Part shown: one piece after another, positions 1 to 64,000 of the stretch
How the letters are laid out: the number at the start of each line of letters is the position of its first letter
How positions within the stretch are numbered: the stretch's first letter is position 1
Origin: Roseobacter fucihabitans
GTDB taxonomy: Bacteria > Pseudomonadota > Alphaproteobacteria > Rhodobacterales > Rhodobacteraceae
Direction: 5' to 3'
Length of the DNA stretch: 64,000 bases
Assembly (NCBI RefSeq): GCF_014337925.2
Contig: NZ_CP143423.1
Coordinates: 1 to 64,000, forward strand
Program-made: the position numbers and the translations under genes
Notes under the pieces: generated by a model
What the model saw: only the letters and a program-made list of their open reading frames with translations
Database searches by the model: none
What the model was told of the DNA's origin: nothing

Positions 1-50
1 AACGGGGGCGGGGTTGAACTGGGAACGCTAGAGGGAAAAACAGGTCCAAT

Positions 51-1406
51 ATGACTAAGGAAAAATGGGGGCAGTTGAGGCAGCGGCTGCTTAAGACCGT
101 CGGGCAAAACAACTATACCAATTGGATCGAACCGATTGAGTTCCGCGCAAACGAAGAAGGCATTGCGACCTTTGACGTACCGACCAATTTTCTGGGGAAT
201 TACGTCAACCAGAATTTTGCAGATCTCATACTGCATGAGCTGAAATCCGAAGACCCCAATATCCGTCGTTTGCATTTCGCCGTCCCGGCACTTGCCGCGG
301 CCCACCGCACTAACGCGGTCACGACCGACAAACCGGTGCCGACGACCCCAAAAACATCCGGCTCGATGGCCACTGCACCGCTGGATAGACGTTTCACTTT
401 CGACACCTTTGTCGTTGGCAAGCCGAATGAACTGGCCCATGCTGCTGCCCGCCGCGTTGCCGAAGGTGGCCCTGTTACTTTCAACCCGCTCTTCCTATAT
501 GGGGGCGTTGGCCTCGGCAAAACCCACCTGATGCATGCGATTGCCCATGAATTGCGCCAACGCAAGCCCGGTATGAACGTGCTGTATCTCTCTGCCGAAC
601 AATTCATGTACCGTTTTGTGCAGGCCCTGCGCGACCGCAAGATGATGGATTTCAAGGAAATCTTCCGCTCTGTCGATGTGTTGATGGTCGATGACGTGCA
701 ATTCATCGCCGGAAAAGGCAGCACGCAGGAAGAGTTTTTTCACACCTTCAACGCGCTTGTGGATCAGAACAAGCAGATCATCATTTCTGCTGATCGCGCG
801 CCGGGAGAGATCAAGGATCTTGAAGACCGCGTGAAATCGCGGCTGCAATGCGGTTTGGTCGTGGATTTGCACCCGACCGATTACGAACTGCGGCTCGGCA
901 TTCTCCAGAGCAAGGTGGAACAACAGCGTCTCAACTACCCCGGCCTTGAAGTCGAAGCGGGCGTTCTGGAATTCCTTGCGCATCGTATCTCGACCAACGT
1001 GCGGGTGCTTGAGGGCGCGTTGACGCGGCTCTTCGCCTTTGCCTCGCTGGTCGGGCGTGAAATCAACATGGATCTGACGCAGGATTGCCTTTCTGACGTT
1101 TTGCGCGCCTCCGAACGCAAGATCACCGTCGAGGAAATCCAGCGCAAAGTCTCGGATCATTACAACATCCGTCTCAGCGATATGATTGGCCCCAAGCGGC
1201 TGCGCAGCTATGCACGGCCGCGTCAGGTCGCCATGTATCTGTGCAAGAAGCTGACGAGCCGCTCCCTGCCCGAGATTGGGCGTCGTTTTGGCGGGCGCGA
1301 TCACACCACCGTCATGCACGGTGTGAAACGCATAGAGGAACTCAAGATCCAGGATGGCCAGATCGCCGAAGATCTGGAACTCCTGCGCCGCGCGCTGGAA
1401 GAATAG
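51..1406 (+). CDS. dnaA: Chromosomal replication initiator DnaA
   Basis: DnaA is the ATP-dependent initiator that binds oriC and melts the duplex. The 451-residue protein has the full layout: an N-terminal DnaB-interacting domain (about 1-80), a short linker, an AAA+ core with Walker A GGVGLGKT at 151-158 and Walker B LMVDDVQF near 211-218, and a C-terminal DNA-binding domain whose DnaA signature GGRDHTTVMHGV lies at 414-425. Its length is normal for alphaproteobacteria. It is followed by dnaN, recF and gyrB, the classic origin-linked order. Only 50 bp precede the start, so an upstream origin or DnaA boxes cannot be judged here. Confidence 0.98.
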   Translation: MTKEKWGQLRQRLLKTVGQNNYTNWIEPIEFRANEEGIATFDVPTNFLGNYVNQNFADLILHELKSEDPNIRRLHFAVPALAAAHRTNAVTTDKPVPTTPKTSGSMATAPLDRRFTFDTFVVGKPNELAHAAARRVAEGGPVTFNPLFLYGGVGLGKTHLMHAIAHELRQRKPGMNVLYLSAEQFMYRFVQALRDRKMMDFKEIFRSVDVLMVDDVQFIAGKGSTQEEFFHTFNALVDQNKQIIISADRAPGEIKDLEDRVKSRLQCGLVVDLHPTDYELRLGILQSKVEQQRLNYPGLEVEAGVLEFLAHRISTNVRVLEGALTRLFAFASLVGREINMDLTQDCLSDVLRASERKITVEEIQRKVSDHYNIRLSDMIGPKRLRSYARPRQVAMYLCKKLTSRSLPEIGRRFGGRDHTTVMHGVKRIEELKIQDGQIAEDLELLRRALEE

Positions 1407-1418
1407 TCACACATTTCA

Positions 1419-1445
1419 CCCGTCGCCCTGCAAAATGGCGGCGGG
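1419..1445 (+). terminator. Stem-loop after dnaA
   Basis: CCCGTCGCC (1419-1427) pairs with GGCGGCGGG (1437-1445) with one mismatch around a 9-nt loop, 13 bp after the dnaA stop. Only CTT follows rather than a T-run, so it may be an attenuator or an RNA-processing structure between dnaA and dnaN rather than a strong terminator. Confidence 0.35.
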
Positions 1446-1550
1446 TCTTGACGCCCTGCGCTTTCCAACACACAAAACAATAAAAGTCTTGTGAAGTCGG
1501 TGGAACCGGGTAGTTTGCCTGTCCCGACTGGTGGGAAGGATAACAAAATC

Positions 1551-2669
1551 ATGAAGATCAGCATCGAACGTGCCGCCCTGCTGAAAGCGGTGTCCCAAGC
1601 GCAATCTGTTGTTGAGCGACGCAACACCATTCCCATCCTGGCCAATGTATTAATTGAGGCCGAAGGCAGCGACGTTTCCTTTCGCGCCACGGACCTCGAC
1701 ATCGAGGTCGTGGACAAAGCGCCCGCCCAAGTGGAACGCGCCGGGGCGACGACGGTATCGGCCACCACCCTGCATGAAATCGTGCGCAAACTCCCCGATG
1801 GGGCGCTTGTCACTCTGACGGCGGATGGTGCAACGGGCCGCCTTACGGTGGAGGCGGGCCGGTCGAATTTCTCGCTGGCGACCCTGCCGAAAGAGGACTT
1901 CCCGGTCATGGCCTCCTCGGAATATGCCTCGAACTTCTCCGCGCCCGCGCCCGTGTTGCGGCGATTGTTTGATAAATCGAAATTCGCGATTTCGACCGAA
2001 GAGACACGGTATTACCTGAATGGCGTCTATATGCATGTCTCGGATGGCGAAGAGGGGCGGGTTTTGCGCTGTGTCGCAACGGATGGGCATCGATTGGCCC
2101 GGATCGACGCCAATCTGCCGGTCGGGGCCGAAGATATGCCCGGCGTCATCGTGCCGCGTAAAACCGTTGGTGAATTGCGCAAATTGCTTGATGACGATGA
2201 CATGAAGATCGCCGTGTCGGTGTCGGAGACGAAAATTCGCTTTGCCACGCCCGAAATCACGCTGACCTCCAAGGTCATTGACGGAACGTTCCCCGATTAC
2301 ACCCGCGTGATCCCCCAGGGCAACACGCGCAAGCTGGAGGTGGACGCCAGCGATTTCGCCAAAGCCGTGGACCGTGTGGCAACAGTCAGCTCGGAACGCT
2401 CGCGCGCCGTCAAATTGCAACTGGACGAGGATCGCCTGATCCTGTCGGTCAATGCGCCCGACAGCGGAGCCGCAGAGGAAGAGCTCGCCGTGGCCTATAG
2501 CGATGAACGGCTGGAGATCGGCTTCAACGCGAAATACCTGCTCGAAATCGCGAGCCAGGTGGATCGTGAAAACGCGGTGTTCATGTTCAACTCCTCCGGT
2601 GATCCCACCTTGATGCGCGAAGGCAATGATATGTCGGCAGTCTATGTCGTCATGCCGATGCGCGTTTGA
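1551..2669 (+). CDS. dnaN: DNA polymerase III beta sliding clamp
   Basis: This is the DNA polymerase III beta clamp, the ring that tethers replicative polymerase to DNA. The 372-residue product starts MKISIERAALLKAVSQAQSV and has the usual three-domain length. The last residues (VYVVMPMRV) match the conserved clamp C-terminus. The ATG at 1551 is chosen because AAGGA lies about 10 bp upstream and the family starts at this point; an upstream in-frame start at 1491 would add a non-conserved leader. The gene lies 144 bp after dnaA, a gap that probably holds its own promoter, and 39 bp before recF. Confidence 0.97.
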   Translation: MKISIERAALLKAVSQAQSVVERRNTIPILANVLIEAEGSDVSFRATDLDIEVVDKAPAQVERAGATTVSATTLHEIVRKLPDGALVTLTADGATGRLTVEAGRSNFSLATLPKEDFPVMASSEYASNFSAPAPVLRRLFDKSKFAISTEETRYYLNGVYMHVSDGEEGRVLRCVATDGHRLARIDANLPVGAEDMPGVIVPRKTVGELRKLLDDDDMKIAVSVSETKIRFATPEITLTSKVIDGTFPDYTRVIPQGNTRKLEVDASDFAKAVDRVATVSSERSRAVKLQLDEDRLILSVNAPDSGAAEEELAVAYSDERLEIGFNAKYLLEIASQVDRENAVFMFNSSGDPTLMREGNDMSAVYVVMPMRV

Positions 2670-2708
2670 CGCGCCGCACCGGGCATTTCGTAACATCCGG
2701 GTGATGTC

Positions 2709-3812
2709 GTGACATTGGCGCTGACATCCCTGACGCTGTCGCATTTTCGGTCGCATAAACTGGGGCGGCTGTCTCTGGACGCGCGCCCGGTTGCGCTTTA
2801 CGGGGCCAATGGGGCGGGCAAAACCAACGTTCTGGAGGCAGTATCGCTGTTTTCGCCGGGACGTGGGCTGCGCCGGGCGAGCGCACAAGACATGACGCGC
2901 CGCCCCGAAGCGTTAGGCTGGAAAGTCACCGGGCTTCTCCAATCTCTGCACCAGACCCATGAGATTGAAATCTGGTCGGAAAATAACGCAGCCCGTCAGG
3001 TCAAGATTGACGACAAAGCGGCACCGCAAACGGCATTGGGCCGCATTGCACGGGTGCTGTGGCTGATCCCCGCCATGGACCGGTTGTGGATCGAAGGGTC
3101 TGAGGGGCGGCGGCGGTTTCTCGACCGCATGACCCTGAGTTTCGAGCCGATGCACGCCGAAGCCTCGCTGAATTATGAACGTGCCATGCGTGAACGCAAT
3201 CGTCTGCTCAAGGATCAGGTGCGTGATCCTGCTTGGTACGGCGCATTGGAGAGCCAGATGGCGCAATCGGGTGCCGCCATTGATGCCAACCGGCGCACCG
3301 CACTCGCGCAATTGGCCACAGCACAACAGGATACGGCGACGGCCTTTCCCACAGCGGATCTGACCCTGACCCACGCCGACGGGGACCTGCCGGCGACGGA
3401 GGCGGATTTGCGCGAGGCGCTGGCGAGCAACCGGAACCGGGACATGGCCGCCGGGCGGAGCCTGATCGGACCGCATCGCGCGGATCTGGACGGTGTCTAC
3501 AGCGCCAAGGACGTCCCGGCCAAAGATTGCTCCACGGGCGAGCAAAAGGCGCTGCTGGTCTCACTGATCCTCGCCAATGCGCGGGCCTTGGCGCGGGATT
3601 TTGGCGCACCGCCCCTCCTGTTGCTCGATGAGGTCGCCGCCCATCTGGACGCGGACCGTCGCGCGGCGCTCTATGATGAAATCGTGGCTCTGAAGGCGCA
3701 GGCCTGGATGACAGGCACCGGGTTGGAGCTTTTTGAAACCCTCGGAAACCGCGCCCAATACGTAGAGGTCGGCGAAAGTGACGGCATCTCACAGATCGCG
3801 CCACCGCGATGA
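2709..3812 (+). CDS. recF: DNA replication and repair protein RecF
   Basis: RecF is an SMC-like ATPase that loads RecA at gapped DNA and helps restart stalled forks. The 367-residue protein has Walker A GANGAGKT at 32-39, an ABC-type signature around STGEQK (about 275-280) and Walker B LLLLDEVAAHLD near 302-313. The start is GTG at 2709; the family N-terminus (a short beta strand, then FRSHKLGR) begins right there. The stop overlaps the start of the following exporter gene by an ATGA motif, so the two are translationally coupled. Confidence 0.96.
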   Translation: MTLALTSLTLSHFRSHKLGRLSLDARPVALYGANGAGKTNVLEAVSLFSPGRGLRRASAQDMTRRPEALGWKVTGLLQSLHQTHEIEIWSENNAARQVKIDDKAAPQTALGRIARVLWLIPAMDRLWIEGSEGRRRFLDRMTLSFEPMHAEASLNYERAMRERNRLLKDQVRDPAWYGALESQMAQSGAAIDANRRTALAQLATAQQDTATAFPTADLTLTHADGDLPATEADLREALASNRNRDMAAGRSLIGPHRADLDGVYSAKDVPAKDCSTGEQKALLVSLILANARALARDFGAPPLLLLDEVAAHLDADRRAALYDEIVALKAQAWMTGTGLELFETLGNRAQYVEVGESDGISQIAPPR

Positions 3813-4429
3813 GCATCTCTCTGGCCGATCTGCTGCTCTATTCGGGCGCGCTGGTGATCCTCTTCCTGACGCCCGGACCGGTCTGGCTGGCGCTCATGGC
3901 GCGCGCCCTGTCGGGTGGGTTTCAGGCCGCCTGGCCGCTGGCGCTCGGCGTGGCTGTCGGCGATATCATCTGGCCGCTTGTGGCCATCCTTGGCATCTCC
4001 TGGATCCTGTCGGTGTTCGATGTCTTCATGGCCGTGCTGCGTTGGGTGGCCTGCGGTGTTTTCATCATCATGGGCGCGCTGCTGATCAAACATGCGCATC
4101 AGAAAATCAGCGCCGATAACAGCCTGACCCGCCCCGGCCTCTGGCCCGGTTTTCTGGCTGGGATAATCGTCATTCTGGGTAATCCAAAGGCGGTTTTATT
4201 CTATATGGGTGTGCTGCCGGGTTTTTTTGATTTGCGCTCGGTGACGCCGCTCGACGTCGCTGCAATCCTCGGCGTTTCCGTTGCAATCCCGATGATCGGC
4301 AACCTGATATTGGCGGCTGGCGTCGGGCATGTCCGCGCAATTATCACCAAGCCGGAAACCCTCGCCCGCATCAATGTCACCTCTGGCGTGTTGCTGATCG
4401 CGGTGGGTATGCTTATTCCCCTGATCTGA
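3809..4429 (+). CDS. LysE/RhtB-family amino-acid exporter
   Basis: This is a 206-residue membrane protein of the LysE/RhtB translocator family, which exports amino acids or related small molecules. It has about six hydrophobic segments, an N-terminal PGPVWLALMARALSGG stretch typical of the family, and the GNPKAVLFYMGVLPGFF motif near 128-143. The start codon overlaps the recF stop. The substrate cannot be told from sequence. Its place between recF and gyrB is probably passive co-transcription rather than a role in replication. Confidence 0.85.
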   Translation: MSISLADLLLYSGALVILFLTPGPVWLALMARALSGGFQAAWPLALGVAVGDIIWPLVAILGISWILSVFDVFMAVLRWVACGVFIIMGALLIKHAHQKISADNSLTRPGLWPGFLAGIIVILGNPKAVLFYMGVLPGFFDLRSVTPLDVAAILGVSVAIPMIGNLILAAGVGHVRAIITKPETLARINVTSGVLLIAVGMLIPLI

Positions 4430-6922
<2,493 letters not shown>

Positions 6923-6965
6923 CCCTGTGTAGGAATCCACAAAGCACTTCGCACGCCCCATAATT

Positions 6966-6996
6966 ATTCGTGAAACGCCCATAGTGTTTCGCGAAT
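6966..6996. terminator. Inverted repeat downstream of gyrB
   Basis: ATTCGTGAAAC (6966-6976) and GTTTCGCGAAT (6986-6996) form an 11-bp arm with one G-T position around a 9-nt loop. It lies 44 bp after the gyrB stop and 45 bp before the convergent gene ends. No T-run follows, so it may be a weak terminator or a protein-binding site. Confidence 0.35.
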
Positions 6997-7041
6997 GAGT
7001 TTGTTGCTACTTATGAAATCTAAACCGCGACAATAAATTTT

Positions 7042-7548
7042 TCATTCAAGCGCTCGACCGTGGCGCGCCACTTCGGTATTGTGGTTTCCAAACATTCCTA
7101 TTTCTTGGATTGTCTGCTTTTCTGGAACCGTATGAAGCCAATCAACGGGCACGAAATATTCGCATTTTTCCTGATCGTCCTTCAAGTGTCGATGATAGCC
7201 ACCCGTCAATTTATCGAGCGCTGGGCTTCCCTCGATCCGAAATTCGTTTGCGGCTACGCGAGGTCCAGACACACGCCCTACACCAACGAACCCCTTCCCA
7301 GGGATCTTGACCCAAATGCGGTCGTCCTCATCCAACATTCGCAAAGAGTTACTATACCAAGAGCCTCCACCACCGGATATGAAACCAAATTCAATGGCTT
7401 CATTCCATTTTCGCGTGTCGTCCGCACCAAAGCTGACATAAAACTCACCGTTCCAAGGTTCCTTTTCCCCACCCTTACTGCTGCTCGCTGCTTGAACCTG
7501 AACTTCCCCAGGATCAATGAGCCAAGCCCGGCTCAATAGTTGCTCCAT
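7042..7548 (-). CDS. Hypothetical protein with a PUA/EVE-like segment, possibly 5'-truncated
   Basis: No gene name is recognised for this 168-residue protein. Residues about 33-100 contain FYVSFGADDTRKW, GFISGGGGSWYSN and the strand pattern RIWVKIPGKGFVGVGRV. That pattern resembles PUA/EVE-like domains, which bind modified bases and often accompany nucleases. The in-frame codons upstream are CAG and then TGA, and an IS3 terminus lies only about 11 bp before the ATG. The gene may therefore be a C-terminal piece of a larger protein cut by the IS. It is convergent with gyrB. The domain call is pattern memory, not a search result. Confidence 0.45.
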   Translation of the reverse strand: MEQLLSRAWLIDPGEVQVQAASSSKGGEKEPWNGEFYVSFGADDTRKWNEAIEFGFISGGGGSWYSNSLRMLDEDDRIWVKIPGKGFVGVGRVSGPRVAANEFRIEGSPALDKLTGGYHRHLKDDQEKCEYFVPVDWLHTVPEKQTIQEIGMFGNHNTEVARHGRALE

Positions 7549-7558
7549 CTGTCAACCG

Positions 7559-7829
7559 TGCCCTGATCCCCAAGTCTCATTCGGCTTTGCGCGGAGTCCT
7601 TTGGGTTAGATCTTTGGCGTTAGGCGGCCATTTTGTCCATCGCCTTTCTGTGCGAGAATTCCATCGGGGTCAGGTTGCCCAAGCCTGAATGTGGTCTTTG
7701 CCAGTTGTAATCCTCCTGCCATTCTTCGAGCGTTTTGCGAGCATCGCCTAAAGCACCAAACAGCGTTTCGTTGAGGCATTCATCCACTGCCCGGCAGTGC
7801 ATGTTTACATGCACGAGAGGGGCGCAGCT
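7559..7829 (-). mobile_element. IS3-family 3'-end fragment
   Basis: This 271-bp stretch is nearly identical to the left part (plus-strand coordinates) of the fuller IS3 copy at 15175-16476. It starts at the same terminal repeat (TGCCCTGATCCCC) and encodes the end of the integrase-type OrfB (DECLNETLF…QEDYNWQRPHSGLGNLTP; stop at 7620). At 7830 it is cut off by an IS6-family end. A 37-bp palindromic insertion (7786-7822) splits the reading frame exactly where the second copy is split, so the insertion predates the duplication of this IS. Confidence 0.85.
7786..7822 (-). repeat. Miniature palindromic insertion 1 (37 bp) in IS3 orfB
   Basis: On the minus strand it reads CCCCTCTCG, hairpin TGCATG-TAAA-CATGCA, then CTGCCGGGCAGT. 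Removing it rejoins CTGCG with GGATG and restores the transposase sequence KLRDECLNE. It shifts the frame by +1. Confidence 0.85.
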
Positions 7830-8018
7830 GGTTGTGTCGCAAACTTTGTCGTGAGGCGAGATGGGGCCTCGCTAGGATACAATTATCCAGCGAGCTCGGC
7901 AAACTGTTCGAAGCCGGACAACCCTGGTCGGTCGAATTGTCCTTTGCGGATCATGTGGGCGACTTCGATGCCCGCCAGAGTGGACGCGGCTGAATTGAAC
8001 GATTTGAAGGTCCGCATT
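7830..8018 (-). mobile_element. IS6-family end fragment
   Basis: This stretch is almost identical to the first 189 bp of the complete IS6-family element at 28383-29210. It begins with the same terminal repeat (GGTTGTGTCGCAAAC) and encodes the last residues of the transposase (…GQFDRPGLSGFEQFAELAG, stop at 7883). It ends abruptly at 8018, where an IS1182 terminus begins. It is a truncated relic with no function of its own. Confidence 0.85.
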
Positions 8019-8662
8019 GGCTGATTCTGTGGAAAAACAACGTGTTGCGAGCGCAGGAAGTGGTGATCTAAATGGAGCGCGAGCGCCTTTCTTATCAGGC
8101 TTTTTGCATTTGCTGCGGTGCAGGAAAGATCTTGGCGAGTTTGCGGAGGTTTTGGGCGGTGGCGGCGAGCAGGAATTCGTCATTTGCGCCGCATGGGCCA
8201 CGTAATCGGGGACGTCCCAGCCCGAGGATGCGTTTGAGATGCGCGAAGAGCATCTCAACTTTCTTGCGCAGCCGCATTGAGATTGCGTATTGCTTGGTCT
8301 TGGCAATGTCGCGGGCGACCTGACGGGCGTCTTCATGTTCTTCGCGGGTAATTTTTCGCGCATCAGCATTCGGGCAGCATTGCATTTCTGACAGACAGGC
8401 CTGACACGTCTGTTTAAGGGCCTTATACTTGGCGACGCCTTTGCCGGTTGGCCCACGATTTGGGTCAGAATAGTTGCGCCGGAATTGCTTGAGCGGCTCG
8501 CCTTCCGGGCAGATGTATTGGTTATTCTCCGCATCCCATTCAAAGTCCGCGCAAGACCATGTGCCATCCGTGCGGCTCGCTTTATCCATAACCGGAATGT
8601 GCGGTTCGATCTTGCGATCAACCAACCACCCGAGCATCGGGCCGGAACCGTAAGCTGTGTCC

Positions 8663-8702
8663 ATTGCCCGGCAGTTGATTGCAAAGCAATCAATGAGAGG
8701 GG
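8663..8702 (-). repeat. Miniature palindromic insertion 2 (40 bp) in IS1182 transposase
   Basis: On the minus strand it reads CCCCTCTCA, stem TTGATTGC-TTT-GCAATCAA, then CTGCCGGGCAAT. Removing it rejoins ATTATCGC with GGACACAGC and restores the protein IIADTAYG. Same orientation as the transposase. Confidence 0.85.
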
Positions 8703-9334
8703 GCGATAATCCATTCGGGATGCAGATCGAACGTGTCTTTGACCCGATCCAACATTGAGCGCACAGACCCGACTTCTGCTTGCCGGATTGATCGTCTGGC
8801 CTCCACATCGACGATCACGGCATGATCCGTGTCGATCAGGTAATTGGTGGAATAACTGAAGAACGCAGGGCCTTTACGGGCTGCCGTCCATTGGCTTGCA
8901 GGATCAGAATGGGACGTGAACTTGGGTTCAACCTCAGATGCTGCGCCAAAAGCTGCGTTATCCAAGACATCAAGATACTCCTTCACGGCACGCGGCGCAT
9001 CGTTTGGATCGATGGCATTATGGTCCCAATCTTCCTTCGGCGTCGCGTTTTGTTTGTTCGCATCTGCCTCGATCAAACTGGCGTCTGCCGCAAGGCGCTG
9101 GCCACTCACCAAGCCATCCGCGATGCACCGAGCTACGGTCTTCTCGAACAGGTGTCGCAACAATGCACTCTCCCGGAAACGCCCATGCCGGTTCTTGGAG
9201 AACGTCGAGTGGTTCGGCACCGGATCAGATAGATCGAGGCGGCAAAACCAACGATACGCCAGTTTCAAATGCACCTCTTCACAAAGACGGCGCTCCGAGC
9301 GGATGCCAGAACAATAGCCCACGAGCAGCATGCG

Positions 9335-9371
9335 CCCTCTCATGCATGTAAACATGCACTGCCGGGTAATA
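9335..9371 (+). repeat. Miniature palindromic insertion 3 (37 bp) in IS1182 transposase
   Basis: On the plus strand it reads CCCTCTCA, hairpin TGCATG-TAAA-CATGCA, then CTGCCGGGTAATA. It is opposite in orientation to the transposase. Removing it rejoins CATGCG with GATCAG and restores PELLIRMLLVGY. Confidence 0.8.
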
Positions 9372-10179
9372 GATCAGCAGTTCTGGGTCGATGGACGGGC
9401 GGCCAGTGTGGCTATAAAAGTCCGCTAGGTATTGGCGGATGTCGCTTAGATCAACGAACCTATCAATTGACCGCAGCAGGTGATCTTGGGGCACATGATC
9501 GTCAATCGAGAACTCGTAAAACAGCGCGCCTTGTGCTTCTTGCTTTGGTCCCAGCATCGAAATCACCCCCGTTGCTAAGGAAAATTGAATCAGCGAATAG
9601 CCACCCGATCAAGCAAGAGTTTTTCAACAGAATCGGCTCAGACCGTATCTGAAGGCTCTGGTCAGATCACTCTTGCCCGGAATGCACAGAAGCTGCTGCT
9701 CGGACCAGGCAAAGAAGGCCACAATCTTTGGCTGGCTCAGCTTTTGACGCGCGGCCATGCGGACGTCGGCTGGCTGGCCGTTGGTGTCGCGCTCGATGTC
9801 GTGGAGTTTGCCGATCCTGTCGAGGGCCTCGTGGGCGATATCGGACTTGGTCGAGGTCCGAAAATCGTGGAAATCGCGCCGCAGGCAGGGCCAGCAGGCC
9901 GCCTCCCGCAAACGCGGCACACCACCCGGTTCAGGCGCGTAAAGCTTGGCATAGCCTTTGTAGCCGTCGGCTTGGAGGATGCTGCGGGCATCTGCCAGAT
10001 GGGTCAGGACATGCTCTTCCTTCCAGTCTGGCGCAAACCGATAGACAGCGCCGGGCGGTGCGCCCCCCGCCCAAGGACGTTGGTCCTGCACACAGGCCCG
10101 GATCCGGCCTTGCTTGACACCTTTGCCAGGTCCTTTGTCGCGCCTTGAACGATCCGGCACCCGGATCGGCGTGTCATCC

Positions 10180-10220
10180 ACTGGCTGGCAGGGCATTGCG
10201 CAGCAATCTGCCGAGAGGGG
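10180..10220 (-). repeat. Miniature palindromic insertion 4 (41 bp) in IS66 tnpC
   Basis: On the minus strand it reads CCCCTCTC, an imperfect stem around ATTGC-TGC-GCAAT, then a diverged end CTGCCAGCCAGT. Removing it rejoins CTGCACGC with GGATGACAC and restores LLHADDTPIRV. Confidence 0.75.
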
Positions 10221-10299
10221 GCGTGCAGCAGATCGCTGCCCATGATGTGCGCCTCGATCCGTTCAATAATGGGCGACAGTGTTTTCATGGCACGGCCAC

Positions 10300-10370
10300 C
10301 CTGGGCTGCGCCCGTTCACACCTCAGACTGTCCCCCGGGACAGCCCGTAGCTTCGCGAACCGGTGCTCAC
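10300..10370. repeat. Distinct ~70-bp palindromic insertion in IS66 tnpC
   Basis: Between the tnpC codons for TTLVGW and GRAMKTLSPIIERIEAH lie about 70 foreign bases. They contain the inverted repeat GACTGTCC/GGACAGCC around CCCGG and a second small stem GGGC-GCA-GCCC. The two junctions share GGGTG on the transposase strand, compatible with a 5-bp target duplication. The ends do not match the CCCCTCTC family. Confidence 0.5.
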
Positions 10371-11049
10371 CCAGCCGACCAGCGTGGTTTCGGGAATGTC
10401 GCCCCCCATACGCGCAAAGATCTCATGCTGGCGATATAACGGAAGGTGATCGTCGAACTTCGACACCCGCTGAGCGACGGGCGATGCCTGCATCGCCAAG
10501 AGGGGCACATGCGCCAGCAGGTCTGGCCCTGCCATGCTGCCCGGGATCGGACGGCCTGGCGCGGGCTCCTGCACCATCTTTTCGCAACGACGGCAGGATT
10601 TCCTGATCCGGACGATCTGCACAACCTTCATCCGTGCGGCGATCATGTCGAGAAGTTCGCTGACATCCTCGCCCACGACGCGCAGATCGCCACCACAGTC
10701 GGGGCAGCACGTGCCCGGATCAAGCTCACGGCGTTCTCGCAGGGTCACCTTCGACACACGCGGGCAGCGGCGCAAAACGGGCGCGCAGGGCTCATCAGCG
10801 GCCGGTGCGTCCTGACCTTCGTCGATCATCGCGTCATCGTCTTCGGCCACGGCGACCAGCAGGTCTTCGAGCGCCGGTTCCAGCTGCTTGATCTTCTCTG
10901 AGGATTTGCCAAAAGCCAGTTTCTGGAGTTTGGCGATCCGCAGCCGAAGGGCCTGAACCGGTTGATCGTGGACCCGCAAGGTCGCTGTGATCCTGGCGTT
11001 CTCTGCCTGCAATTCCGCGATCATCGCCTTCAAAACAGCGGGATCATCC

Positions 11050-11094
11050 GTTTGCCCGGCAGGGCATTGCGCGAAGCCAATATCCCGAGAGGGG
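11050..11094 (-). repeat. Miniature palindromic insertion 5 (45 bp, frame-preserving) in IS66 tnpC
   Basis: On the minus strand it starts CCCCTCTCGGGATATTGGC and ends CTGCCGGGCAAAC. Removing it rejoins AACCTCTC with GGATGATCCC. The 45-bp length keeps the frame, adding 15 residues (PSRDIGFAQCPAGQT) near the TnpC N-terminus. Confidence 0.8.
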
Positions 11095-11189
11095 GAGAGG
11101 TTTTCAGCAGGTTTCGACAGGCGTCTGATTACCAGAAAGCAGGCCAAAGCACCATATAAATAACGCAAATACAGACGCAAAATCACCCC

Positions 11190-11616
11190 ACACGCGCAGG
11201 CGGAGCCCCCCCAATCCAGACGCCGCCAGTCGATCGAGCATCGCGAGCTGCGCTGACGTCATCCGCACAGCCCCGTCTTGGGCGCTTGGCCACGGGAAAC
11301 GGCAACGTTCCAGCACCTTGTAACAGAGACAAAAGCCCTGGCCATCCCAATACAGCAGCTTGATCCGATCCCCACGCCGCCCCCGGAACGCAAACACGGC
11401 ACCACTGGCAGGCTTCTGCCGCCACGCGTAAATTTGTTGTCGCCTTATCTCATGGCGCTGCGCCACCTGTGTAACGCTCGCCCCACCAACCCCAACCGAC
11501 ATGACAATCTCGAGCTTGTGATCACCATGCCAGAAGCGTCGTCGCTCAGCCCCAATAAGTTCACCACAAATCACAAATCCCGCATAAAAGACGTCGCTAA
11601 TGACGTCTTTAAACAC
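11190..11616 (-). pseudogene. IS66 tnpA'-'tnpB fusion remnant
   Basis: The 5' part encodes a TnpA-type helix-turn-helix region (GAERRRFWHGDHKLEIVMSV … RRQQIYAWRQK). It runs directly into the C-terminal half of the TnpB/ORF2 family (FAFRGRRGDRIKLLYWDGQGF … WPSAQDGAVRMTSAQLAML). The end of tnpA and the start of tnpB are therefore deleted. The tnpB reading frame is then lost after AML, where a few bases of the usual EGIDWRR codons are missing. No function is expected. Confidence 0.75.
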
Positions 11617-11640
11617 ATCTCTCAGATCATCGCGTCGTTA

Positions 11641-11885
11641 TCAGGCAGGCCGTGCCAATCGAGCGGTTGCCAACTTCACGTTGACGCTCTTACTCTTGAG
11701 CGCTGCGCTTTTCTCCAGAACGTTTGGGACATTAAAGCGGAGTTTTGTTGGATTTTGCGCAATGGTTTTTGTGGCGTCGCAAGCGACGCCACCGGTCTCG
11801 ACCATCGGCGCAACGATTATCATTGAAGACGTACAACTGGCCGGATCTTAACTGAAGTGCAAGAAACATTCAGTACTTCCTACGC
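11641..11885. other. Non-coding stretch between IS66 relic and chemoreceptor pair
   Basis: No convincing gene. Short open frames occur on both strands (for example a 60-codon minus-strand frame at 11641-11823), but none has recognisable similarity or a good ribosome site. It probably holds the promoter of the following two genes and unplaced IS66 terminal sequence. Confidence 0.5.
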
Positions 11886-12221
11886 ATGTTTAGATCTGCT
11901 TTTTGGATTCTCAATGCAATGTTGTTGGCGCTGGCGATTGGGCCAGTATCCCTTGTTGCGTCGCAGTCGGGTCTTCCAGACGAAGCCGGTATCTACCTCG
12001 TTTTTGAATTCGGATCATCTTCAGGTCTAACGAGAGACATATTGTTCTCTGGAGCTCAGGAAATAGGACCGATCCGCCCTCCGATGTCACGGATAATTTT
12101 TGCATCTCAGACAACACATGATCATCTCCACGCCGCTGGCTATACAATGATGCCCGCCAGTGCACTGGCTGCGCTTTGCGGCATTGAAATCCAAAAAACA
12201 CATCAACTTCCGAGGACTTAG
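11886..12221 (+). CDS. Small hypothetical membrane or secreted protein upstream of chemoreceptor
   Basis: A 111-residue protein of unknown function. It has an N-terminal hydrophobic segment (about 5-27) that could be a signal peptide or membrane anchor, then a polar region with [14 protein letters not shown]. Its stop lies only 5 bp before the start of the chemoreceptor gene, so the two are probably co-transcribed and translationally coupled. A role in chemotaxis or sensing is suggested by context alone. The codon use is less GC-biased than the housekeeping genes, as for its neighbour, which would fit acquired DNA. Confidence 0.6.
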
Positions 12222-12226
12222 TTATC

Positions 12227-14089
12227 ATGCTTGCAACCGTAGTGTCTTCACCCGTCCGGATGGTGTTTGTTATCGCCACCGTGCTAACACCATGTGCGAT
12301 GTTCGCCGCATTCCTTATTGGTGGGAGCGTACTGTCAACCGCATTAATATCTCTGAGTTTCCTCGGTTTAGGATTAATGATGGGGCGCAGCCAACCTAAG
12401 TTGCTACCTGTCGGCGCAGCTGTCGCATTAATTGGCCAAGCCATTGCATTGAACAATGCATTTCAAGGGCATCCTTGGCAGATCGATACTCACATGCTGT
12501 ACTTTGCCCTGCTTGCAGTGTTGGTAAGCTTGCGCAGTGTCCCAGCCGTCTTGACTGCCGCTGGCATTATCGCAGTCCATCATGTTTCTCTATCGTTTCT
12601 GATGCCTTCCTTAATCTATCCTTCAGGTGGGTTTACTGAAAATATTGGACGTACCACGCTTCATGCCGTGATCGTACTTATGGAGACTGCGGCGCTTGTT
12701 CTAACGGTAGTTCAGTTGCAACGCCTCAATCAACAGATGCAAGTCAAAGCAGGTGAGTTGGAGGAGAGCTTGAAGCTATCTGACCAAGCACGTCATCAAG
12801 CTCAGAAATCCCAAAAAGAAGCTGAAGCAGCCAAGAACGATGCGGAAAAAGCTGCGACGCGTGAAGTCGAAATGGCCAAAGAAAAAGAAAGCGCCGATCG
12901 TAAGGCGACCAAGGCCCGGGAGGCGATGATGATCGACCTTGGTAATTCCTTCGGTACGGTTGTCGAAGCGGCTGTCGCAGGTGAGTTTTCCAAGCGGGTG
13001 GACGCGAATTTCTCCGATCAAACCCTCAACGAGCTCGCAGAAAATATCAACCAACTGCTGGGGGCCGTGGATCAAGGTCTTTCCCAAACCGGTCAAGCGC
13101 TGGAGCGTGTTGCCGGTGGAGATCTGACGAAGCCTATGGACGGTGACTTTCATGGAGCCTTTGGTCATCTACAGAGAAACGTCAACAATATGATGGACGG
13201 CCTCAAGTCTCTCATCGTTGAAATTACAGGCAGCGGTACTACTCTCGCGTCATCATCGGCTGAGTTGCGCGATACGTCCGACGGGCTGTCAAAACAAGCC
13301 GAACAAAATGCAGCTTCTCTGGAAGAGACATCCGCAGCTCTCGAAGAACTTTCTGCAAGTATCAAGCGGGTCAGCGGGAGTGTCGCGGACGCAAGCAAGA
13401 ACGCGCAGACAGCCCGAGATACGGCACAGTCCAGCGAGAAAGTGGCATCTGACGCGGCGGAATCAATGGAGAGTATCGCCGACGCTTCCAAAGAGATCAC
13501 GCGAGTAGTTGGTGTCATTGACGACATTGCGTTTCAGATCAACTTGCTTGCCTTGAACGCTGGCGTTGAAGCGGCGCGCGCGGGAGAGGCGGGCCGTGGT
13601 TTCTCAGTCGTCGCCTCAGAAGTTCGACTGCTCGCTCAAAGAGCAGCCGAAGCCTCAAAAGAAATCGCGGCTGTAATCGTCAAAAGTGATACTGCGGTTT
13701 CTCAGGGTGTTGAAAAAGTTTCCAACGCGAAATCTTCTCTCGAGACGATTGCTGAGAGCGTCATCGGTATTTCCAAAGGGGTTGATGAAATATCTACCGC
13801 AATATCGGAACAAGTGCATGGCATCGGTGAAATCACGACGACCGTGAGCCAAATTGATCAAAATACGCAGAGACAGGCAGCTTCATTTGAAGAAGTCACA
13901 GCTGCAAGTGCCATACTAGCAAGCGAAGCCGACAATATGAAACAAACAACAGCACGCTTCCGAACAGGTCAGGAGACCAAAATAGCCGAAATGAACAAAC
14001 CAGCCGCACCCCTCACAATACAACAGCCGAGAAGTGCCGCCGTAAGCGCCGGCGGACGTGCAAGCCAAGACGGTTGGAATGAATTTTGA
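12227..14089 (+). CDS. Methyl-accepting chemotaxis protein (six-helix N-terminal membrane domain)
   Basis: A chemoreceptor that controls the CheA kinase. The 620-residue protein has an N-terminal block of about six membrane helices (1-165) in place of a periplasmic ligand domain, then a charged coiled coil (about 170-230), a HAMP-like region ([16 protein letters not shown] … GGDLTKPM) and the conserved signalling hairpin tip [20 protein letters not shown] near 430-449. It ends DGWNEF, close to the C-terminal pentapeptide that tethers methylation enzymes. ATG 12227 has a GAGGA ribosome site and follows the small gene by 5 bp. The ligand cannot be told; membrane-embedded sensing is likely. Confidence 0.9.
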
Positions 14090-14290
14090 TTGCTATGAGT
14101 GAGTGGCAAATGGGAACAAGCGTTGTTACGATATCTGTTTTGGCGCGGAAATTTAGCTTAAAAAATTGATCGATACAGTCTTCGCAGTAATGAGAGCCTG
14201 TTGAATGTTACAGAGAACTGCCGCGGTATTGTTACCGAGATTTGGGCCGCTCAGTCATGATGTTTTGTTCGCCATGACGTGGTCAATAGT
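14090..14290. other. Non-coding stretch after chemoreceptor
   Basis: No gene is supported. The sequence is AT-richer than its surroundings, and at about 14291 it runs into an IS5-type terminus. A GAGCCTGTTGAATG motif near 14191 faintly resembles the IS1182 terminus, but there is no matching element beside it. Confidence 0.4.
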
Positions 14291-14552
14291 GACCTTGTTG
14301 CAGGGATCGTATCACGACTGCTATCGAGGCGGTTTGTTCTTTTCAGGATGCTGTAAATGCCGCACAAGTTTAACGCCAGTCGATGAGGCAAGATCCCGAA
14401 GCAACGGCATCGGGTGACCAACTGGGCCGATTATAACGAAGGCCTGCGGCGGCGCGGTGATCTGGCTGTCTGGATCAGCGAAGACGCACTCGCCCTGTGG
14501 TCGGTGCCACGCCGAACGACACGTGGCGGACAGCCGCACTACTCTGATCTGA
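14291..14552 (+). pseudogene. IS5-family transposase, N-terminal fragment
   Basis: From ATG at about 14357 the plus strand reads MPHKFNASR, stop, GKIPKQRHRVTNWADYNEGL and onward to VPRRTTRGGQPHYSDL. This is the conserved start of an IS5-family transposase with an in-frame TGA where an arginine codon is expected. The probable IS end (CCTTGTTGCAGGGATCG) lies near 14293. The gene is cut off at about 14552, where IS1182 sequence begins. Confidence 0.75.
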
Positions 14553-14704
14553 GTTGTGTGGCTGTCCGGAGTTGATGCGCCAAAGGCCTTGTCGTCAAAA
14601 GCGTCGAGATATTCCCTGACTGCTCGCGGTGCATCGTCTGGATTGATTGCCGATACATCCTATTCCGACTGTGCAGCGGAGTTCATTCTATCGACATCTG
14701 CTTC

Positions 14705-14745
14705 CCCCTCTCGGGATATTGCTGCGCAATACCCTGCCGGGCAGC
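14705..14745 (+). repeat. Miniature palindromic insertion 6 (41 bp) in IS1182 fragment
   Basis: On the plus strand it reads CCCCTCTC, stem GGGATATTGC-TGC-GCAATACCC, then TGCCGGGCAGC. Opposite in orientation to the transposase. Comparison with the first IS1182 copy shows an uninterrupted CTCGATCAAACTGG there, so the insertion lies exactly between CTTC and GATCAAACTGG. Confidence 0.9.
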
Positions 14746-15029
14746 GATCAAACTGGCATCAACTGCAAAGCCATGGCCACCAACAAGACCTTCAGAAATG
14801 CAGCGCGTAACAGTGGCTTCAAAAACTGACCGAAGCAGGTCGCCATCCCGGAATTTACCGTGACGGTATTTTGAGAAGGTACTGTGATCCGGCACTTTGT
14901 TGTTCAAATCGAGACGACAAAACCACCGATATGCCAGGTTCAGATGAACCTCATCACACAGACGCGTTCAGATCGGATGCCTAAAACGTAACCGACAACC
15001 AGCATCCGTACGATCAGTTCCGGGTCAAT

Positions 15030-15065
15030 CCCCCCTCATGCATTTTCAATGCACAGCCAGGCAAT
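15030..15065 (+). repeat. Miniature palindromic insertion 7 (36 bp) in IS1182 fragment
   Basis: On the plus strand it reads CCCCCCTCA, stem TGCATT-TTC-AATGCA, then CAGCCAGGCAAT. The uninterrupted first copy (GGGTCGATGGACGGGCGG) aligns across it as GGGTCAAT joined to GGAAGTGCG, so the insertion is exact. Confidence 0.85.
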
Positions 15066-15235
15066 GGAAGTGCGTCCCAGATGGCTGTAGTGCGGCACAA
15101 GTTGATGACGGACCGTCCCGACGTCCAGAAACTGATCAACCTCACGCAATATGTGATTGGCAGTACATGTGCCTTGCCCTGTGCCCCAAGTCTCATTCGG
15201 CTTTGCGCGGAGTCCTTTGGGTTAGATCTTTGGCG

Positions 15236-16112
15236 CTAGGCGGCCATTTTGTCCATCGCCTTTCTGTGCGAGAATTCCATCGGGGTCAGGTTGCCCGAGC
15301 CTGAATGTGGTCTTTGCCAGTTGTAATCCTCCTGCCATTCTTCGAGCGTTTTGCGAGCATCGCCTAAAGCACCAAACAGCGTTTCGTTGAGGCATTCATC
15401 CACTGCCCGGCAGTGCATGTTTACATGCACGAGAGGGGCGCAGCTTGCCGTTGAAGCTTTCAATGAAACCGTTCTGCCGGGGCCTTCCGGGCGCGATGTA
15501 GTGCCAGTCAATGCCGGTATCCTGAACCCATTTGAGAGGATCGCCATGCTGGTGAACTCGGTACCGTTGTCCGATACAATCGTCGTTGGCATGCCGCGTT
15601 CAGTAATGATCTGATCCAGTTCACGCGCGACCGTTGACCAGACAGCGACGTGTCGGCCACCAGCACCAAGTTCTCGCGGCTGAAGCCATCGACAACTGCC
15701 AAAATGCGAAACCGACGTCCATCTGTCAGCGCGTCAGACACGAAATCCAACGACCAATGCTGGTTCGGTCCGTTGGGCAATGCCATTGGCTTCCTCGTTC
15801 CCAACGCGCGCTTCCTGCCACCCCTGCGACACACCTGAAGCTTCTCTCTTCACGATAGATGCGCCGCACTTTCTTGTGGTTCACCTCAAAGCCCTCCCGC
15901 GCAATCATCACGTGGATGCGGCGGCACCCAAACCGACGTCGTTCACGAGAAACGCGTTTGATTGCATCTCTTAGCTCAGCATCATCGCCTCGGCGCGACA
16001 GATATCGCACCGAGGATCGATCAACTTGTAAAACATCACACGCCCGCCGTTGACTGACTTGATGGGCCGCCATCAAATGCACCACAGCTTGCCGCTTCAG
16101 GGCGGGCGTCAC
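15236..16112 (-). pseudogene. IS3 OrfB (integrase-like) pseudogene
   Basis: OrfB pieces run in order but in different frames: QAVVHLMAAHQVSQRRACDV … VNHKKVRRIYREE, then CRRGGRKRALGTRKPM … WSLDFVSDALTDGRRFRIL, then [17 protein letters not shown], and finally [22 protein letters not shown]. The DDE motif aspartates ([14 protein letters not shown]) are visible. There are frameshifts near 15830, near 15640 and within about 15520-15545, and the 37-bp insertion at 15402-15438. Confidence 0.85.
15402..15438 (-). repeat. Miniature palindromic insertion 8 (37 bp) in IS3 orfB
   Basis: Identical in sequence and position to the insertion at 7786-7822 in the other IS3 copy, hence shared by descent. Same orientation as the transposase. 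Confidence 0.9.
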
Positions 16113-16413
16113 CGTTTTTTTGAATTGATGTCTCGCAACATGGCGTTGTCCAACATTTGTTCAGCCAACAGCTTCTTCAGCTTGCTGTTCTCATCCTCAA
16201 GCGCACCCAGTCGCTTCGCGTCGGACGGCTCCATGCCGCCATACTTCGATTTGTATTTGTAGAACGTTGCTGAGCTGATCCCCCTCCCGGCAGATTGCTT
16301 CGCAATCGCCTGCCGGGCAATGCATGCCGCCGACATACGTCCGCAGTCTTCTCACCAGCTTCCTGTTCTTTGATCATTGCTATGATTTGTTCGTCCGTGA
16401 AACGTGCCTTCAT
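16109..16413 (-). pseudogene. IS3 OrfA (helix-turn-helix) pseudogene
   Basis: The gene starts MKARFTDEQIIAMIKEQEAGEKTADVCRRH and, after the 41-bp insertion at 16281-16321, resumes ISSATFYKYKSKYGGMEPSDAKRL to the leucine-zipper end LAEQMLDNAMLRDINSKKR. Apart from the insertion it looks intact, so the palindromic element is the only visible lesion in orfA. Confidence 0.85.
16281..16321 (+). repeat. Miniature palindromic insertion 9 (41 bp) in IS3 orfA
   Basis: On the plus strand it reads CCCCTCCCGGCA, stem GATTGC-TTC-GCAATC, then GCCTGCCGGGCAAT. Opposite in orientation to orfA. Removing it rejoins GCTGATC with GCATGCCG and restores CRRHAISSATFYKYK. Confidence 0.9.
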
Positions 16414-16577
16414 TTGTCCGTCCTGCTGGTGGGCAGACTCTACACAAATTTGGAGGAGTTTAAGGGGCGCAGGTCAGTGTGGATGCGACTAGTCCCTACA
16501 GGTCGGGTGCCGTCATCACAGCACATCTTCATGCTATATTTTGGCTTAATCCAATATACGGGGTGTTTTATGCTGTT

Positions 16578-16603
16578 TGATACTGATTTCATATAAAGTA
16601 TCA
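16578..16603. promoter_or_regulatory. Candidate operator upstream of sugar ABC importer
   Basis: TGATACT (16578-16584) and AGTATCA (16597-16603) form a perfect 7-bp inverted repeat around an AT-rich 12-bp spacer, about 113 bp before the binding-protein start. It is the only strong dyad in this upstream region. Binding by one of the two regulators in the operon is inference. Confidence 0.45.
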
Positions 16604-16715
16604 GACGATGTTTGGTGAGATCTGTCGCCGTGCCCCGACTGACGCATGCAAAATGCCACTGTTGAGAGGAGAGCTGTGAACGGCGGTCGCTGATCATACG
16701 TCTAGGGAGGACAAC

Positions 16716-17846
16716 ATGAGTATTTTTAAGATAACGGTTTTGGCCGCGACGATTGGCCTGGTTGCAGGCCCCATATTGGCCGAAGGGTATGAAGGCGTGC
16801 CACGCACGTTCCTCTGGAACCCCGGCACAAGTGAAATCAACGATGCCGCCGAATTCAAAAAAGAAGGGCCATATGTCATCGGTTTTTCAAACGCTTCTAT
16901 CTCAAACCCTTGGCGCGTCGCGATGCTGCATGGCATCGAAGCGGCTGCTGAACGCAACGCCGACAAGCTTGAACGTTTCATCATCACCGACGCCAATGAC
17001 GACCCCGGCAAGCAAGCCGCGGACGTGCAAGACCTGATCGCGCAAGGGGTCGACATCTTGCTGATTTCACCTGCGACAGCAGAGGCCATGGATCCCGTGA
17101 TCCGGCGCGCCAGCCGTGCGGGCATTCCTGTCGTTTTGGTAGACAGGTCGGTCCCCTCAAGCGAGAATTTCATTACGTTCGTCACCGCATCTGACCAAGC
17201 GCTTGGCCGTATTTCGGCACAATGGTTGGCCGAAAAGCTGGGTGGTGAAGGTCAGGTTGTCATGCTGGGTGGTCTTGCAGGTGCGTCCCCTGCGGAGGCG
17301 CGGATCACCGCCGCGATGGAGGTGTTTAACCAGTTCCCCGATCTGGAAGTCGTCGAAACACAATATACCAGCTGGTCACCTGCCAACGGCAAAACCATCA
17401 TGTCTGCGCTGATCCAAAAATACGGCGATGACATTGATGGCGTCTGGGCTGACAGCGGTTTGCAGGGCTCTGGCTCAATCGAGGCCTTCCTTGCTGCTGG
17501 ATACGAAGACGGCACAATTCCACCGCACACAGGTGGCGATTTCAACGCAATGTACCAGCTTTCCGTTACGCATGACGTGCCGATGGTTGGCGTTGATTAT
17601 CCACCTGCGATGGGCGCGCGCGCGTTCGAGGTCTTGTTTGACGTGCTTGACGGCAAGGGCATCCCTTCGCGAATCGAAGTGAACCAACAGGTTGTCGTCT
17701 CTGAAGGCCATGAAACGCCTTCTGTGCAGGCCGATGTGTTTGTTTCAGACTATGCTCTGATGGACAAGCCGGGTTCGGTCATCATGTCATCTGGTGTCGG
17801 TGTGGACTATGATCCTGCGACCTTCACTGCTGTTTACCCCAAGTAA
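16716..17846 (+). CDS. Sugar-type ABC transporter periplasmic binding protein
   Basis: A type-1 periplasmic binding protein (RbsB/YtfQ-like) that captures a sugar or related ligand for import. The 376-residue precursor has a signal peptide (1-22, cut near LAEG) and the family pattern GFSNASISNPWRVAMLHGIE, then DANDDPGKQAADVQDLIAQG and GIPVVLVDRS. The ribosome site is GGGAGGA before ATG 16716. The ATPase, two permeases and regulators follow in the same direction. The nearest known relatives by pattern are galactofuranose- or ribose-type binders; the true ligand is unknown. A paralogous domain recurs in the regulator at 21312. Confidence 0.88.
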   Translation: MSIFKITVLAATIGLVAGPILAEGYEGVPRTFLWNPGTSEINDAAEFKKEGPYVIGFSNASISNPWRVAMLHGIEAAAERNADKLERFIITDANDDPGKQAADVQDLIAQGVDILLISPATAEAMDPVIRRASRAGIPVVLVDRSVPSSENFITFVTASDQALGRISAQWLAEKLGGEGQVVMLGGLAGASPAEARITAAMEVFNQFPDLEVVETQYTSWSPANGKTIMSALIQKYGDDIDGVWADSGLQGSGSIEAFLAAGYEDGTIPPHTGGDFNAMYQLSVTHDVPMVGVDYPPAMGARAFEVLFDVLDGKGIPSRIEVNQQVVVSEGHETPSVQADVFVSDYALMDKPGSVIMSSGVGVDYDPATFTAVYPK

Positions 17847-17858
17847 GATGAAACGGGC

Positions 17859-17881
17859 CAGAGCGGTGACATGCCGCTCTG
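17859..17881 (+). promoter_or_regulatory. Intercistronic stem-loop between binding protein and ATPase
   Basis: CAGAGCGG (17859-17866) and CCGCTCTG (17874-17881) form a perfect 8-bp stem with a 7-nt loop and no T-run. Such hairpins after binding-protein genes usually protect the upstream mRNA, giving excess binding protein over membrane components. Confidence 0.6.
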
Positions 17882-17906
17882 ATCACAAAAGGGGAGGACA
17901 CGCACA

Positions 17907-19424
17907 ATGGCAGGCCCATTTTTAGCCGCGCGCGGCTTAAGCAAATCATTTGGACCTAACCAAGTCCTCAACAACATAGAATTCGCGGTATCTGGCGGCC
18001 AAGCTGTGGCATTATGCGGCGAAAACGGCGCTGGAAAATCAACCCTGATCAAGCTTTTGACGGGTTTGTATACCCCCACGTCTGGTCATGTAGAATTTGA
18101 CGGCGCACCTGCAAAATGGACAGGTCCGCGCCAAAGTCTGGCGGCAGGGATTGCCGTCGTCCATCAGGAATTCTCCGTGCTGGGCGCATTATCCGTCGCC
18201 GAAAACATCTATCTGGGCGCAGAGCCACGCACCCGTTTTGGCCTGATTGACCGCAAAGCGCTCAAACGGCAGGCGACAACGCTGCTGGCTGATCTCAAGA
18301 TCACCCTCGACCCCGATACATTGGTCGAAACGCTTTCCGTGGCTGACAAACAAATGGTCGAAATCGCCAAAGCCTTGCGCGCCGATGCGAAGGTGTTGAT
18401 CCTTGATGAACCGACTGCTGTCCTTAGTCAGAATGAAACGCAGCACCTGTTTGCAATCATCCATGACCTGCGCGCACGCGGCATGGGGTTTATCTATGTC
18501 TCGCACCGCCTTGATGAAATATTTGAAGTTTGCACCGATATCACAGTGATCAAAGATGGTGTTGTGACGTCCAAAGGTCCTGTCAGCGACTACACGCACG
18601 ACAGCGTCATTGCCGCAATGGTGGGCCGTGAGTTGGGTGATCTGTTTCCGCCCAAGGCCAGCGACCCAAACGCTGGCGCATTGGTTCTGGGCGTACGTAA
18701 TTTCCATGTCGGTTCCGATCTGCCACCTGTAGACCTTGATGTCCGTGCAGGCGAAATCGTGGGATTGGCAGGGCTTGTCGGGTCTGGCCGGACGGAACTG
18801 GCGTTGGCGCTATATGGCGCGACCCCTTCCACCGGGGAAGTCCATCTATCAGGCGAACTCATGCCCCATCGCGATCCAGCGGGATGTATCGACGCGGGCA
18901 TCTTGATGCTGACCGAAAGCCGCAAGGACGACGGGCTGTTCCTGAACTCATCTGTCGCGCGCAATTTTGCAGCGACCACGCCAGGGTTTGGCGCGCATCA
19001 CAATGCCATTCCGCCCGGCCATGAAGATACGCGCGCTGCCGTCCTCAAAGAGCGTCGCGGCGTTGTTGTTGATCACGTCGGCCTTCCCATTTCTGCTTTA
19101 TCTGGGGGTAACCAGCAAAAAGTTCTTGTCGCACGCCTGCTGGAAAACCGGCCTAAGCTGTTGATCCTTGATGAACCCACCCGCGGCGTGGATGTGGGTG
19201 CCAAGGCAGAGATTTACAAAACCCTACGCGCGCTTGCGCAAGAGGGGCTCGCGCTTTTGGTGATTTCGTCGGAGTTGATTGAAATCGTCGGATTATGCGA
19301 CCGCGTGTATGTCATGCGCGACAATGAAATCGCGCAAGAGTTGCGCGGCGCAGACATCACCGAAGAAGCCATTATCACGATTGCCGCTGCCGAAACCTCC
19401 CGCCACCACGGGGTCGCCGCATGA
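17907..19424 (+). CDS. Sugar-type ABC transporter ATPase with two nucleotide-binding domains
   Basis: This is the energy-coupling subunit of the importer, of RbsA/MglA type. The 505-residue protein has two ATPase domains. The first has Walker A GENGAGKST (about 38-46) and Walker B VLILDEPTAVLS (about 160). The second has the degenerate Walker A GLVGSGRTE (about 290-298), signature SGGNQQK (about 397) and LLILDEPTRGVDVGAKAEI. Its length matches RbsA. Ribosome site GGGGAGGA lies upstream of ATG 17907. The stop overlaps the next permease start (ATGA). Confidence 0.92.
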   Translation: MAGPFLAARGLSKSFGPNQVLNNIEFAVSGGQAVALCGENGAGKSTLIKLLTGLYTPTSGHVEFDGAPAKWTGPRQSLAAGIAVVHQEFSVLGALSVAENIYLGAEPRTRFGLIDRKALKRQATTLLADLKITLDPDTLVETLSVADKQMVEIAKALRADAKVLILDEPTAVLSQNETQHLFAIIHDLRARGMGFIYVSHRLDEIFEVCTDITVIKDGVVTSKGPVSDYTHDSVIAAMVGRELGDLFPPKASDPNAGALVLGVRNFHVGSDLPPVDLDVRAGEIVGLAGLVGSGRTELALALYGATPSTGEVHLSGELMPHRDPAGCIDAGILMLTESRKDDGLFLNSSVARNFAATTPGFGAHHNAIPPGHEDTRAAVLKERRGVVVDHVGLPISALSGGNQQKVLVARLLENRPKLLILDEPTRGVDVGAKAEIYKTLRALAQEGLALLVISSELIEIVGLCDRVYVMRDNEIAQELRGADITEEAIITIAAAETSRHHGVAA

Positions 19425-20365
19425 ACAATCTGATCCGTGCAACCCGCGCCCAACCTGTTCATCTTGTCGTGTTTGCCCTGATTGCAATCGTCTTTGCCGT
19501 GGGGGCTGCGTCCTCTGACCGGTTTGCGACACCGCTGAACATCGGCAACATCCAAGACCAGATGGTCGCCCTTGCCATTATCGCCTTGGCACAGACAATC
19601 GTGATCCTGTCTGGCGGGATCGACCTGAGCTATGCAGGGGCGCTGAGCTTTCTATGCGTTGTCTTTGCCGCCATCGCAGGGGACGGAACCGGGACATTGA
19701 TGCTGGCGATGGTTGTCGTTGCGGGTTTGGGCATCACAATCGGCGTGATTAATGGTGCCATTACGGCCTATGTCGGTGTGCACCCTTTGATCACAACACT
19801 TGGCACATCAACAATACTGGCAGGTTGCGCGCTGCTGATCACGCGGCAGCCATCAGGATCGGTCCCGCTGTTTTTCGAGGACTTGATGTACGAGCGCGTC
19901 GGTATCGTCCCTTACGGCATGACCTTTGCGGTCGCCCTTTATCTGCTGGTCGGTTTCATGCTGTGGCGGACAGTTTTTGGCACACGCATCTACGCAATCG
20001 GCGACAATGAGGGCGCAGCCACGGTGTCAGGGCTGCCGGTCAAACAGACCAAAGTGGCAGTCTATGCTTTGTCAGGGCTGCTTTGCGCAGTGGTGGCCAT
20101 GTACATGACAGGGCGGTTCGGCGTCGGCGATCCGCGCGCGGGCGTTGGCTTTGATCTGCGCTCGATTACCCCCGTCATTGTCGGCGGTACTTTATTGGCC
20201 GGGGGCAAAGGCGGTGTATTGGGGACCGGGCTTGCCGTGGTCTTGCTGGCAGTGTTGGCCAATGTGTTGAACTTTATGAATGTCTCCAGCTTCTATCAAT
20301 GGATCGTCGAAGGGTTGATCATCATCGCGGCCGTGTCCTTTTTCGCTGGAAAGGCCAAGTCATGA
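19421..20365 (+). CDS. Sugar-type ABC transporter permease 1
   Basis: A 314-residue RbsC-type membrane permease with about eight to ten hydrophobic helices. Family motifs include VILSGGIDLSYAGALSF near 59-75 and GVNA-like GVINGAITAYVGVHPLITTLGT near 106-127. A later GGTLLAGGKGGVLGTGLAV near 256-274 is the conserved cytoplasmic loop contacting the ATPase. It overlaps the ATPase gene by 4 bp and the second permease by 4 bp, so the operon is tightly coupled. Confidence 0.9.
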   Translation: MNNLIRATRAQPVHLVVFALIAIVFAVGAASSDRFATPLNIGNIQDQMVALAIIALAQTIVILSGGIDLSYAGALSFLCVVFAAIAGDGTGTLMLAMVVVAGLGITIGVINGAITAYVGVHPLITTLGTSTILAGCALLITRQPSGSVPLFFEDLMYERVGIVPYGMTFAVALYLLVGFMLWRTVFGTRIYAIGDNEGAATVSGLPVKQTKVAVYALSGLLCAVVAMYMTGRFGVGDPRAGVGFDLRSITPVIVGGTLLAGGKGGVLGTGLAVVLLAVLANVLNFMNVSSFYQWIVEGLIIIAAVSFFAGKAKS

Positions 20366-21315
20366 GTGCCGCAATATCTGTTAACCGCAACACCGTCCGC
20401 GCCGTGCAGCGCCGCGAAATCCTGATGCTTCTGGGGTTTCTAGCGGTGATCTGGGCAACTACAGCAGCACTTAGCCCACGTTTTCTGACGCCCGCCAATT
20501 TGAGTGATATCTTGATCCAAGCGGCACCTTTGGGCTTTGTCGTGATCGGCCAGATGATCGTGATCATCGTGCGGGGGCTGGACCTCTCAGTCGCCTCGAT
20601 CATGGCGACTGTGGCGGTGCTTTCAACGTCACTGATTGATTCAACAGCAGCAATTTTTGCAGTGGGGTTGCTGCTTGGTGGATTGATCGGTGCGGTCAAC
20701 GGCTATCTGGTCGCTTTTCGTCATGTCACGCCTTTCCTTGCGACACTGGCCACAATGATCGTGCTGCAAGGCATCCGCTTTGGCTATACTGGCGGCGCGC
20801 CCGGCGGGTCCCTGCCCGAAACATTCCGCTGGCTGGCAACTGGCAACATCGTGGGCGTCCCTGTGGCCCTGATCGCATTGGGTATTGTGGCATGTGCGGT
20901 GCACTGGTTGCTGGAACGGACGGTCTTTGGCAGACGGCTAAAGCTATATGGTGACAGCCCAGAGGCCGCTTACATGACGGGTGCGCCAACGCGGTTCTTG
21001 GTGATGATGGCCTTTGTGATATCAGGGGTTATGGCTGCGTTTGCAGGGCTGTTTTTGGTGGGTTACGTAGGTATTGTCGATAATTGGACAGGGCGGGGAT
21101 ATGAGTTGGACAGCATCGCCGCCGCAGTGATTGGCGGGGCTGCTCTATCGGGGGGCAAAGGCACCGTTCCGGGGGTATTGCTGGCCGCACTGATCCTTGT
21201 ATCGCTCTTCAACATCGTTGTGATTTTGGGGCTTTCGATCGAACTCCAGCTTGTGATCAAGGGTACGCTGATCATTCTTGCCGCTGCCGTCTACATGAAA
21301 CGGGCGCAGACATGA
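20362..21315 (+). CDS. Sugar-type ABC transporter permease 2
   Basis: The second RbsC-type permease, 317 residues. The motifs are IIVRGLDLSVASIM, AVNGYLVAFRHVTPFLATLAT and GGAALSGGKGTVPGVLLA. Having two permease genes implies a heterodimeric channel. ATG 20362 overlaps the preceding stop; an in-frame start at 20299 would extend the protein into the previous gene and is less likely. The stop overlaps the regulator start at 21312. Confidence 0.9.
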   Translation: MSAAISVNRNTVRAVQRREILMLLGFLAVIWATTAALSPRFLTPANLSDILIQAAPLGFVVIGQMIVIIVRGLDLSVASIMATVAVLSTSLIDSTAAIFAVGLLLGGLIGAVNGYLVAFRHVTPFLATLATMIVLQGIRFGYTGGAPGGSLPETFRWLATGNIVGVPVALIALGIVACAVHWLLERTVFGRRLKLYGDSPEAAYMTGAPTRFLVMMAFVISGVMAAFAGLFLVGYVGIVDNWTGRGYELDSIAAAVIGGAALSGGKGTVPGVLLAALILVSLFNIVVILGLSIELQLVIKGTLIILAAAVYMKRAQT

Positions 21316-22655
21316 GCCTTGATGCAAAATCAAACATGCAGCGGATCACTGCGATCCTGAAAACATTTGACGTCGATAACACGCCACGGCGCACGACGGA
21401 TATTCTGGCAGAGCTTGGCAGTACACGCTCTACCGGATTTGGCCTCATCAGGGCGCTGGTCCTTGCAGACTGGCTTGAACGTTACGATCACGGGCTTGTC
21501 AGGTTGGGACCAAAAGCACGCGGCATGATTTTTGCGCCACTTGAGGTCGCAGAAGACATCAATACCAAACAAATCACGGTGACCGCAGCACGTCTTCAGT
21601 CACCTGCGGGTGAACGCGGTCTCGATTGGGATCAGGCGTTGGTTAAGACCGTGAACACGGCACATTTTGCAAAACCTGCGCCCTACCGGATCGGGTTCTC
21701 AAACGCTTCGGTCAACAATGCGTGGCGACGTGCAATGCAAGACAGCCTGCTTTATGCCGAGAAAACCAACCGCCAACAAATCACAGAACTTATCACACTG
21801 GACGCGCAAGATGATCCGGCACTGCAGTTGGCACACATCGATCAGCTTGTTGCACGGGGCATTGATCTGTTGCTGATATCAATGACGACCGACACCGATC
21901 AGATCGTCAGCAAACGACTGAAGGAATTATCGCATGCCGGCCTACCCATTGTTGCACTTGATCGGCGGCCCTTTGATACGTCGTCGCTGACAACTTTCGT
22001 CACCGCATCTGATCAACGGATTGGGCGCATAAGCGCGCTGTGGCTGGCAGAGCATTTGGCCGGACAAGGCAAGATTTGGATGCTGTCGGGCCTGGAAGGC
22101 GCAAGCCCGGCTATCCGCCGCCAGCAAGCCGCACTTGCCGTTTTTGCGCAGTTCCCGCATTTGCAGGTCGCGTATGTTAGCCATACAAACTGGACACCCG
22201 AAGGCGGGTATCGGACAGTTGGGCAACTACTGGATGAAGCGGGACGCGCCCCTGACGGGATATGGTGCGACAGTGGATTGCAAGGCATGGGATCGGTGCA
22301 GCAGTTCCTGGATCGCGGGCTGACACCGCCTGCGCATACGGGTGGCGACCTGAACGGCATGTACAAACTCTGTTTGCGCCGCAAAGTGCCGATGGTCGCA
22401 CTGGATTACCCGGCCAGCATGGGCGCACGCGCACTCGAAGTCGCATTGGAAATCCTTGCCGGGCACACAATCCCGCAAAGGGTTGAAGTGCCGGTACAGG
22501 TTGTGCTGCCGCGCAGGATGGAAACAGCAACCGTCAAGGCGGATGTCTGGGCCGAACGCCATGTCGCCTGGGATTTGCGCGATGAAGCAATCTTGTCCCA
22601 AGGCCCAGCCCTGCGCGGTGCCACCGTCCTGTCCGATCCAAGGCCTGTGACATGA
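21312..22655 (+). CDS. Chimeric regulator: IclR-type HTH fused to a sugar-binding-protein domain
   Basis: A 447-residue protein with no signal peptide. Residues about 9-75 form an IclR-type winged helix-turn-helix (RITAILKTFDVDNTPRRTT … RSTGFGLIRALVLADWLER). From about 118 onward it is homologous to the importer's own binding protein: GFSNASVNNAWRRAMQDSL, SALWLAEHLAGQGKIWML and CDSGLQGMGSVQQFLDRG against SAQWLAEKLGGEGQVVML and ADSGLQGSGSIEAFLAAG. It is probably a cytoplasmic regulator sensing the transported ligand. This is the LacI plan but with an IclR-type DNA-binding domain. It overlaps both neighbours by 4 bp. Function is inferred. Confidence 0.8.
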   Translation: MSLDAKSNMQRITAILKTFDVDNTPRRTTDILAELGSTRSTGFGLIRALVLADWLERYDHGLVRLGPKARGMIFAPLEVAEDINTKQITVTAARLQSPAGERGLDWDQALVKTVNTAHFAKPAPYRIGFSNASVNNAWRRAMQDSLLYAEKTNRQQITELITLDAQDDPALQLAHIDQLVARGIDLLLISMTTDTDQIVSKRLKELSHAGLPIVALDRRPFDTSSLTTFVTASDQRIGRISALWLAEHLAGQGKIWMLSGLEGASPAIRRQQAALAVFAQFPHLQVAYVSHTNWTPEGGYRTVGQLLDEAGRAPDGIWCDSGLQGMGSVQQFLDRGLTPPAHTGGDLNGMYKLCLRRKVPMVALDYPASMGARALEVALEILAGHTIPQRVEVPVQVVLPRRMETATVKADVWAERHVAWDLRDEAILSQGPALRGATVLSDPRPVT

Positions 22656-23266
22656 CAGGAACAGCATATGATCGTGCAGTTGCCGCGTTTGAAGAAATTA
22701 TAGGCGCCCCGTCTCAGGGGGCTTACCCGACACCTGCGAAGCTGATCAAGCAGACTGGCCAGCATCTGACAACCGGCTACCGCAACACTGCAGCATTGGA
22801 GGCCGAACAATTCCTGCGCCGTGATGCGAGTGGTGTCTATCTGCAAGGGCTTACCGGCATTCGTACAGGTCTGAACGCCTTTGGAATGGGGCGGCTTGCA
22901 CCTGTTATGGTCCCTGTTTTGCTGCGCATCCGCGAGGCCACGCAGCAAACCAGCTTCTTGGCCATCATAGACGGCACATCTGTTCACACAGGGCCATATG
23001 CTGTCGGGCGCAACACAAAACGGACGCGGCTGGACGCAAGATACCGCCTTGAAAAACCGCAGGACGCAACGGACAATACCCCCCAAGAAGTGCCGCTTCT
23101 TGCGGACGGTCCAGATGGTTCGCGACGGATCCATACCTTGATGGTGACGGTTGTGATCAATCACACTTATCAGGCTGTCTTTGGGCTAAAGCTGAACCCT
23201 TCCCAACCTCCAGAGCCGTTTTTGGCGCAAGAGCTGGCACAGGCCGCCGCGACAATTACGCAATGA
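22652..23266 (+). CDS. Short IclR-like transcriptional regulator
   Basis: A 204-residue protein whose first 65 residues look like a winged helix-turn-helix (PTPAKLIKQTGQHLTTGYRN … EAEQFLRRDASGVYLQGL). The rest resembles a shortened IclR effector domain (VMVPVLLRIREATQQTSFLAIIDGTSVH). Normal IclR proteins are about 250 residues, so the effector domain is short. It overlaps the genes on both sides by 4 bp. Two different IclR-like regulators in one operon is unusual; they may act together or on different promoters. Confidence 0.65.
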   Translation: MTGTAYDRAVAAFEEIIGAPSQGAYPTPAKLIKQTGQHLTTGYRNTAALEAEQFLRRDASGVYLQGLTGIRTGLNAFGMGRLAPVMVPVLLRIREATQQTSFLAIIDGTSVHTGPYAVGRNTKRTRLDARYRLEKPQDATDNTPQEVPLLADGPDGSRRIHTLMVTVVINHTYQAVFGLKLNPSQPPEPFLAQELAQAAATITQ

Positions 23267-24054
23267 AGCTGAGTTATTGGAATCAGCAATTTCAGATGAC
23301 GCAGGTGTTGCCTGATTTTCATAGCTATCTTGCAAGTATGAAGCGCCGCAGCGCTTCGGTCACGTCCGCGTTTCAGCGGCTCACCTATGGTGATGACCCG
23401 CGCCAATATGTGGAGTGGACAGGCACCCCATCCAAAGACCGCCCGCTGCCCGTCTTTATCCATGGGGGGTATTGGCGCGCACTTACGGCGCAAGACCACC
23501 GCTTTGTGCTGCCTGCAATCCAATCTGCGACGGGTGCTGTGGCAAACCTTGAATACCGACTTTTGCCGCACGTCACCCTGCGCGACATCGTGATGGATGC
23601 AGTACAAGGCTTGCACGCTTTGTCGGAAAGGTTCCATTGCCCATTGGTCGTCATAGGTCATTCTGCCGGTGGTCATCTTGCGGCGATGGCTGCACGACAA
23701 ATCCCAGACCGTATCGTTGCCGCGATAGGGATCAGCGGGCTCTATGATCTCACACCGCTGCAATGGTCATTTCTGCGCGAAGAAGTAGGCCTGACACTCG
23801 CTGACCTGCGCGGCCAAAGCCCGCAAGACGTTTGGGAAGGTCACGATGCAAGCCACATCACCGTCGCGGTTGGTGCCAACGAGACCCCTGAATTTCTTCG
23901 CCAGTCGCACATGTTTGCCAACGCACACGGCGCGCTCTCGCTGACCATTCCAGACGCACACCACATGACCGTTCTTGACGATCTGGCCGACCCCCAAGGC
24001 GTGATGATCGCACATCTAACCACCATTCTCGCAACATCGCATTCCAACCTGTGA
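23263..24054 (+). CDS. Alpha/beta hydrolase, kynurenine-formamidase-like esterase
   Basis: A 263-residue soluble hydrolase. HGGYW at 67-71 supplies the oxyanion hole, GHSAGG at 132-137 holds the nucleophile Ser134, and a histidine in DAHHMTVLDDL near 233 completes the triad. This HGGYW pattern is shared by kynurenine formamidases and small-molecule esterases; the real substrate here is probably an ester or lactone related to the imported compound, which is inference. It overlaps the IclR-like gene by 4 bp and is 18 bp from the cupin gene. Confidence 0.75.
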   Translation: MKLSYWNQQFQMTQVLPDFHSYLASMKRRSASVTSAFQRLTYGDDPRQYVEWTGTPSKDRPLPVFIHGGYWRALTAQDHRFVLPAIQSATGAVANLEYRLLPHVTLRDIVMDAVQGLHALSERFHCPLVVIGHSAGGHLAAMAARQIPDRIVAAIGISGLYDLTPLQWSFLREEVGLTLADLRGQSPQDVWEGHDASHITVAVGANETPEFLRQSHMFANAHGALSLTIPDAHHMTVLDDLADPQGVMIAHLTTILATSHSNL

Positions 24055-24072
24055 CCAAGAAGGAGACCTATT

Positions 24073-24642
24073 TTGTCAATCACTACAGAAAGCTACGCGT
24101 CCCAGCCTGACGGGATGATCCCCAATAGCCGCTTTCCATTGCTCGTGCATCGTAATGCTGTCCCCGGTGGCGGCGCCAATGCCATCAAAGAGCGTTTTCG
24201 GTCAAATGGCTGGTCCAATAACTGGGACTATCCGGGTGTGTATGAATATGCGCATTTTCATTCCACGACCCATGAATGTCTGGGCTGTGCGCAAGGCTGG
24301 ATGGCATTCAATTTATCCGTTGGCGACGGTGGCTGGACCAAGGTCCGTATTGAGGCAGGCGATGTTATTGTGATGCCCGCAGGTGTCAGCCATGAAATGA
24401 CCAGCCAATCCGAAGATATCCATATGTGTGGCGGCTATCCTGGCGGCCGTGATTGGGACGATATCCAAGAAGAGTTCCTGACGGACGAGGACTACAAACG
24501 TGCTTGCAAACGGATCATGATGTTACCGATCCCCGACAAAGATCCTGCCACAGGGCAGGCTATGCCTGAATGGCACGCAGCCTCTTCCTCGGTCGATGGT
24601 GGATGGAACGACTGGCGGCATGGGCTCGATAAACGCAACTAA
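24073..24642 (+). CDS. Cupin-fold protein
   Basis: A 189-residue single-domain cupin. The likely metal ligands are His61 and His63 (AHFHSTTHE), Glu68 and His107 (MPAGVSHEM), matching the two cupin motifs. Such proteins act as isomerases, oxygenases or ligand sensors; the reaction is not identifiable. The start is TTG at 24073, supported by AAGGAGA 8 bp upstream; no ATG lies nearby. It is the last gene of the operon, directly followed by a strong terminator. Confidence 0.75.
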   Translation: MSITTESYASQPDGMIPNSRFPLLVHRNAVPGGGANAIKERFRSNGWSNNWDYPGVYEYAHFHSTTHECLGCAQGWMAFNLSVGDGGWTKVRIEAGDVIVMPAGVSHEMTSQSEDIHMCGGYPGGRDWDDIQEEFLTDEDYKRACKRIMMLPIPDKDPATGQAMPEWHAASSSVDGGWNDWRHGLDKRN

Positions 24643-24660
24643 GTCCAAGCGCCTAAAACC

Positions 24661-24690
24661 AAAAAAGGCTCTGATTTCAGAGCCCTTTTT
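24661..24690. terminator. Bidirectional intrinsic terminator
   Basis: GGCTCTGA (24667-24674) pairs with TCAGAGCC (24677-24684), flanked by six A's on the left and CTTTTT on the right. It therefore works for the plus-strand operon and for the convergent minus-strand dehydrogenase pseudogene. Confidence 0.9.
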
Positions 24691-24692
24691 CC

Positions 24693-25630
24693 TTATTCTG
24701 CGGTGTCTCGGTATGGTGCGCCGGTGGCATAAGGTACATTCACACCGCCATATCGCCTTACCCGCACATTGCATTGCTCCGCATGGCCTGCAAACCCTTC
24801 AAGCATGCATAACCGCGATCCATATTCCCCGATCATCGTGGTAACCGCATCGGTTGTGATCTTTTAATAGCCATGGGTTTTCAGAAACTTACCGACCCAA
24901 AGACCACCCGTATGGTGCCCCGCCTTATTGGTTGGTAACGTGTGATTGGTCCCGATCACCTTATCGCCATTGGCCACATTGGTGCGCGCACCCAAAAACA
25001 GCGCGCCATAGCAGGTCATATTCTCTAAAAACCAGTCATCGCGGTCGGTCATAACCTGCACATGTTCTGATGCAATTTCATCGGCGACGGCCAGCATTTC
25101 ATCATAGCTGTCAACAACGATCAGCTCACCATACTCTCCCCAAGATATCGCCACCGTATCAGCCGTCGGCAAAATTGTCAGCAGACGGGTAATTTCATCC
25201 ATCGTGTCGCGAGCAAGCTTTTCGGCTGCGGTCAACAAAATACAAGGGCTGTTGTACCCATGTTCGGCCTGTCCCAACAGGTCAGTGGCGCAAAGCTCTG
25301 CGTCTGCCCCCATTTCGTCAGCGATCACCATCGCCTTTGTCGGGCCAGCAAAAAGGCCGATGCCCACGTGACCAAAAAGCTGTCGCTTAGCTTCGGCGAC
25401 AAAGGCATTTCCGGGGCCAACAAGCATATGCACCGGCTCGATCGTTTCAGTGCCGATAGCTATCGCACCAATGCCTTGAATGCCGCCCAAGACATAAATC
25501 TCATTCGCGCCGCCCAGATGCATCGCTGCAATCATCGCCGGATTTGGCTTGCCTTGAAACGGCGGCGTACATGCAACGATCCGTGGCACACCCGCAACCT
25601 AAGCAGTCGCAACAGACATATTCGCTTCCC
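24693..25630 (-). pseudogene. Histidinol-dehydrogenase-like gene, truncated with nonsense codons
   Basis: The minus strand encodes about the last 310 residues of a HisD-family NAD-dependent dehydrogenase: [35 protein letters not shown], the active-site ASEHVQVM and [12 protein letters not shown]. After an in-frame TAA (24864-24866) it continues [18 protein letters not shown] to the normal end. A second stop, TAG, lies at 25599-25601. The 5' part is missing because a Tn3-type terminus begins at 25631. The relatives include sulfopropanediol and other alcohol dehydrogenases, so true histidine synthesis is unlikely. It is a decayed neighbour of the ABC operon. Confidence 0.85.
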
Positions 25631-25668
25631 GGGGTCTGCTCCGGCTGAGTGTTAAATCCTACGCTAAG
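25631..25668. repeat. Tn3-family 38-bp terminal inverted repeat
   Basis: The sequence starts GGGGTCTGCTCC and ends TACGCTAAG, and is exactly 38 bp, the length and GGGG…TAAG pattern of Tn3-family ends. It cuts the dehydrogenase gene on one side and overlaps the last codons of the resolvase gene on the other. The partner repeat was not found in the window. Confidence 0.85.
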
Positions 25669-26275
25669 GATTGAGCACGCGTTTTCCGTAGTCTTGAAGA
25701 TTTCCATTTGGGTTGACGTAGCGGTAAAGCGTGACGGGCTTCACGGCTAATTCCTTGCAGAGCTCAAAAACTGACGTGTCACGGTTTGCCATTGCGGCTT
25801 GCGCCATGCGCACTTGGGCTTTTGATGACGCGAATTTCCATCCGCCTTTTCTGCCCCGCGCTCGGGCGGCAGCTAATCCAGCCATTGTGCGTTCGCGGAT
25901 CAATTCACTTTCAAATTCAGCTAGAGTAGCGAAGATGCCGAAGGACAACCGGCCAGCGGCTGTTGTTGTGTAGATTTGCGGCCCTTGGCCGGTCAGCACT
26001 TTGAGACCGATACCGCGATCTGACAGTGTGGTAACGGTCTTGACCAAGTGGTGAAGGCTGCGGCCAAGGCGGTCCAGTCTCCAGATAACCAGCACGTCGC
26101 CGTTCCGAAGAGCCTTGAGGCAGGTTTCGAGTCCGGGCCGGTCATCTTTCTTTCCCGACGCCTGATCCGAATAGATCTGGTCATCCGGCGCGTCGGCGGC
26201 GAGCAGGGCATCGTGTTGCAGGTCGAGCGTCTGGCTGCCGTCTGCTTTGGAGACGCGGGCATAGCCGATCAGCAT
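25664..26275 (-). CDS. tnpR: Serine recombinase (Tn3-type resolvase/invertase)
   Basis: A 203-residue serine recombinase that would resolve transposon cointegrates. The N-terminal catalytic domain has YARVS with the nucleophile Ser9 and the conserved LVIWRLDRLGRSLHHL. The long helix with AEFESELIRERTMAGLAAARARG leads to a C-terminal helix-turn-helix (VFELCKELAVKPVTLYRYV). It appears complete and in frame, unlike the transposase beside it. ATG 26275 opens just beside a dyad that may be part of the res site. Confidence 0.9.
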   Translation of the reverse strand: MLIGYARVSKADGSQTLDLQHDALLAADAPDDQIYSDQASGKKDDRPGLETCLKALRNGDVLVIWRLDRLGRSLHHLVKTVTTLSDRGIGLKVLTGQGPQIYTTTAAGRLSFGIFATLAEFESELIRERTMAGLAAARARGRKGGWKFASSKAQVRMAQAAMANRDTSVFELCKELAVKPVTLYRYVNPNGNLQDYGKRVLNP

Positions 26276-26310
26276 GTTTCACAAACGAACGTTTGAGATA
26301 CTTGATCCGG
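26270..26310. promoter_or_regulatory. Possible res subsite of the Tn3-family resolvase
   Basis: CAAACG-AACGTTTG at about 26281-26294 is a dyad directly upstream of tnpR, the usual place for resolvase binding in this family. The full three-subsite res structure could not be confirmed by eye. Confidence 0.4.
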
Positions 26311-26408
26311 TTGGTGGCATTCGGGCACTGAGCATGCTCCTTAACCCATATCACAATCAAAAATGGACAATCCCCTATTAGAAAGCAAAAGAAACATGGC
26401 GACACTAC

Positions 26409-28384
26409 CGCCATGGGTAAGGCAGATTGTGCCTTTATCACCATGGCCAATGCCCGGTTGATCGCATCACTTCCAATATGCCAGCGTGACAGGCGCGAGA
26501 GCTGGTAATAATCATGTGTGTTTGTAGCTTCAGCCATTTTGCTGAGTCCCAGATTAAGACCTTCTGCGAGCAGGACATTCAATAGCCCAATTCTGCCCTT
26601 GCAGGGTGCGCCCGTGCGCAGATGGGTGAACGCATCGGTAAAACCCGTGGCCTCGTCCACTTCCAGCAGCATGTCTGTAATCCGTACATCCGGCAGACGT
26701 CGGTAGAGATCAAGGACAAGCTCATCTGTTTCAGCAGAAACGGCGGCGGTCAGGCGGTCAATTTTCAGGATGCCATTCTCAATGGAACCACCCGGACTGG
26801 CACCGGCTTTGGCGGCGGCTAGGCGTTTCAGGCCCTGCGCCATACGCGCTTTGCAGTCATTCAGCCATTACTCAGGATCGAACAGAACCGTTAAACAGGG
26901 CGTGGCCTTCCCTGTTTCAATCGGCACCAAAGCCTGCTTCAGATCGCCGTAGCGCCGGGAGTGTGATAGCCAGATATCGCCGGACCGGAAGGCATCACGC
27001 AGGTGGGACATTACTGCAACCTCCCATAGCCGGTGGCCATCAGATTCTTGTACATTGAGATGATGATGCCATTTTGAGTTGCGTTGCAAGAAGGTCCTGG
27101 GCTTTTCTGCTACATCTTTGTTTTTCCTGATGATACTGGCGGCGGCCATCAACGGTTCCGCAACTGTTGCCGCCTTGATGTCCAGCGCTCGCAGCATTCG
27201 CAGTGCATAGCGACGGAACCGGTGATAGCCCTGTCCTACATGGGTCAAAGGCTCGGCTGACATGGTATCGCCCAGCTGCGCCGCCGTTGCCACAAGGCCT
27301 TCCAGCTTGTGCCATCCACAGGCGGTTGCAACAGCCGGATCAAGCGGCGCATCATCGTCTTTTGCTTCGAGCAATGCCGCGCCCAGACGTTTAAAAGAGC
27401 GCAGAGTGTCCTGCAGTGATGTCTTTGCGCCATTGATCTGTGCATCGCATTGTTTCTTCGTATCCGGCCAGATCTTGCCAACAATCCGGTCATGGTTTTC
27501 CACAATTGCGTCGGCAATGTCAGCGCGCCACTCCACGGTGCAAACTGCAAGAATGGCCAGCCGTCGATCGCTGGAAATATCCCGTAAACCATCTGTAAAG
27601 TAGCGCTCGCCCTGGCGGCGAAGGCGGGTCACCTAGTGCGGTGGGACGCCGTCCAACACATCAAGGGATAGCTCAATGCCTTGCAAAAACTCCAGCCGAT
27701 CCAGCAATCGGCTGATGTCGGCCGAGTTCTTACCAACCTCAAATTGGCGCAGCCAGATCAACCGGCTTACCCGACCATCTGCGCTTTCAGCCAGCAGAGT
27801 ATCAAGCTGGGGTTCTATTGGGCCACTCAGGCGATCGACGATACGTGTTTCAATCCGTCGTTCAGCGGCGACAAGGGCGTCAGCGCATAGGCGTTCTATG
27901 ACCGATATTCCAGGCAGCATGATCTGCGCGCCTTGACATTGCTTTACCAAGCGCCGGGCCAAATCCTTGTTTGAGCCCGCCACCTCAGCTTCCCTTACAA
28001 GCCAAGCCTTCAGATCGCCTGCGCCCCGCCCGGAAAACATTTTGTACCCGTAGATATCGCGCAGGGCAGCGAGATGCTCATGACGCGTTTCTTCGCGGGC
28101 AGCATACCCCATTAGATCATCGGGTTTCAGGCCCAGCTGTGCGGCAAGTAACCGTGATATCTCCTGAGGGATTACTTCACCTGGCACAAGCAAGCGCCCG
28201 GGGAAACGCAACGCGCAAAGCTGCAAAGCTGCAAAGTAAAACCGAAACGGTAGTGTGAACGGCGTCTCGTGTGAATGTATTCAAGGTCATCATCCGCCAA
28301 TGTGTAGTGGCGCAGCAATGAGGGTTCGTCCGTAGGCAGGTCAAAAATAGCAGAGCGCTGGCGCTTCGTTAGAATGGTGCGAGG
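26409..28384 (-). pseudogene. tnpA: Tn3-family transposase, broken and truncated
   Basis: The minus strand follows a Tn3-type TnpA from RTILTKRQRSAIFDLPTDEP to MVIKAQSALPMA. There are four lesions: an IS6 insertion at about the third codon (28383); an 8-bp tandem duplication of GCAAAGCT (28215-28230) that shifts the frame; an in-frame TAG at 27633-27635 (VPPH-stop-VTRLRRQ); and an in-frame TAA at 26868-26870 (FDPE-stop-WL). The C-terminal third with the catalytic DDE residues is absent, replaced by the tnpR upstream region. Confidence 0.88.
28215..28230. repeat. 8-bp tandem duplication inside tnpA
   Basis: GCAAAGCT occurs twice in tandem, followed by GCAAAG. One copy is needed for the conserved FTLQLCALRFPG reading; the second adds 8 bp and shifts the frame. 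This is a replication-slippage footprint. Confidence 0.8.
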
Positions 28385-29210
28385 TTGTGTCGCAAACTTT
28401 GTCGTGAGGCGAGATGGGGCCTCGCTAGGATACAATTATCCAGCGAGCTCGGCAAACTGTTCGAAGCCGGACAACCCTGGTCGGTCGAATTGTCCTTTGC
28501 GGATCATGTGGGCGACTTCGATGCCCGCCAGAGTGGACGCGGCTGAATTGAACGATTTGAAGGTCTGCATAGGGCGGGTGATCTTTTTTATGAAACGGTG
28601 GTCCTGTTCGATAATATTATTGAGATATTTCACCTGCAGAATCTCGATCAGCCAACACCAGTTATGCATCACCAGCAGGCAATTCATGTTGAACAGACCG
28701 ACCGCGTTTGATCCGCTCTTGTCGATAAAAACCTTGTCCGGCCAGCCGTTACTGGCGATCACCTTGGCGAAGAATGCGGTTGCTGCCGCCTCATCACGTC
28801 GCTCGGACAGCATGAAATCAAGGGTATTGCCGTATTTGTCTATCGCTCGATAGAGATATGTCCACTGGCCTTTGACCTTGATATAGGTTTCGTCCATCCG
28901 CCAAGATCGACCGGTCGACGCCTTCTGACAACGCGCCTCACCGGCAACGGCGACAGAATATTTCTCGACCCATCGATTAAGCGTTGCATGATCAACATCG
29001 ACGCCGCACTCGTTCATGATTTCTTCGAGATCCCGATACGATACCGCAAACCGAACGTAGAAATAGACCGCGTATAGGATCACCGATTTCGGAAAATGCG
29101 CGCCTTTGAAACTGATCAATCGTTTAAACCTTGAATGAGATGTCGAAAGGCTGCCCGATGAACGTCACTGCCGAGAAGTGCAACAGGGCTCCAAAAGTTT
29201 GCGACACTAC
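28383..29210 (-). mobile_element. Complete IS6-family insertion sequence
   Basis: An element of about 828 bp with inverted ends GGTTGTGTCGCAAACTTT (left) and AAAGTTTGCGACACTAC (right), carrying a single intact transposase. This is the IS26-like architecture. It is inserted into the Tn3-family tnpA. The region beyond its right end is unrelated to tnpA, and the transposon's outer terminus is missing, as after the adjacent deletions typical of this family. Confidence 0.88.
28436..29119 (-). CDS. IS6-family transposase
   Basis: A 227-residue DDE transposase that performs replicative transposition. The three catalytic acids are visible: Asp in WRMDETYIKVKGQW, Asp in KVFIDKSGSN, and Glu in NNIIEQDHRFIKK. 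Its length and ends (FKGAHFPKSVILYAVYFY … FEQFAELAG) match the family. It appears intact and may be the only active transposase in the region. A truncated copy lies at 7883-8018. Confidence 0.92.
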   Translation of the reverse strand: MISFKGAHFPKSVILYAVYFYVRFAVSYRDLEEIMNECGVDVDHATLNRWVEKYSVAVAGEARCQKASTGRSWRMDETYIKVKGQWTYLYRAIDKYGNTLDFMLSERRDEAAATAFFAKVIASNGWPDKVFIDKSGSNAVGLFNMNCLLVMHNWCWLIEILQVKYLNNIIEQDHRFIKKITRPMQTFKSFNSAASTLAGIEVAHMIRKGQFDRPGLSGFEQFAELAG

Positions 29211-29342
29211 CCGGGCAGTGCCCATGGCGTGTTTTGCTGTTTACTTTACGAGCCAAGCAAACTTTCTCTTGACGCTCAAGTTGTATTCGTTCGAGCATTG
29301 GACCTCATAACGTCAAAAAGTGAAGACGAATTGGAGGATACT

Positions 29343-30656
29343 ATGAAAAAGCAGCTTTTATCAGCTGTCGTGGCACTCAGCGTGATGACGACAGCATCCG
29401 CTGCATGGTCAGACGGACACCAAGGAGCGATGGACGTACCCAAAATCACTTCATCGGTTGTCTTGGAGGGGCGGGAAGCTCCTTGGGACATGGCTTTCTT
29501 GCCGGACGGTACAATGTTCTTCACTGAAAAATGCGGCGGTCTTTCTGTAAGAACGAAAGATGGCACCGTAAATGCTCTGTACGGAATGAAGGATTCCGAG
29601 GGCTTTTCAGATGCCGGTAGTGATCTGTTCTGCGAAGGGCAAGCCGGTATGCTTGGCGTGGTAGCAGATAGGCATTTCGCGAAAAATCGTACCCTGTATG
29701 TCTATTCGAGTTCATCCAAATATCACGGCGATGGCTGCAAGACCAATTTCGAGAGGTGTGACGGCAACATCGTAATGAGGTTCAAGGTCAGCGAAGACCT
29801 GAAAAGCGTGTCTGACAGGACCGATATTGTTACAGATATTCAATATAAGTCGTTTGACTCCGATCAGCCCTTTGGCGGACCGGGGGCCCATAACGGCGGT
29901 AGAATCCGCATTGGACCCGGCGGCTATCTCTGGGTCGCTGGTGGTGATCGTCACAGAGGGATTTGTCCGCAGGACGGAACACTCCTTTGTGGCAAAGTTC
30001 TTAGGATCGATGCGGATGGAAATGCTCACCCGGACAACAATCCCCCCGAAGGTTTTGACAAGCGCATCTACACTTACGGGCACAGAAACGTTCAAGGGAT
30101 AGATTTCCGCCCAAGCGACGGAAAGGCTTTCACGGCAGAGCATGGCCCGTGGCATAACGACGAAATCACAGCACTTGTAAACGGTGGTAACGCCGGATGG
30201 GATCCCGCTCAGAACACAGGTGGCAGAGGTGAGTGCCCGGATCAGTACTGTGGTTATGAGCCGAACCAGCTGGACGCTGTTGACCCAGCGATACGTGCTG
30301 CGTACACGCCAATGAGTGACACGCGTTTTGATGACTTGATGCCAGCCACTTGGAACAACAATGGGTACTCTCAAGGCACTGGTTCCGCCGCCTTTCTCAG
30401 AGGCGAGAATTGGGGCATCTACGAGGGCCGCTTGGCAGTCGGCATTATGGGTATCGCTTTTGGGGATACGCCAGCAGGCTCAAGAATTGACCTGATCAGC
30501 ATTACGCCTGACGGCTTGGGTATTAATGGAATCACTCGGATGCCTCTCGGGTTTTCGGCGAGATTCCGTGGTCTCGTGATGGGGCCGGACAATGCGTTAT
30601 ACGTCGCCACTGACGAGGGCGAAATCTACAAAGTAACAGCAGAAAGCATGAAGTAG
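29343..30656 (+). CDS. Secreted PQQ-dependent aldose/sorbosone dehydrogenase-like protein
   Basis: A 437-residue precursor with a signal peptide (1-23, ending TASAAWSDG). It resembles the beta-propeller soluble aldose sugar dehydrogenases that use PQQ and calcium in the periplasm: APWDMAFLPDGTMFFTEK, GQAGMLGVV, YTYGHRNVQGIDFRP, EHGPWHNDEIT and YVATDEGEIYKV. Four to six cysteines are a little unusual. ATG 29343 is chosen for its TTGGAGGA ribosome site; longer upstream frames run into the IS6 end. The gene lies 133 bp from the IS6 terminus, so its native upstream neighbour may be lost. Confidence 0.85.
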   Translation: MKKQLLSAVVALSVMTTASAAWSDGHQGAMDVPKITSSVVLEGREAPWDMAFLPDGTMFFTEKCGGLSVRTKDGTVNALYGMKDSEGFSDAGSDLFCEGQAGMLGVVADRHFAKNRTLYVYSSSSKYHGDGCKTNFERCDGNIVMRFKVSEDLKSVSDRTDIVTDIQYKSFDSDQPFGGPGAHNGGRIRIGPGGYLWVAGGDRHRGICPQDGTLLCGKVLRIDADGNAHPDNNPPEGFDKRIYTYGHRNVQGIDFRPSDGKAFTAEHGPWHNDEITALVNGGNAGWDPAQNTGGRGECPDQYCGYEPNQLDAVDPAIRAAYTPMSDTRFDDLMPATWNNNGYSQGTGSAAFLRGENWGIYEGRLAVGIMGIAFGDTPAGSRIDLISITPDGLGINGITRMPLGFSARFRGLVMGPDNALYVATDEGEIYKVTAESMK

Positions 30657-30672
30657 TTTTTCAAAAGAGACT

Positions 30673-30703
30673 CCGCGCTATGGAAGTGGCGCGGGTGTTT
30701 TGT
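30673..30703. terminator. Stem-loop between convergent genes
   Basis: CCGCGC (30673-30678) pairs with GCGCGG (30689-30694), followed by GTGTTTTG. It lies between two convergent genes, 17 bp after the dehydrogenase stop, and may serve both. Confidence 0.55.
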
Positions 30704-30745
30704 TGAATGTTTTGGACGAAATGACGCCGTTAGAATACGCCCAAA

Positions 30746-31135
30746 TCAATTGCCCGCGAACAGGGTGTCGGGCAACTCGTAGCGCTGACCGTCAACATGA
30801 ATCACGTGGATACCGTACTTGAGGCTCCAATCGGCATTGGTGCCGACACCGGACATTGTTACGCTTGCCTTCAGGAATTTACTACCTTCGAATAAGAGTC
30901 CCCGCTCGAAGCCATTCGCGAAAACCACCGTCACCGTGGTTTTCCCTTTCTCATCCCGTTTGATGCGGTAGCTGCATTGACCAAGCGACTCGCCACGTTC
31001 CTGGGCGCACGCAATTGATTTCGGCGTGTTGTTGTCAGCCGAAGACATCGGTGATTTATCTTGTTGTTCGGCGGACGCCTCCACCGTGCCAAGCAAAACG
31101 ACAGCACATATACAACTCAGGATTGGCGTCTTCAT
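30746..31135 (-). CDS. Small secreted hypothetical protein
   Basis: A 129-residue precursor with a clear signal peptide (1-22, VEASA cleavage). The mature part has two cysteines (IACAQ and LGQCSY) and a beta-rich tail (TTVTVVFANGFERGLLF … YELPDTLF). Family not recognised. It is convergent with the PQQ-type dehydrogenase gene. Two cysteines suggest one disulfide in the periplasm. No function is proposed. Confidence 0.65.
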   Translation of the reverse strand: MKTPILSCICAVVLLGTVEASAEQQDKSPMSSADNNTPKSIACAQERGESLGQCSYRIKRDEKGKTTVTVVFANGFERGLLFEGSKFLKASVTMSGVGTNADWSLKYGIHVIHVDGQRYELPDTLFAGN

Positions 31136-31309
31136 TTCAACTTGTCCCCGTAACTCACTTTTGAAGTTCAGGTTTCGTGCAATGCGTCACCGTCCCGGTC
31201 AATCATAGCAACTCGCCAAACTACTCTTCCCTGATCCTTGGTTCGTCGGGGAGCAGGATGCGCTGTTTGATACTCTTTGCACAAGGAACATTCAAATTTG
31301 ATCAGTAAG

Positions 31310-31655
31310 CGGTGCGGCGAAACCAGCTTCCTGAAGGCACCCCAAGGGGCAATCTTTCCACCCACAAAAGCCCCCGCGCAGCGCAGGCGTTAAGAAAGCG
31401 CGGCTGCTGGTTCCTGTTCTTGCCCGCCCTACTCCCGCGACCTCAACCCCACCTCTCGCGACATTGCTGCGCAATACCCTGCCGGGCAATGATCGAGATG
31501 GCTTTCTCAAAGCTCAAAGCCCATCTGAGACGGATCGGACCAAAAACGTTTGATACAAACTTCCAGGCCCTCGGCGACATTTGTGATCTGTTTGATCCAA
31601 GCGAATGCTGGAACCTCCTCAAAGCTGCCGGATATGCCTCAGATTAAATGCAAAA
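31310..31655 (+). pseudogene. IS630-family transposase, C-terminal fragment
   Basis: The plus strand reads LSTHKSPRAAQALRKRGCWFLFL and then, in another frame, the conserved tail IEMAFSKLKAHLRRIGPKTF to LLKAAGYASD and stop. The catalytic region PYSPDLNPIE is disrupted by a one-base frameshift and by the 41-bp palindromic insertion at 31450-31490. The upstream two thirds of the gene are missing. Confidence 0.8.
31450..31490 (+). repeat. Miniature palindromic insertion 10 (41 bp) in IS630 fragment
   Basis: On the plus strand it reads CACCTCTCGCGAC, stem ATTGC-TGC-GCAAT, then ACCCTGCCGGGCAAT. Removing it rejoins CTCAACCC with GATCGAGATG and restores NPIEMAF. Same orientation as the transposase. 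Confidence 0.9.
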
Positions 31656-31674
31656 TGCTTTAATCGCGCTCACA

Positions 31675-32013
31675 GTGCGAGAACATTGATCAGCTTGCGC
31701 ACCTGTCGCCGCCAGTCATTGCGACACTGGCAAACAGTCCCTCAAACCGCAAACCCGACAGTCTGGTGTTTCAGTACGCCTCTGCTGAAAGTGTGGGACA
31801 GGTCTGAACAATGTTATTGAGCGTGCAGGTATCGAAAAGCTGTCACCCCACTGTTGTCGCCACGGCTTTGCTACCTCAATGTTGCAAGCTGGGATAGACC
31901 CCAAGACTGTTGCGTTGCGGGGTGGCTGGAAAGATGTTGGAACAGTCATGAAGTTCTATGCCCATGCGATGGATGATCCGACCGTCACAGATGCGCTTTT
32001 TGGCACAAAATAG
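31675..32013 (+). pseudogene. Tyrosine recombinase (phage integrase family), C-terminal remnant
   Basis: In one frame the sequence reads ENIDQLAHLSPPVIATLANS … LVFQYASAESVGQ. One base later it continues GLNNVIERAGIEKLSPHCCR, HGFATSMLQAGIDPKTVALR and WKDVGTVMKFYAHAMDD to a stop at 32013. The HxxR motif (HCCRHGF) and the tyrosine of FYAHA are catalytic-domain features. The frameshift near 31802 and the missing N-terminus make it inactive. It lies next to serB and probably marks the edge of the accessory region. Confidence 0.82.
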
Positions 32014-32212
32014 ACACAAGACAAAAGCAAGGTGTAACCAAGTATCTGTAAATAAAAGGAAATATAACAATGACTTGGACCCTTTGTTAGGGAACGGTAT
32101 CCCGCCGCCAAACCTATGGCACTTGCGGCTCTGGTACAACGGGAAAAACGGGGCTAGAACGCCGCAAATTCGCTTTTTTGCGACACACCTGCTCCGATCG
32201 GAAACCTGACTT
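32014..32212. other. Intergenic region before serB
   Basis: No gene. AT-rich sequence runs from 32014 to about 32080, then GC-rich sequence up to the serB start. No tRNA-like or attachment-site repeat could be recognised by eye, although an integrase remnant lies just upstream. Confidence 0.4.
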
Positions 32213-33091
32213 ATGTATACTGCCACTCTTCTGTGCGCACCGGCGCTACGAAACCTTGAACCGGCTTTCGTAACCGCGCTGCGCAATGCCTGGGGCGGCG
32301 GAGATGTCATCTGGTTGGCGCCGGATGAGGCGGCTGAGTTTTCACTCGCTCAGATTCGGGGCAACCGCTGGGATGTTTGGCGAGAGGCGCAGAAACGGGG
32401 TGTCGATCTGATCGTGCAACCAACTGAAAACCGTGTCAAAAAAATGCTCCTGGCCGACATGGACAGCACGATGATCCAACAGGAATGCATTGATGAACTG
32501 GCGGATGAGGCCGGTGTCGGTGACAGGGTCAAGGACATCACCGCGCGGGCCATGAATGGGGAGCTGGACTTCGAGGAGGCATTGCGCGCACGCGTCGGTC
32601 TCTTGTGCGGTCTGCCGATCCCAACGATCCGGAAGGTTCTTGAAGAGCGCATCACATATATGCCGGGCGGTGCCGTATTATTGGCTACGATGAAGGCGCA
32701 GGGCTGCTATGCGGCGTTGGTCTCCGGTGGGTTTACGGATTTCACGGCGGCTGTTGCGACCAGGCTCGGCTTTGATGAAAACCGCGCGAATACGCTTGTC
32801 TCAGAGGGGGGCGCTTTGACGGGCGAGGTCGGCACACCGATTTTAGGCAGGCAAGCCAAGGTTGACGCTCTGGTCGAGATCACAACCCGTCTGGGATTGA
32901 CGGAAGCGGATGTGCTTGCGGTCGGGGACGGCGCAAATGATTTGGGCATGTTGGCGCGGGCCGGTACGGGGGTTGCCCTTCATGCCAAACCCTCTGTTGC
33001 GGCGCAATGTGACGTTCGCATCAACCATGGCGACCTCACCGCGCTCCTGTTCCTGCAAGGCTATGCCAGCAGCGATTTTATCACTCCCTGA
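32213..33091 (+). CDS. serB: Phosphoserine phosphatase
   Basis: This is the last step of serine synthesis: dephosphorylation of O-phospho-L-serine. The 292-residue protein has the HAD-family motifs: DMDST with nucleophile Asp82, VSGGFTDF (motif II) near 166, and GDGANDLGM near 241-249. The N-terminal 80 residues form the ACT-like extension common in alphaproteobacterial SerB. It ends 14 bp from the convergent asparaginase gene. It marks the return to housekeeping sequence. Confidence 0.95.
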   Translation: MYTATLLCAPALRNLEPAFVTALRNAWGGGDVIWLAPDEAAEFSLAQIRGNRWDVWREAQKRGVDLIVQPTENRVKKMLLADMDSTMIQQECIDELADEAGVGDRVKDITARAMNGELDFEEALRARVGLLCGLPIPTIRKVLEERITYMPGGAVLLATMKAQGCYAALVSGGFTDFTAAVATRLGFDENRANTLVSEGGALTGEVGTPILGRQAKVDALVEITTRLGLTEADVLAVGDGANDLGMLARAGTGVALHAKPSVAAQCDVRINHGDLTALLFLQGYASSDFITP

Positions 33092-33105
33092 ACGGGCGTA
33101 TATGG

Positions 33106-34098
33106 TCATAACAACGCGGATGCGGCCCTGACCCAGCCGGTTTGCACCTTGCGGCGATTGGTAATGGGTGCGTTGAGCCGCTTGCGCGTTGCCGCATGGT
33201 CGGACTCCAAAACGCCCAGCTTCACAAGAATGGCCGCAATGGCGCATTCCGCGGCGCGTGTCGTGCCATCGGCGATCTTCAGCGCGATCCCCAGTTTCTG
33301 CTCCGGCAGGATCGCGGTGAAAAAACCCTCGGCACCGGTTTTGACCGCAACCTTGCCCTCCATCGCGCGCATCAGTTCGCTACAGGCGCGACCCTCTCCG
33401 GCGACCAGATCGGGATGCAGACGCATCGCCTCATGTAGCCGTGTTTCGGCGCTCCCCGTCGGTGCGGCGGCGAAATGTGCCATGGCGCGCGCAACCCCAT
33501 GCAGGCTGGCGGCGTAATTGGGTGCTGAACACCCATCAATGCCATAGCCGGGCGAAGTTTCCCGCGTCGTCGCCTCGAAGGCCTCAAGGCAGGCGCGCTG
33601 CACCGGATGGTCCGGGTCGATGTATTCGGGACCCGCGTCAAGATGGTGGGACAGGGTCAGGAACCCCGCGTGCTTGCCGGAGCAATTATTATGGCACTGG
33701 CCAGGGGCTCCGTGATCGCAGATCAGCTTTTCGCGCGCTGTTCGATCATCCGGCATCTGTGGCCCGCATCGCAACGCCGCATCGCTCAGCCCAAGCGTGC
33801 CGAGCCAGGCCTCGACCCGGCGAGTGTGAATGGCGGCACCATTGTGGGAGGCACAGGCCAGGGCCAGTTGCTCGGTGCTCAGACCGGCGCGATCCGCAGC
33901 CCCGGACGTGATCAGCGGCAAGGCCTGTATCATCTTGGTGGAACTGCGTGACAGAACGATCTTGTCCGGGTCCCCCCAGGCCTGCACGATCTGGCCGCCC
34001 GCATCACAGATCACCGCATGGCCAGAATGGGCGCTCTCCAGAAAATCGCCGCGCCACATTTCGACCATTGGAGTGGCTTGCGTCATTTTATCCCTCAT
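33106..34098 (-). CDS. L-asparaginase II family (class 3, rhizobial type)
   Basis: A 330-residue enzyme of the family typified by the Rhizobium etli inducible asparaginase, hydrolysing asparagine to aspartate and ammonia. Recognisable motifs are LSRSSTKMIQALPL (serine-lysine pair of the active site, near 50-63), CHNNCSGKHAGFL near 136-148, and GIDGCSAPNYA near 186-196. These are unrelated to the threonine-type E. coli enzymes. An ATG four codons downstream (34086) is an equally possible start. Convergent with serB. Confidence 0.88.
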   Translation of the reverse strand: MRDKMTQATPMVEMWRGDFLESAHSGHAVICDAGGQIVQAWGDPDKIVLSRSSTKMIQALPLITSGAADRAGLSTEQLALACASHNGAAIHTRRVEAWLGTLGLSDAALRCGPQMPDDRTAREKLICDHGAPGQCHNNCSGKHAGFLTLSHHLDAGPEYIDPDHPVQRACLEAFEATTRETSPGYGIDGCSAPNYAASLHGVARAMAHFAAAPTGSAETRLHEAMRLHPDLVAGEGRACSELMRAMEGKVAVKTGAEGFFTAILPEQKLGIALKIADGTTRAAECAIAAILVKLGVLESDHAATRKRLNAPITNRRKVQTGWVRAASALL

Positions 34099-34264
34099 GA
34101 TTTTGGCAAAAACCTGCTAATCGCTCTTTCGTGCATCGCGGATTTTGCGTTACTGTGCCAGTTGTCGAGAAGTTTACCCGGTCCTGCAAGAGAGCGCACC
34201 GAAAAAGGTGCGCCGGGCGGATCGCGGATATATTGAGGCTATGGGCGGCTGGAGGCTGTTAGAT

Positions 34265-34795
34265 ATGCGGATGAATGGAATTTTTATTGGGCTGGTTGCG
34301 GCTTTGGCCTTGTCAGGTGCTGCTGTGCAAGCGCAGGGACAGAGCAGTAACCTGGTCGCGGAAAAGACCGATTGGAGCGTGTTCGAGGATACCAACCCCA
34401 AGGAATGCTGGGGTGTTGCGGTGCCCGACAAGACGGTCAACACCCGCGATGGGCGTGTCGTGGCCGTCACGCGGGGTGATATTTTGCTGATGGTGCTGTT
34501 CCGTCCGGCCGCCAATGCGAAGGCGCAGGTGACGTTCAACGGCGGCTATCCATTCGCCAGCGGGTCCAAGGTCAACCTCAACATCAGCGGTTCGGATTTT
34601 GCATTGTTCACGGATGGCGAATGGGCCTGGCCCGAGAATGAAGCCGAAGACGCAAAGATCGTGGCGGCGATGAAAAAGGGTGCGAATGCCGTGGTGTCGG
34701 GCGTGTCGACACGCGGTACGAAAACCGAAGATACGTTTTCCCTGCTCGGCTTCACCGCAGCCCTTGAAGAGGCCGAAAAGCGCTGCGCCGGTTAA
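34265..34795 (+). CDS. IalB-like secreted protein
   Basis: A 176-residue precursor of the invasion-associated locus B family, which is widespread in alphaproteobacteria with unclear function. It has a signal peptide (1-23, AAVQAQG) and the typical pattern ECWGVAVPDKTVNTRDG near 42-58, then GDILLMVLFRPAANAKAQV and a C-terminal GFTAALEEAEKRC. ATG 34265 is chosen because the signal peptide begins here; an in-frame start at 34145 would add 40 non-conserved residues. Confidence 0.8.
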   Translation: MRMNGIFIGLVAALALSGAAVQAQGQSSNLVAEKTDWSVFEDTNPKECWGVAVPDKTVNTRDGRVVAVTRGDILLMVLFRPAANAKAQVTFNGGYPFASGSKVNLNISGSDFALFTDGEWAWPENEAEDAKIVAAMKKGANAVVSGVSTRGTKTEDTFSLLGFTAALEEAEKRCAG

Positions 34796-34871
34796 TGATC
34801 CGGGTGTTTTCCTTTTGATCCTGGCGCAAACCTCTATATAGGGGCCAATCTTCGCCACGTTAGGAATCGCC

Positions 34872-36056
34872 ATGTCCGCCTCCGCGCCGATTACGCAAGA
34901 CGTCCACACCATGCCGCGCAAATTGCCGGAGGGACCGGTGAACCTTGTCGGGCTCACGCGCTCGGGCATGCGGGATGTTCTGATTGCCGCCGGTACGCCG
35001 GAGAAACAGGCCAAGATGCGCGTCGGGCAGATCTGGCAATGGATCTATCAATGGGGCGTGCGTGATTTCGACCTGATGACGAACCTGTCCAAGGCGTTTC
35101 GTGCCGATCTCAAAGAGCGTTTCGTGATTGAGGTGCCGGAGGTCGTGTCCAAACAGGTCAGCGAGGATGGCACGCGCAAATACCTCGTGCGCATCGCGGG
35201 CGGGCATGAGGTGGAGGTTGTCTATATCCCCGAAGAGGGACGCGGGACTTTATGTGTGTCTTCGCAGGTGGGCTGCACCCTGACCTGTTCGTTTTGTCAT
35301 ACCGGCACGCAGAAGTTGGTGCGCAACCTGACCGCCGGTGAAATCGTCGGCCAGATCATGATGGCACGCGACGATCTGGATGAATGGCCCGAGACGGGGA
35401 CACGTACCTATGAAGCGCGGTTGCTGAGCAATATCGTGCTGATGGGCATGGGCGAGCCGCTTTATAATTTCGAAAACGTGCGCGATGCGATGAAGATCGC
35501 GATGGACCCTGAGGGTATCCAGTTGAGCCGTCGCCGTATCACCCTGAGCACATCCGGTGTTGTGCCCGAGATTGCGCGCACGGCGCAAGAGATCGGTTGC
35601 CAGCTTGCCATCAGTTTCCATGCCACCACCGATGAGGTGCGCGACAAGCTGGTGCCAATCAACAAGAAATGGAATTTGGAGGTGCTGCTGGAAGCGCTGC
35701 GCAGCTATCCCAAAGTGTCCAATTCCGAGCGGATTACCTTTGAATATGTGATGCTGAAAGGGGTGAATGACAGTGACGCAGACGCGCATCGGCTGATCAA
35801 ACTGATCGAGGGCATCCCGGCCAAGATCAACCTGATCCCGTTTAATGAGTGGCCCGGCGCGCCCTATGAACGCTCCTCCAACAACCGCATCCGTGCTTTT
35901 GCGGACATCGTTTATAATGCGGGCTACGCCTCGCCCGTGCGCACGCCGCGCGGTGAGGACATCATGGCGGCCTGTGGCCAGTTAAAATCCGCAACCGAGC
36001 GCGCGCGCAAGTCCCGCCGCCAGATCGAGGCAGACGCGGGTATGACGGGCGCCTAA
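34872..36056 (+). CDS. rlmN: 23S rRNA/tRNA adenine-C2 methyltransferase RlmN
   Basis: A radical-SAM enzyme that methylates C2 of A2503 in 23S rRNA and A37 in some tRNAs. The 394-residue protein has the iron-sulfur ligands Cys135, Cys139 and Cys142 in CTLTCSFC. The methyl-carrying cysteine is probably Cys368 in MAACGQL. Other motifs are [13 protein letters not shown] and [13 protein letters not shown]-like [17 protein letters not shown]. The next gene starts on its last base, so the two are coupled. Confidence 0.96.
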
Positions 36057-36787
36057 TGCGGCGCAGGGACGCCTTGGTCATTGGTGGTATTTTCGCGGTC
36101 GCCATTGCCATTCCACCTTTTTTGCGGCGGCGTGAGCAGGCGTTTGAGTTTTCCGACCTGCCCGGAATGCCGGGATTTCGCCGGTTAGAGCGCGGCAACA
36201 TCAGCGGTGCACCGGATTTTTTCACCGGACTGCAAACGCCACAGGAAATCGCTGCAAACGGGCGGTTGCCGCAGAACCTGTGTCGCGCCGTTTTTCCAGA
36301 AAAAGCGATGCCGGGGCGCGTTCCGGTTGCGGTTTTCAGCGATTATTATTGCCCCTATTGCGCCGTTTTGGACAAGCGATTGGCCGATTTGGAGGCCGGG
36401 GGCGCTTTGATTGATCTTAGATTTCACGAGCTGCCGCTCCTCGGGGAGCGGTCGCGTTGGGCCGCGCGCGTGGCCTTGGCCGCCAGCACGCAGCATGATC
36501 ACAAGGCAATTCACCTCGATATGATGCAGCGCATCCTGCGCCCTGCGATAGCCGGTGTCAGGGACGTTGCGGACCGTTTCGACCTCGATGCGCAGCGCAT
36601 CATGAAGGAGGCGCGAAGCGGGGCAATGGATTTGCGGATCGAGGATGCCTTGGCGCTCGGACGCGCTTTGGGTATTCCCGGCACACCCGGTGCGATGATC
36701 GGGCGTACGCTTGTTATCGGCGCGCTGCCCGAACGCGATTTGAGCCACCTCATTGATCTGGAAGCGGGCGCTCCAAGTTGCGCCTGA
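36056..36787 (+). CDS. DsbA-like thiol-disulfide oxidoreductase
   Basis: A 243-residue periplasmic thioredoxin-fold protein. An N-terminal hydrophobic segment (about 6-23) anchors or exports it. The redox motif CPYC lies at 99-102 within SDYYCPYCAVLDKRL. The cis-proline loop is GIPGTPGAMIG near 205-215. It resembles the Com1/BdbD-type oxidases that form disulfides in exported proteins. Its start overlaps the rlmN stop. It is convergent with the small membrane gene at 36808. Confidence 0.85.
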   Translation: MRRRDALVIGGIFAVAIAIPPFLRRREQAFEFSDLPGMPGFRRLERGNISGAPDFFTGLQTPQEIAANGRLPQNLCRAVFPEKAMPGRVPVAVFSDYYCPYCAVLDKRLADLEAGGALIDLRFHELPLLGERSRWAARVALAASTQHDHKAIHLDMMQRILRPAIAGVRDVADRFDLDAQRIMKEARSGAMDLRIEDALALGRALGIPGTPGAMIGRTLVIGALPERDLSHLIDLEAGAPSCA

Positions 36788-36807
36788 TCCAGCCTATCGG
36801 AGGGTTG

Positions 36808-37137
36808 CTAGCGTGTTTGCTTTACCGCCATGCCCTGCGCCATGCCCTGCATGAAGGCCGCTGCGATGGGCGGCATCGCTTCTTGTTTGGCTGCGCTGTC
36901 ATCTGATGAGCGGGGTTTGTTCGGCGCTCCTGCCAGCCACGTGATGATCAGACCCGTACCGAAGAAGCCGCCCCCCATGATGGCGCAGGCGGTGATTGGA
37001 TCGGTCTGGGTCAGCAGGAGCATAAAGACCGATGCGCTCAGGAAACCAAGGCCGACGAGTGCCAGGACCGCGCCAATACCACCCAGCGCGAAACGCTGAG
37101 CGGTTTGACGGATCCGATGTTGCAGGCGATCCAACAT
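36808..37137 (-). CDS. Phage-holin-like small membrane protein (holin superfamily 6 type)
   Basis: A 109-residue protein with two strong membrane helices (about 17-43 and 48-67) and a charged tail ending GMAQGMAVKQTR. This layout matches the Phage_holin_3_6 type proteins that often sit beside DUF883 membrane anchors in alphaproteobacteria; a true holin role is doubtful. It starts 1 bp after the stop of the DUF883-like gene, so the two form an operon, probably linked to envelope stress. Confidence 0.65.
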   Translation of the reverse strand: MLDRLQHRIRQTAQRFALGGIGAVLALVGLGFLSASVFMLLLTQTDPITACAIMGGGFFGTGLIITWLAGAPNKPRSSDDSAAKQEAMPPIAAAFMQGMAQGMAVKQTR

Positions 37138-37138
37138 G

Positions 37139-37495
37139 TCAGGACCTGCGTGCTGTCATCATGCCAAAGAGGAAGCCCAAGCCAGCAGCAATTCCAACGG
37201 CCATCGCCGGTTGCTGGCGCACCGAATCTTCGGCCTTGTGATAAGCCGCTTCGGCATCGGAATAGAGCTTTTCTCCCGTTTCAACGGCTCTTGTCTGCGC
37301 TGTCTCGACCGATTGAGTGGCAGAGGCCTTAACAGCCTTGGCCCGGTTTTTGGCCTCCTGTGCCGCGTCGTCTTTCTTGTCCTTTGCCAACTCTGACATC
37401 AGCCCGGTCAGAGCCGCGATGTCTTCTTTGATTGTGTCAATCTGGGCGGTGACATCTGTAACTTCTGTTTTGCCGTTGGTGCGTGCTTGTGCCAT
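37139..37495 (-). CDS. DUF883/ElaB-YqjD-like membrane-anchored protein
   Basis: A 118-residue protein with a long charged helix (about 10-85, likely coiled coil) and a C-terminal membrane segment (AMAVGIAAGLGFLFGMM) ending in arginines. ElaB/YqjD relatives bind ribosomes at the inner membrane in stationary phase. The ATG at 37495 is chosen because TTGGAGG lies 8 bp upstream; a TTG 15 bp earlier falls within that ribosome site. First gene of a two-gene operon with 36808-37137. Confidence 0.75.
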   Translation of the reverse strand: MAQARTNGKTEVTDVTAQIDTIKEDIAALTGLMSELAKDKKDDAAQEAKNRAKAVKASATQSVETAQTRAVETGEKLYSDAEAAYHKAEDSVRQQPAMAVGIAAGLGFLFGMMTARRS

Positions 37496-37584
37496 GTTTA
37501 GAGCCTCCAATTAAAATTCACGACCTCAGGGGGTGCGTGAGTGACTGTTCGGAAGGTCAACGCCCTGTGTCTGGAAAAGGTTCC

Positions 37585-38427
37585 CTAGCCGCGCCCCGGT
37601 AATTTATCCCGTGTCGGCAATTCCTGCCAGTTTTCGATCAGATGCATGGCCTCGGACGCGCTGTCGACAAAGCGAAAGAGCGACAGGTCCTCATCCGAAA
37701 TCGTCCCCGCATCCGCCAGGACCTCCCAGTTGATGATCCCTTCCCAGAACGCGCGCCCAAAGAGCAAAACCGGCACCGGCTGCATGCGCCCGGTCTGGAT
37801 CAGGGTGAGGGCCTCAAACAATTCATCGAGCGTACCAAAACCACCCGGAAAGACGCAGATCGCACGCGCGCGCATCAGGAAATGCATCTTGCGGATCGCG
37901 AAATAGTGGAAATTGAAACACAGTTCCGGCGTCACATATTCATTTGGGGCCTGTTCATGCGGCAGCACGATGTTCAACCCGATGGAATGGCCGCCCGCAT
38001 CAAGGGCACCGCGATTGCCGGCTTCCATCACACCGGGACCGCCGCCCGTGACGATGACATTCTCGCGCCCGTCGCTTTGCAGGCTCTTGAGTGTCATGAG
38101 CCGAGAAAATTCGCGCGCTTCGTCATAGAAATGCGACAGATCCGCCAGCGTCCTGGTGCGGGCCTTGTCCTTATTTGCCGGGCTGGGAATACGCGCACCG
38201 CCAAACAACACGATGGTGCTGGTGATCCTATGCGCATCCAGCATCATTTCCGGTTTCAGCAGTTCCAGTTGCAACCGCACCGGGCGCAATTCTTCGCGGC
38301 ACATGAAATCATCATCGGCAAAGGCTAGACGATAAGCGGGCGCGCGGGTTTGCGGCGTGTCCGGAACCTCCCTGGTGGCATCACGGTCTGTATGCGCATC
38401 ACGCAAGGGGTGTCGGGATTTGTTCAT
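37585..38427 (-). CDS. LOG-family Rossmann protein (TIGR00730 type)
   Basis: A 280-residue protein of the LOG family, whose members are nucleoside-5'-monophosphate phosphoribohydrolases (cytokinin-activating type) or nucleotide hydrolases. The motifs GGGPGVMEAGNRGA (128-141) and PGGFGTLDELFE (194-205) form the substrate site. A variable 65-residue N-terminal extension precedes the core. ATG 38427 is chosen because GGAG lies 9 bp upstream; an in-frame ATG at 38562 would add an unlikely leader. Divergent from dapD. Confidence 0.85.
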   Translation of the reverse strand: MNKSRHPLRDAHTDRDATREVPDTPQTRAPAYRLAFADDDFMCREELRPVRLQLELLKPEMMLDAHRITSTIVLFGGARIPSPANKDKARTRTLADLSHFYDEAREFSRLMTLKSLQSDGRENVIVTGGGPGVMEAGNRGALDAGGHSIGLNIVLPHEQAPNEYVTPELCFNFHYFAIRKMHFLMRARAICVFPGGFGTLDELFEALTLIQTGRMQPVPVLLFGRAFWEGIINWEVLADAGTISDEDLSLFRFVDSASEAMHLIENWQELPTRDKLPGRG

Positions 38428-38582
38428 CACGTTTTCTCCGGAAACTCGATTTGTGGCAGGGGGACATGTTGTGCCCCAAGATGCAATGGCTTTGGCGCGC
38501 GCGGCGGGGTCGTGAGTGATTGCGTGCACCGTCCAGCGCTTGTATAGGCCGTGCATTAACATTCTTTTCCTTTGGGGGCCTT

Positions 38583-39410
38583 ATGTCCAACGCACAGCTT
38601 GAAACCGCCATCGAAGCCGCCTGGGAGGCGCGTGACACGATCACCCCAGCCACCACCGGCGAGACCCGCGACGCCATCGAAGACACGTTGGCGGCACTCG
38701 ACAGCGGCAAGCTGCGTGTTGCGGAAAAGCAGGCAAGCGGTGACTGGCATGTGAACCAATGGGCGAAAAAGGCCGTTCTGTTGGGATTCCGCATCAAGGA
38801 TATGGAACGTCAGGGCGGTGGCCCGCAGGAAGGCGGCTGGTGGGATAAGGTCGATAGCAAATTTGCGGGCTGGGGCGACAATCAGTGGAAAGCGGCCGGA
38901 TTTCGCGCCGTGCCCAATTGCGTGGTGCGCAAATCCGCGTTTATCGCGCCGGGTGTTGTGTTGATGCCATCGTTCGTGAACCTCGGCGCCTATGTCGATG
39001 AGGGCACGATGGTTGATACCTGGGCGACCGTCGGTTCCTGCGCGCAGATCGGCAAGAACGTACATCTGTCGGGCGGTGTGGGCATCGGCGGCGTGCTGGA
39101 ACCCATGCAGGCGGGGCCGACGATCATTGAGGATAACTGTTTTATCGGCGCGCGTTCCGAGGTGGTTGAGGGCTGCATCGTGCGCGAAGGGTCGGTGTTG
39201 GGCATGGGCGTTTTCATCGGTAAATCGACCAAGATTGTGGACCGCGAAACCGGCGAATTTACCTATGGCGAGGTGCCGTCTGGATCTGTGGTTGTGGCGG
39301 GCTCAATGCCGTCCAAGAATGGCGTAAACCTCTATTGCGCGGTGATCGTGAAGAAGGTGGATGCCCAGACCCGTTCGAAAACCTCGATCAATGAGCTGCT
39401 GCGCGACTAA
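38583..39410 (+). CDS. dapD: Tetrahydrodipicolinate N-succinyltransferase
   Basis: The succinylase step of lysine and diaminopimelate synthesis. The 275-residue protein has the left-handed beta-helix hexapeptide repeats in its second half ([20 protein letters not shown] … [20 protein letters not shown]) and a C-terminal [20 protein letters not shown] typical of DapD. ATG 38583 is the family start. dapE follows after one small gene, so the succinylase branch is clustered here. Confidence 0.96.
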
Positions 39411-39425
39411 GGCCGGCGGGGAGAC

Positions 39426-39447
39426 CCGAGGCTGTTCCGCCTCGGGT
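39426..39447 (+). terminator. Stem-loop after dapD
   Basis: CCCGAGGC and GCCTCGGG form a perfect 8-bp stem with a 6-nt loop, 16 bp after the dapD stop. Only TGCC follows, so termination may be partial and dapE may still be read through. Confidence 0.55.
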
Positions 39448-39497
39448 GCCTTGGCTCTGTGATGTCTTCTGGAGCGCTTTGTAAGGATCGAGATCGC

Positions 39498-39851
39498 ATG
39501 GCAACAGACAAGAAACCCTCCCGGCAACAGGTCTTTACGCTTGTGGTGCAGATCGGGCGTAAAAGCGGTGACGGCTTGCCCGAGAAGGCCACCGGCGCGG
39601 GGCTGGTGGTGTTTGCCAGCGGCATTGATGAGGCCGAAGCCGTGCGCGAAACCGTGGCCGTTCTGAAACAGGCCGAGACCGCACCGCTTGATGTGACCGG
39701 ATACGGCACGCTTGAGGAACGCCTCGCGGAAGGCCATGAGATCGACGACGAAGAGCGCGGGTTGATGCAGCGCGCGCTCGATGAAAACGCCGTGATCATT
39801 GCGCAGATGGAGCCGTTTTACGGCACCCACCCCGAGGTTGACGCGGATTAA
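39498..39851 (+). CDS. Conserved hypothetical protein between dapD and dapE
   Basis: A 117-residue soluble, acidic protein of unknown function, with no signal peptide or membrane segment. It starts MATDKKPSRQQVFTLVVQIG and has a helical C-terminal half (EIDDEERGLMQRALDENAVI). ATG 39498 has an AAGGA site 12 bp upstream. The codon use is normal for the chromosome. Its place between two diaminopimelate genes suggests co-expression, but nothing in the sequence indicates a metabolic role. Confidence 0.7.
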   Translation: MATDKKPSRQQVFTLVVQIGRKSGDGLPEKATGAGLVVFASGIDEAEAVRETVAVLKQAETAPLDVTGYGTLEERLAEGHEIDDEERGLMQRALDENAVIIAQMEPFYGTHPEVDAD

Positions 39852-39941
39852 CCGCCGTTGTTTTGCGCGCTGGCTCTTGGCATTGCCGGGATTACGTCAC
39901 ACTCTCAGAAATGACCAAATAGAACCGCAAGGGAACGTCTT

Positions 39942-41087
39942 ATGGCTGGCCTCGATCCTGTTTCACTGACCGCTGAATTGGTGCGCTGCGCTTCCGTTAC
40001 GCCTGCCAATGAGGGCGCGTTGGAGATTCTGCAGGGTCTGCTCTCGGAGGCCGGGTTTGAATGTGCCTGGGCGGATCGTGGCGGGATACGCAACCTTTTT
40101 GCACGCTGGGGGCCAGCCGCTCATGCGCGGACGTTCGGTTTTAACGGTCACACGGATGTGGTGCCCATCGGGGACGCTGCCGCCTGGAGCAAGCCGCCCT
40201 TTGGTGCGGTGATCGAGGGCGGCGTGCTTTATGGACGCGGCTCGACGGATATGAAATCCGGCGTTGCGGCCTTTGCCTGTGCCGCTGTGGATTTCGTTAC
40301 CGATACGCCGCCTGAGGGCGCCATCATTCTGGCCATCACAGGGGATGAAGAGGGCGATGCGCTGGACGGGACGACCGCGCTGTTGGAGCATATGGAGCGC
40401 AGCGGAGAGCGCATGGATATGTGCCTGGTCGGAGAGCCGACATGCCCGGACACCATGGGTGAAATGATGAAAATCGGACGGCGCGGGTCGATGACCGCCT
40501 GGATCACGGTGATCGGTAAACAGGGCCATTCCGCCTATCCGCACCGTGCGCTGAACCCTCTGCCCTCGATGATGCGCCTGATGGACCGGCTGGCCAGTCG
40601 CGAATTGGATCAGGGGACCGATCATTTTGACCCTTCCACGCTGGCGGTCGTCACGGTGGATACCGGCAATCCGGCCAATAACGTGATACCGGCGGAATGT
40701 CGCGGCGCGGTGAATATCCGGTTCAACGATGCGCATAGCGGTGCGTCGCTGAGCGATTGGATTCGTGATGAAGTAGCCAAGATAGAGACGGAATTCGGCG
40801 TTCGCACGGAGGTCACGATCAAAATCTCGGGAGAGAGCTTCATAACCCCGCCGGGGCCCTTATCCGATCTTGTGGCCAAAGCCGTCGAGGCGGAAACCGG
40901 CATCATGCCTGTTCTCTCCACGACGGGCGGCACATCGGACGCGCGGTTCGTGAAAAACCACTGTCCCGTGGTGGAATTCGGTCTTGTCGGGCAATCCATG
41001 CATCAGGTGGATGAACATGTGCGCGTGGAACATATTCACCAGCTAAAGGCGGTTTATACCCGCATTCTGAAAGACTATTTCACGTGA
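39942..41087 (+). CDS. dapE: Succinyl-diaminopimelate desuccinylase
   Basis: A zinc-dependent M20-family amidohydrolase that removes succinate from N-succinyl-LL-diaminopimelate. The 381-residue protein shows NGHTDVVP (zinc ligand His70, with Asp72), the bridging Asp103 in [10 protein letters not shown], and the catalytic Glu136 next to Glu137 in [12 protein letters not shown] dimerisation domain with [12 protein letters not shown] follows. Its stop overlaps the next gene by 4 bp. Confidence 0.95.
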
Positions 41088-41506
41088 CTTTTGACATTGC
41101 GCTTAGCGATGACATCGTCACATGTCAGGCATTGCGCCGCATCGTTTTTATCGAAGAACAGCGCGTCTCTGAGGTCGACGAAGTGGACGGGCGCGACGGT
41201 GAAGCGCTGCATCTGCTGGCGCGCGCTGACACCCGACCGATCGGTACCGCGCGGCTTTTGATTTATGGCGATACGACGAAGATTGGGCGTGTTTGTGTTT
41301 TGCGCGACCACCGTGGCAAGGGGTTCGGTGCCGCTTTGATCCGCGCCGCCGTGGAGATTGCACGGGATCAACACAACGTCCGCCGGGTCCAGCTGGGCGC
41401 ACAAATTCAAGCGCTTGCGTTTTACGAAAAGCTGGGCTTTGCCGCGTTTGGACCAATTTACGATGATGCCGGGATTGATCATCGTGACATGGAGCACGTG
41501 CTGTGA
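41084..41506 (+). CDS. GNAT-family N-acetyltransferase (ElaA-like)
   Basis: A 140-residue acetyltransferase. The acetyl-CoA pyrophosphate loop is [12 protein letters not shown] near 79-90, and the C-terminal [25 protein letters not shown]-type tail matches ElaA-like proteins. The substrate is unknown. It begins inside the last codons of dapE (ATGA-type overlap, GTG start) and overlaps the next gene by 4 bp, forming a chain dapE–GNAT–glycosyltransferase-like–rnr. Confidence 0.82.
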
Positions 41507-42111
41507 AACGCACCGTCGTAGTGATGCTCAAAGAGCCGTACCCCGGGCGTGTCAAAACCCGTCTGGGCAAGGATATCGGTATGGTGCCCGCCGCTTGGTG
41601 GTTTCGTCATCAATCCCGCCGCCTGATCGCCCATATTGAAGATCCGCGTTGGCACGTCGTGCTGGCCGTCAGCCCGGATCGCGAGGGGCTGCAAAGCCGT
41701 GTCTGGCCCGCGCATCTGCCTCGGATACCGCAGGGACGCGGGGATCTGGGGGATCGCATGGCGCGCATTTTGCGGCACCACGACCGGGGGCCTCTTTGTA
41801 TCATCGGGGCGGATATTCCCGGTATCGGGCGGCCTCAGATCGCGCGTGCGTTCACGGCTTTGGGAGCGACGGAGGCCGTGTTTGGTCCTGCCCCGGACGG
41901 CGGTTACTGGCTTGTCGGTCTGAAACGCACGCGGGCCGTGCCAGCGCGGATATTCGAAGGGGTTCGGTGGTCGTCAAAGCACGCCTTGGCCGATTCTGTC
42001 ACGACCCTGCCCGACAAACGCATCGCCTATGTGGATACTCTACGCGATGTAGACCAGGCTTGCGATTTGCGCATGACGGCACCGGGCGCGCGTGTTACCT
42101 CAGAGGCATGA
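41503..42111 (+). CDS. TIGR04282/DUF2064-family glycosyltransferase-like protein
   Basis: A 202-residue protein resembling the DUF2064 nucleotide-sugar transferase-like family. It has a MLKEPYPGRVKTRLG loop near 9-23 like that of nucleotidyl and mannosyl transferases, the metal-binding CIIGADIPGI near 98-107, and GPAPDGGYWLVGL near 128-140. Start GTG 41503 overlaps the GNAT stop. The reaction is uncertain; relatives occur in arsenosugar and lipid-linked sugar pathways. Confidence 0.75.
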   Translation: MKRTVVVMLKEPYPGRVKTRLGKDIGMVPAAWWFRHQSRRLIAHIEDPRWHVVLAVSPDREGLQSRVWPAHLPRIPQGRGDLGDRMARILRHHDRGPLCIIGADIPGIGRPQIARAFTALGATEAVFGPAPDGGYWLVGLKRTRAVPARIFEGVRWSSKHALADSVTTLPDKRIAYVDTLRDVDQACDLRMTAPGARVTSEA

Positions 42112-44363
42112 CACGCATCCCCACAAAACCCGAAATCCTCGACTGGATCAGCGAAAACCCCACCCTGACCGCCAAGCGGGACATCGCAAAGGCATTCGGC
42201 ATCAAGGGGGCCGCGCGTATTGATCTCAAACGCGTGCTGAAAGAGCTTGAAGCCGAAGGCCACCTCGAAAAGCGCCAGCGCAGCTACCGCGACCCGGACC
42301 GCTTGCCGCCGGTCAGCGTGTTGCAGGTCACAGGACCGGACAGTGACGGTGATCTCTTTGCCAAGCCGATGGAATGGCAGGGTGCGGGAGTTGAACCGGT
42401 TGTTTTGGTCATTCCACGCGCGGCTGATCCGGCATTGGGGGCCGGGGATCGCATTTTGGCGCGGCTGACGCTGATCAAGGGCGAGGATCATCATTACGAG
42501 GCACGTCTGATCCGGCGGATCGGCACCAATCCGCGCCGCATTTTGGGGGTGTTCCGACAGACTGCGGAAGGGGGGCGTATTCTGCCCATCGACAAGGGGT
42601 CGGACAAGGAATGGCAGGTCGCGGGCGATGCCACCCACGGGGCCAAAGACGGCGAGTTGGTGGAGGCCGAACAGGCCGGACCAAAAGGCCGTATGGGTCT
42701 GCCGCATGCGCGCATCGTTGAACGGCTTGGAGACCCTTCGGCCGCCAAGGCGGTGTCGCTGATTGCGATCCATCAACATGGCATTCCGGATGCGTTTCCC
42801 GATGACGTCGTTGCTGAGGCGGATCGCGCCAAACCGGCGGACCTGAAGGGGCGCGAAGATCTGCGTGACTTGCCGCTGATTACCATCGACCCGTCGGACG
42901 CGCGCGATCACGATGATGCCTGCTATGCCCACGCCGATGAGGATCCCAAAAACGCGGGCGGGCACATCGTCTGGGTCGCGATTGCCGATGTTGCCGCCTA
43001 TGTCACGCCCGGTTCTAGCCTGGACCGCGAGGCGCGCAAGCGGGGCAATTCGACCTATTTCCCGGACCGTGTGGTTCCGATGTTGCCGGATCGATTGTCC
43101 GGTGATCTGTGCTCCCTGCATGAAGGGGTGCCGCGTGCCTGTATCGCCGTGCGGATGCAGTTGGACGCCGCGGGTCACAAGCTGGGGCATAGCTTCCACC
43201 GCGGTTTGATGCGCTCTCCCGCGTCGCTGCATTACGAAGAGGTGCAACAGGCCATGGACGGCCAGCCGAATGAGCGGTGTGGGGCCTTGTTGGAGCCTGT
43301 ATTGAGGCCACTATATGCCGCTTATGCCGCGCTGGTTGCAGCGCGTGAAAGACGTCAACCGCTGGAATTGGACCTGCCGGAACGGCGCATCGAGTTGGAC
43401 GACGAAGGCAAGGTCACGGCGGTCAACTTCAAGGACCGGTTGGACGCGCATCGCCTGATCGAAGAGTTCATGGTTCTGGCCAATGTTGCCGCCGCCGAAA
43501 CGCTGATCGCCAAGAAAATCCCGCTTCTGTTCCGCGTGCATGAAGAACCCAGCCCCGAAAAGCTCGATGCGCTGCGCGAAACCGCAAAGGCCAGCGGGTT
43601 CACGCTGGCCAAAGGGCAGGTCCTCAAAACCGCTCATTTGAACCGGCTCTTGAAAGAGGCGGCAGGGTCTGATGAGGCCGAGTTGATCAATATCTCGACC
43701 CTGCGCTCGATGACGCAGGCCTACTACGGGCCGCAAAACCTTGGGCATTTCGGACTTGCGCTGGGGCGGTACGCGCATTTCACCTCGCCCATTCGCCGCT
43801 ATGCGGATTTGATCGTGCACCGGGCGCTGATCACGGCACACGGGTGGGGCAAAGACGGGTTACGTCCGGAGGATTACGACGATCTTGAGCAGACCGGCGA
43901 GCATATTTCGGACACCGAACGCCGCTCGATGGTGGCCGAGCGGGATACCACCGATCGCTATATGGCGTCCTTTCTGAGCGAGCGGGTCGGCAATGAATTC
44001 TCCGGCCGGATCAGTGGCATCGCGCGTTTTGGTGTCTTTGTGAAACTCGATGAGACGGGCGCGGATGGGCTTGTGCCGATGCGCTCGATTGGGCGTGAAT
44101 ATTTTCACCATGATGCGGAGACGAATTCGCTGATGGGGTCCGATACCGGCATGATGATCTCTCTGGGACAGCGCGTCACCGTGCGATTGGCCGAGGCCGC
44201 GCCGGTCACGGGGGGCATCGCGCTGGAGCTCTTGGCGCTTGAGGGTGACGCAATCCCACAGGGGCGCAGATCGCCGGCGGGTCGCACGCCAAAACGTCGC
44301 GGCGTCACCGCAAAGCGCAAGGCGGATAAGACCAAACGCAAGGTAAAACGCACCAGACGGTAA
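42108..44363 (+). CDS. rnr: Ribonuclease R
   Basis: A processive 3'-5' exoribonuclease that degrades structured RNA. The 751-residue protein has an N-terminal helix-turn-helix-like region, cold-shock-type RNA-binding segments, the RNB catalytic domain with DARDHDDACY near 264-273, and a C-terminal S1 domain (NEFSGRISGIARFGVFVKLD) followed by a lysine/arginine-rich tail. ATG 42108 overlaps the previous stop as ATGA. Longer upstream readings run through the previous gene in another frame and are rejected. Confidence 0.95.
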   Translation: MTRIPTKPEILDWISENPTLTAKRDIAKAFGIKGAARIDLKRVLKELEAEGHLEKRQRSYRDPDRLPPVSVLQVTGPDSDGDLFAKPMEWQGAGVEPVVLVIPRAADPALGAGDRILARLTLIKGEDHHYEARLIRRIGTNPRRILGVFRQTAEGGRILPIDKGSDKEWQVAGDATHGAKDGELVEAEQAGPKGRMGLPHARIVERLGDPSAAKAVSLIAIHQHGIPDAFPDDVVAEADRAKPADLKGREDLRDLPLITIDPSDARDHDDACYAHADEDPKNAGGHIVWVAIADVAAYVTPGSSLDREARKRGNSTYFPDRVVPMLPDRLSGDLCSLHEGVPRACIAVRMQLDAAGHKLGHSFHRGLMRSPASLHYEEVQQAMDGQPNERCGALLEPVLRPLYAAYAALVAARERRQPLELDLPERRIELDDEGKVTAVNFKDRLDAHRLIEEFMVLANVAAAETLIAKKIPLLFRVHEEPSPEKLDALRETAKASGFTLAKGQVLKTAHLNRLLKEAAGSDEAELINISTLRSMTQAYYGPQNLGHFGLALGRYAHFTSPIRRYADLIVHRALITAHGWGKDGLRPEDYDDLEQTGEHISDTERRSMVAERDTTDRYMASFLSERVGNEFSGRISGIARFGVFVKLDETGADGLVPMRSIGREYFHHDAETNSLMGSDTGMMISLGQRVTVRLAEAAPVTGGIALELLALEGDAIPQGRRSPAGRTPKRRGVTAKRKADKTKRKVKRTRR

Positions 44364-44436
44364 TCTTGCAGGCCAACGGGTGCCGATACGCGCCTCTGCT
44401 GTCATTTTCTGTCATGACATGTGGTAGGGTTCTTGC

Positions 44437-45156
44437 ATGAGCCGTACGCACCGCCTTTTTCAGATGATGCAAACCCTCCGCGGGTTGCCGCCACCCGTAA
44501 CGGCACGGCAATTGGCCGACGAGATGCACATGTCTGAACGTACGATATACCGCGACATTGATGCTTTGCGTGGTATGGGCGCGGTGATCGATGGCGAGGC
44601 GGGCTTTGGGTACACATTGATTGAGGACGCCGCCCTGCCTCCTTTGGGCTTTGAGGATGAAGAGTTGGAGGCGCTTGTCCTTGGGCTGCGTGATGTGGCC
44701 GTGATCGGCGATCCGGCTCTTGCCAAGGCGGCGCTCTCTGCGCTGGCCAAGATCAAGGCGCGTGTCCCGCCGAGACAGGCACATCGCTTGCAGCATGCGG
44801 TGCTGGATGCCCATCGATTTGGGGTGCTCCCAGAGATCAGCATCGATGTGTCGGTGTTGCGCAGGGCGACATGGGATGAGGTCGCTGTCGCATTCAACTA
44901 TCGCGACGGGCAGGGGGCCGCGACGGTGCGGCAGGTCGATCCGCTTGGTCTGGTATATCTTGACCGCTCAAACGTGCTGTTGGCCTGGTGCCATCTGCGG
45001 CGCGATTTTCGGACGTTCCGCCTTGATCGCATGAGCGCATTGCGCCGAACGGATCACAGTTTCCGGCCCCGACGGGTTCCGATGCTGCGCGCCCATCTCG
45101 AGCTCATTCGAGGCAGCGAGGCTAAATCGGCAAATGATCGCGGAACCTGTGATTGA
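44437..45156 (+). CDS. WYL-domain transcriptional regulator (YafY-type)
   Basis: A 239-residue regulator. The N-terminal winged helix-turn-helix (RTHRLFQMMQTLRG … SERTIYRDIDALRGMGAVID) lies in residues 2-50. The C-terminal WYL-type ligand-sensing domain has LGLVYLDRSNVLLAWCHLRR near 167-186 and a RTFRLDRMSAL strand. Ligand unknown; such domains often sense nucleotides or small metabolites. It stands alone between rnr and a lytic transglycosylase gene. Confidence 0.85.
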   Translation: MSRTHRLFQMMQTLRGLPPPVTARQLADEMHMSERTIYRDIDALRGMGAVIDGEAGFGYTLIEDAALPPLGFEDEELEALVLGLRDVAVIGDPALAKAALSALAKIKARVPPRQAHRLQHAVLDAHRFGVLPEISIDVSVLRRATWDEVAVAFNYRDGQGAATVRQVDPLGLVYLDRSNVLLAWCHLRRDFRTFRLDRMSALRRTDHSFRPRRVPMLRAHLELIRGSEAKSANDRGTCD

Positions 45157-45225
45157 ATCATTTTGCAGGAGTGCAATTTCCGCTACACTGACCGCAATAA
45201 TAAGAAAGCAGCAGTAGGGCATATC

Positions 45226-46554
45226 ATGCGGTGGACATCGGTAGGCGTGGTTGTTTTGGCAACCGGAATGATCGGCAATGACCTGAGCGCTTCCAGCGCA
45301 CTCCAGGCCAACAGGCCGGTTTTGAGACCGGACACGGCGGTTGTGTCACAGGCAAGTGTGACGATTCTCCGGCCTAAGCTGAGGCCGTCCGATCTTGCGG
45401 CGACGATAACACCTGTGGTGACGCAGGTGGCGTCAAATTCCGGTTTCGAAAGCTGGATCAAGGGCTTTGAGCCGCGCGCACGGGCGCAGGGGATAAGCGC
45501 TGAAACGCTGCGGGCCGCGTTCAATGGGGTTCAATATGACCCCGATATCATTCGGCGGGACCGCAACCAGTCCGAGTTTAGCAAGAACATCTGGGACTAT
45601 CTGGACAGTGCGGCCTCAAGCACACGGATTGCCAATGGTAAAGCGGCCCTGCGCGCGCATAATCGCAAGCTGGAGGCGATTGAAAAACGCTTTGGCGTCG
45701 AAAAAGAAGTGGTCGTCGCAGTCTGGGGGCTGGAAAGCGCCTATGGGACGTTCCGGGGCAAGAACGATATCGTGCAATCGCTGGCGACGCTGGCCTATGA
45801 CGGGCGGCGGGGCGCGTTTTTCGAGGAGCAGTTGATCGCTGCGCTCAAGATCCTGCAAAACGGGGACACCAGCCCGCGCAACATGACCGGCAGTTGGGCC
45901 GGGGCCATGGGGCATACGCAGTTCATCCCGACGTCCTATCTTGATTACGCAGTTGATTTTACCGGCGACGGGCGGCGCGATATCTGGTCGGATGATCCGA
46001 CGGATGCGCTGGCGTCCACGGCGGCCTATCTGTCACGGTTCGGATGGGTCACGGGGCAGCCCTGGGGCGTGGAGGTGCAGGTTCCAGAGGAGTTCGACTA
46101 TACGCTGGCCGACCGCAAGATCACCAAATCCCCGCGGCAATGGGCGCGGTTGGGCGTGGTGGATATGGCGGGTCGCGCGGTGCCTAACCATGGCAAGGCG
46201 GCGATCCTGCTGCCGGCGGGGAGCCAGGGCGCGGCCTTTATGATCTTCAAGAATTTCGGCGTGATTGAGCGCTATAATACGGCGGATGCCTATGTGATCG
46301 GTGTCGGGCATCTGAGTGACCGCATCAAGGGCGGTCCGGGGATAAAGGCCAGTTGGCCGCGCGGCGATCGTGCTCTGAGTTTCGCCGAACGCCAGGAGAT
46401 GCAAAAGCGCCTGACGCGCGCGGGGTTCAGCACGCAGGGCATCGACGGCAGAATTGGACCCAAAACCATTGATGCGGTGCGCGCCTATCAGCGTAGCCAG
46501 GGAATCGTTCCTGATGGATACGCGTCGCTCAGATTGCTGAAACGTCTGCGATAA
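45226..46554 (+). CDS. Lytic murein transglycosylase (MltB-like) with peptidoglycan-binding domain
   Basis: A periplasmic enzyme that cleaves peptidoglycan with anhydromuramic-acid formation. The 442-residue protein has a signal or anchor (about 5-23) and a low-complexity linker. Its SLT/MltB-type catalytic domain has the catalytic Glu170 in VWGLESAYGTFRG and the conserved WAGAMGHTQFIPTSYLDYAV. A C-terminal peptidoglycan-binding fold completes it (QKRLTRAGFSTQGIDGRIGP). ATG 45226 is chosen because the hydrophobic leader begins here. Confidence 0.9.
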   Translation: MRWTSVGVVVLATGMIGNDLSASSALQANRPVLRPDTAVVSQASVTILRPKLRPSDLAATITPVVTQVASNSGFESWIKGFEPRARAQGISAETLRAAFNGVQYDPDIIRRDRNQSEFSKNIWDYLDSAASSTRIANGKAALRAHNRKLEAIEKRFGVEKEVVVAVWGLESAYGTFRGKNDIVQSLATLAYDGRRGAFFEEQLIAALKILQNGDTSPRNMTGSWAGAMGHTQFIPTSYLDYAVDFTGDGRRDIWSDDPTDALASTAAYLSRFGWVTGQPWGVEVQVPEEFDYTLADRKITKSPRQWARLGVVDMAGRAVPNHGKAAILLPAGSQGAAFMIFKNFGVIERYNTADAYVIGVGHLSDRIKGGPGIKASWPRGDRALSFAERQEMQKRLTRAGFSTQGIDGRIGPKTIDAVRAYQRSQGIVPDGYASLRLLKRLR

Positions 46555-46637
46555 AAGAGTGTCGGGGCGCATGTGGTGAGATGCGCCTCCGGCGGGCATA
46601 TTTTTGGAACAATGAAAGTGGCATCCTGAACCTTCGA

Positions 46638-47816
46638 TCAGGCGGGGGACATGCCGCGCAGTCGTTCCGAGCGCCGCCTTAGCATTTCAACAACGGTCAG
46701 TAACGCAATCGAGACGATTACGAGGATCGTGGCCACGGCGAGGATCGTCGGGCTGATCTGTTCGCGCAGGCCGGTGAACATTTGCCATGGCAGGGTTTTC
46801 TGCCCCGCAGAGCCGACAAAAAGCACCACGACGACTTCGTCAAAGCTGGTGATGAAGGCAAAGAGGCCGCCGGAGATCACACCCGGCAGGATCAGTGGCA
46901 TCTGCACCCGGAAAAACGTTGTGATCGGCCCGGCCCCCATGTTCGCCGCCGCACGGGTCAGGGAATTGTCAAAGCCGACAAGCGTTGCGGTCACCGTGAT
47001 GATCACGAAGGGGATGCCGAGGGCCGCGTGGGCGAGAACCACGCCGATGTAAGTGCCTTGCAGACCGATCCGGCTGTAGAAGAAGTACATGCCAGCGGCC
47101 GAAATGATCAGCGGTACGATCATCGGCGAGATCAGGATTGCCATGATGGCGCGACGAAACGGGACATGCGGCTGGCTCAGGCCGATGGCGGCCAGAGTGC
47201 CGAAGCTGACCGAGAGGAGCGTGGCCATGGGGGCGATTTTGACCGAGTTTGCCAAGGCGTTCTGCCAGTCATCGTTGGTCAGGAAATCCCGGTAGTGTTT
47301 CAGTGAATAGCCCGCCGGGTCAAACCGCAACATCTCGGGCGTGAAGGTAAAGAAGTTCTGCGCATTAAAGCTGAGCGGCATGACCACGAGAATAGGCGTG
47401 ATCAGAAACACCAGAATCGCCCCGCAGATCACCCGGAAGGTGAAGTGCCATAGCACTTGTCCGGGCGTCAGATAAGGCGCGATATAAGCCCGGTATCGCC
47501 CCTCATAGAGCCAGAAACTGAACCAGCCGAAAAACCAGCCGAACAACGCGCCGATGATGCCAGCCGGAATCCCGCCGAGTGCAAATCCGGCAAGCGCCAG
47601 AAGCACGACCAATGCCCAACGCGCGGGTTTTTCGGCTTTCACGATCTGCGTCATCACAAAGGCCAGACCGCCCAGTAGCACGGCACCCAGGATGACACCC
47701 AAAAGGGAATTCTCTTGCGCGGTGCCGACCAGCAGCCCGGCAAAAGCACCGGCGGCGGCCACCACGGGCACGTAAAACGAGACGGGCGTGCGGGAGATAG
47801 GGGTTAAAGCAGCCAT
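46638..47816 (-). CDS. Polyamine-type ABC permease (PotC-like) with extra N-terminal helices
   Basis: A 392-residue permease, about 120 residues longer than PotC. Residues about 10-105 form extra hydrophobic segments (YVPVVAAAGAFAGLLVG, VVLLALAGFALGGIPAG, ALFGWFFGWFSFWLY). The core from about 125 has six helices and the cytoplasmic EAA-type loop LTRAAANMGAGPITTFFRVQMPLILPG near 285-310. It is the last gene of the minus-strand transporter operon and starts 3 bp after the preceding permease stop. Confidence 0.85.
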   Translation of the reverse strand: MAALTPISRTPVSFYVPVVAAAGAFAGLLVGTAQENSLLGVILGAVLLGGLAFVMTQIVKAEKPARWALVVLLALAGFALGGIPAGIIGALFGWFFGWFSFWLYEGRYRAYIAPYLTPGQVLWHFTFRVICGAILVFLITPILVVMPLSFNAQNFFTFTPEMLRFDPAGYSLKHYRDFLTNDDWQNALANSVKIAPMATLLSVSFGTLAAIGLSQPHVPFRRAIMAILISPMIVPLIISAAGMYFFYSRIGLQGTYIGVVLAHAALGIPFVIITVTATLVGFDNSLTRAAANMGAGPITTFFRVQMPLILPGVISGGLFAFITSFDEVVVVLFVGSAGQKTLPWQMFTGLREQISPTILAVATILVIVSIALLTVVEMLRRRSERLRGMSPA

Positions 47817-47819
47817 TGT

Positions 47820-49460
47820 TCAGCCTCCCAGCTTGACGTTATCGATGCCCACGATGCGGTCGTAGGCCCAGTAAAGCCCAAGGACGACGACGAGCAAGAT
47901 CGCCCCGAGCGCCGCCGCCAGACCCCAATTGAGAGAGCTGGAAATGTGATAGGCAATGCGGTTGGAGATGAATATCCCGGTGGTGCCACCGACCAGTTCC
48001 GGCGTGATATAATAGCCGATGGACAGGATGAACACGAGGATAGAGCCCGCGCCGATGCCTGGCACCGATTGCGGGAAATAAACGCGCCAGAAGGCAGTCC
48101 AATTCGTCGCACCCAGCGATTTCGCCGCGCGCAGATAGGTTGGCGGGATCGTTTTCATGACCGAATAAAGCGGCAGGATCATGAAGGGCAACAGAATATG
48201 CGTCATCGCGATGATGGTGCCGGTCTGGTTATTGATCAGCGCAAGGCGGCTGTCATCGGCCACCACGCCCAGCCAGACGAGCGTATCGTTGATCACGCCT
48301 TGTTGTTGTAGCATGACCTTCCAGGCGGATGTGCGCACCAGCAGCGATGTCCAGAACGGCAGAAGCACCAGGATCATCAGCAGGTTGGCAGTCCGTGCGG
48401 GTAGGTTGGCCAGGATCCAGCCAACCGGATAGCCCAGCAGGATACAGCTGCCGGTAATCACCAGCGACATGATCAGCGTACGGATGAACAGTTTGATATA
48501 GAGCTGTTGGTTTTCAGGACGCATTTCCGGACCATCGGGAGATTTTTTCATATCGACGGCATTGAGGAAATACCCGGAGGTGAAGGCAGGGCTGTAGGTC
48601 TGGATCGTTTGCCAGACCTCAATATCGTGCCAATCCTCGTCGACGTCTTCAAAGGCTGCGGCGTAATCGACCGTCTCAAACGTGCCAACAGCCCCCATGG
48701 CCTCCAGCAATTCCGCGGATCCCGGCCCGGCGTAACCAGACATGTCCGGCTCTAACAGTAGATCGTTGTAGAGCGCGGAATAGACCAGCGCCCAGGGGTC
48801 TTCCTTGGCGAGATTTTCCGCGTCTTCGTTCTGAACGAAATCCGCGAAAATCTCGAAGGTGGCGGCGGTTTCAGGCAAAAGCGCAGAAATCTCGACGCGG
48901 GGTTGAAAGGCTGGCTGTGCGGCGGTGCCTTTGGGGTCCCATGCGTTCTGTTCGGCAAGCCAGCGATCTGTCCCCATCAGGGCGTTCCAGTTTTCGCTGT
49001 CCTTCCAGAAATCATCCAGATCTTCGAATTGGTCCTGATGGACCTCGCCCATATCCTCAACCCTGCGCCCGGATTTGCGGAACAGAGACGACACGCCGGT
49101 CAATTCATAGTTCAGACGGGAGCCCAAGCGCGTATGAAGCTTGCGTTCCTGCGCAACGAAGATGTCCTGATAAAGCGCCTCAAAGGTGGATTGCGGGGGG
49201 ATTTCGCCCGCATCCCCATCCCAGTCGGTCAGCGCCTCCGTGGTGCGTGGCAGCGTTTCGGCAACAATCTGGTTTTCAACCGAACGGAACAACATATCGG
49301 CGATCGGTGCGATGAACGTCACCAGCACGAAGAGCAGCAAGGGCGCGATTAACAGCAACGCGCGTAGCTTCTGGCGGCGCAACGCGCGGCTCAGGCTTGA
49401 TTTCAGCGTGGTGCCGTCGGCAGCCATCATGGGGCCGGTGGTTTGGGTTGTATCCGTCAT
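47820..49460 (-). CDS. Polyamine-type ABC permease (PotB-like) with a large periplasmic insertion
   Basis: A 546-residue permease; normal PotB proteins have about 280. After helix 1 (about 32-54) there is an acidic insert of roughly 250 residues (for example FRKSGRRVEDMGEVHQDQFE, LAKEDPWALVYSALYND). The membrane core resumes at LYIKLFIRTLIMSLVITGSC near 305. The EAA loop LRAAKSLGATNWTAFWRVYFPQ is near 440. The insert lies where it would face the periplasm. It starts directly after the DUF1330 stop, so the genes are coupled. Confidence 0.85.
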   Translation of the reverse strand: MTDTTQTTGPMMAADGTTLKSSLSRALRRQKLRALLLIAPLLLFVLVTFIAPIADMLFRSVENQIVAETLPRTTEALTDWDGDAGEIPPQSTFEALYQDIFVAQERKLHTRLGSRLNYELTGVSSLFRKSGRRVEDMGEVHQDQFEDLDDFWKDSENWNALMGTDRWLAEQNAWDPKGTAAQPAFQPRVEISALLPETAATFEIFADFVQNEDAENLAKEDPWALVYSALYNDLLLEPDMSGYAGPGSAELLEAMGAVGTFETVDYAAAFEDVDEDWHDIEVWQTIQTYSPAFTSGYFLNAVDMKKSPDGPEMRPENQQLYIKLFIRTLIMSLVITGSCILLGYPVGWILANLPARTANLLMILVLLPFWTSLLVRTSAWKVMLQQQGVINDTLVWLGVVADDSRLALINNQTGTIIAMTHILLPFMILPLYSVMKTIPPTYLRAAKSLGATNWTAFWRVYFPQSVPGIGAGSILVFILSIGYYITPELVGGTTGIFISNRIAYHISSSLNWGLAAALGAILLVVVLGLYWAYDRIVGIDNVKLGG

Positions 49461-49748
49461 TTATATACCTTCCACCGCGATGATGGTTCCGTCAGAACAT
49501 GCCTGTCTAATCTTCATATTTTCCTGGTATTCAGGGTCATTATAAAAGGCGAGCGCTGCGTCATATGACGGAAACTCGATAATGACATGGCGCGGATGGG
49601 CCGCGCCTTCCAGGATTTCGGACGATCCGCCGCGCGCCAGAAACTTGCCGCCGTGACGCGGTACCAATATGTCATTGCGCGCGCTGTAGGGCTTGTAAGC
49701 CTCACCGTCCTTCAGGTCTATATTACCGATGATGTAGCCTTTGGGCAT
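49461..49748 (-). CDS. DUF1330-family small protein
   Basis: A 95-residue dimeric alpha-beta-barrel-type protein of the DUF1330 family: KGYIIGNIDLKDGEAYKPYS, FLARGGSSEILEG, HVIIEFPSYDAALAFYNDPEYQ. Function is unknown in general. Here it lies between the binding-protein gene and the first permease of a polyamine ABC operon, with the permease start adjoining its stop, so it is certainly co-translated. It could act on a metabolite of the transported compound. Confidence 0.8.
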   Translation of the reverse strand: MPKGYIIGNIDLKDGEAYKPYSARNDILVPRHGGKFLARGGSSEILEGAAHPRHVIIEFPSYDAALAFYNDPEYQENMKIRQACSDGTIIAVEGI

Positions 49749-49769
49749 GGCGTGTCCTTTTTTGGATGT

Positions 49770-49796
49770 GGTGGAGGCCAGCAGCTGGCCCCCACC
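49770..49796 (-). promoter_or_regulatory. Intercistronic stem-loop after binding-protein gene
   Basis: GGTGG-A-GGCCAGC and GCTGGCC-C-CCACC face each other almost without a loop, forming a very strong stem between the binding-protein stop (49821) and the DUF1330 gene. There is no T-run on the minus strand, so mRNA protection or partial attenuation is more likely than full termination. Confidence 0.6.
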
Positions 49797-49820
49797 CTCT
49801 TTTTCAGTCCCTAAGCGGGA

Positions 49821-50927
49821 TTATTGTGCCAGCCACGCCTGGAATTTGGCGTCGATGTCGTCGCGGTAATCCGCCCAGAACTCGTAGTTATAGAGGAACG
49901 TATTCTTTGCGTTTTCAGGATCGGTTGGCATATGCGGCGCCATGTCGATACCCAGATCGGCATGCTGCCCGACGAGCGGCGCAGAGGATGCACGGGCCGG
50001 GCCATAGCTGATCCACTTGGCCTGATCCGCGAGACGCTGCGTGTCTGTGGCAAAGTAGATGTAATCCAAAGCGCGCGCTTTGCGCTCATCGCTCAGACCG
50101 GCGGGAATGATCCAGCCATCAAGGTCGAACACCTGTGCGTCCCAAAGCATGGCAACGGGTTGGTTCTGTTCCTCAATCACCGAGAACAAACGCCCGTTGT
50201 ATGTGGAGCCCATCACGACTTCGCCGTCCGCCAGCAACTGTGGCGTATCCGCACCCGCAGACCACCAGATCACGTCGTCTTTGATGGTTGCCAGCTTGTC
50301 GAGTGCCTGCTGTTGACCTTCGTCGGTTTCCAGAACGTCATAGACTTCGTCCTTGGCGACACCGTCACAGAGCAAGGCCCATTCCATGTTGTTGATCGGA
50401 CGTTTTTCCAAAGCCCGTTTGCCCGGATAAGCGTCTGTGTCAAAGACGGCGCAGACAGATGTCGGTGGCGTATCGCCCACCATGTCGGTGCGGTAGCCGA
50501 AGGTTGTGGAGTAGACGATCTGCGGAATGAAGCAGTCAGACACCAGCAAATCACCGAAATCATCCGATGCCGATGTGCCATCCGGCGCCGGTGCAAGCTG
50601 TTCGTCAAAATCGATTTCCATGGCGAGGCCTTCATCGCACAGGCGGATGGCATCTGCTGCAACCACGTCGACCACGTCCCAGGTTACGTTTCCAGCTTCG
50701 TTCATCGCGCGCAGCTTGGCCACAGCTTCGGCCGAAGATTCATCGTTGATGATCTTAACGCCGGTCTTTTCCGAGTAAGGGTTGTGATAGGCTTGTTGCT
50801 GTGAATTGGAATAAGCACCACCCCAGCTGACGATGGTCATTTCGTTTGCCATATGGCCGTCAGCGAAAGTCATGCCAGCCACAACAGTCAGTGCGGTGGA
50901 TGCCAAAAGCGTCTTGGTCAGTTTCAT
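49821..50927 (-). CDS. Polyamine-type ABC transporter binding protein, system 1
   Basis: A 368-residue precursor with signal peptide 1-23 (VAGMTFADG). The mature protein resembles PotD/PotF-type binding proteins: MTIVSWGGAYSNSQQQAYHNPY, NVTWDVVDVVAADAIRLC, and KARALDYIYFATDTQRLADQ near the C-terminus. Six cysteines or so, including CDEG and SDCF, are more than usual. ATG 50927 has GGGAGA just upstream. The ligand is probably a polyamine or a related amine, judging from the neighbours. Confidence 0.85.
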   Translation of the reverse strand: MKLTKTLLASTALTVVAGMTFADGHMANEMTIVSWGGAYSNSQQQAYHNPYSEKTGVKIINDESSAEAVAKLRAMNEAGNVTWDVVDVVAADAIRLCDEGLAMEIDFDEQLAPAPDGTSASDDFGDLLVSDCFIPQIVYSTTFGYRTDMVGDTPPTSVCAVFDTDAYPGKRALEKRPINNMEWALLCDGVAKDEVYDVLETDEGQQQALDKLATIKDDVIWWSAGADTPQLLADGEVVMGSTYNGRLFSVIEEQNQPVAMLWDAQVFDLDGWIIPAGLSDERKARALDYIYFATDTQRLADQAKWISYGPARASSAPLVGQHADLGIDMAPHMPTDPENAKNTFLYNYEFWADYRDDIDAKFQAWLAQ

Positions 50928-51044
50928 TGATAGTCTCCCATTATACACCCGTTTCGTGTCCAGAGGCAGGCGATAACGGGTTTGATCGCCACCTCTCTTT
51001 TGATCGCGCCCGCGAGGGGCACGACAAGTCGCGCGCGTCGGGCG

Positions 51045-52145
51045 TCAAGCGTCCAATGCGCGGCAATCCTGGGGCATCCAGCCAATCTCGATCTGCTGCC
51101 CGGGTTTGAGGCGTTCCACGTCCGGTGCGTTACGCGTCTTGATGATAAAGTCCTCCATGCCCGCAACCCGCAGGCGCGTGCGGAAAATATCACCCATATA
51201 TACGAACTCAAGCACCTCGGCCTTTAAGGTATGCGCATCCGCGCTCAACCGGTCTTTGTTATACTCAACCCGCTCAGGGCGGATCGACACCCGCGTGCGC
51301 TCTCCGGCGGCGGTGACATTGACGGGTTTGGCGTCGATCATTTCGCCACCGTCCAGTTCCACCAGTGCAACGCCGTTCTTTATCTCTTTGACCACACCCT
51401 CGAGTGTGTTGTTTTCGCCAATGAACTGCGCCACGAAGCTGTTCTCGGGCTCCTCATAAAGCTTGTCGGGTGGTGCCAGTTGTTGAATACGACCGTCGTC
51501 GAAAACGGCGACGCGATCCGACATCGTCAGGGCTTCGGTCTGGTCATGCGTCACGTAAACAACCGTGATCCCCAGATCATGCGCAAGCTTTGTGATCTCG
51601 AATTGTAGCGTTTCGCGCAGTTGTTTGTCCAAAGCCCCCAGCGGTTCGTCCATCAGCACAAGTTCGGGTTCAAACACCAAAGCGCGCGACAGCGCGATCC
51701 GCTGCTGTTGACCGCCCGACAACTGCGAGGGACGCCGACCTGCGAAATCGCCCATCTGGACCATATCCAAAGCGCGTTTCACTTTGGCTTCCCGGTCCGA
51801 TTTGCCCATCTTGCGCACTTCCAGCGGGAACGACAGATTTTCGGCAACCGTCATATGCGGAAACAGCGCGTAGTTCTGAAATACCATGCCGATGCCGCGC
51901 TTATGCGGTGGGATGTTATTAATCGAAATACCGTCCAGACGAATGTCGCCATGCGTTGCGGTCTCAAAACCCGCCAACATCATCAGGCAGGTGGTCTTGC
52001 CGGATCCCGACGGCCCGAGCATCGTCAGGAATTCACCTTTTGGCATCGAAAGGTTCAAGTCTTTGACGACAAGGTTCTCGCCGTCATAGCTTTTTTGCAC
52101 GCGTTCAAATTCGACGAACGCATCTGCGTGTTCGGTGTTGGCCAA
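51045..52145 (-). CDS. Polyamine-type ABC transporter ATPase (PotA-like), system 1
   Basis: A 366-residue ATPase with Walker A GPSGSGKT at 44-51, signature LSGGQQQR near 146, Walker B LVLMDEPLGALD and a C-terminal TOBE-type domain (VSIRPERVEYNK). The start is TTG at 52145, preceded by GGGGAG 6 bp upstream; an in-frame ATG at 52256 would add 37 residues unlike the family. It is the first gene of the operon ATPase–binding protein–DUF1330–permease–permease. Confidence 0.9.
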   Translation of the reverse strand: MANTEHADAFVEFERVQKSYDGENLVVKDLNLSMPKGEFLTMLGPSGSGKTTCLMMLAGFETATHGDIRLDGISINNIPPHKRGIGMVFQNYALFPHMTVAENLSFPLEVRKMGKSDREAKVKRALDMVQMGDFAGRRPSQLSGGQQQRIALSRALVFEPELVLMDEPLGALDKQLRETLQFEITKLAHDLGITVVYVTHDQTEALTMSDRVAVFDDGRIQQLAPPDKLYEEPENSFVAQFIGENNTLEGVVKEIKNGVALVELDGGEMIDAKPVNVTAAGERTRVSIRPERVEYNKDRLSADAHTLKAEVLEFVYMGDIFRTRLRVAGMEDFIIKTRNAPDVERLKPGQQIEIGWMPQDCRALDA

Positions 52146-52383
52146 GGTAGGCTCCCCATTTTGTCCGGCGGTTTTCCGCACTGATTGGGGAAAGGGTAAC
52201 ACGAGAGGCCCGCCCAAGTGCAAGCAGTTAACTTGATGCAAATGACAGGAGGTCAAATTCAGGCGTTTTCACGTCAAAATTCGGTTTACTGACCTCAAAT
52301 GCCCGCGATTGGCATCAGTAAAAGCCAATCCTCCTGTCAATTGGCTGCTCCGAAACCTAAGCTCTCGCCTGGGGTGAGAGTCG

Positions 52384-53781
52384 TTATGAAGCTGCTTTAA
52401 GGAGGTCCTGGTCTTTTAATTGCGCGTATGTTTCATCGAGGGCCTTCTTGGCGCGGGAGATCAGCAGGTCGATTTCGTCAAGCTCGATCACCAAGGGCGG
52501 CGAAATGATCATACGGTCTCCCACATGACGCATGACCAGATTATTCGCGAAACACCGTTCACGACACATGTAGCCGACCGTCCCGGCGTCCGTGGCAAAT
52601 TTCGCGCGGCTTTCCTTGTGGGGCGTCAATGGGATCGACGCCATCATGCCTTTGATCGAAATCCCGCCCACGAGGGGGTGGTCATTAAGGGACTCGAGAC
52701 CTGCCTTAAGCGCCGGGCCGCCAACATCACGCACGCGGTCCACAAGCTTTTCTTCCTGCAAGATACGCAGGTTTTCCAGCGCCACCGCCGCGGCGACCGG
52801 ATGGCCCGAATAGGTATAGCCATGATTGAATTCGGTCGCGCCGATGACCTGCGCGACTTCATCGCAGACAATCGAGCCGCCAATCGGCTGGTAGCCCGAA
52901 CTCAGACCCTTGGCGATGGTCATGATATGGGGGCGGATGCCCATGGTCTGGCTGCCGAACCAATTGCCGGTGCGCCCGAACCCGCAGATGACCTCATCCG
53001 CGATCAGCAGGATTTCATAGGCGTCGCAAATGCGCTGGATTTCCGGCCAATAGGTTTGCGGCGGGATCACAACGCCCCCCGCCCCCTGGATGGGCTCCGC
53101 GATGAAGGCGGCCACATTATCCTCGCCCAGTTCGAGGATCTTGGCCTCGAGCTCCTCTGCCCGCGCGAGGCCGAATTCCTCAGGCGTCATGTCGCCACCC
53201 TCCGCCCACCAATCGGGCTGGTTGATGTGATGGATGCCGGGAATCGGCAAACCACCCTGCGCATGCATATACGCCATGCCGCCCAGCGACCCCGACCCGA
53301 CAGAAGACCCGTGATAGGCGTTCTTGCGGCTGATGATATGAGATTTCGCAGGCTTGCCCTTTTCCGCCCAATAGGTGCGGACCATACGGATGTTGGTGTC
53401 ATTCGCCTCTGAACCGGAACCGGCGAAAAACACATGGTTCAGACCTTCAGGCGCAAGTTTTGCGATCTCCTGAGCCAGGGCGATGGCGGGCACATGGGTG
53501 GTCATGAAGAAGGTGTTGTAATAGGGCAGTTCCATCATCTGGCGCGCTGCAACTTCGGCCATTTCGGGACGGCCATATCCGATGTTGACGCACCACAGCC
53601 CCGCCATGGCATCCAGAATCTCGTTCCCTTCGCTATCCGTCAGGAACACGCCTTTGGCTCGGGTGATGATCCGTGCGCCCTTCTCCGCCAACTCGTCGTT
53701 TGTCGTGAAAGGATGCATATGGTGTGCGGCATCCAAGGCCTGCAACTCAGCGGTTGGCATGTGGTTCGAGAGGACGGACAT
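52384..53781 (-). CDS. Class-III aminotransferase, putrescine/polyamine type
   Basis: A PLP-dependent omega-aminotransferase of 465 residues, resembling putrescine–pyruvate and related diamine aminotransferases (SpuC type). The PLP lysine is Lys291 in TIAKGLSSGY and the cofactor aspartate is Asp262 in LLIADEVICGFGRTG. GSGSEANDTNIRM near 121-133 binds the phosphate. It lies between two polyamine importers, so the likely reaction is deamination of imported putrescine to 4-aminobutanal. A promoter with an overlapping operator-like motif lies upstream. Confidence 0.88.
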   Translation of the reverse strand: MSVLSNHMPTAELQALDAAHHMHPFTTNDELAEKGARIITRAKGVFLTDSEGNEILDAMAGLWCVNIGYGRPEMAEVAARQMMELPYYNTFFMTTHVPAIALAQEIAKLAPEGLNHVFFAGSGSEANDTNIRMVRTYWAEKGKPAKSHIISRKNAYHGSSVGSGSLGGMAYMHAQGGLPIPGIHHINQPDWWAEGGDMTPEEFGLARAEELEAKILELGEDNVAAFIAEPIQGAGGVVIPPQTYWPEIQRICDAYEILLIADEVICGFGRTGNWFGSQTMGIRPHIMTIAKGLSSGYQPIGGSIVCDEVAQVIGATEFNHGYTYSGHPVAAAVALENLRILQEEKLVDRVRDVGGPALKAGLESLNDHPLVGGISIKGMMASIPLTPHKESRAKFATDAGTVGYMCRERCFANNLVMRHVGDRMIISPPLVIELDEIDLLISRAKKALDETYAQLKDQDLLKAAS

Positions 53782-53825
53782 AAGAGCACCTGACGGAAAA
53801 ATGACGGGGTTTCAACTTCGCCCTT

Positions 53826-53853
53826 AAAATATGATCAAATTATTCGAAGTCAA
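53826..53853 (-). promoter_or_regulatory. Promoter and candidate GntR operator of the aminotransferase gene
   Basis: On the minus strand TTGACT (53853-53848), a 16-bp spacer and TATTTT (53831-53826) form a promoter. The motif AATTTGATCATATTTT (53841-53826) covers the spacer and the -10 box. Its near-copy at 54646-54661 flanks the regulator gene. Repression by the neighbouring GntR protein is inference. Confidence 0.5.
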
Positions 53854-53875
53854 TCGAATCGGTGCTTTCGCGCGG

Positions 53876-54553
53876 TTATTCTATTGATGCTCGAATTTGG
53901 CGCATCCCCTGTTGAACGTCCTCGGCCATCGCGAATGCCGCCGCCTCTGCGTTACCGTCTTCAAGGGCGCATAATAGATCAGCGTGTTTGTCAGGCAGGT
54001 TGAAGGTGCCATATCGGCCGCAGACCACACGCAGGGAGGGCGCAAAGCGGAGCCACAGCCGATCGACGGTTGCGCTCAGGATCGGCGCATTTGCCGCCCG
54101 GTAAAGCCTTGCATGGAACCGGTAGTTTTGCGTCAGGTAGCCTGAAATATCGCCCGCTGTAATCGCCGCATTCAAAGAGTCATCCTCGGATCTAAGCGCG
54201 GCCAGAAGGGTCGAATCGACGTTTTCAATCGCCAGTCTGGTGAGTTGTGGTTCCAAGGACTGACGCATAAAATCAAGCTGTTCGATGCAATTTATGGTCA
54301 GTTCAGGCACGATCACGCGGCGATTGCCCATCATGCTCAAGGCACCGTCGGAAATCAGTCGGCGGATCGCTTCGCGCACGGGCGTCATCCCCGCGCCAAG
54401 ATCTTCCACGAGTCCCTGGATTGTGACCGCCTGTCCCGGAGCGAGATCGCCAAAGAGAATGCGGGTTCTGAGTTGCTCATAAACATGTTGGTGAGCCGGT
54501 AGCTTCCCTTTGACTGAAGGATCCACTGGCGCTGGATTTCTGAGCATTTGCAT
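53876..54553 (-). CDS. GntR/FCD-family transcriptional regulator
   Basis: A 225-residue regulator. The N-terminal winged helix-turn-helix spans about 20-80 (HVYEQLRTRILFGDLAPGQA … GMTPVREAIRRLISDGALSM). The C-terminal FCD ligand domain carries the metal-site pattern NYRFHARLYRAANAP and a later histidine in LPDKHADLLCALEDG. The ATG at 54553 has GAGGAGG 8 bp upstream. It lies between the aminotransferase and the second binding-protein gene and is the obvious local regulator of polyamine use. Confidence 0.88.
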   Translation of the reverse strand: MQMLRNPAPVDPSVKGKLPAHQHVYEQLRTRILFGDLAPGQAVTIQGLVEDLGAGMTPVREAIRRLISDGALSMMGNRRVIVPELTINCIEQLDFMRQSLEPQLTRLAIENVDSTLLAALRSEDDSLNAAITAGDISGYLTQNYRFHARLYRAANAPILSATVDRLWLRFAPSLRVVCGRYGTFNLPDKHADLLCALEDGNAEAAAFAMAEDVQQGMRQIRASIE

Positions 54554-54645
54554 GATCTGTTCCTCCTCTCCCTTTGTGAATGAGAGACCATCCCTTGCAC
54601 AGGGCGTAATCGCGTGAAAGCATAAAGCATCTTGCCGAAGAGGAC

Positions 54646-54661
54646 AAAACTTGATCAAATT
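54646..54661. promoter_or_regulatory. Candidate GntR operator between regulator and second importer
   Basis: AAAACTTGATCAAATT matches the motif upstream of the aminotransferase (AAAATATGATCAAATT) at 14 of 16 positions and contains the palindrome TTGATCAA. It lies in the divergent promoter region, 46 bp before the binding-protein start and just upstream of a possible GntR promoter (TTGTCC, 17 bp, TATGCT on the minus strand). Confidence 0.5.
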
Positions 54662-54706
54662 CGGCCGAGCCGGGAAAAACCTGGCCTGTATAAACGGGAG
54701 TTTGAT

Positions 54707-55789
54707 ATGAAGAAGCTAATGCTGAGCAGCGCATCGCTTGCCCTTTGCGCGACGGTGGCGGTGGCCGATGAGGTCCGCGTCTACAACTGGTCCGACTACA
54801 TTGATGAGGCACTGCTGGAAAAATTCGAGCAGGAAACAGGTATCGAGCTCATCTATGATGTGTTTGATAGCAACGAGGTGTTGGAAACCAAGATGCTTGC
54901 GGGCGGTTCGGGTTACGATGTTGTTGTGCCGACCGGGACATTCCTGCAACGCCAGATTACCGCCGGTGCTTTCCAGAAACTGGACGCAACAAAGCTGCCA
55001 AATCTTGCGAATATGTGGGATGCGATCGAGGCGCGTACTCTTCAGTATGATCCCGAAAACGCTTATTCAATCAATTACATGTGGGGAACGACCGGCATCG
55101 GTGCCAATGTCGGTAAGGTCCAGGAACTGCTCGGTGCGGATGCGCCAATTGGATCTCTCAATCTGATTTTTGACCCTGCCAACATGGAAAAACTGGCCGA
55201 ATGTGGCGTGCATTTCCTTGATGCACCGGCTGAAATGATCCCTGCGGCCTTGAAATTCATCGGCGAAGATCCCGACAGCCATGACCCTGAGGTGATTGAG
55301 AAAGCTGAAGCCGTTCTGATGGGTGTACGTCCCTACATTCAAAAATTTCACAGTTCGGAATACATCAACGCTCTGGCGAACGGGGATATCTGCGTCGCTT
55401 TCGGTTGGTCCGGTGACATTCTGCAAGCCCGTGATCGTGCCGCAGAGGCCGATAATGGCGTTGAAATCGTGTTTAATGCCCCTTCGGAAGGCGCGTTGAT
55501 GTGGTTTGATCAAATGGCGATACCGGTTGATGCGCCCAATCCAGAGGCCGCGCATGTGTTCCTGAACTTCATCATGGACGCTCAAAACATGGCTGATGCG
55601 TCAAATTATGTCTATTACGCGAACGGAAACCTCGCCTCCCAAGCCTTGCTGGCCGAGGACGTTATTGGCGATCCGGCGATATATCCCGATGCTGAGACGG
55701 TTGAAAACCTTTATACAACAACGCCGTATCCCGCGCGTGTACAGCGGACCGTGACCCGGCTCTGGACAAAGGTCAAATCTGGGATCTGA
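54707..55789 (+). CDS. Putrescine-type ABC transporter binding protein, system 2
   Basis: A 360-residue PotD/PotF-type precursor with signal peptide 1-20 (CATVAVADE). The mature start EVRVYNWSDYIDEALLEKFE is diagnostic for the spermidine/putrescine-binding family. GGSGYDVVVPTGTFLQRQI and NLNLIF-type hinge segments follow, and VGDP-like IGDPAIYPDAETVENLYTTT lies near the end. ATG 54707 has CGGGAG upstream. A strong terminator follows, so binding protein should be made in excess over the other subunits. Confidence 0.93.
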   Translation: MKKLMLSSASLALCATVAVADEVRVYNWSDYIDEALLEKFEQETGIELIYDVFDSNEVLETKMLAGGSGYDVVVPTGTFLQRQITAGAFQKLDATKLPNLANMWDAIEARTLQYDPENAYSINYMWGTTGIGANVGKVQELLGADAPIGSLNLIFDPANMEKLAECGVHFLDAPAEMIPAALKFIGEDPDSHDPEVIEKAEAVLMGVRPYIQKFHSSEYINALANGDICVAFGWSGDILQARDRAAEADNGVEIVFNAPSEGALMWFDQMAIPVDAPNPEAAHVFLNFIMDAQNMADASNYVYYANGNLASQALLAEDVIGDPAIYPDAETVENLYTTTPYPARVQRTVTRLWTKVKSGI

Positions 55790-55799
55790 TCGGTTGAAA

Positions 55800-55832
55800 C
55801 GGGCGGAGCTTATGGGTTCCGCCCGGTTTTTT
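55800..55832 (+). terminator. Intrinsic terminator after system-2 binding protein
   Basis: CGGGCGGA (55800-55807) pairs with TCCGCCCG (55818-55825), followed by GTTTTTT. It lies between the binding-protein and ATPase genes and probably attenuates transcription within the operon. Confidence 0.85.
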
Positions 55833-55866
55833 ACGCCCCATTTTTTGGGCAAACAAAGGACATGAC

Positions 55867-56994
55867 GTGAACCAAACCGTTTTTGCTCCATGGAATGATC
55901 CGGCTGAAAAACCCCTGATCCGTTTTGAGAACGTCACAAAGCGTTTCGGAGCATTCACCGCGATTGACGATCTGACGCTCGATATTTTCGAAAAAGAATT
56001 TTTCGCTCTCCTGGGCCCCTCGGGATGTGGCAAAACGACGATGATGCGCATGTTGGCAGGGTTTGAGGCACCGACAGCGGGCCGGATCATTTTGGCCGGA
56101 CAGGACATCGCACCGGTGCCCCCCAATAAGCGGGCCGTGAATATGATGTTCCAGTCTTATGCGTTGTTTCCGCATTTGAGTGTCTATGAGAACATCGCCT
56201 TTGGGTTGCGGCGCGGAAATATGCCCAAACATGATATCGATGATCGTGTTGGTGAAATGCTCAAACTGACGCGGCTGGAAAAATTCGCACGCCGTAAACC
56301 GCATCAGATTTCAGGCGGTCAACGCCAGCGGGTCGCGCTGGCCCGCAGCCTGGCCAAGGCCCCCAAACTGCTGCTTCTTGACGAACCACTTGGTGCGCTG
56401 GATGCGAAGCTGCGTCAGGCCACGCAGTTCGAGCTGATGGATATTCAGGAGAAAACGGGGACGACCTTTGTGATCGTGACCCATGATCAGGAAGAGGCGA
56501 TGACCGTCGCCAGTCGCGTTGCCGTGATGGACGAGGGCCGCATCATGCAGGTGGCCACGCCAGAGCGGATTTATGAGGTGCCAGAAAGTGTCTATGTCGC
56601 TGATTTTATTGGAGACGTGAATATCATCCAAGGAACTGCCAAGCCAAGTGGCGCGCAGCAATACGCGATTCATTGGGCGGAGGGTGTCGCACCGTTAACC
56701 GCCGCGAGTGAGCGTGTTCTGGCGGACGGGCAAACCTGCCATCTTGCGGTCCGCCCGGAAAAGATAGCCATCAGCGCGGAGCGTCCGGTTGATGCCGACA
56801 ATGCGGTTCAGGGAACGATTCTGGACATCGCCTATTTGGGCAATTTGTCCACCTATCATGTGGCGTTGCCAGGCGGGCAGGTGATCAAGGCGCAAACGGC
56901 TAACACCCGTCGTGTATCGCGCCGCAGCTTCACCTGGGAAGATACCGTCTGGATTTCCTGGACGACAACCGCAGGGGTGTTGTTGGAGCAATGA
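55867..56994 (+). CDS. Putrescine-type ABC transporter ATPase (PotG-like), system 2
   Basis: A 375-residue ATPase: Walker A GPSGCGKT at 50-57, signature SGGQRQRVAL near 148-157, Walker B LLLLDEPLGALDAK, and a TOBE-type C-terminal domain (RPEKIAISAERP). GTG 55867 is the start; the N-terminal WNDPAEKPLIRFENVTKRFG fits the PotG group. The permease genes follow with a 25-bp gap and then a 4-bp overlap. Confidence 0.92.
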   Translation: MNQTVFAPWNDPAEKPLIRFENVTKRFGAFTAIDDLTLDIFEKEFFALLGPSGCGKTTMMRMLAGFEAPTAGRIILAGQDIAPVPPNKRAVNMMFQSYALFPHLSVYENIAFGLRRGNMPKHDIDDRVGEMLKLTRLEKFARRKPHQISGGQRQRVALARSLAKAPKLLLLDEPLGALDAKLRQATQFELMDIQEKTGTTFVIVTHDQEEAMTVASRVAVMDEGRIMQVATPERIYEVPESVYVADFIGDVNIIQGTAKPSGAQQYAIHWAEGVAPLTAASERVLADGQTCHLAVRPEKIAISAERPVDADNAVQGTILDIAYLGNLSTYHVALPGGQVIKAQTANTRRVSRRSFTWEDTVWISWTTTAGVLLEQ

Positions 56995-57019
56995 AAACAC
57001 GTCACCAGGGAGTCCCATA

Positions 57020-57895
57020 ATGCAAAGATTTGCTTTAATCGCAGTGCCTTATGCATGGTTGCTGGCATTGTTCCTCATCCCCTTCGTGATTGTGTTCAAG
57101 ATTTCCCTATCGGATATCGCGCTTGCGATTCCGCCTTACACGCCCACCCTGAAAGAGGGGTTCGGGCCGTTTCTTGCCGCGCTGGACTTCGAGAACTTCG
57201 CCTTCCTGGCCTCGGATGACCTCTACTGGAGAGCCTATGTCAGTTCCCTGCGCATCGCGCTCATCTCTACGCTGCTGACACTCTTGATCGGTTATCCGGT
57301 TGCCTATGCGATGGCGCGTGCACCCGAAGAATGGCGCGCAACGCTGATGATGCTGGTCATTCTGCCGTTCTGGACGTCTTTCCTCATCCGGGTTTATGCA
57401 TGGATGGGCATCCTAAGCCAGGAAGGGTTCCTCAACCAGTTTTTACTCTGGACCGGGTTGATTTCGGCTCCGCTCACGATCTTGAACACGACCTCTGCGG
57501 TCTATATCGGCATCGTCTATACTTACGTGCCCTTTATGATCCTGCCGATTTATGCCGCCCTCGACCGGCTCGACGGATCGCTTATCGAAGCCGCCGAAGA
57601 TCTTGGCTGTTCGCGGTTTCAAGCCTTCTGGCTCGTGACAATTCCACTGTCCAAGAACGGTATTATCGCCGGCAGTTTCCTTGTCTTCATCCCGGCTTTG
57701 GGCGAATTTGTCATCCCATCCCTGCTAGGTGGGTCCGGCACGCTGATGATCGGCAAGGTGCTCTGGGAGGAGTTTTTCAACAACCGCGACTGGCCCGTCG
57801 CCAGCGCGGTCGCGGTGGTTCTGCTGCTGATCCTGATCATCCCGATCATCCTGTTCCAGCGCAATCAGCAACGCCAGGCGGAGCAGGAAACATGA
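57020..57895 (+). CDS. Putrescine-type ABC permease (PotH-like), system 2
   Basis: A 291-residue inner-membrane permease with six helices. Family motifs include YPVAYAMARAPEEWRATLMM, LVILPFWTSFLIRVYAWMGIL and the EAA loop LIEAAEDLGCSRFQAFWLVTIP near 190-211. ATG 57020 has AGGGAG upstream; a longer in-frame reading would overlap the ATPase gene. The stop overlaps the next permease start. Confidence 0.92.
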   Translation: MQRFALIAVPYAWLLALFLIPFVIVFKISLSDIALAIPPYTPTLKEGFGPFLAALDFENFAFLASDDLYWRAYVSSLRIALISTLLTLLIGYPVAYAMARAPEEWRATLMMLVILPFWTSFLIRVYAWMGILSQEGFLNQFLLWTGLISAPLTILNTTSAVYIGIVYTYVPFMILPIYAALDRLDGSLIEAAEDLGCSRFQAFWLVTIPLSKNGIIAGSFLVFIPALGEFVIPSLLGGSGTLMIGKVLWEEFFNNRDWPVASAVAVVLLLILIIPIILFQRNQQRQAEQET

Positions 57896-58710
57896 ACAGG
57901 CTCAGTTGGTTCAATGTTACGTCGCTGACGCTGGGGTTCGCTTTTCTCTACCTGCCTATGGTCATCCTGATCATCTATTCCTTCAATGAGAGCAAATTGG
58001 TCACGGTCTGGGCGGGATTTTCGACCAAATGGTATGGCGAACTGCTCCAGAACGAAGCTTTTCTCGATGCCGCGTGGGTCACGATAAAAGTTGCAGTTTT
58101 ATCCTCAACAATAGCCACTGTTCTGGGAACCATGGCGGCCTATGTGCTCGTGCGCGGTGGCCGGTTCATGGGGCGCACGCTGTTTTCTGGCATGATCTAC
58201 GCGCCTTTGGTGATGCCGGAAGTAATTACCGGGCTTTCGTTGTTGCTCCTCTTTATCGGTATCGGTTTGGATCGAGGTGTTTTGACCATCGTGCTGGCCC
58301 ATACGACCTTTTCGATGTGCTATGTTTCCGTGGTGGTTTCTTCCCGGCTGCTGACGTTTGACCGCTCGCTTGAAGAGGCCGCGTTGGATCTGGGATGTTC
58401 CAGCTTTGACGCATTCCGGCTTGTCACCTTGCCCATTATCGCGCCTGCGGTCGTATCCGGATGGCTGCTGGCGTTTACCTTGAGCCTTGATGATCTGGTC
58501 ATCGCCTCCTTTGCTGCGGGACCATCGGCGACGACCCTCCCGATCAAGATTTTTTCAGCCGTAAGACTGGGTGTTTCCCCTGAGATTAACGCCCTTTCCA
58601 CGATCATGATTGGCATCGTCACCATCGGCGTGATCGGTGCTTCACTTGTGTCCAAGCGCAATAGTCTTAAGCAACAAAAAGATGAACAGGCTGCGGCCCG
58701 AGCAGCATGA
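57892..58710 (+). CDS. Putrescine-type ABC permease (PotI-like), system 2
   Basis: A 272-residue permease with six helices, starting MNRLSWFNVTSLTLGFAFLY. The motifs are YSFNESKLVTVWAGFSTKWY, YAPLVMPEVITGLSLLLLF and the EAA loop LEEAALDLGCSSFDAFRLVTLP. It overlaps the PotH-like gene by 4 bp and the FAD oxidase gene by 4 bp. The longer open frame that begins upstream at 57331 is only an out-of-frame extension through the previous gene. Confidence 0.92.
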   Translation: MNRLSWFNVTSLTLGFAFLYLPMVILIIYSFNESKLVTVWAGFSTKWYGELLQNEAFLDAAWVTIKVAVLSSTIATVLGTMAAYVLVRGGRFMGRTLFSGMIYAPLVMPEVITGLSLLLLFIGIGLDRGVLTIVLAHTTFSMCYVSVVVSSRLLTFDRSLEEAALDLGCSSFDAFRLVTLPIIAPAVVSGWLLAFTLSLDDLVIASFAAGPSATTLPIKIFSAVRLGVSPEINALSTIMIGIVTIGVIGASLVSKRNSLKQQKDEQAAARAA

Positions 58711-59603
58711 CGCGGATCTTTTCCGATTTTGTCTATGGCGATGGCCCGCGTCAGCGATGTTGGTGGTCTGGGACATGTTACGTGCCTGACCGACCTTCGG
58801 TTGTGGGGTCCTGTCGTGCTGATGTCGCGATCATCGGGACTGGTTCCACGGACTTGTCGGCTGCACTGCATTTGGCCGAGGCGGGTGTGGATGTCGTGGT
58901 GTTGGATGCACATTTTCCGGGGTGGGGAGCGTCGGGCAGGAATGGTGGCTTTTGTTTCCTTGGTGGTGGTGCGAAAACAGATGCCAGTCTTGACGTTGAG
59001 TTTGGGCGGCAAGGTCGACTGGAATACAGAGCCATGGAGCATGCCGCGGTTGAATTTGTTCAAAATTTGTTAACGCGTTTGGGTTTGAGCGTCGATCTGC
59101 ACTCCAAAGACGAAACAGAACTGGCGCATCGTCCCAGTGACATGGCGTTGCTGCGGGCCAAAGCGGCAAGTGTCGAGGAAAATTATGGGGTATCACCAGT
59201 ATTGATTAAAAAATCAAACCTGTTGGAAAATGGTCTGGGAGGGCTTTTTTTTTGGTGCTCTGACGACACCCATTGGGTTCGCTTTGAACCCAATGAAATA
59301 CCTGACGGGATTGGCCGCCGCTGCAGAGAGGGCAGGTACCACAATTCACAACTACAGCCCCGTGCTGCGCAGTGAAGCTGCGGGAAAAGGTATCAAACTG
59401 GTTTGCAACGATGGTCATGTGTTGGCTGAGCAGGTGATTGTGGCAACGAATGGCTATTCATCCGAAGATTTTCCCGATTGGCTTGGGGGCCGCTACATGC
59501 CAGTTCAATGCAATGTTCTGATGACGCGGCCTCTGAGCGACAGCGAGATCGATCAACAGGGCTGGAGCAGCCAACAAATGAGCTTTGACGTGCCCCTAGT
59601 TTC

Positions 59604-59837
59604 CTAGACGCTTGCCTTGTTCATTCTCTGCTGTTCCATTTCATAGTCAACCGGTGACTGCATGCTATTGTTCGTGTGCTTGCGTGTAGGGTTGTAGAAC
59701 ATCTCGATGCAGTCGAACACGTCTCGCCTTGCTGCGTCGCGTGTGAGGTACGTTCGTCGCCTGATCCGCTCCCGTTTCAATAGGTGTAAAAAGTTCTCTG
59801 CCACGGCATTGTCATGGCAATTCCCACGCCTGCTCAT
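59604..59837 (-). pseudogene. IS3-family OrfB C-terminal fragment
   Basis: The last 77 or so residues of an IS3-subgroup OrfB, SRRGNCHDNAVAENFLHLLK through DVFDCIEMFYNPTRKHTNNS to the stop at 59604. The third catalytic acid of the DDE triad (Glu in AENFLHLLK) is kept, but the rest of the gene is absent. Confidence 0.75.
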
Positions 59838-59918
59838 ACTGGCATCCAGATTGTGTTTGCTGAGAACCGATTGCCACTCTGCACCCGTGAACTATAGCCC
59901 TGGACGCCCTTCTAAGTG

Positions 59919-60209
59919 TCAAGCCGCGATCTGAGCCCGATTGATCTGTTTGTGGCGTCGCGCGATGATGTTGAAGACTTCGCGAGCTATGTATCGCTTG
60001 ACGCAGCGGATTGCTTCGAGTTTGGAATGGCCTTGGGCTACTCGGCGCGCCACGTATTCTTGGGTCTTTGAATCCAGTCGCAACCGTCCAATTGCAATGA
60101 TATGAAGCGCGCTGTTGGCGGCACGGTCGCCGCCCCAGTTCAACCGGTGGCGTGTTGTTTTGACTGATGACGCCGGAACCGGACTGACACCGCATATTCC
60201 CTTACTCAT
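59919..60209 (-). pseudogene. IS110-family transposase C-terminal fragment
   Basis: About 96 residues: GVSPVPASSVKTTRHRLNWG, GDRAANSALHIIAIGRLRLD and SKLEAIRCVKRYIAREVFNI match the C-terminal domain of IS110/IS1111 transposases, including the serine used by this family (PASS). The RuvC-like N-terminal domain is missing. Confidence 0.75.
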
Positions 60210-60718
60210 ATCCGTCTCCCCTTGGTTCCAAAATTACCAAGCAAAGCGTCTAGAAATCTAGGGGCCCCTCAATTTGATACCCGGAATTTACTTCATTACT
60301 TTCGTTTGATGCCGGATCGGAGGTTTCTTTTCGGTATGCCCGGCGGGTTGTTAAGCGGTGCAGCTACGCAATCGCGGGCACGCCGTCACATCAGGCGCGA
60401 TTTTGAGGCAATTTTTCCTGGGTGGCGGGATGTGGAGGCCCCCCACGATTGGCCCGGTATGGCTTGTCTTTCACGGCAGCGTCAGGCTTTTGTTGGTGTA
60501 GTCACGAACTGTCCTGGATGGTGGGCCGCAATGTGTTATCACGGCAACGGTGTGGCGATGGGCAGCTTTTGCGGCAAACTTTTAGCGGATTTAATTCAGG
60601 GCCGCTGTCCGGAACATTATCCGCAAGCCGCGCGCCGACACATGCAAAAGTTTTTACTTGGCCGCGCGCGGCGTTTGATTATGCTACCAATTTATGCCGG
60701 TTTAAGACTGGCGGACCG

Positions 60719-61384
60719 CTAGTTAGGTTCACGAAGAGCCGTAATCTCCGTTGTTGCCACAGTTGCACCGCCGTTTAAGACCAGAACTGTCGAGTCACCC
60801 TGTCGGCGTGCCTCGTTGATGCGCGCATAGGATTCTGCTGGATTCGTCCCAACAATCTGTCCAAGGGACCTGCTTTCAACCTTGAACGTATATTGTCCGG
60901 CGGCCAGCGTCGTACCGTCGGTCGCGACCCCTGTCCAATCAACAGGTTGGGTGCCCGTAGTGATCTGTTGGCGTTGCACCTCTTCGCCTTTGGCGTTGAA
61001 AGCAACAAGAATGGCTTGGTCCGCGCCAGCTTCCGTTTTCGGTACAATTGTTATCGGTGACCCATCGAAACTAACCGGCGCGTTGGTACGCGCCTCCATA
61101 CCGATCCAACCAGCCATTTGCCCAATGTCATCAGCACCCATTTGTCCGGAGAGGGCTTGCAACAAGTCGTTAGACAAAACTTGCTGTTCTACCATTGAAA
61201 ACTGAGCAAGTTGCGCAGCATATTCAGAAGAATCAATGGGTTCCAGCGGGTCTTGATATTTTGCCTGTGCGGTTAGCATCTGCAAGAAAGTTTCAAAATC
61301 GGAAGAGAGGACTGCGTTGGCTTGAGCCGGGGCCGCTGCTGCTCGGACTGCATTTTGAGCCGCTTGTGAATTACTAATCTCCAT
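60719..61384 (-). CDS. flgD: Flagellar hook capping protein
   Basis: A 221-residue scaffold needed for hook assembly. The N-terminal FETFLQMLTAQAKYQDPLEP near 30-49 is the FlgD signature, followed by AAQLAQFSMVEQQVLSNDLL. The C-terminal half has the FlgD Ig-like domain (GVATDGTTLAAGQYTFKVES). Its stop overlaps the end of the oxidase pseudogene on the other strand. It lies 12 bp from the fliK-like gene, so both form one operon. Confidence 0.92.
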   Translation of the reverse strand: MEISNSQAAQNAVRAAAAPAQANAVLSSDFETFLQMLTAQAKYQDPLEPIDSSEYAAQLAQFSMVEQQVLSNDLLQALSGQMGADDIGQMAGWIGMEARTNAPVSFDGSPITIVPKTEAGADQAILVAFNAKGEEVQRQQITTGTQPVDWTGVATDGTTLAAGQYTFKVESRSLGQIVGTNPAESYARINEARRQGDSTVLVLNGGATVATTEITALREPN

Positions 61385-61395
61385 GAATCTTCTCC

Positions 61396-62790
61396 TTATA
61401 GCCGTAAATCAACACCAGTTGCCGTGGCTAGCGTTATGGGTGTTATGGAGCCATCTTCCGGCTCATGTGATTGGGTATTGGCATTGCTTGCCGTGTGGGG
61501 CTGATCATTTTGGCTTGAATTCTGATCAGAATTCCCTTCATTGAAGGCAAAATTGATATTGCTGTAGCCCAAAGTTTGAAACTCTCGCGCAAGTTGATCG
61601 ATATGACGTCGCATCAAATCCAGCGTTTCGGGGCGTTCAGCCAAAACGCTGACGGTGATTCCACCTTCGGTCGCGGAAATGCTGAGACGGACCCGCCCCA
61701 GCTCCTCGGGATTAAGCGCCACTTCAACGGGACGATCCGGCATTCTATGGAGAACTTCTGCCATTTGCCGCCCAACCATACTGGCCGTTTCTGGCCGTGA
61801 GATCGCATGGGCGGAGGTCGTCGCCGTCGCCGCGCCGCGGGCGTCCCATGGTGCTGGTGCATCCAGATCGCCATTGACGATCATTGGCGTGTCGAGCCCG
61901 GAAATATCAGGCTGGGCCGTCGCTATTGTCAGGGGTTGTATCGTCGTCGGGGCCTTTGAAAGAGGTATCTGCTGCGAGATCCCCTTGGGGTCGGTCCTGA
62001 CACTCACTTCGGAAGCGGTCTGTCCGTTTTCAGCAGCGGTTCGTTTAATACGCCGATCCGGTTTGGCCTCGACGACCTCGGGCAAAGCGACCTGTGTTGC
62101 AACAGGTTGCTCGGGTTGCTTGTTGATAACAGACGCAGTCGCCTGCGCAGTAGCAGGTAGTACCGCTTCAGCTGTCCGCGTGGTCTGCATTTCCGCAACT
62201 TTTTGTTCCGTATTAGGCGACGCCGTTTGTCCAGACGCGCGGCTGGTCTCAAAAGTCACAGTTTGCGATTGTTTCGATGGAACCGCGCCCAATGTTGGAG
62301 CCGCTGAGAGAGCATCTTTTGGTTCAGGGTTCCGTTGGGTTGCCAACACCGGAACGCTGTCCTCACTTATGAAAGCCGCTTTCGCATTTTTAGCTCCGCT
62401 GGACGCCAATATCTGAGAAAAAACCAGTTCATTGGTGCCAATAAGCGATTTCTTCATATCAGTTTGTTTTGTGGGTTGATCATTAATGACCAGACCACTC
62501 TCGGGCATGACCGGCTTTTCAACAAGATCAACTGTGGTTGAGGCCTCTTTGCTCTCCTCCTCCAGGTCGTCTGTTTCAACAGCAAGGAGCTCATCCTCAG
62601 CGTTATCTACCGTTTCCACTCTTGGTTCGTCCGCTGTTTCGGCGGCTTCACGTTCTGTTTCGGCGCTGTATGCGGTGTCGAAATCGACCTCTTTTTCTGC
62701 TGCCTCAGCGGAGTTCGTCGTGTCTTTGGGGGTCGCAGCAACATTTCGATCCGTTTTGGACGGCGGCTGCATCATAGGAATATCAAGCAC
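61396..62790 (-). CDS. Flagellar hook-length control protein (FliK-like)
   Basis: A 464-residue protein with a long acidic and then Thr/Ala/Gln-rich low-complexity region (about 20-340) acting as the molecular ruler. The conserved C-terminal Flg_hook domain has ALNPEELGRVRLSISATEGG near 375-394. Low conservation outside this domain is normal for FliK. The start is GTG at 62790, with GGAG 8 bp upstream. It is divergent from the rod-binding gene. Confidence 0.85.
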   Translation of the reverse strand: MLDIPMMQPPSKTDRNVAATPKDTTNSAEAAEKEVDFDTAYSAETEREAAETADEPRVETVDNAEDELLAVETDDLEEESKEASTTVDLVEKPVMPESGLVINDQPTKQTDMKKSLIGTNELVFSQILASSGAKNAKAAFISEDSVPVLATQRNPEPKDALSAAPTLGAVPSKQSQTVTFETSRASGQTASPNTEQKVAEMQTTRTAEAVLPATAQATASVINKQPEQPVATQVALPEVVEAKPDRRIKRTAAENGQTASEVSVRTDPKGISQQIPLSKAPTTIQPLTIATAQPDISGLDTPMIVNGDLDAPAPWDARGAATATTSAHAISRPETASMVGRQMAEVLHRMPDRPVEVALNPEELGRVRLSISATEGGITVSVLAERPETLDLMRRHIDQLAREFQTLGYSNINFAFNEGNSDQNSSQNDQPHTASNANTQSHEPEDGSITPITLATATGVDLRL

Positions 62791-62906
62791 AGAGTTCTCC
62801 AGGAGTTCTTCCTCGTTATCCGACCTATATGACGTGGTTTGGTTACTGCATCTTTACCGATTGCGCACATACTCACGAAAAGTAGTTGCAATTGGAGACA
62901 GTAGAC

Positions 62907-63185
62907 ATGTCAGTAATTCAATCCGTAAACGGATCTGTAATACCCACACAAAAAGACCAGGCGCTGCGCGAAGTTGCCCAAAAGCTTGAGGCCAGTTTTC
63001 TGGCGGAAATGTTGAAATCTGCGGGTTTAGGCAAGACAAGCGACCACTTTGGCGGTGGAGCGGGAGAGGAACAGTTTGGTTCTTTCCTGTTGCAAGAGCA
63101 GGCGATGCAAATGGTCAAGGCCGGGGGCATCGGATTGAGCGAATCACTATTTCAAGCACTGAAGGAGAAACAAAATGACGCATGA
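62907..63185 (+). CDS. Flagellar rod-binding protein (FlgJ N-terminal type)
   Basis: A 92-residue protein of the rod-binding family, homologous to the N-terminal half of FlgJ without the peptidoglycan-hydrolase half: KLEASFLAEMLKSAGLGKTS, FGGGAGEEQFGSFLLQEQAM, ESLFQALKEK. Short stand-alone forms are common in alphaproteobacteria. ATG 62907 is chosen because TTGGAG lies about 10 bp upstream; an in-frame TTG at 62886 precedes that site. It overlaps the next gene by 11 bp. Confidence 0.85.
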   Translation: MSVIQSVNGSVIPTQKDQALREVAQKLEASFLAEMLKSAGLGKTSDHFGGGAGEEQFGSFLLQEQAMQMVKAGGIGLSESLFQALKEKQNDA

Positions 63186-63534
63186 AGAGTTTCAAGATGT
63201 GATCGACGCATTGGACGATGTTCTCGAATCCGAACGCACGGCTTTGTTAGAGGGAAATCTCGATGAAGTCGGGCGCCTGTTGGAGCGTAAAGAACAACTA
63301 ATTGATACTTTATCTAATTTGGAGATGGCGTCCCTCGCGCCATTGGAAGACCTGAACTCAAAGGTGAAGAGAAATCAGGCACTGCTTGATCACGCACTTG
63401 AAGGTATTCGCACAGTCGCACGCAGGTTGGCGGCAATGCGTCGTGTCCGCAGTTCACTTGACACCTATGATGAGAAGGGTGCGCGCCAGACAATCGACAT
63501 CACCCCTGAGGGCGTTTTGGAAAAGCGGGCGTGA
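63175..63534 (+). CDS. FlgN-like flagellar chaperone
   Basis: A 119-residue, nearly all-helical protein (LDDVLESERTALLEGNLDEV … LERKEQLIDTLSNLEM) with the length and heptad pattern of FlgN export chaperones for hook-associated proteins. Such proteins are poorly conserved, so the call rests on structure pattern and on its place between the rod-binding gene and flagellin. Confidence 0.7.
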   Translation: MTHEEFQDVIDALDDVLESERTALLEGNLDEVGRLLERKEQLIDTLSNLEMASLAPLEDLNSKVKRNQALLDHALEGIRTVARRLAAMRRVRSSLDTYDEKGARQTIDITPEGVLEKRA

Positions 63535-63536
63535 GG

Positions 63537-63551
63537 TTAAATTTGAATAAA
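63537..63551 (+). promoter_or_regulatory. Possible CtrA-type site upstream of flagellin
   Basis: TTAA-N7-TAAA (63537-63551) matches the CtrA consensus TTAA-N7-TTAA with one mismatch. CtrA controls motility genes in Rhodobacterales, but the site lies 196 bp before the flagellin start, so the assignment is weak. The remaining 63552-63746 holds no other recognised signal. Confidence 0.25.
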
Positions 63552-63746
63552 AACTGCTAGACTGCAATGGCGTGGTTTAAGCACTCGTTAGCCTTTGAGA
63601 GTGCATGTTGGCGTTGCATCCGAGGTCGGGTGGCGCGTTGCCTAAAGTAGGGTGATCGCATTGGTCAGAAAGACTGTTTCGTTCCCCCGTAAAGTCGGGT
63701 GGGGCACAATCCACGCAAAGCGTGAATGATCAAAGGAACATGCTTC

Positions 63747-64000
63747 ATGTCGAGCATTCTTACCAACAACAGTGCAATGGTCGCACTGCAAACACTGAAA
63801 TCCATCAACAGCAATCTGGGCAAAGTTCAAAGCGAAATTTCGACTGGTAAAACTGTTGAAACTGCCAAGGACAATGCTGCTGTTTGGGCCATCTCCAAAG
63901 TTATGCAGTCGGACGTTAAAGGCTTCGCAGCCATCTCTGACTCGCTGGCCCTTGGTGAAGCGACTGTAGGCGTTGCCATGAACGGTGCCGGTGCAATCAC
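63747..64000 (+). CDS. fliC: Flagellin, 5' part (runs off the window)
   Basis: The first 84 codons of a flagellin gene. The N-terminus SSILTNNSAMVALQTLKSIN, then EISTGKTVETAKDNAAVWAI, is the conserved D0/D1 region that forms the filament core. ATG 63747 has AAAGGAA about 9 bp upstream. The 3' end lies beyond base 64000, so completeness cannot be judged. Confidence 0.93.
   Translation, partial: MSSILTNNSAMVALQTLKSINSNLGKVQSEISTGKTVETAKDNAAVWAISKVMQSDVKGFAAISDSLALGEATVGVAMNGAGAI

Follow-up and report, generated by a model that had tools for sequence, protein, structure and literature searches.

A miniature hairpin element located almost exclusively in or beside transposase and recombinase genes of Roseobacter fucihabitans and its bacterial family

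The genome of Roseobacter fucihabitans harbours a miniature hairpin element that is cleanly inserted in both orientations at a short target, possesses a covarying stem, is spread through one bacterial family and resides near-exclusively in or beside transposase or recombinase genes of insertion sequences (IS). The IS that carry it multiplied after the insertions. This bias may originate in targeting of transposases or in passage on mobile IS; on either reading, as many as 129 genera of a major marine group have genomes with interrupted transposase genes.

The stretch of DNA analysed (the window) comprises 64,000 nucleotides, in which the initial annotation had listed ten miniature insertions. 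All ten are present and, with the net insertion defined, their ends fall within 1 bp of the claimed positions; the claimed layout of similar start, hairpin and similar end also holds, each copy reading 5'-3' approximately CCCTCTC, hairpin, TGCCGGGCAATG. A covariance model (R1), built from nine of the copies because the remaining one is a duplicate, recovers those ten and no others in the window (E <= 1), in agreement with the claimed absence from the rest of it. All ten are embedded in transposase sequence of the four IS families that had been named, IS3, IS1182, IS66 and IS630. The elements and two of their carriers are:

7785..7821, minus strand: 37-bp element, IS3 OrfB fragment, site LR^DECLNE; its exact 34-base core occurs at 9 genome places
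8662..8701, minus strand: 40-bp element, IS1182 transposase, site IIA^DTAYGS, sense orientation; the site is empty in another genus
9335..9371, plus strand: 37-bp element, same IS1182 transposase as the 8662 copy, antisense; empty site in its own divergent copy and in other genera
10179..10219, minus strand: 41-bp element, IS66 transposase, site LLHA^DDTPI
11050..11093, minus strand: 44-bp element near an IS66 transposase start
14706..14746, plus strand: 41-bp element, diverged IS1182-like remnant
15031..15066, plus strand: 36-bp element, same IS1182-like remnant as the 14706 copy
15401..15437, minus strand: 37-bp element, IS3 OrfB; sequence and site identical to 7785..7821
16282..16322, plus strand: 41-bp element, IS3 OrfA, antisense; empty site in its own divergent copy and in other genera
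31451..31491, plus strand: 41-bp element, IS630 remnant, site DLNP^IEMAF; homologues of the group are annotated IS630
7997..9641, minus strand: IS1182-type carrier of two elements; 6 genome copies at 99.8-100% (one partial), no clean copy found
15175..16476, minus strand: IS3-type carrier of two elements; present at several places as a full or partial copy

Nearly all copies measure 36-45 bp, 41 bp being the commonest length. Their end profiles reveal no terminal inverted repeats, the ends CCCTCTC and CAATG being unrelated in this sense, and each element contains one hairpin only, not the two subterminal hairpins of IS200/IS605. In the 41-bp class the stem covaries: 94.2% of cells are paired compared with 78.3% in shuffles, which ignore relatedness (largest of 1000: 82.8%; 79 distinct sequences; the A2 alignment, fitted to R1, was kept out of this test). 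A single bulged A is found in 77 of these 79 sequences. The 36-40-bp classes form plain stems, which counts against the explanation we favour below.

That the elements might be ordinary parts of the IS was examined at 25 of 28 prepared junctions (40 of 120 candidates scored in the own genome, two per genome in other genomes). At twelve of the 25 the flanks, once joined, are 85-95% identical to uninterrupted relatives, which identifies true and clean insertions; six of the 25 are window sites, and the 8662, 9335 and 16282 copies are among the twelve with an empty site. No target site duplication is apparent in these twelve comparisons, nor at the 168 of 198 distinct sites that are without boundary ambiguity. 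The 198 sites yield the target consensus WNNYC^GAYGV, with insertion between C and GAYG and an information content of only ~3.7 bits, and no longer shared motif around them; a structured target was rejected, with no fold signal (p = 0.52). Insertions occur in both orientations. On the reverse strand the element is directly preceded, on its 5' side, by the CATC of the target, and its bulged base is T. Identical element sequences are found in up to four unrelated flank groups.

The covariance model search places the element at no fewer than 218 positions, at ~80 distinct sites, in the R. fucihabitans genome. The genome search with R1 scored 150 of 1451 candidates, all of which matched, and the 218 distinct places (227 rows) derive from a re-search of the fetched places together with 20 random stretches and the window. 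The pattern CCCTCTCN{14,24}CTGCCGGGCA occurs at 87 genome places and its reversed control at none, therefore chance is excluded. A search for an autonomous version with TGCCGGGCARTG matched 108 genome places, and the reversed control matched none; among the 100 listed, nine were new, five of them further or broken element copies in IS. The remaining four, in genes that by eye resemble sucD, glyS, glnE and a phage portal gene, were rejected as chance matches without an element. Matches were found in 22 of 35 genomes of the host's family compared with 0 of 24 from other families, and the proposed extension of the R1 search beyond the host yielded matches in 129 of the 394 genomes searched within the family, which with few exceptions represent different genera. 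Searches of more than 40 genomes used stricter filters and the 394-genome search scored 15 candidates per genome, so that these counts are lower bounds.

The element had been proposed to be a tiny mobile element with a strong bias for transposons. The bias extends genome-wide and to other genera, and with few exceptions the copies sit within or next to transposase or recombinase genes of ~10 IS families; the word 'all' does not stand for the family, as 4 of 52 foreign places fall in or next to genes of other kinds. The other 48 were counted as IS, several by eye (e.g. L216, L217, L234, L237 and L241) and L230 with a Pfam match below its cut-off. In the host genome a transposase match lies within 500 bp of 218 of 218 places and within 60 bp of 187, as judged with a transposase set that was drawn from the insertion groups (26 of the 30 with Pfam support) and also contains three by-eye proteins from foreign loci L073, L074 and L082, which match by construction. 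Taking the best-scoring locus per genus, 27 of 27 fall within or next to a gene for a transposase or recombinase. The same is true of 13 of 13 plasmid loci, hand-chosen, not random, among 71 and 46 records; most element places in the plasmid table, which excludes pseudogenes, have no annotated gene. One foreign locus, L078, is flanked by an IS110-like and an IS5-like gene without being inside either, and some elements occupy a non-coding stretch after IS110-like genes. Within 400 random kb, 13 of 13 elements (E <= 0.001) are in or beside IS genes; there, transposase matches make up 2.3% (a lower bound for IS) and DNA outside crude frames ~10%. Per base, the elements are thus very strongly enriched in IS relative to intergenic DNA, and passenger spread would have to explain this alone, which speaks against a passenger reading.

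The carriers provide information on the age of the insertions. Many places hold copies of one IS that are 99-100% identical and carry an unchanged element pattern. Between carriers of at least 99% identity the element is shared in 526 of 526 site comparisons, with no empty site (pairs are counted from both sides and same-place locus pairs excluded; the inclusive version is 538 of 538 with two false 'empty' cases), and between carriers of 97-99% identity in 40 of 40. At 80-90% identity 62 comparisons are shared and 136 empty, the clean copies being the more diverged. Since no empty site exists among near-identical carriers, neither recent insertion nor excision is seen, and since near-identical IS copies all carry elements, the elements did not stop the IS from multiplying. 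The suggestion that the element persists only where a transposase is silenced by it is not supported, given the recent multiplication of the carriers, the lesions independent of the elements in several of them and the non-coding positions after IS110-like genes. IS630 carriers that share elements display frameshifts and weak or no codon periodicity, and in two IS3 carriers OrfB is truncated or frameshifted independently of the elements; several such lesion-bearing carriers probably moved in trans. Some carriers may not be dead, given strong codon periodicity between several other element-sharing pairs and the whole IS1182 frame in six copies.

The reading that we favour, with not quite an even chance of being correct, is that of a non-autonomous single-strand hairpin element that inserted long ago and is now a passenger of IS. 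It may have entered as a folded single strand by means of a trans-acting HUH/Y1-type enzyme, which is suggested because CATC lies directly 5' of the element on the reverse strand and the bulged base there is T; against this, none of six genes examined among 10 Y1 matches in the own genome has element-like ends. Present abundance would stem mostly from riding on IS copies rather than from ongoing hopping, with several carriers transposase-dead and moved in trans. On this passenger view an insertion carried by an IS would be copied and passed between genomes, one made elsewhere would remain single and be lost, and this difference would largely produce the restriction to transposases. Targeted insertion, whereby machinery of the element recognises transposase genes or transposition intermediates, as an obligate IS hyperparasite or a host anti-transposon device, is a tentative possibility. 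It would account for the transposase match near every one of the 218 genome places, for the 27 best loci and 13 non-random plasmid loci, and for different elements recurring at the same codon of homologous transposases (12-13 pairs compared with ~5 expected from the target consensus, by a rough hand count). The spots occupied repeatedly include IstB Walker B, IS1182 DTAYGS, OrfB residue 16 and OrfA residues 32 and 68. A consensus this poor in information, the lack of a longer motif or fold signal, the unhindered spread of the carriers and the four foreign places elsewhere all weigh against targeting. Somewhat doubtful in our estimation is the full version of this reading, a family-wide obligate transposon parasite or host-encoded anti-transposon system whose insertion machinery is specific for unrelated transposase and recombinase families and repeatedly hits conserved motifs. 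Precise homing is not claimed: element and flank divergence lack clear coupling by eye, same-site lengths sometimes differ, and the excess is hand-counted. Equal-length elements at one site are 0-0.17 different compared with a random mean of 0.22.

Interrupted transposases might also function through translational bypass or RNA or DNA removal, like the byp elements of yeast mitochondria, which are small mobile hairpins situated within genes and bypassed in one orientation, or in the manner of an excisable element. Long frames are restored by removing up to five elements, the six near-identical two-element IS1182 copies have no clean counterpart, and codon periodicity is strong between some element-sharing copies; we nonetheless regard this reading as improbable. 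Bypass or RNA removal as the main reading is ruled against by the presence, unlike in byp, of both orientations within one gene, by element lengths of all three frames, by additional frameshifts or truncations in several carriers, and by clean relatives, which at some sites (86-91% over 80 bp) are closer than the element-bearing relative (80% over 1 kb). DNA excision is ruled against by the lack of empty sites in the 526 comparisons of near-identical copies. A classical MITE or REP of a known family would likewise be small, palindromic and present in many copies; it is highly improbable given the missing terminal inverted repeats, duplication and GTAG/CGTC tag, the location not mainly between genes, and the failure to find either a flanked transposase, among the six Y1 genes examined in the own genome, or, at gathering scores in the window, any Rfam match.

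Targeting would mean that a mobile element, or a defence, can recognise the class of transposases as such, and we know of no mechanism for this. Passage on dead IS moved in trans would instead supply a datable marker for the spread of broken transposons between genomes. We found no earlier description of this hairpin family in the open-access literature, mostly judged from listings. REP and IS200/IS605 elements generate no target duplication, a property shared here along with a short target 5' of one end (the reverse-strand CATC). According to excerpts of two articles, hairpins of REP, TnpA-REP and IS200/IS605 systems span 20-65 nt, some of them bulged, and are adjoined by a guide or target tetranucleotide, and REPs possess a GTAG or CGTC tag and are mostly intergenic (PMC6006769, PMC3733652). 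In contrast to REP/RAYT systems, the element described here has no GTAG/CGTC tag at the hairpin foot (end profiles, 78 sites) and is not mainly intergenic.

The kind of phenomenon has a precedent, by analogy, in the pneumococcal RUP. Excerpts of a review portray RUP as a small non-autonomous element inserted in more than six IS families, where it inactivates transposase genes (Oggioni and Claverys 1999, via PMC2229807), and already raise the question of regulation; 9-bp terminal inverted repeats, target duplication, a TA target and IS630-Spn1 as the proposed mover are given there (PMC2229807). Compared with RUP as so described, the 36-45-bp element has neither such repeats nor a duplication and enters C^GAYG, not TA. 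If passage is the cause of the restriction, the element offers a means of testing whether the older RUP finding arose in this way too. Rickettsia palindromic elements, in the same excerpts, are palindromes of 105-146 bp that lie in frame within working host genes (PMC2229807); both they and the present element are palindromic and inside genes, but here the frames are mostly broken and the targets are transposases.

The ten hairpin insertions of the initial annotation are all present in the window, with ends within 1 bp of the positions first claimed. A covariance model built from nine of the ten copies recovered the same ten, and no further copy, across all 64 kb at E ≤ 1. No Rfam family scores above its gathering threshold anywhere in the window. 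The elements constitute a real and widespread family, apparently undescribed before, of very small hairpin insertions that are extremely biased towards transposase genes; an open-access literature search returned no account of it. A strict pattern (CCCTCTCN{14,24}CTGCCGGGCA) occurs at 87 places in the 4.85-Mb genome, versus none for the reversed pattern, and in a genome scan with the covariance model all of the best 150 among 1451 candidates were matches. After the model-matched places had been fetched, the host genome yielded at least 218 distinct element places (227 rows), which reduce to about 80 distinct insertion sites in 32 groups of flanking sequence.

Thirty of these flank groups were scanned with Pfam, the remaining two sharing a frame with a scanned group, and 26 of the 30 carry a transposase, IstB, integrase-core or recombinase model. 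Groups 12 and 24 matched helix–turn–helix models only, and group 24 is taken as the start of IstA from its likeness to group 18. Groups 0 and 30 had no Pfam match; group 0 is approximately 47–50% identical to records annotated as IS630 family transposase, and for group 30 a DDE_Tnp_1 match comes from a longer copy. In tblastn searches with the flank-group proteins a transposase match lies within 60 bp of 187 of the 218 host places, and 172 places fall inside the matched stretch. By eye, a tyrosine recombinase-like fragment at 31660–32010 of the window adjoins the IS630 remnant. The restriction to transposases initially read from ten copies extends to the whole host genome in the model-based search (218/218 with a match within 500 bp) and is not absolute among relatives, where four of 52 foreign places lie elsewhere.

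This earlier foreign set comprises 59 loci, equivalent to the 52 distinct places, with 90 elements. A match lies no more than 60 bp away for 57 of the elements, and for 21 there is none within 500 bp. Reading of the loci and some Pfam scans placed the following four outside, and not beside, any recognised transposase or recombinase gene:

L071: RelE-like toxin gene (Pfam RelE)
L221: conjugative coupling-protein gene (Pfam TraG-D_C, T4SS-DNA_transf)
L083 (identical to L243): no gene assigned
L087, 1501–1544: gap between two ABC transporter genes (genes by eye)

The L087 element scores 39.1 bits, and no transposase was recognised near the two flanking transporter-like genes; that of L083 (genome G027) sits amid another GC-rich repeat, of which similar-looking copies occur several times within 800 bp. 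A newer set of 27 foreign loci, the best match per genus and one for each, falls entirely in or beside transposase or recombinase genes. In 20 of them the element lies within, or no more than 3 bp from, a transposase match, and the other seven, assigned by reading and Pfam, comprise a tyrosine recombinase, three IS5-like genes (one at 93 bp), an IS630-like gene, an rve match too weak to reach its cut-off and an element about 140 bp past an IS110-like gene. Elements in non-coding DNA about 135–250 bp past IS110-like transposase genes were seen in different genomes (L080, L235, L241, L266). All 13 fetched plasmid loci, selected by hand rather than at random, lie in transposase or recombinase sequence; nine were assigned by a match no more than 40 bp away, the other four from reading or annotation. 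The Octadecabacter antarcticus plasmid pOA307_63 has its element at a position annotated as two adjoining transposase genes, the second of them IS66.

In a sample of 20 evenly spaced 20-kb stretches of the host genome, all 13 elements at E ≤ 0.001 lie at places counted as IS. The transposase set, which gives a lower bound for IS, covers 2.3% of the sampled bases, and DNA that falls in neither crude frames nor IS makes up approximately 10% of the sample, window included. The distribution is far from proportional even in dispensable DNA; copies multiplied by IS are not independent. Carriers, the IS copies bearing elements, recur as near-identical copies with an identical element pattern, including several of IS3 type and a 1645-bp IS1182-type carrier in six copies at 99.8–100% identity (one partial), whose 461-codon frame is intact when its two elements are disregarded; neither IS1182 site has a near-identical uninterrupted match. 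In pairwise site comparisons, which are counted from both sides, are non-independent and leave out same-place loci, the element is shared in 526/526 cases between copies at least 99% identical, in 40/40 at 97–99% and in 82/83 at 90–97%, and at 80–90% identity 62 are shared and 136 empty. Because sharing is complete among near-identical copies and empty sites appear in diverged ones, the insertions predate the last IS multiplication; the comparisons revealed no recent excision or insertion. In our view passage on IS copies accounts for most of the bias. A true preference of the elements for transposases is the less likely, though possible, explanation.

Codon-position tests on de-inserted carrier pairs had a mixed outcome. 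Three-base periodicity is strong in IS21, IS3, IS110 and some IS1182 pairs, most with a single common site, which may have diverged before insertion; in IS630 carriers with two or three common sites it is weak or absent and gaps are frameshifting. In one IS3 type every full copy is missing the end of OrfB, and a second type has frameshifts relative to its whole relative. From the mixed periodicity, the IS630 frameshifts and the damaged IS3 frames we infer that several carriers are dead and were moved in trans. At a given site in IS630 carriers (for example L130, L142, L158, L144 and window 31451) the flanks are 0–3% and the element 0–17% diverged; the element is often the more diverged, mostly in its 3′ part, the reverse of other carriers. 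Hybrid or half elements at G000:C1:3777925-3777970 (L163), 2104109-2104150 (L136), 3822130 (L249) and 2020982 (L135) combine the left flank of one IS site with the right flank of another, or have a single expected flank, as if different IS had recombined with the elements acting as breakpoints or short stretches of homology.

For each of 25 sites the two flanks were fused into one query sequence and searched. All or nearly all of the joined flank was found uninterrupted at 85–95% identity for 12 sites, in divergent copies in the host genome (3 sites) or in other genera; among the best 40 of 120 candidates no uninterrupted copy in the host genome exceeds 93% identity. The net insertion is CCCTCTC...CAATG, nearly always 36–45 bp and most commonly 41 bp, into the target WNNYC^GAYGV (^ marking the insertion point; 198 distinct sites from all genomes, the boundary unambiguous at 168), without target duplication or terminal inverted repeats. 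Among 79 distinct sequences of the 41-bp class, 94.2% of cells in the nine stem pairs are paired, versus 78.3% with the 3′ arms shuffled (82.8% at the top of 1000 shuffles, which do not keep relatedness). Both-sided changes occur at seven of the nine pairs, and an unpaired A stands at position 11 in 77/79 sequences; shorter classes form plain stems. The consensus places the true site in the top 1.1% (median) within 600 bp. Homologous transposases carry different elements at the same codon at several positions, with 12–13 same-codon pairs by hand count versus about five expected from the consensus. In sense orientation the target often encodes Asp directly after a hydrophobic stretch, and motifs which we take to be catalytic Asp or Walker B therefore recur, such as LLHA^DDTP in IS66, IIA^DTAYGS in IS1182 and VIL^DELG in IstB.

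Insertion without duplication, a lone hairpin that has a fixed bulged base, and a four-base target at one end suggest that the elements would move by single-strand transposition through an HUH/Y1 enzyme. PMC6006769 describes hairpins and tetranucleotides of HUH/Y1 systems, which the elements resemble in having a hairpin with a tetranucleotide adjoining one end. The host genome has ten Y1 matches; the six examined lack element-like ends, no partner gene was found in that genome, and three copies of one Y1 type are themselves interrupted by the element. Among known systems the nearest is pneumococcal RUP, for which a review (PMC2229807) reports insertions in over six IS families and inactivation of transposase genes. 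RUP's inverted repeats, duplication and TA target all distinguish it from the elements. REP families bear GTAG or CGTC tags and are mostly intergenic (PMC3733652). The Octadecabacter genome paper reports many IS and pseudogenes, and its available text contains no palindrom-, repeat- or miniature- (PMC3646047).

Matches occur in 22 of 35 genomes of the Rhodobacteraceae versus none of 24 from other families (59 genomes), and at E ≤ 0.001 in at least 129 of 394 genomes of this family, nearly all from different genera. One 44-base copy matches 71 plasmid records, among them 40 from Pseudosulfitobacter, 10 from Leisingera, five from Sulfitobacter and two from Shinella (Rhizobiaceae). On the plasmid of Shinella sp. 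WSC3-e (L289) the copy lies in an IS3 of Rhizobiaceae, beyond the main host family.
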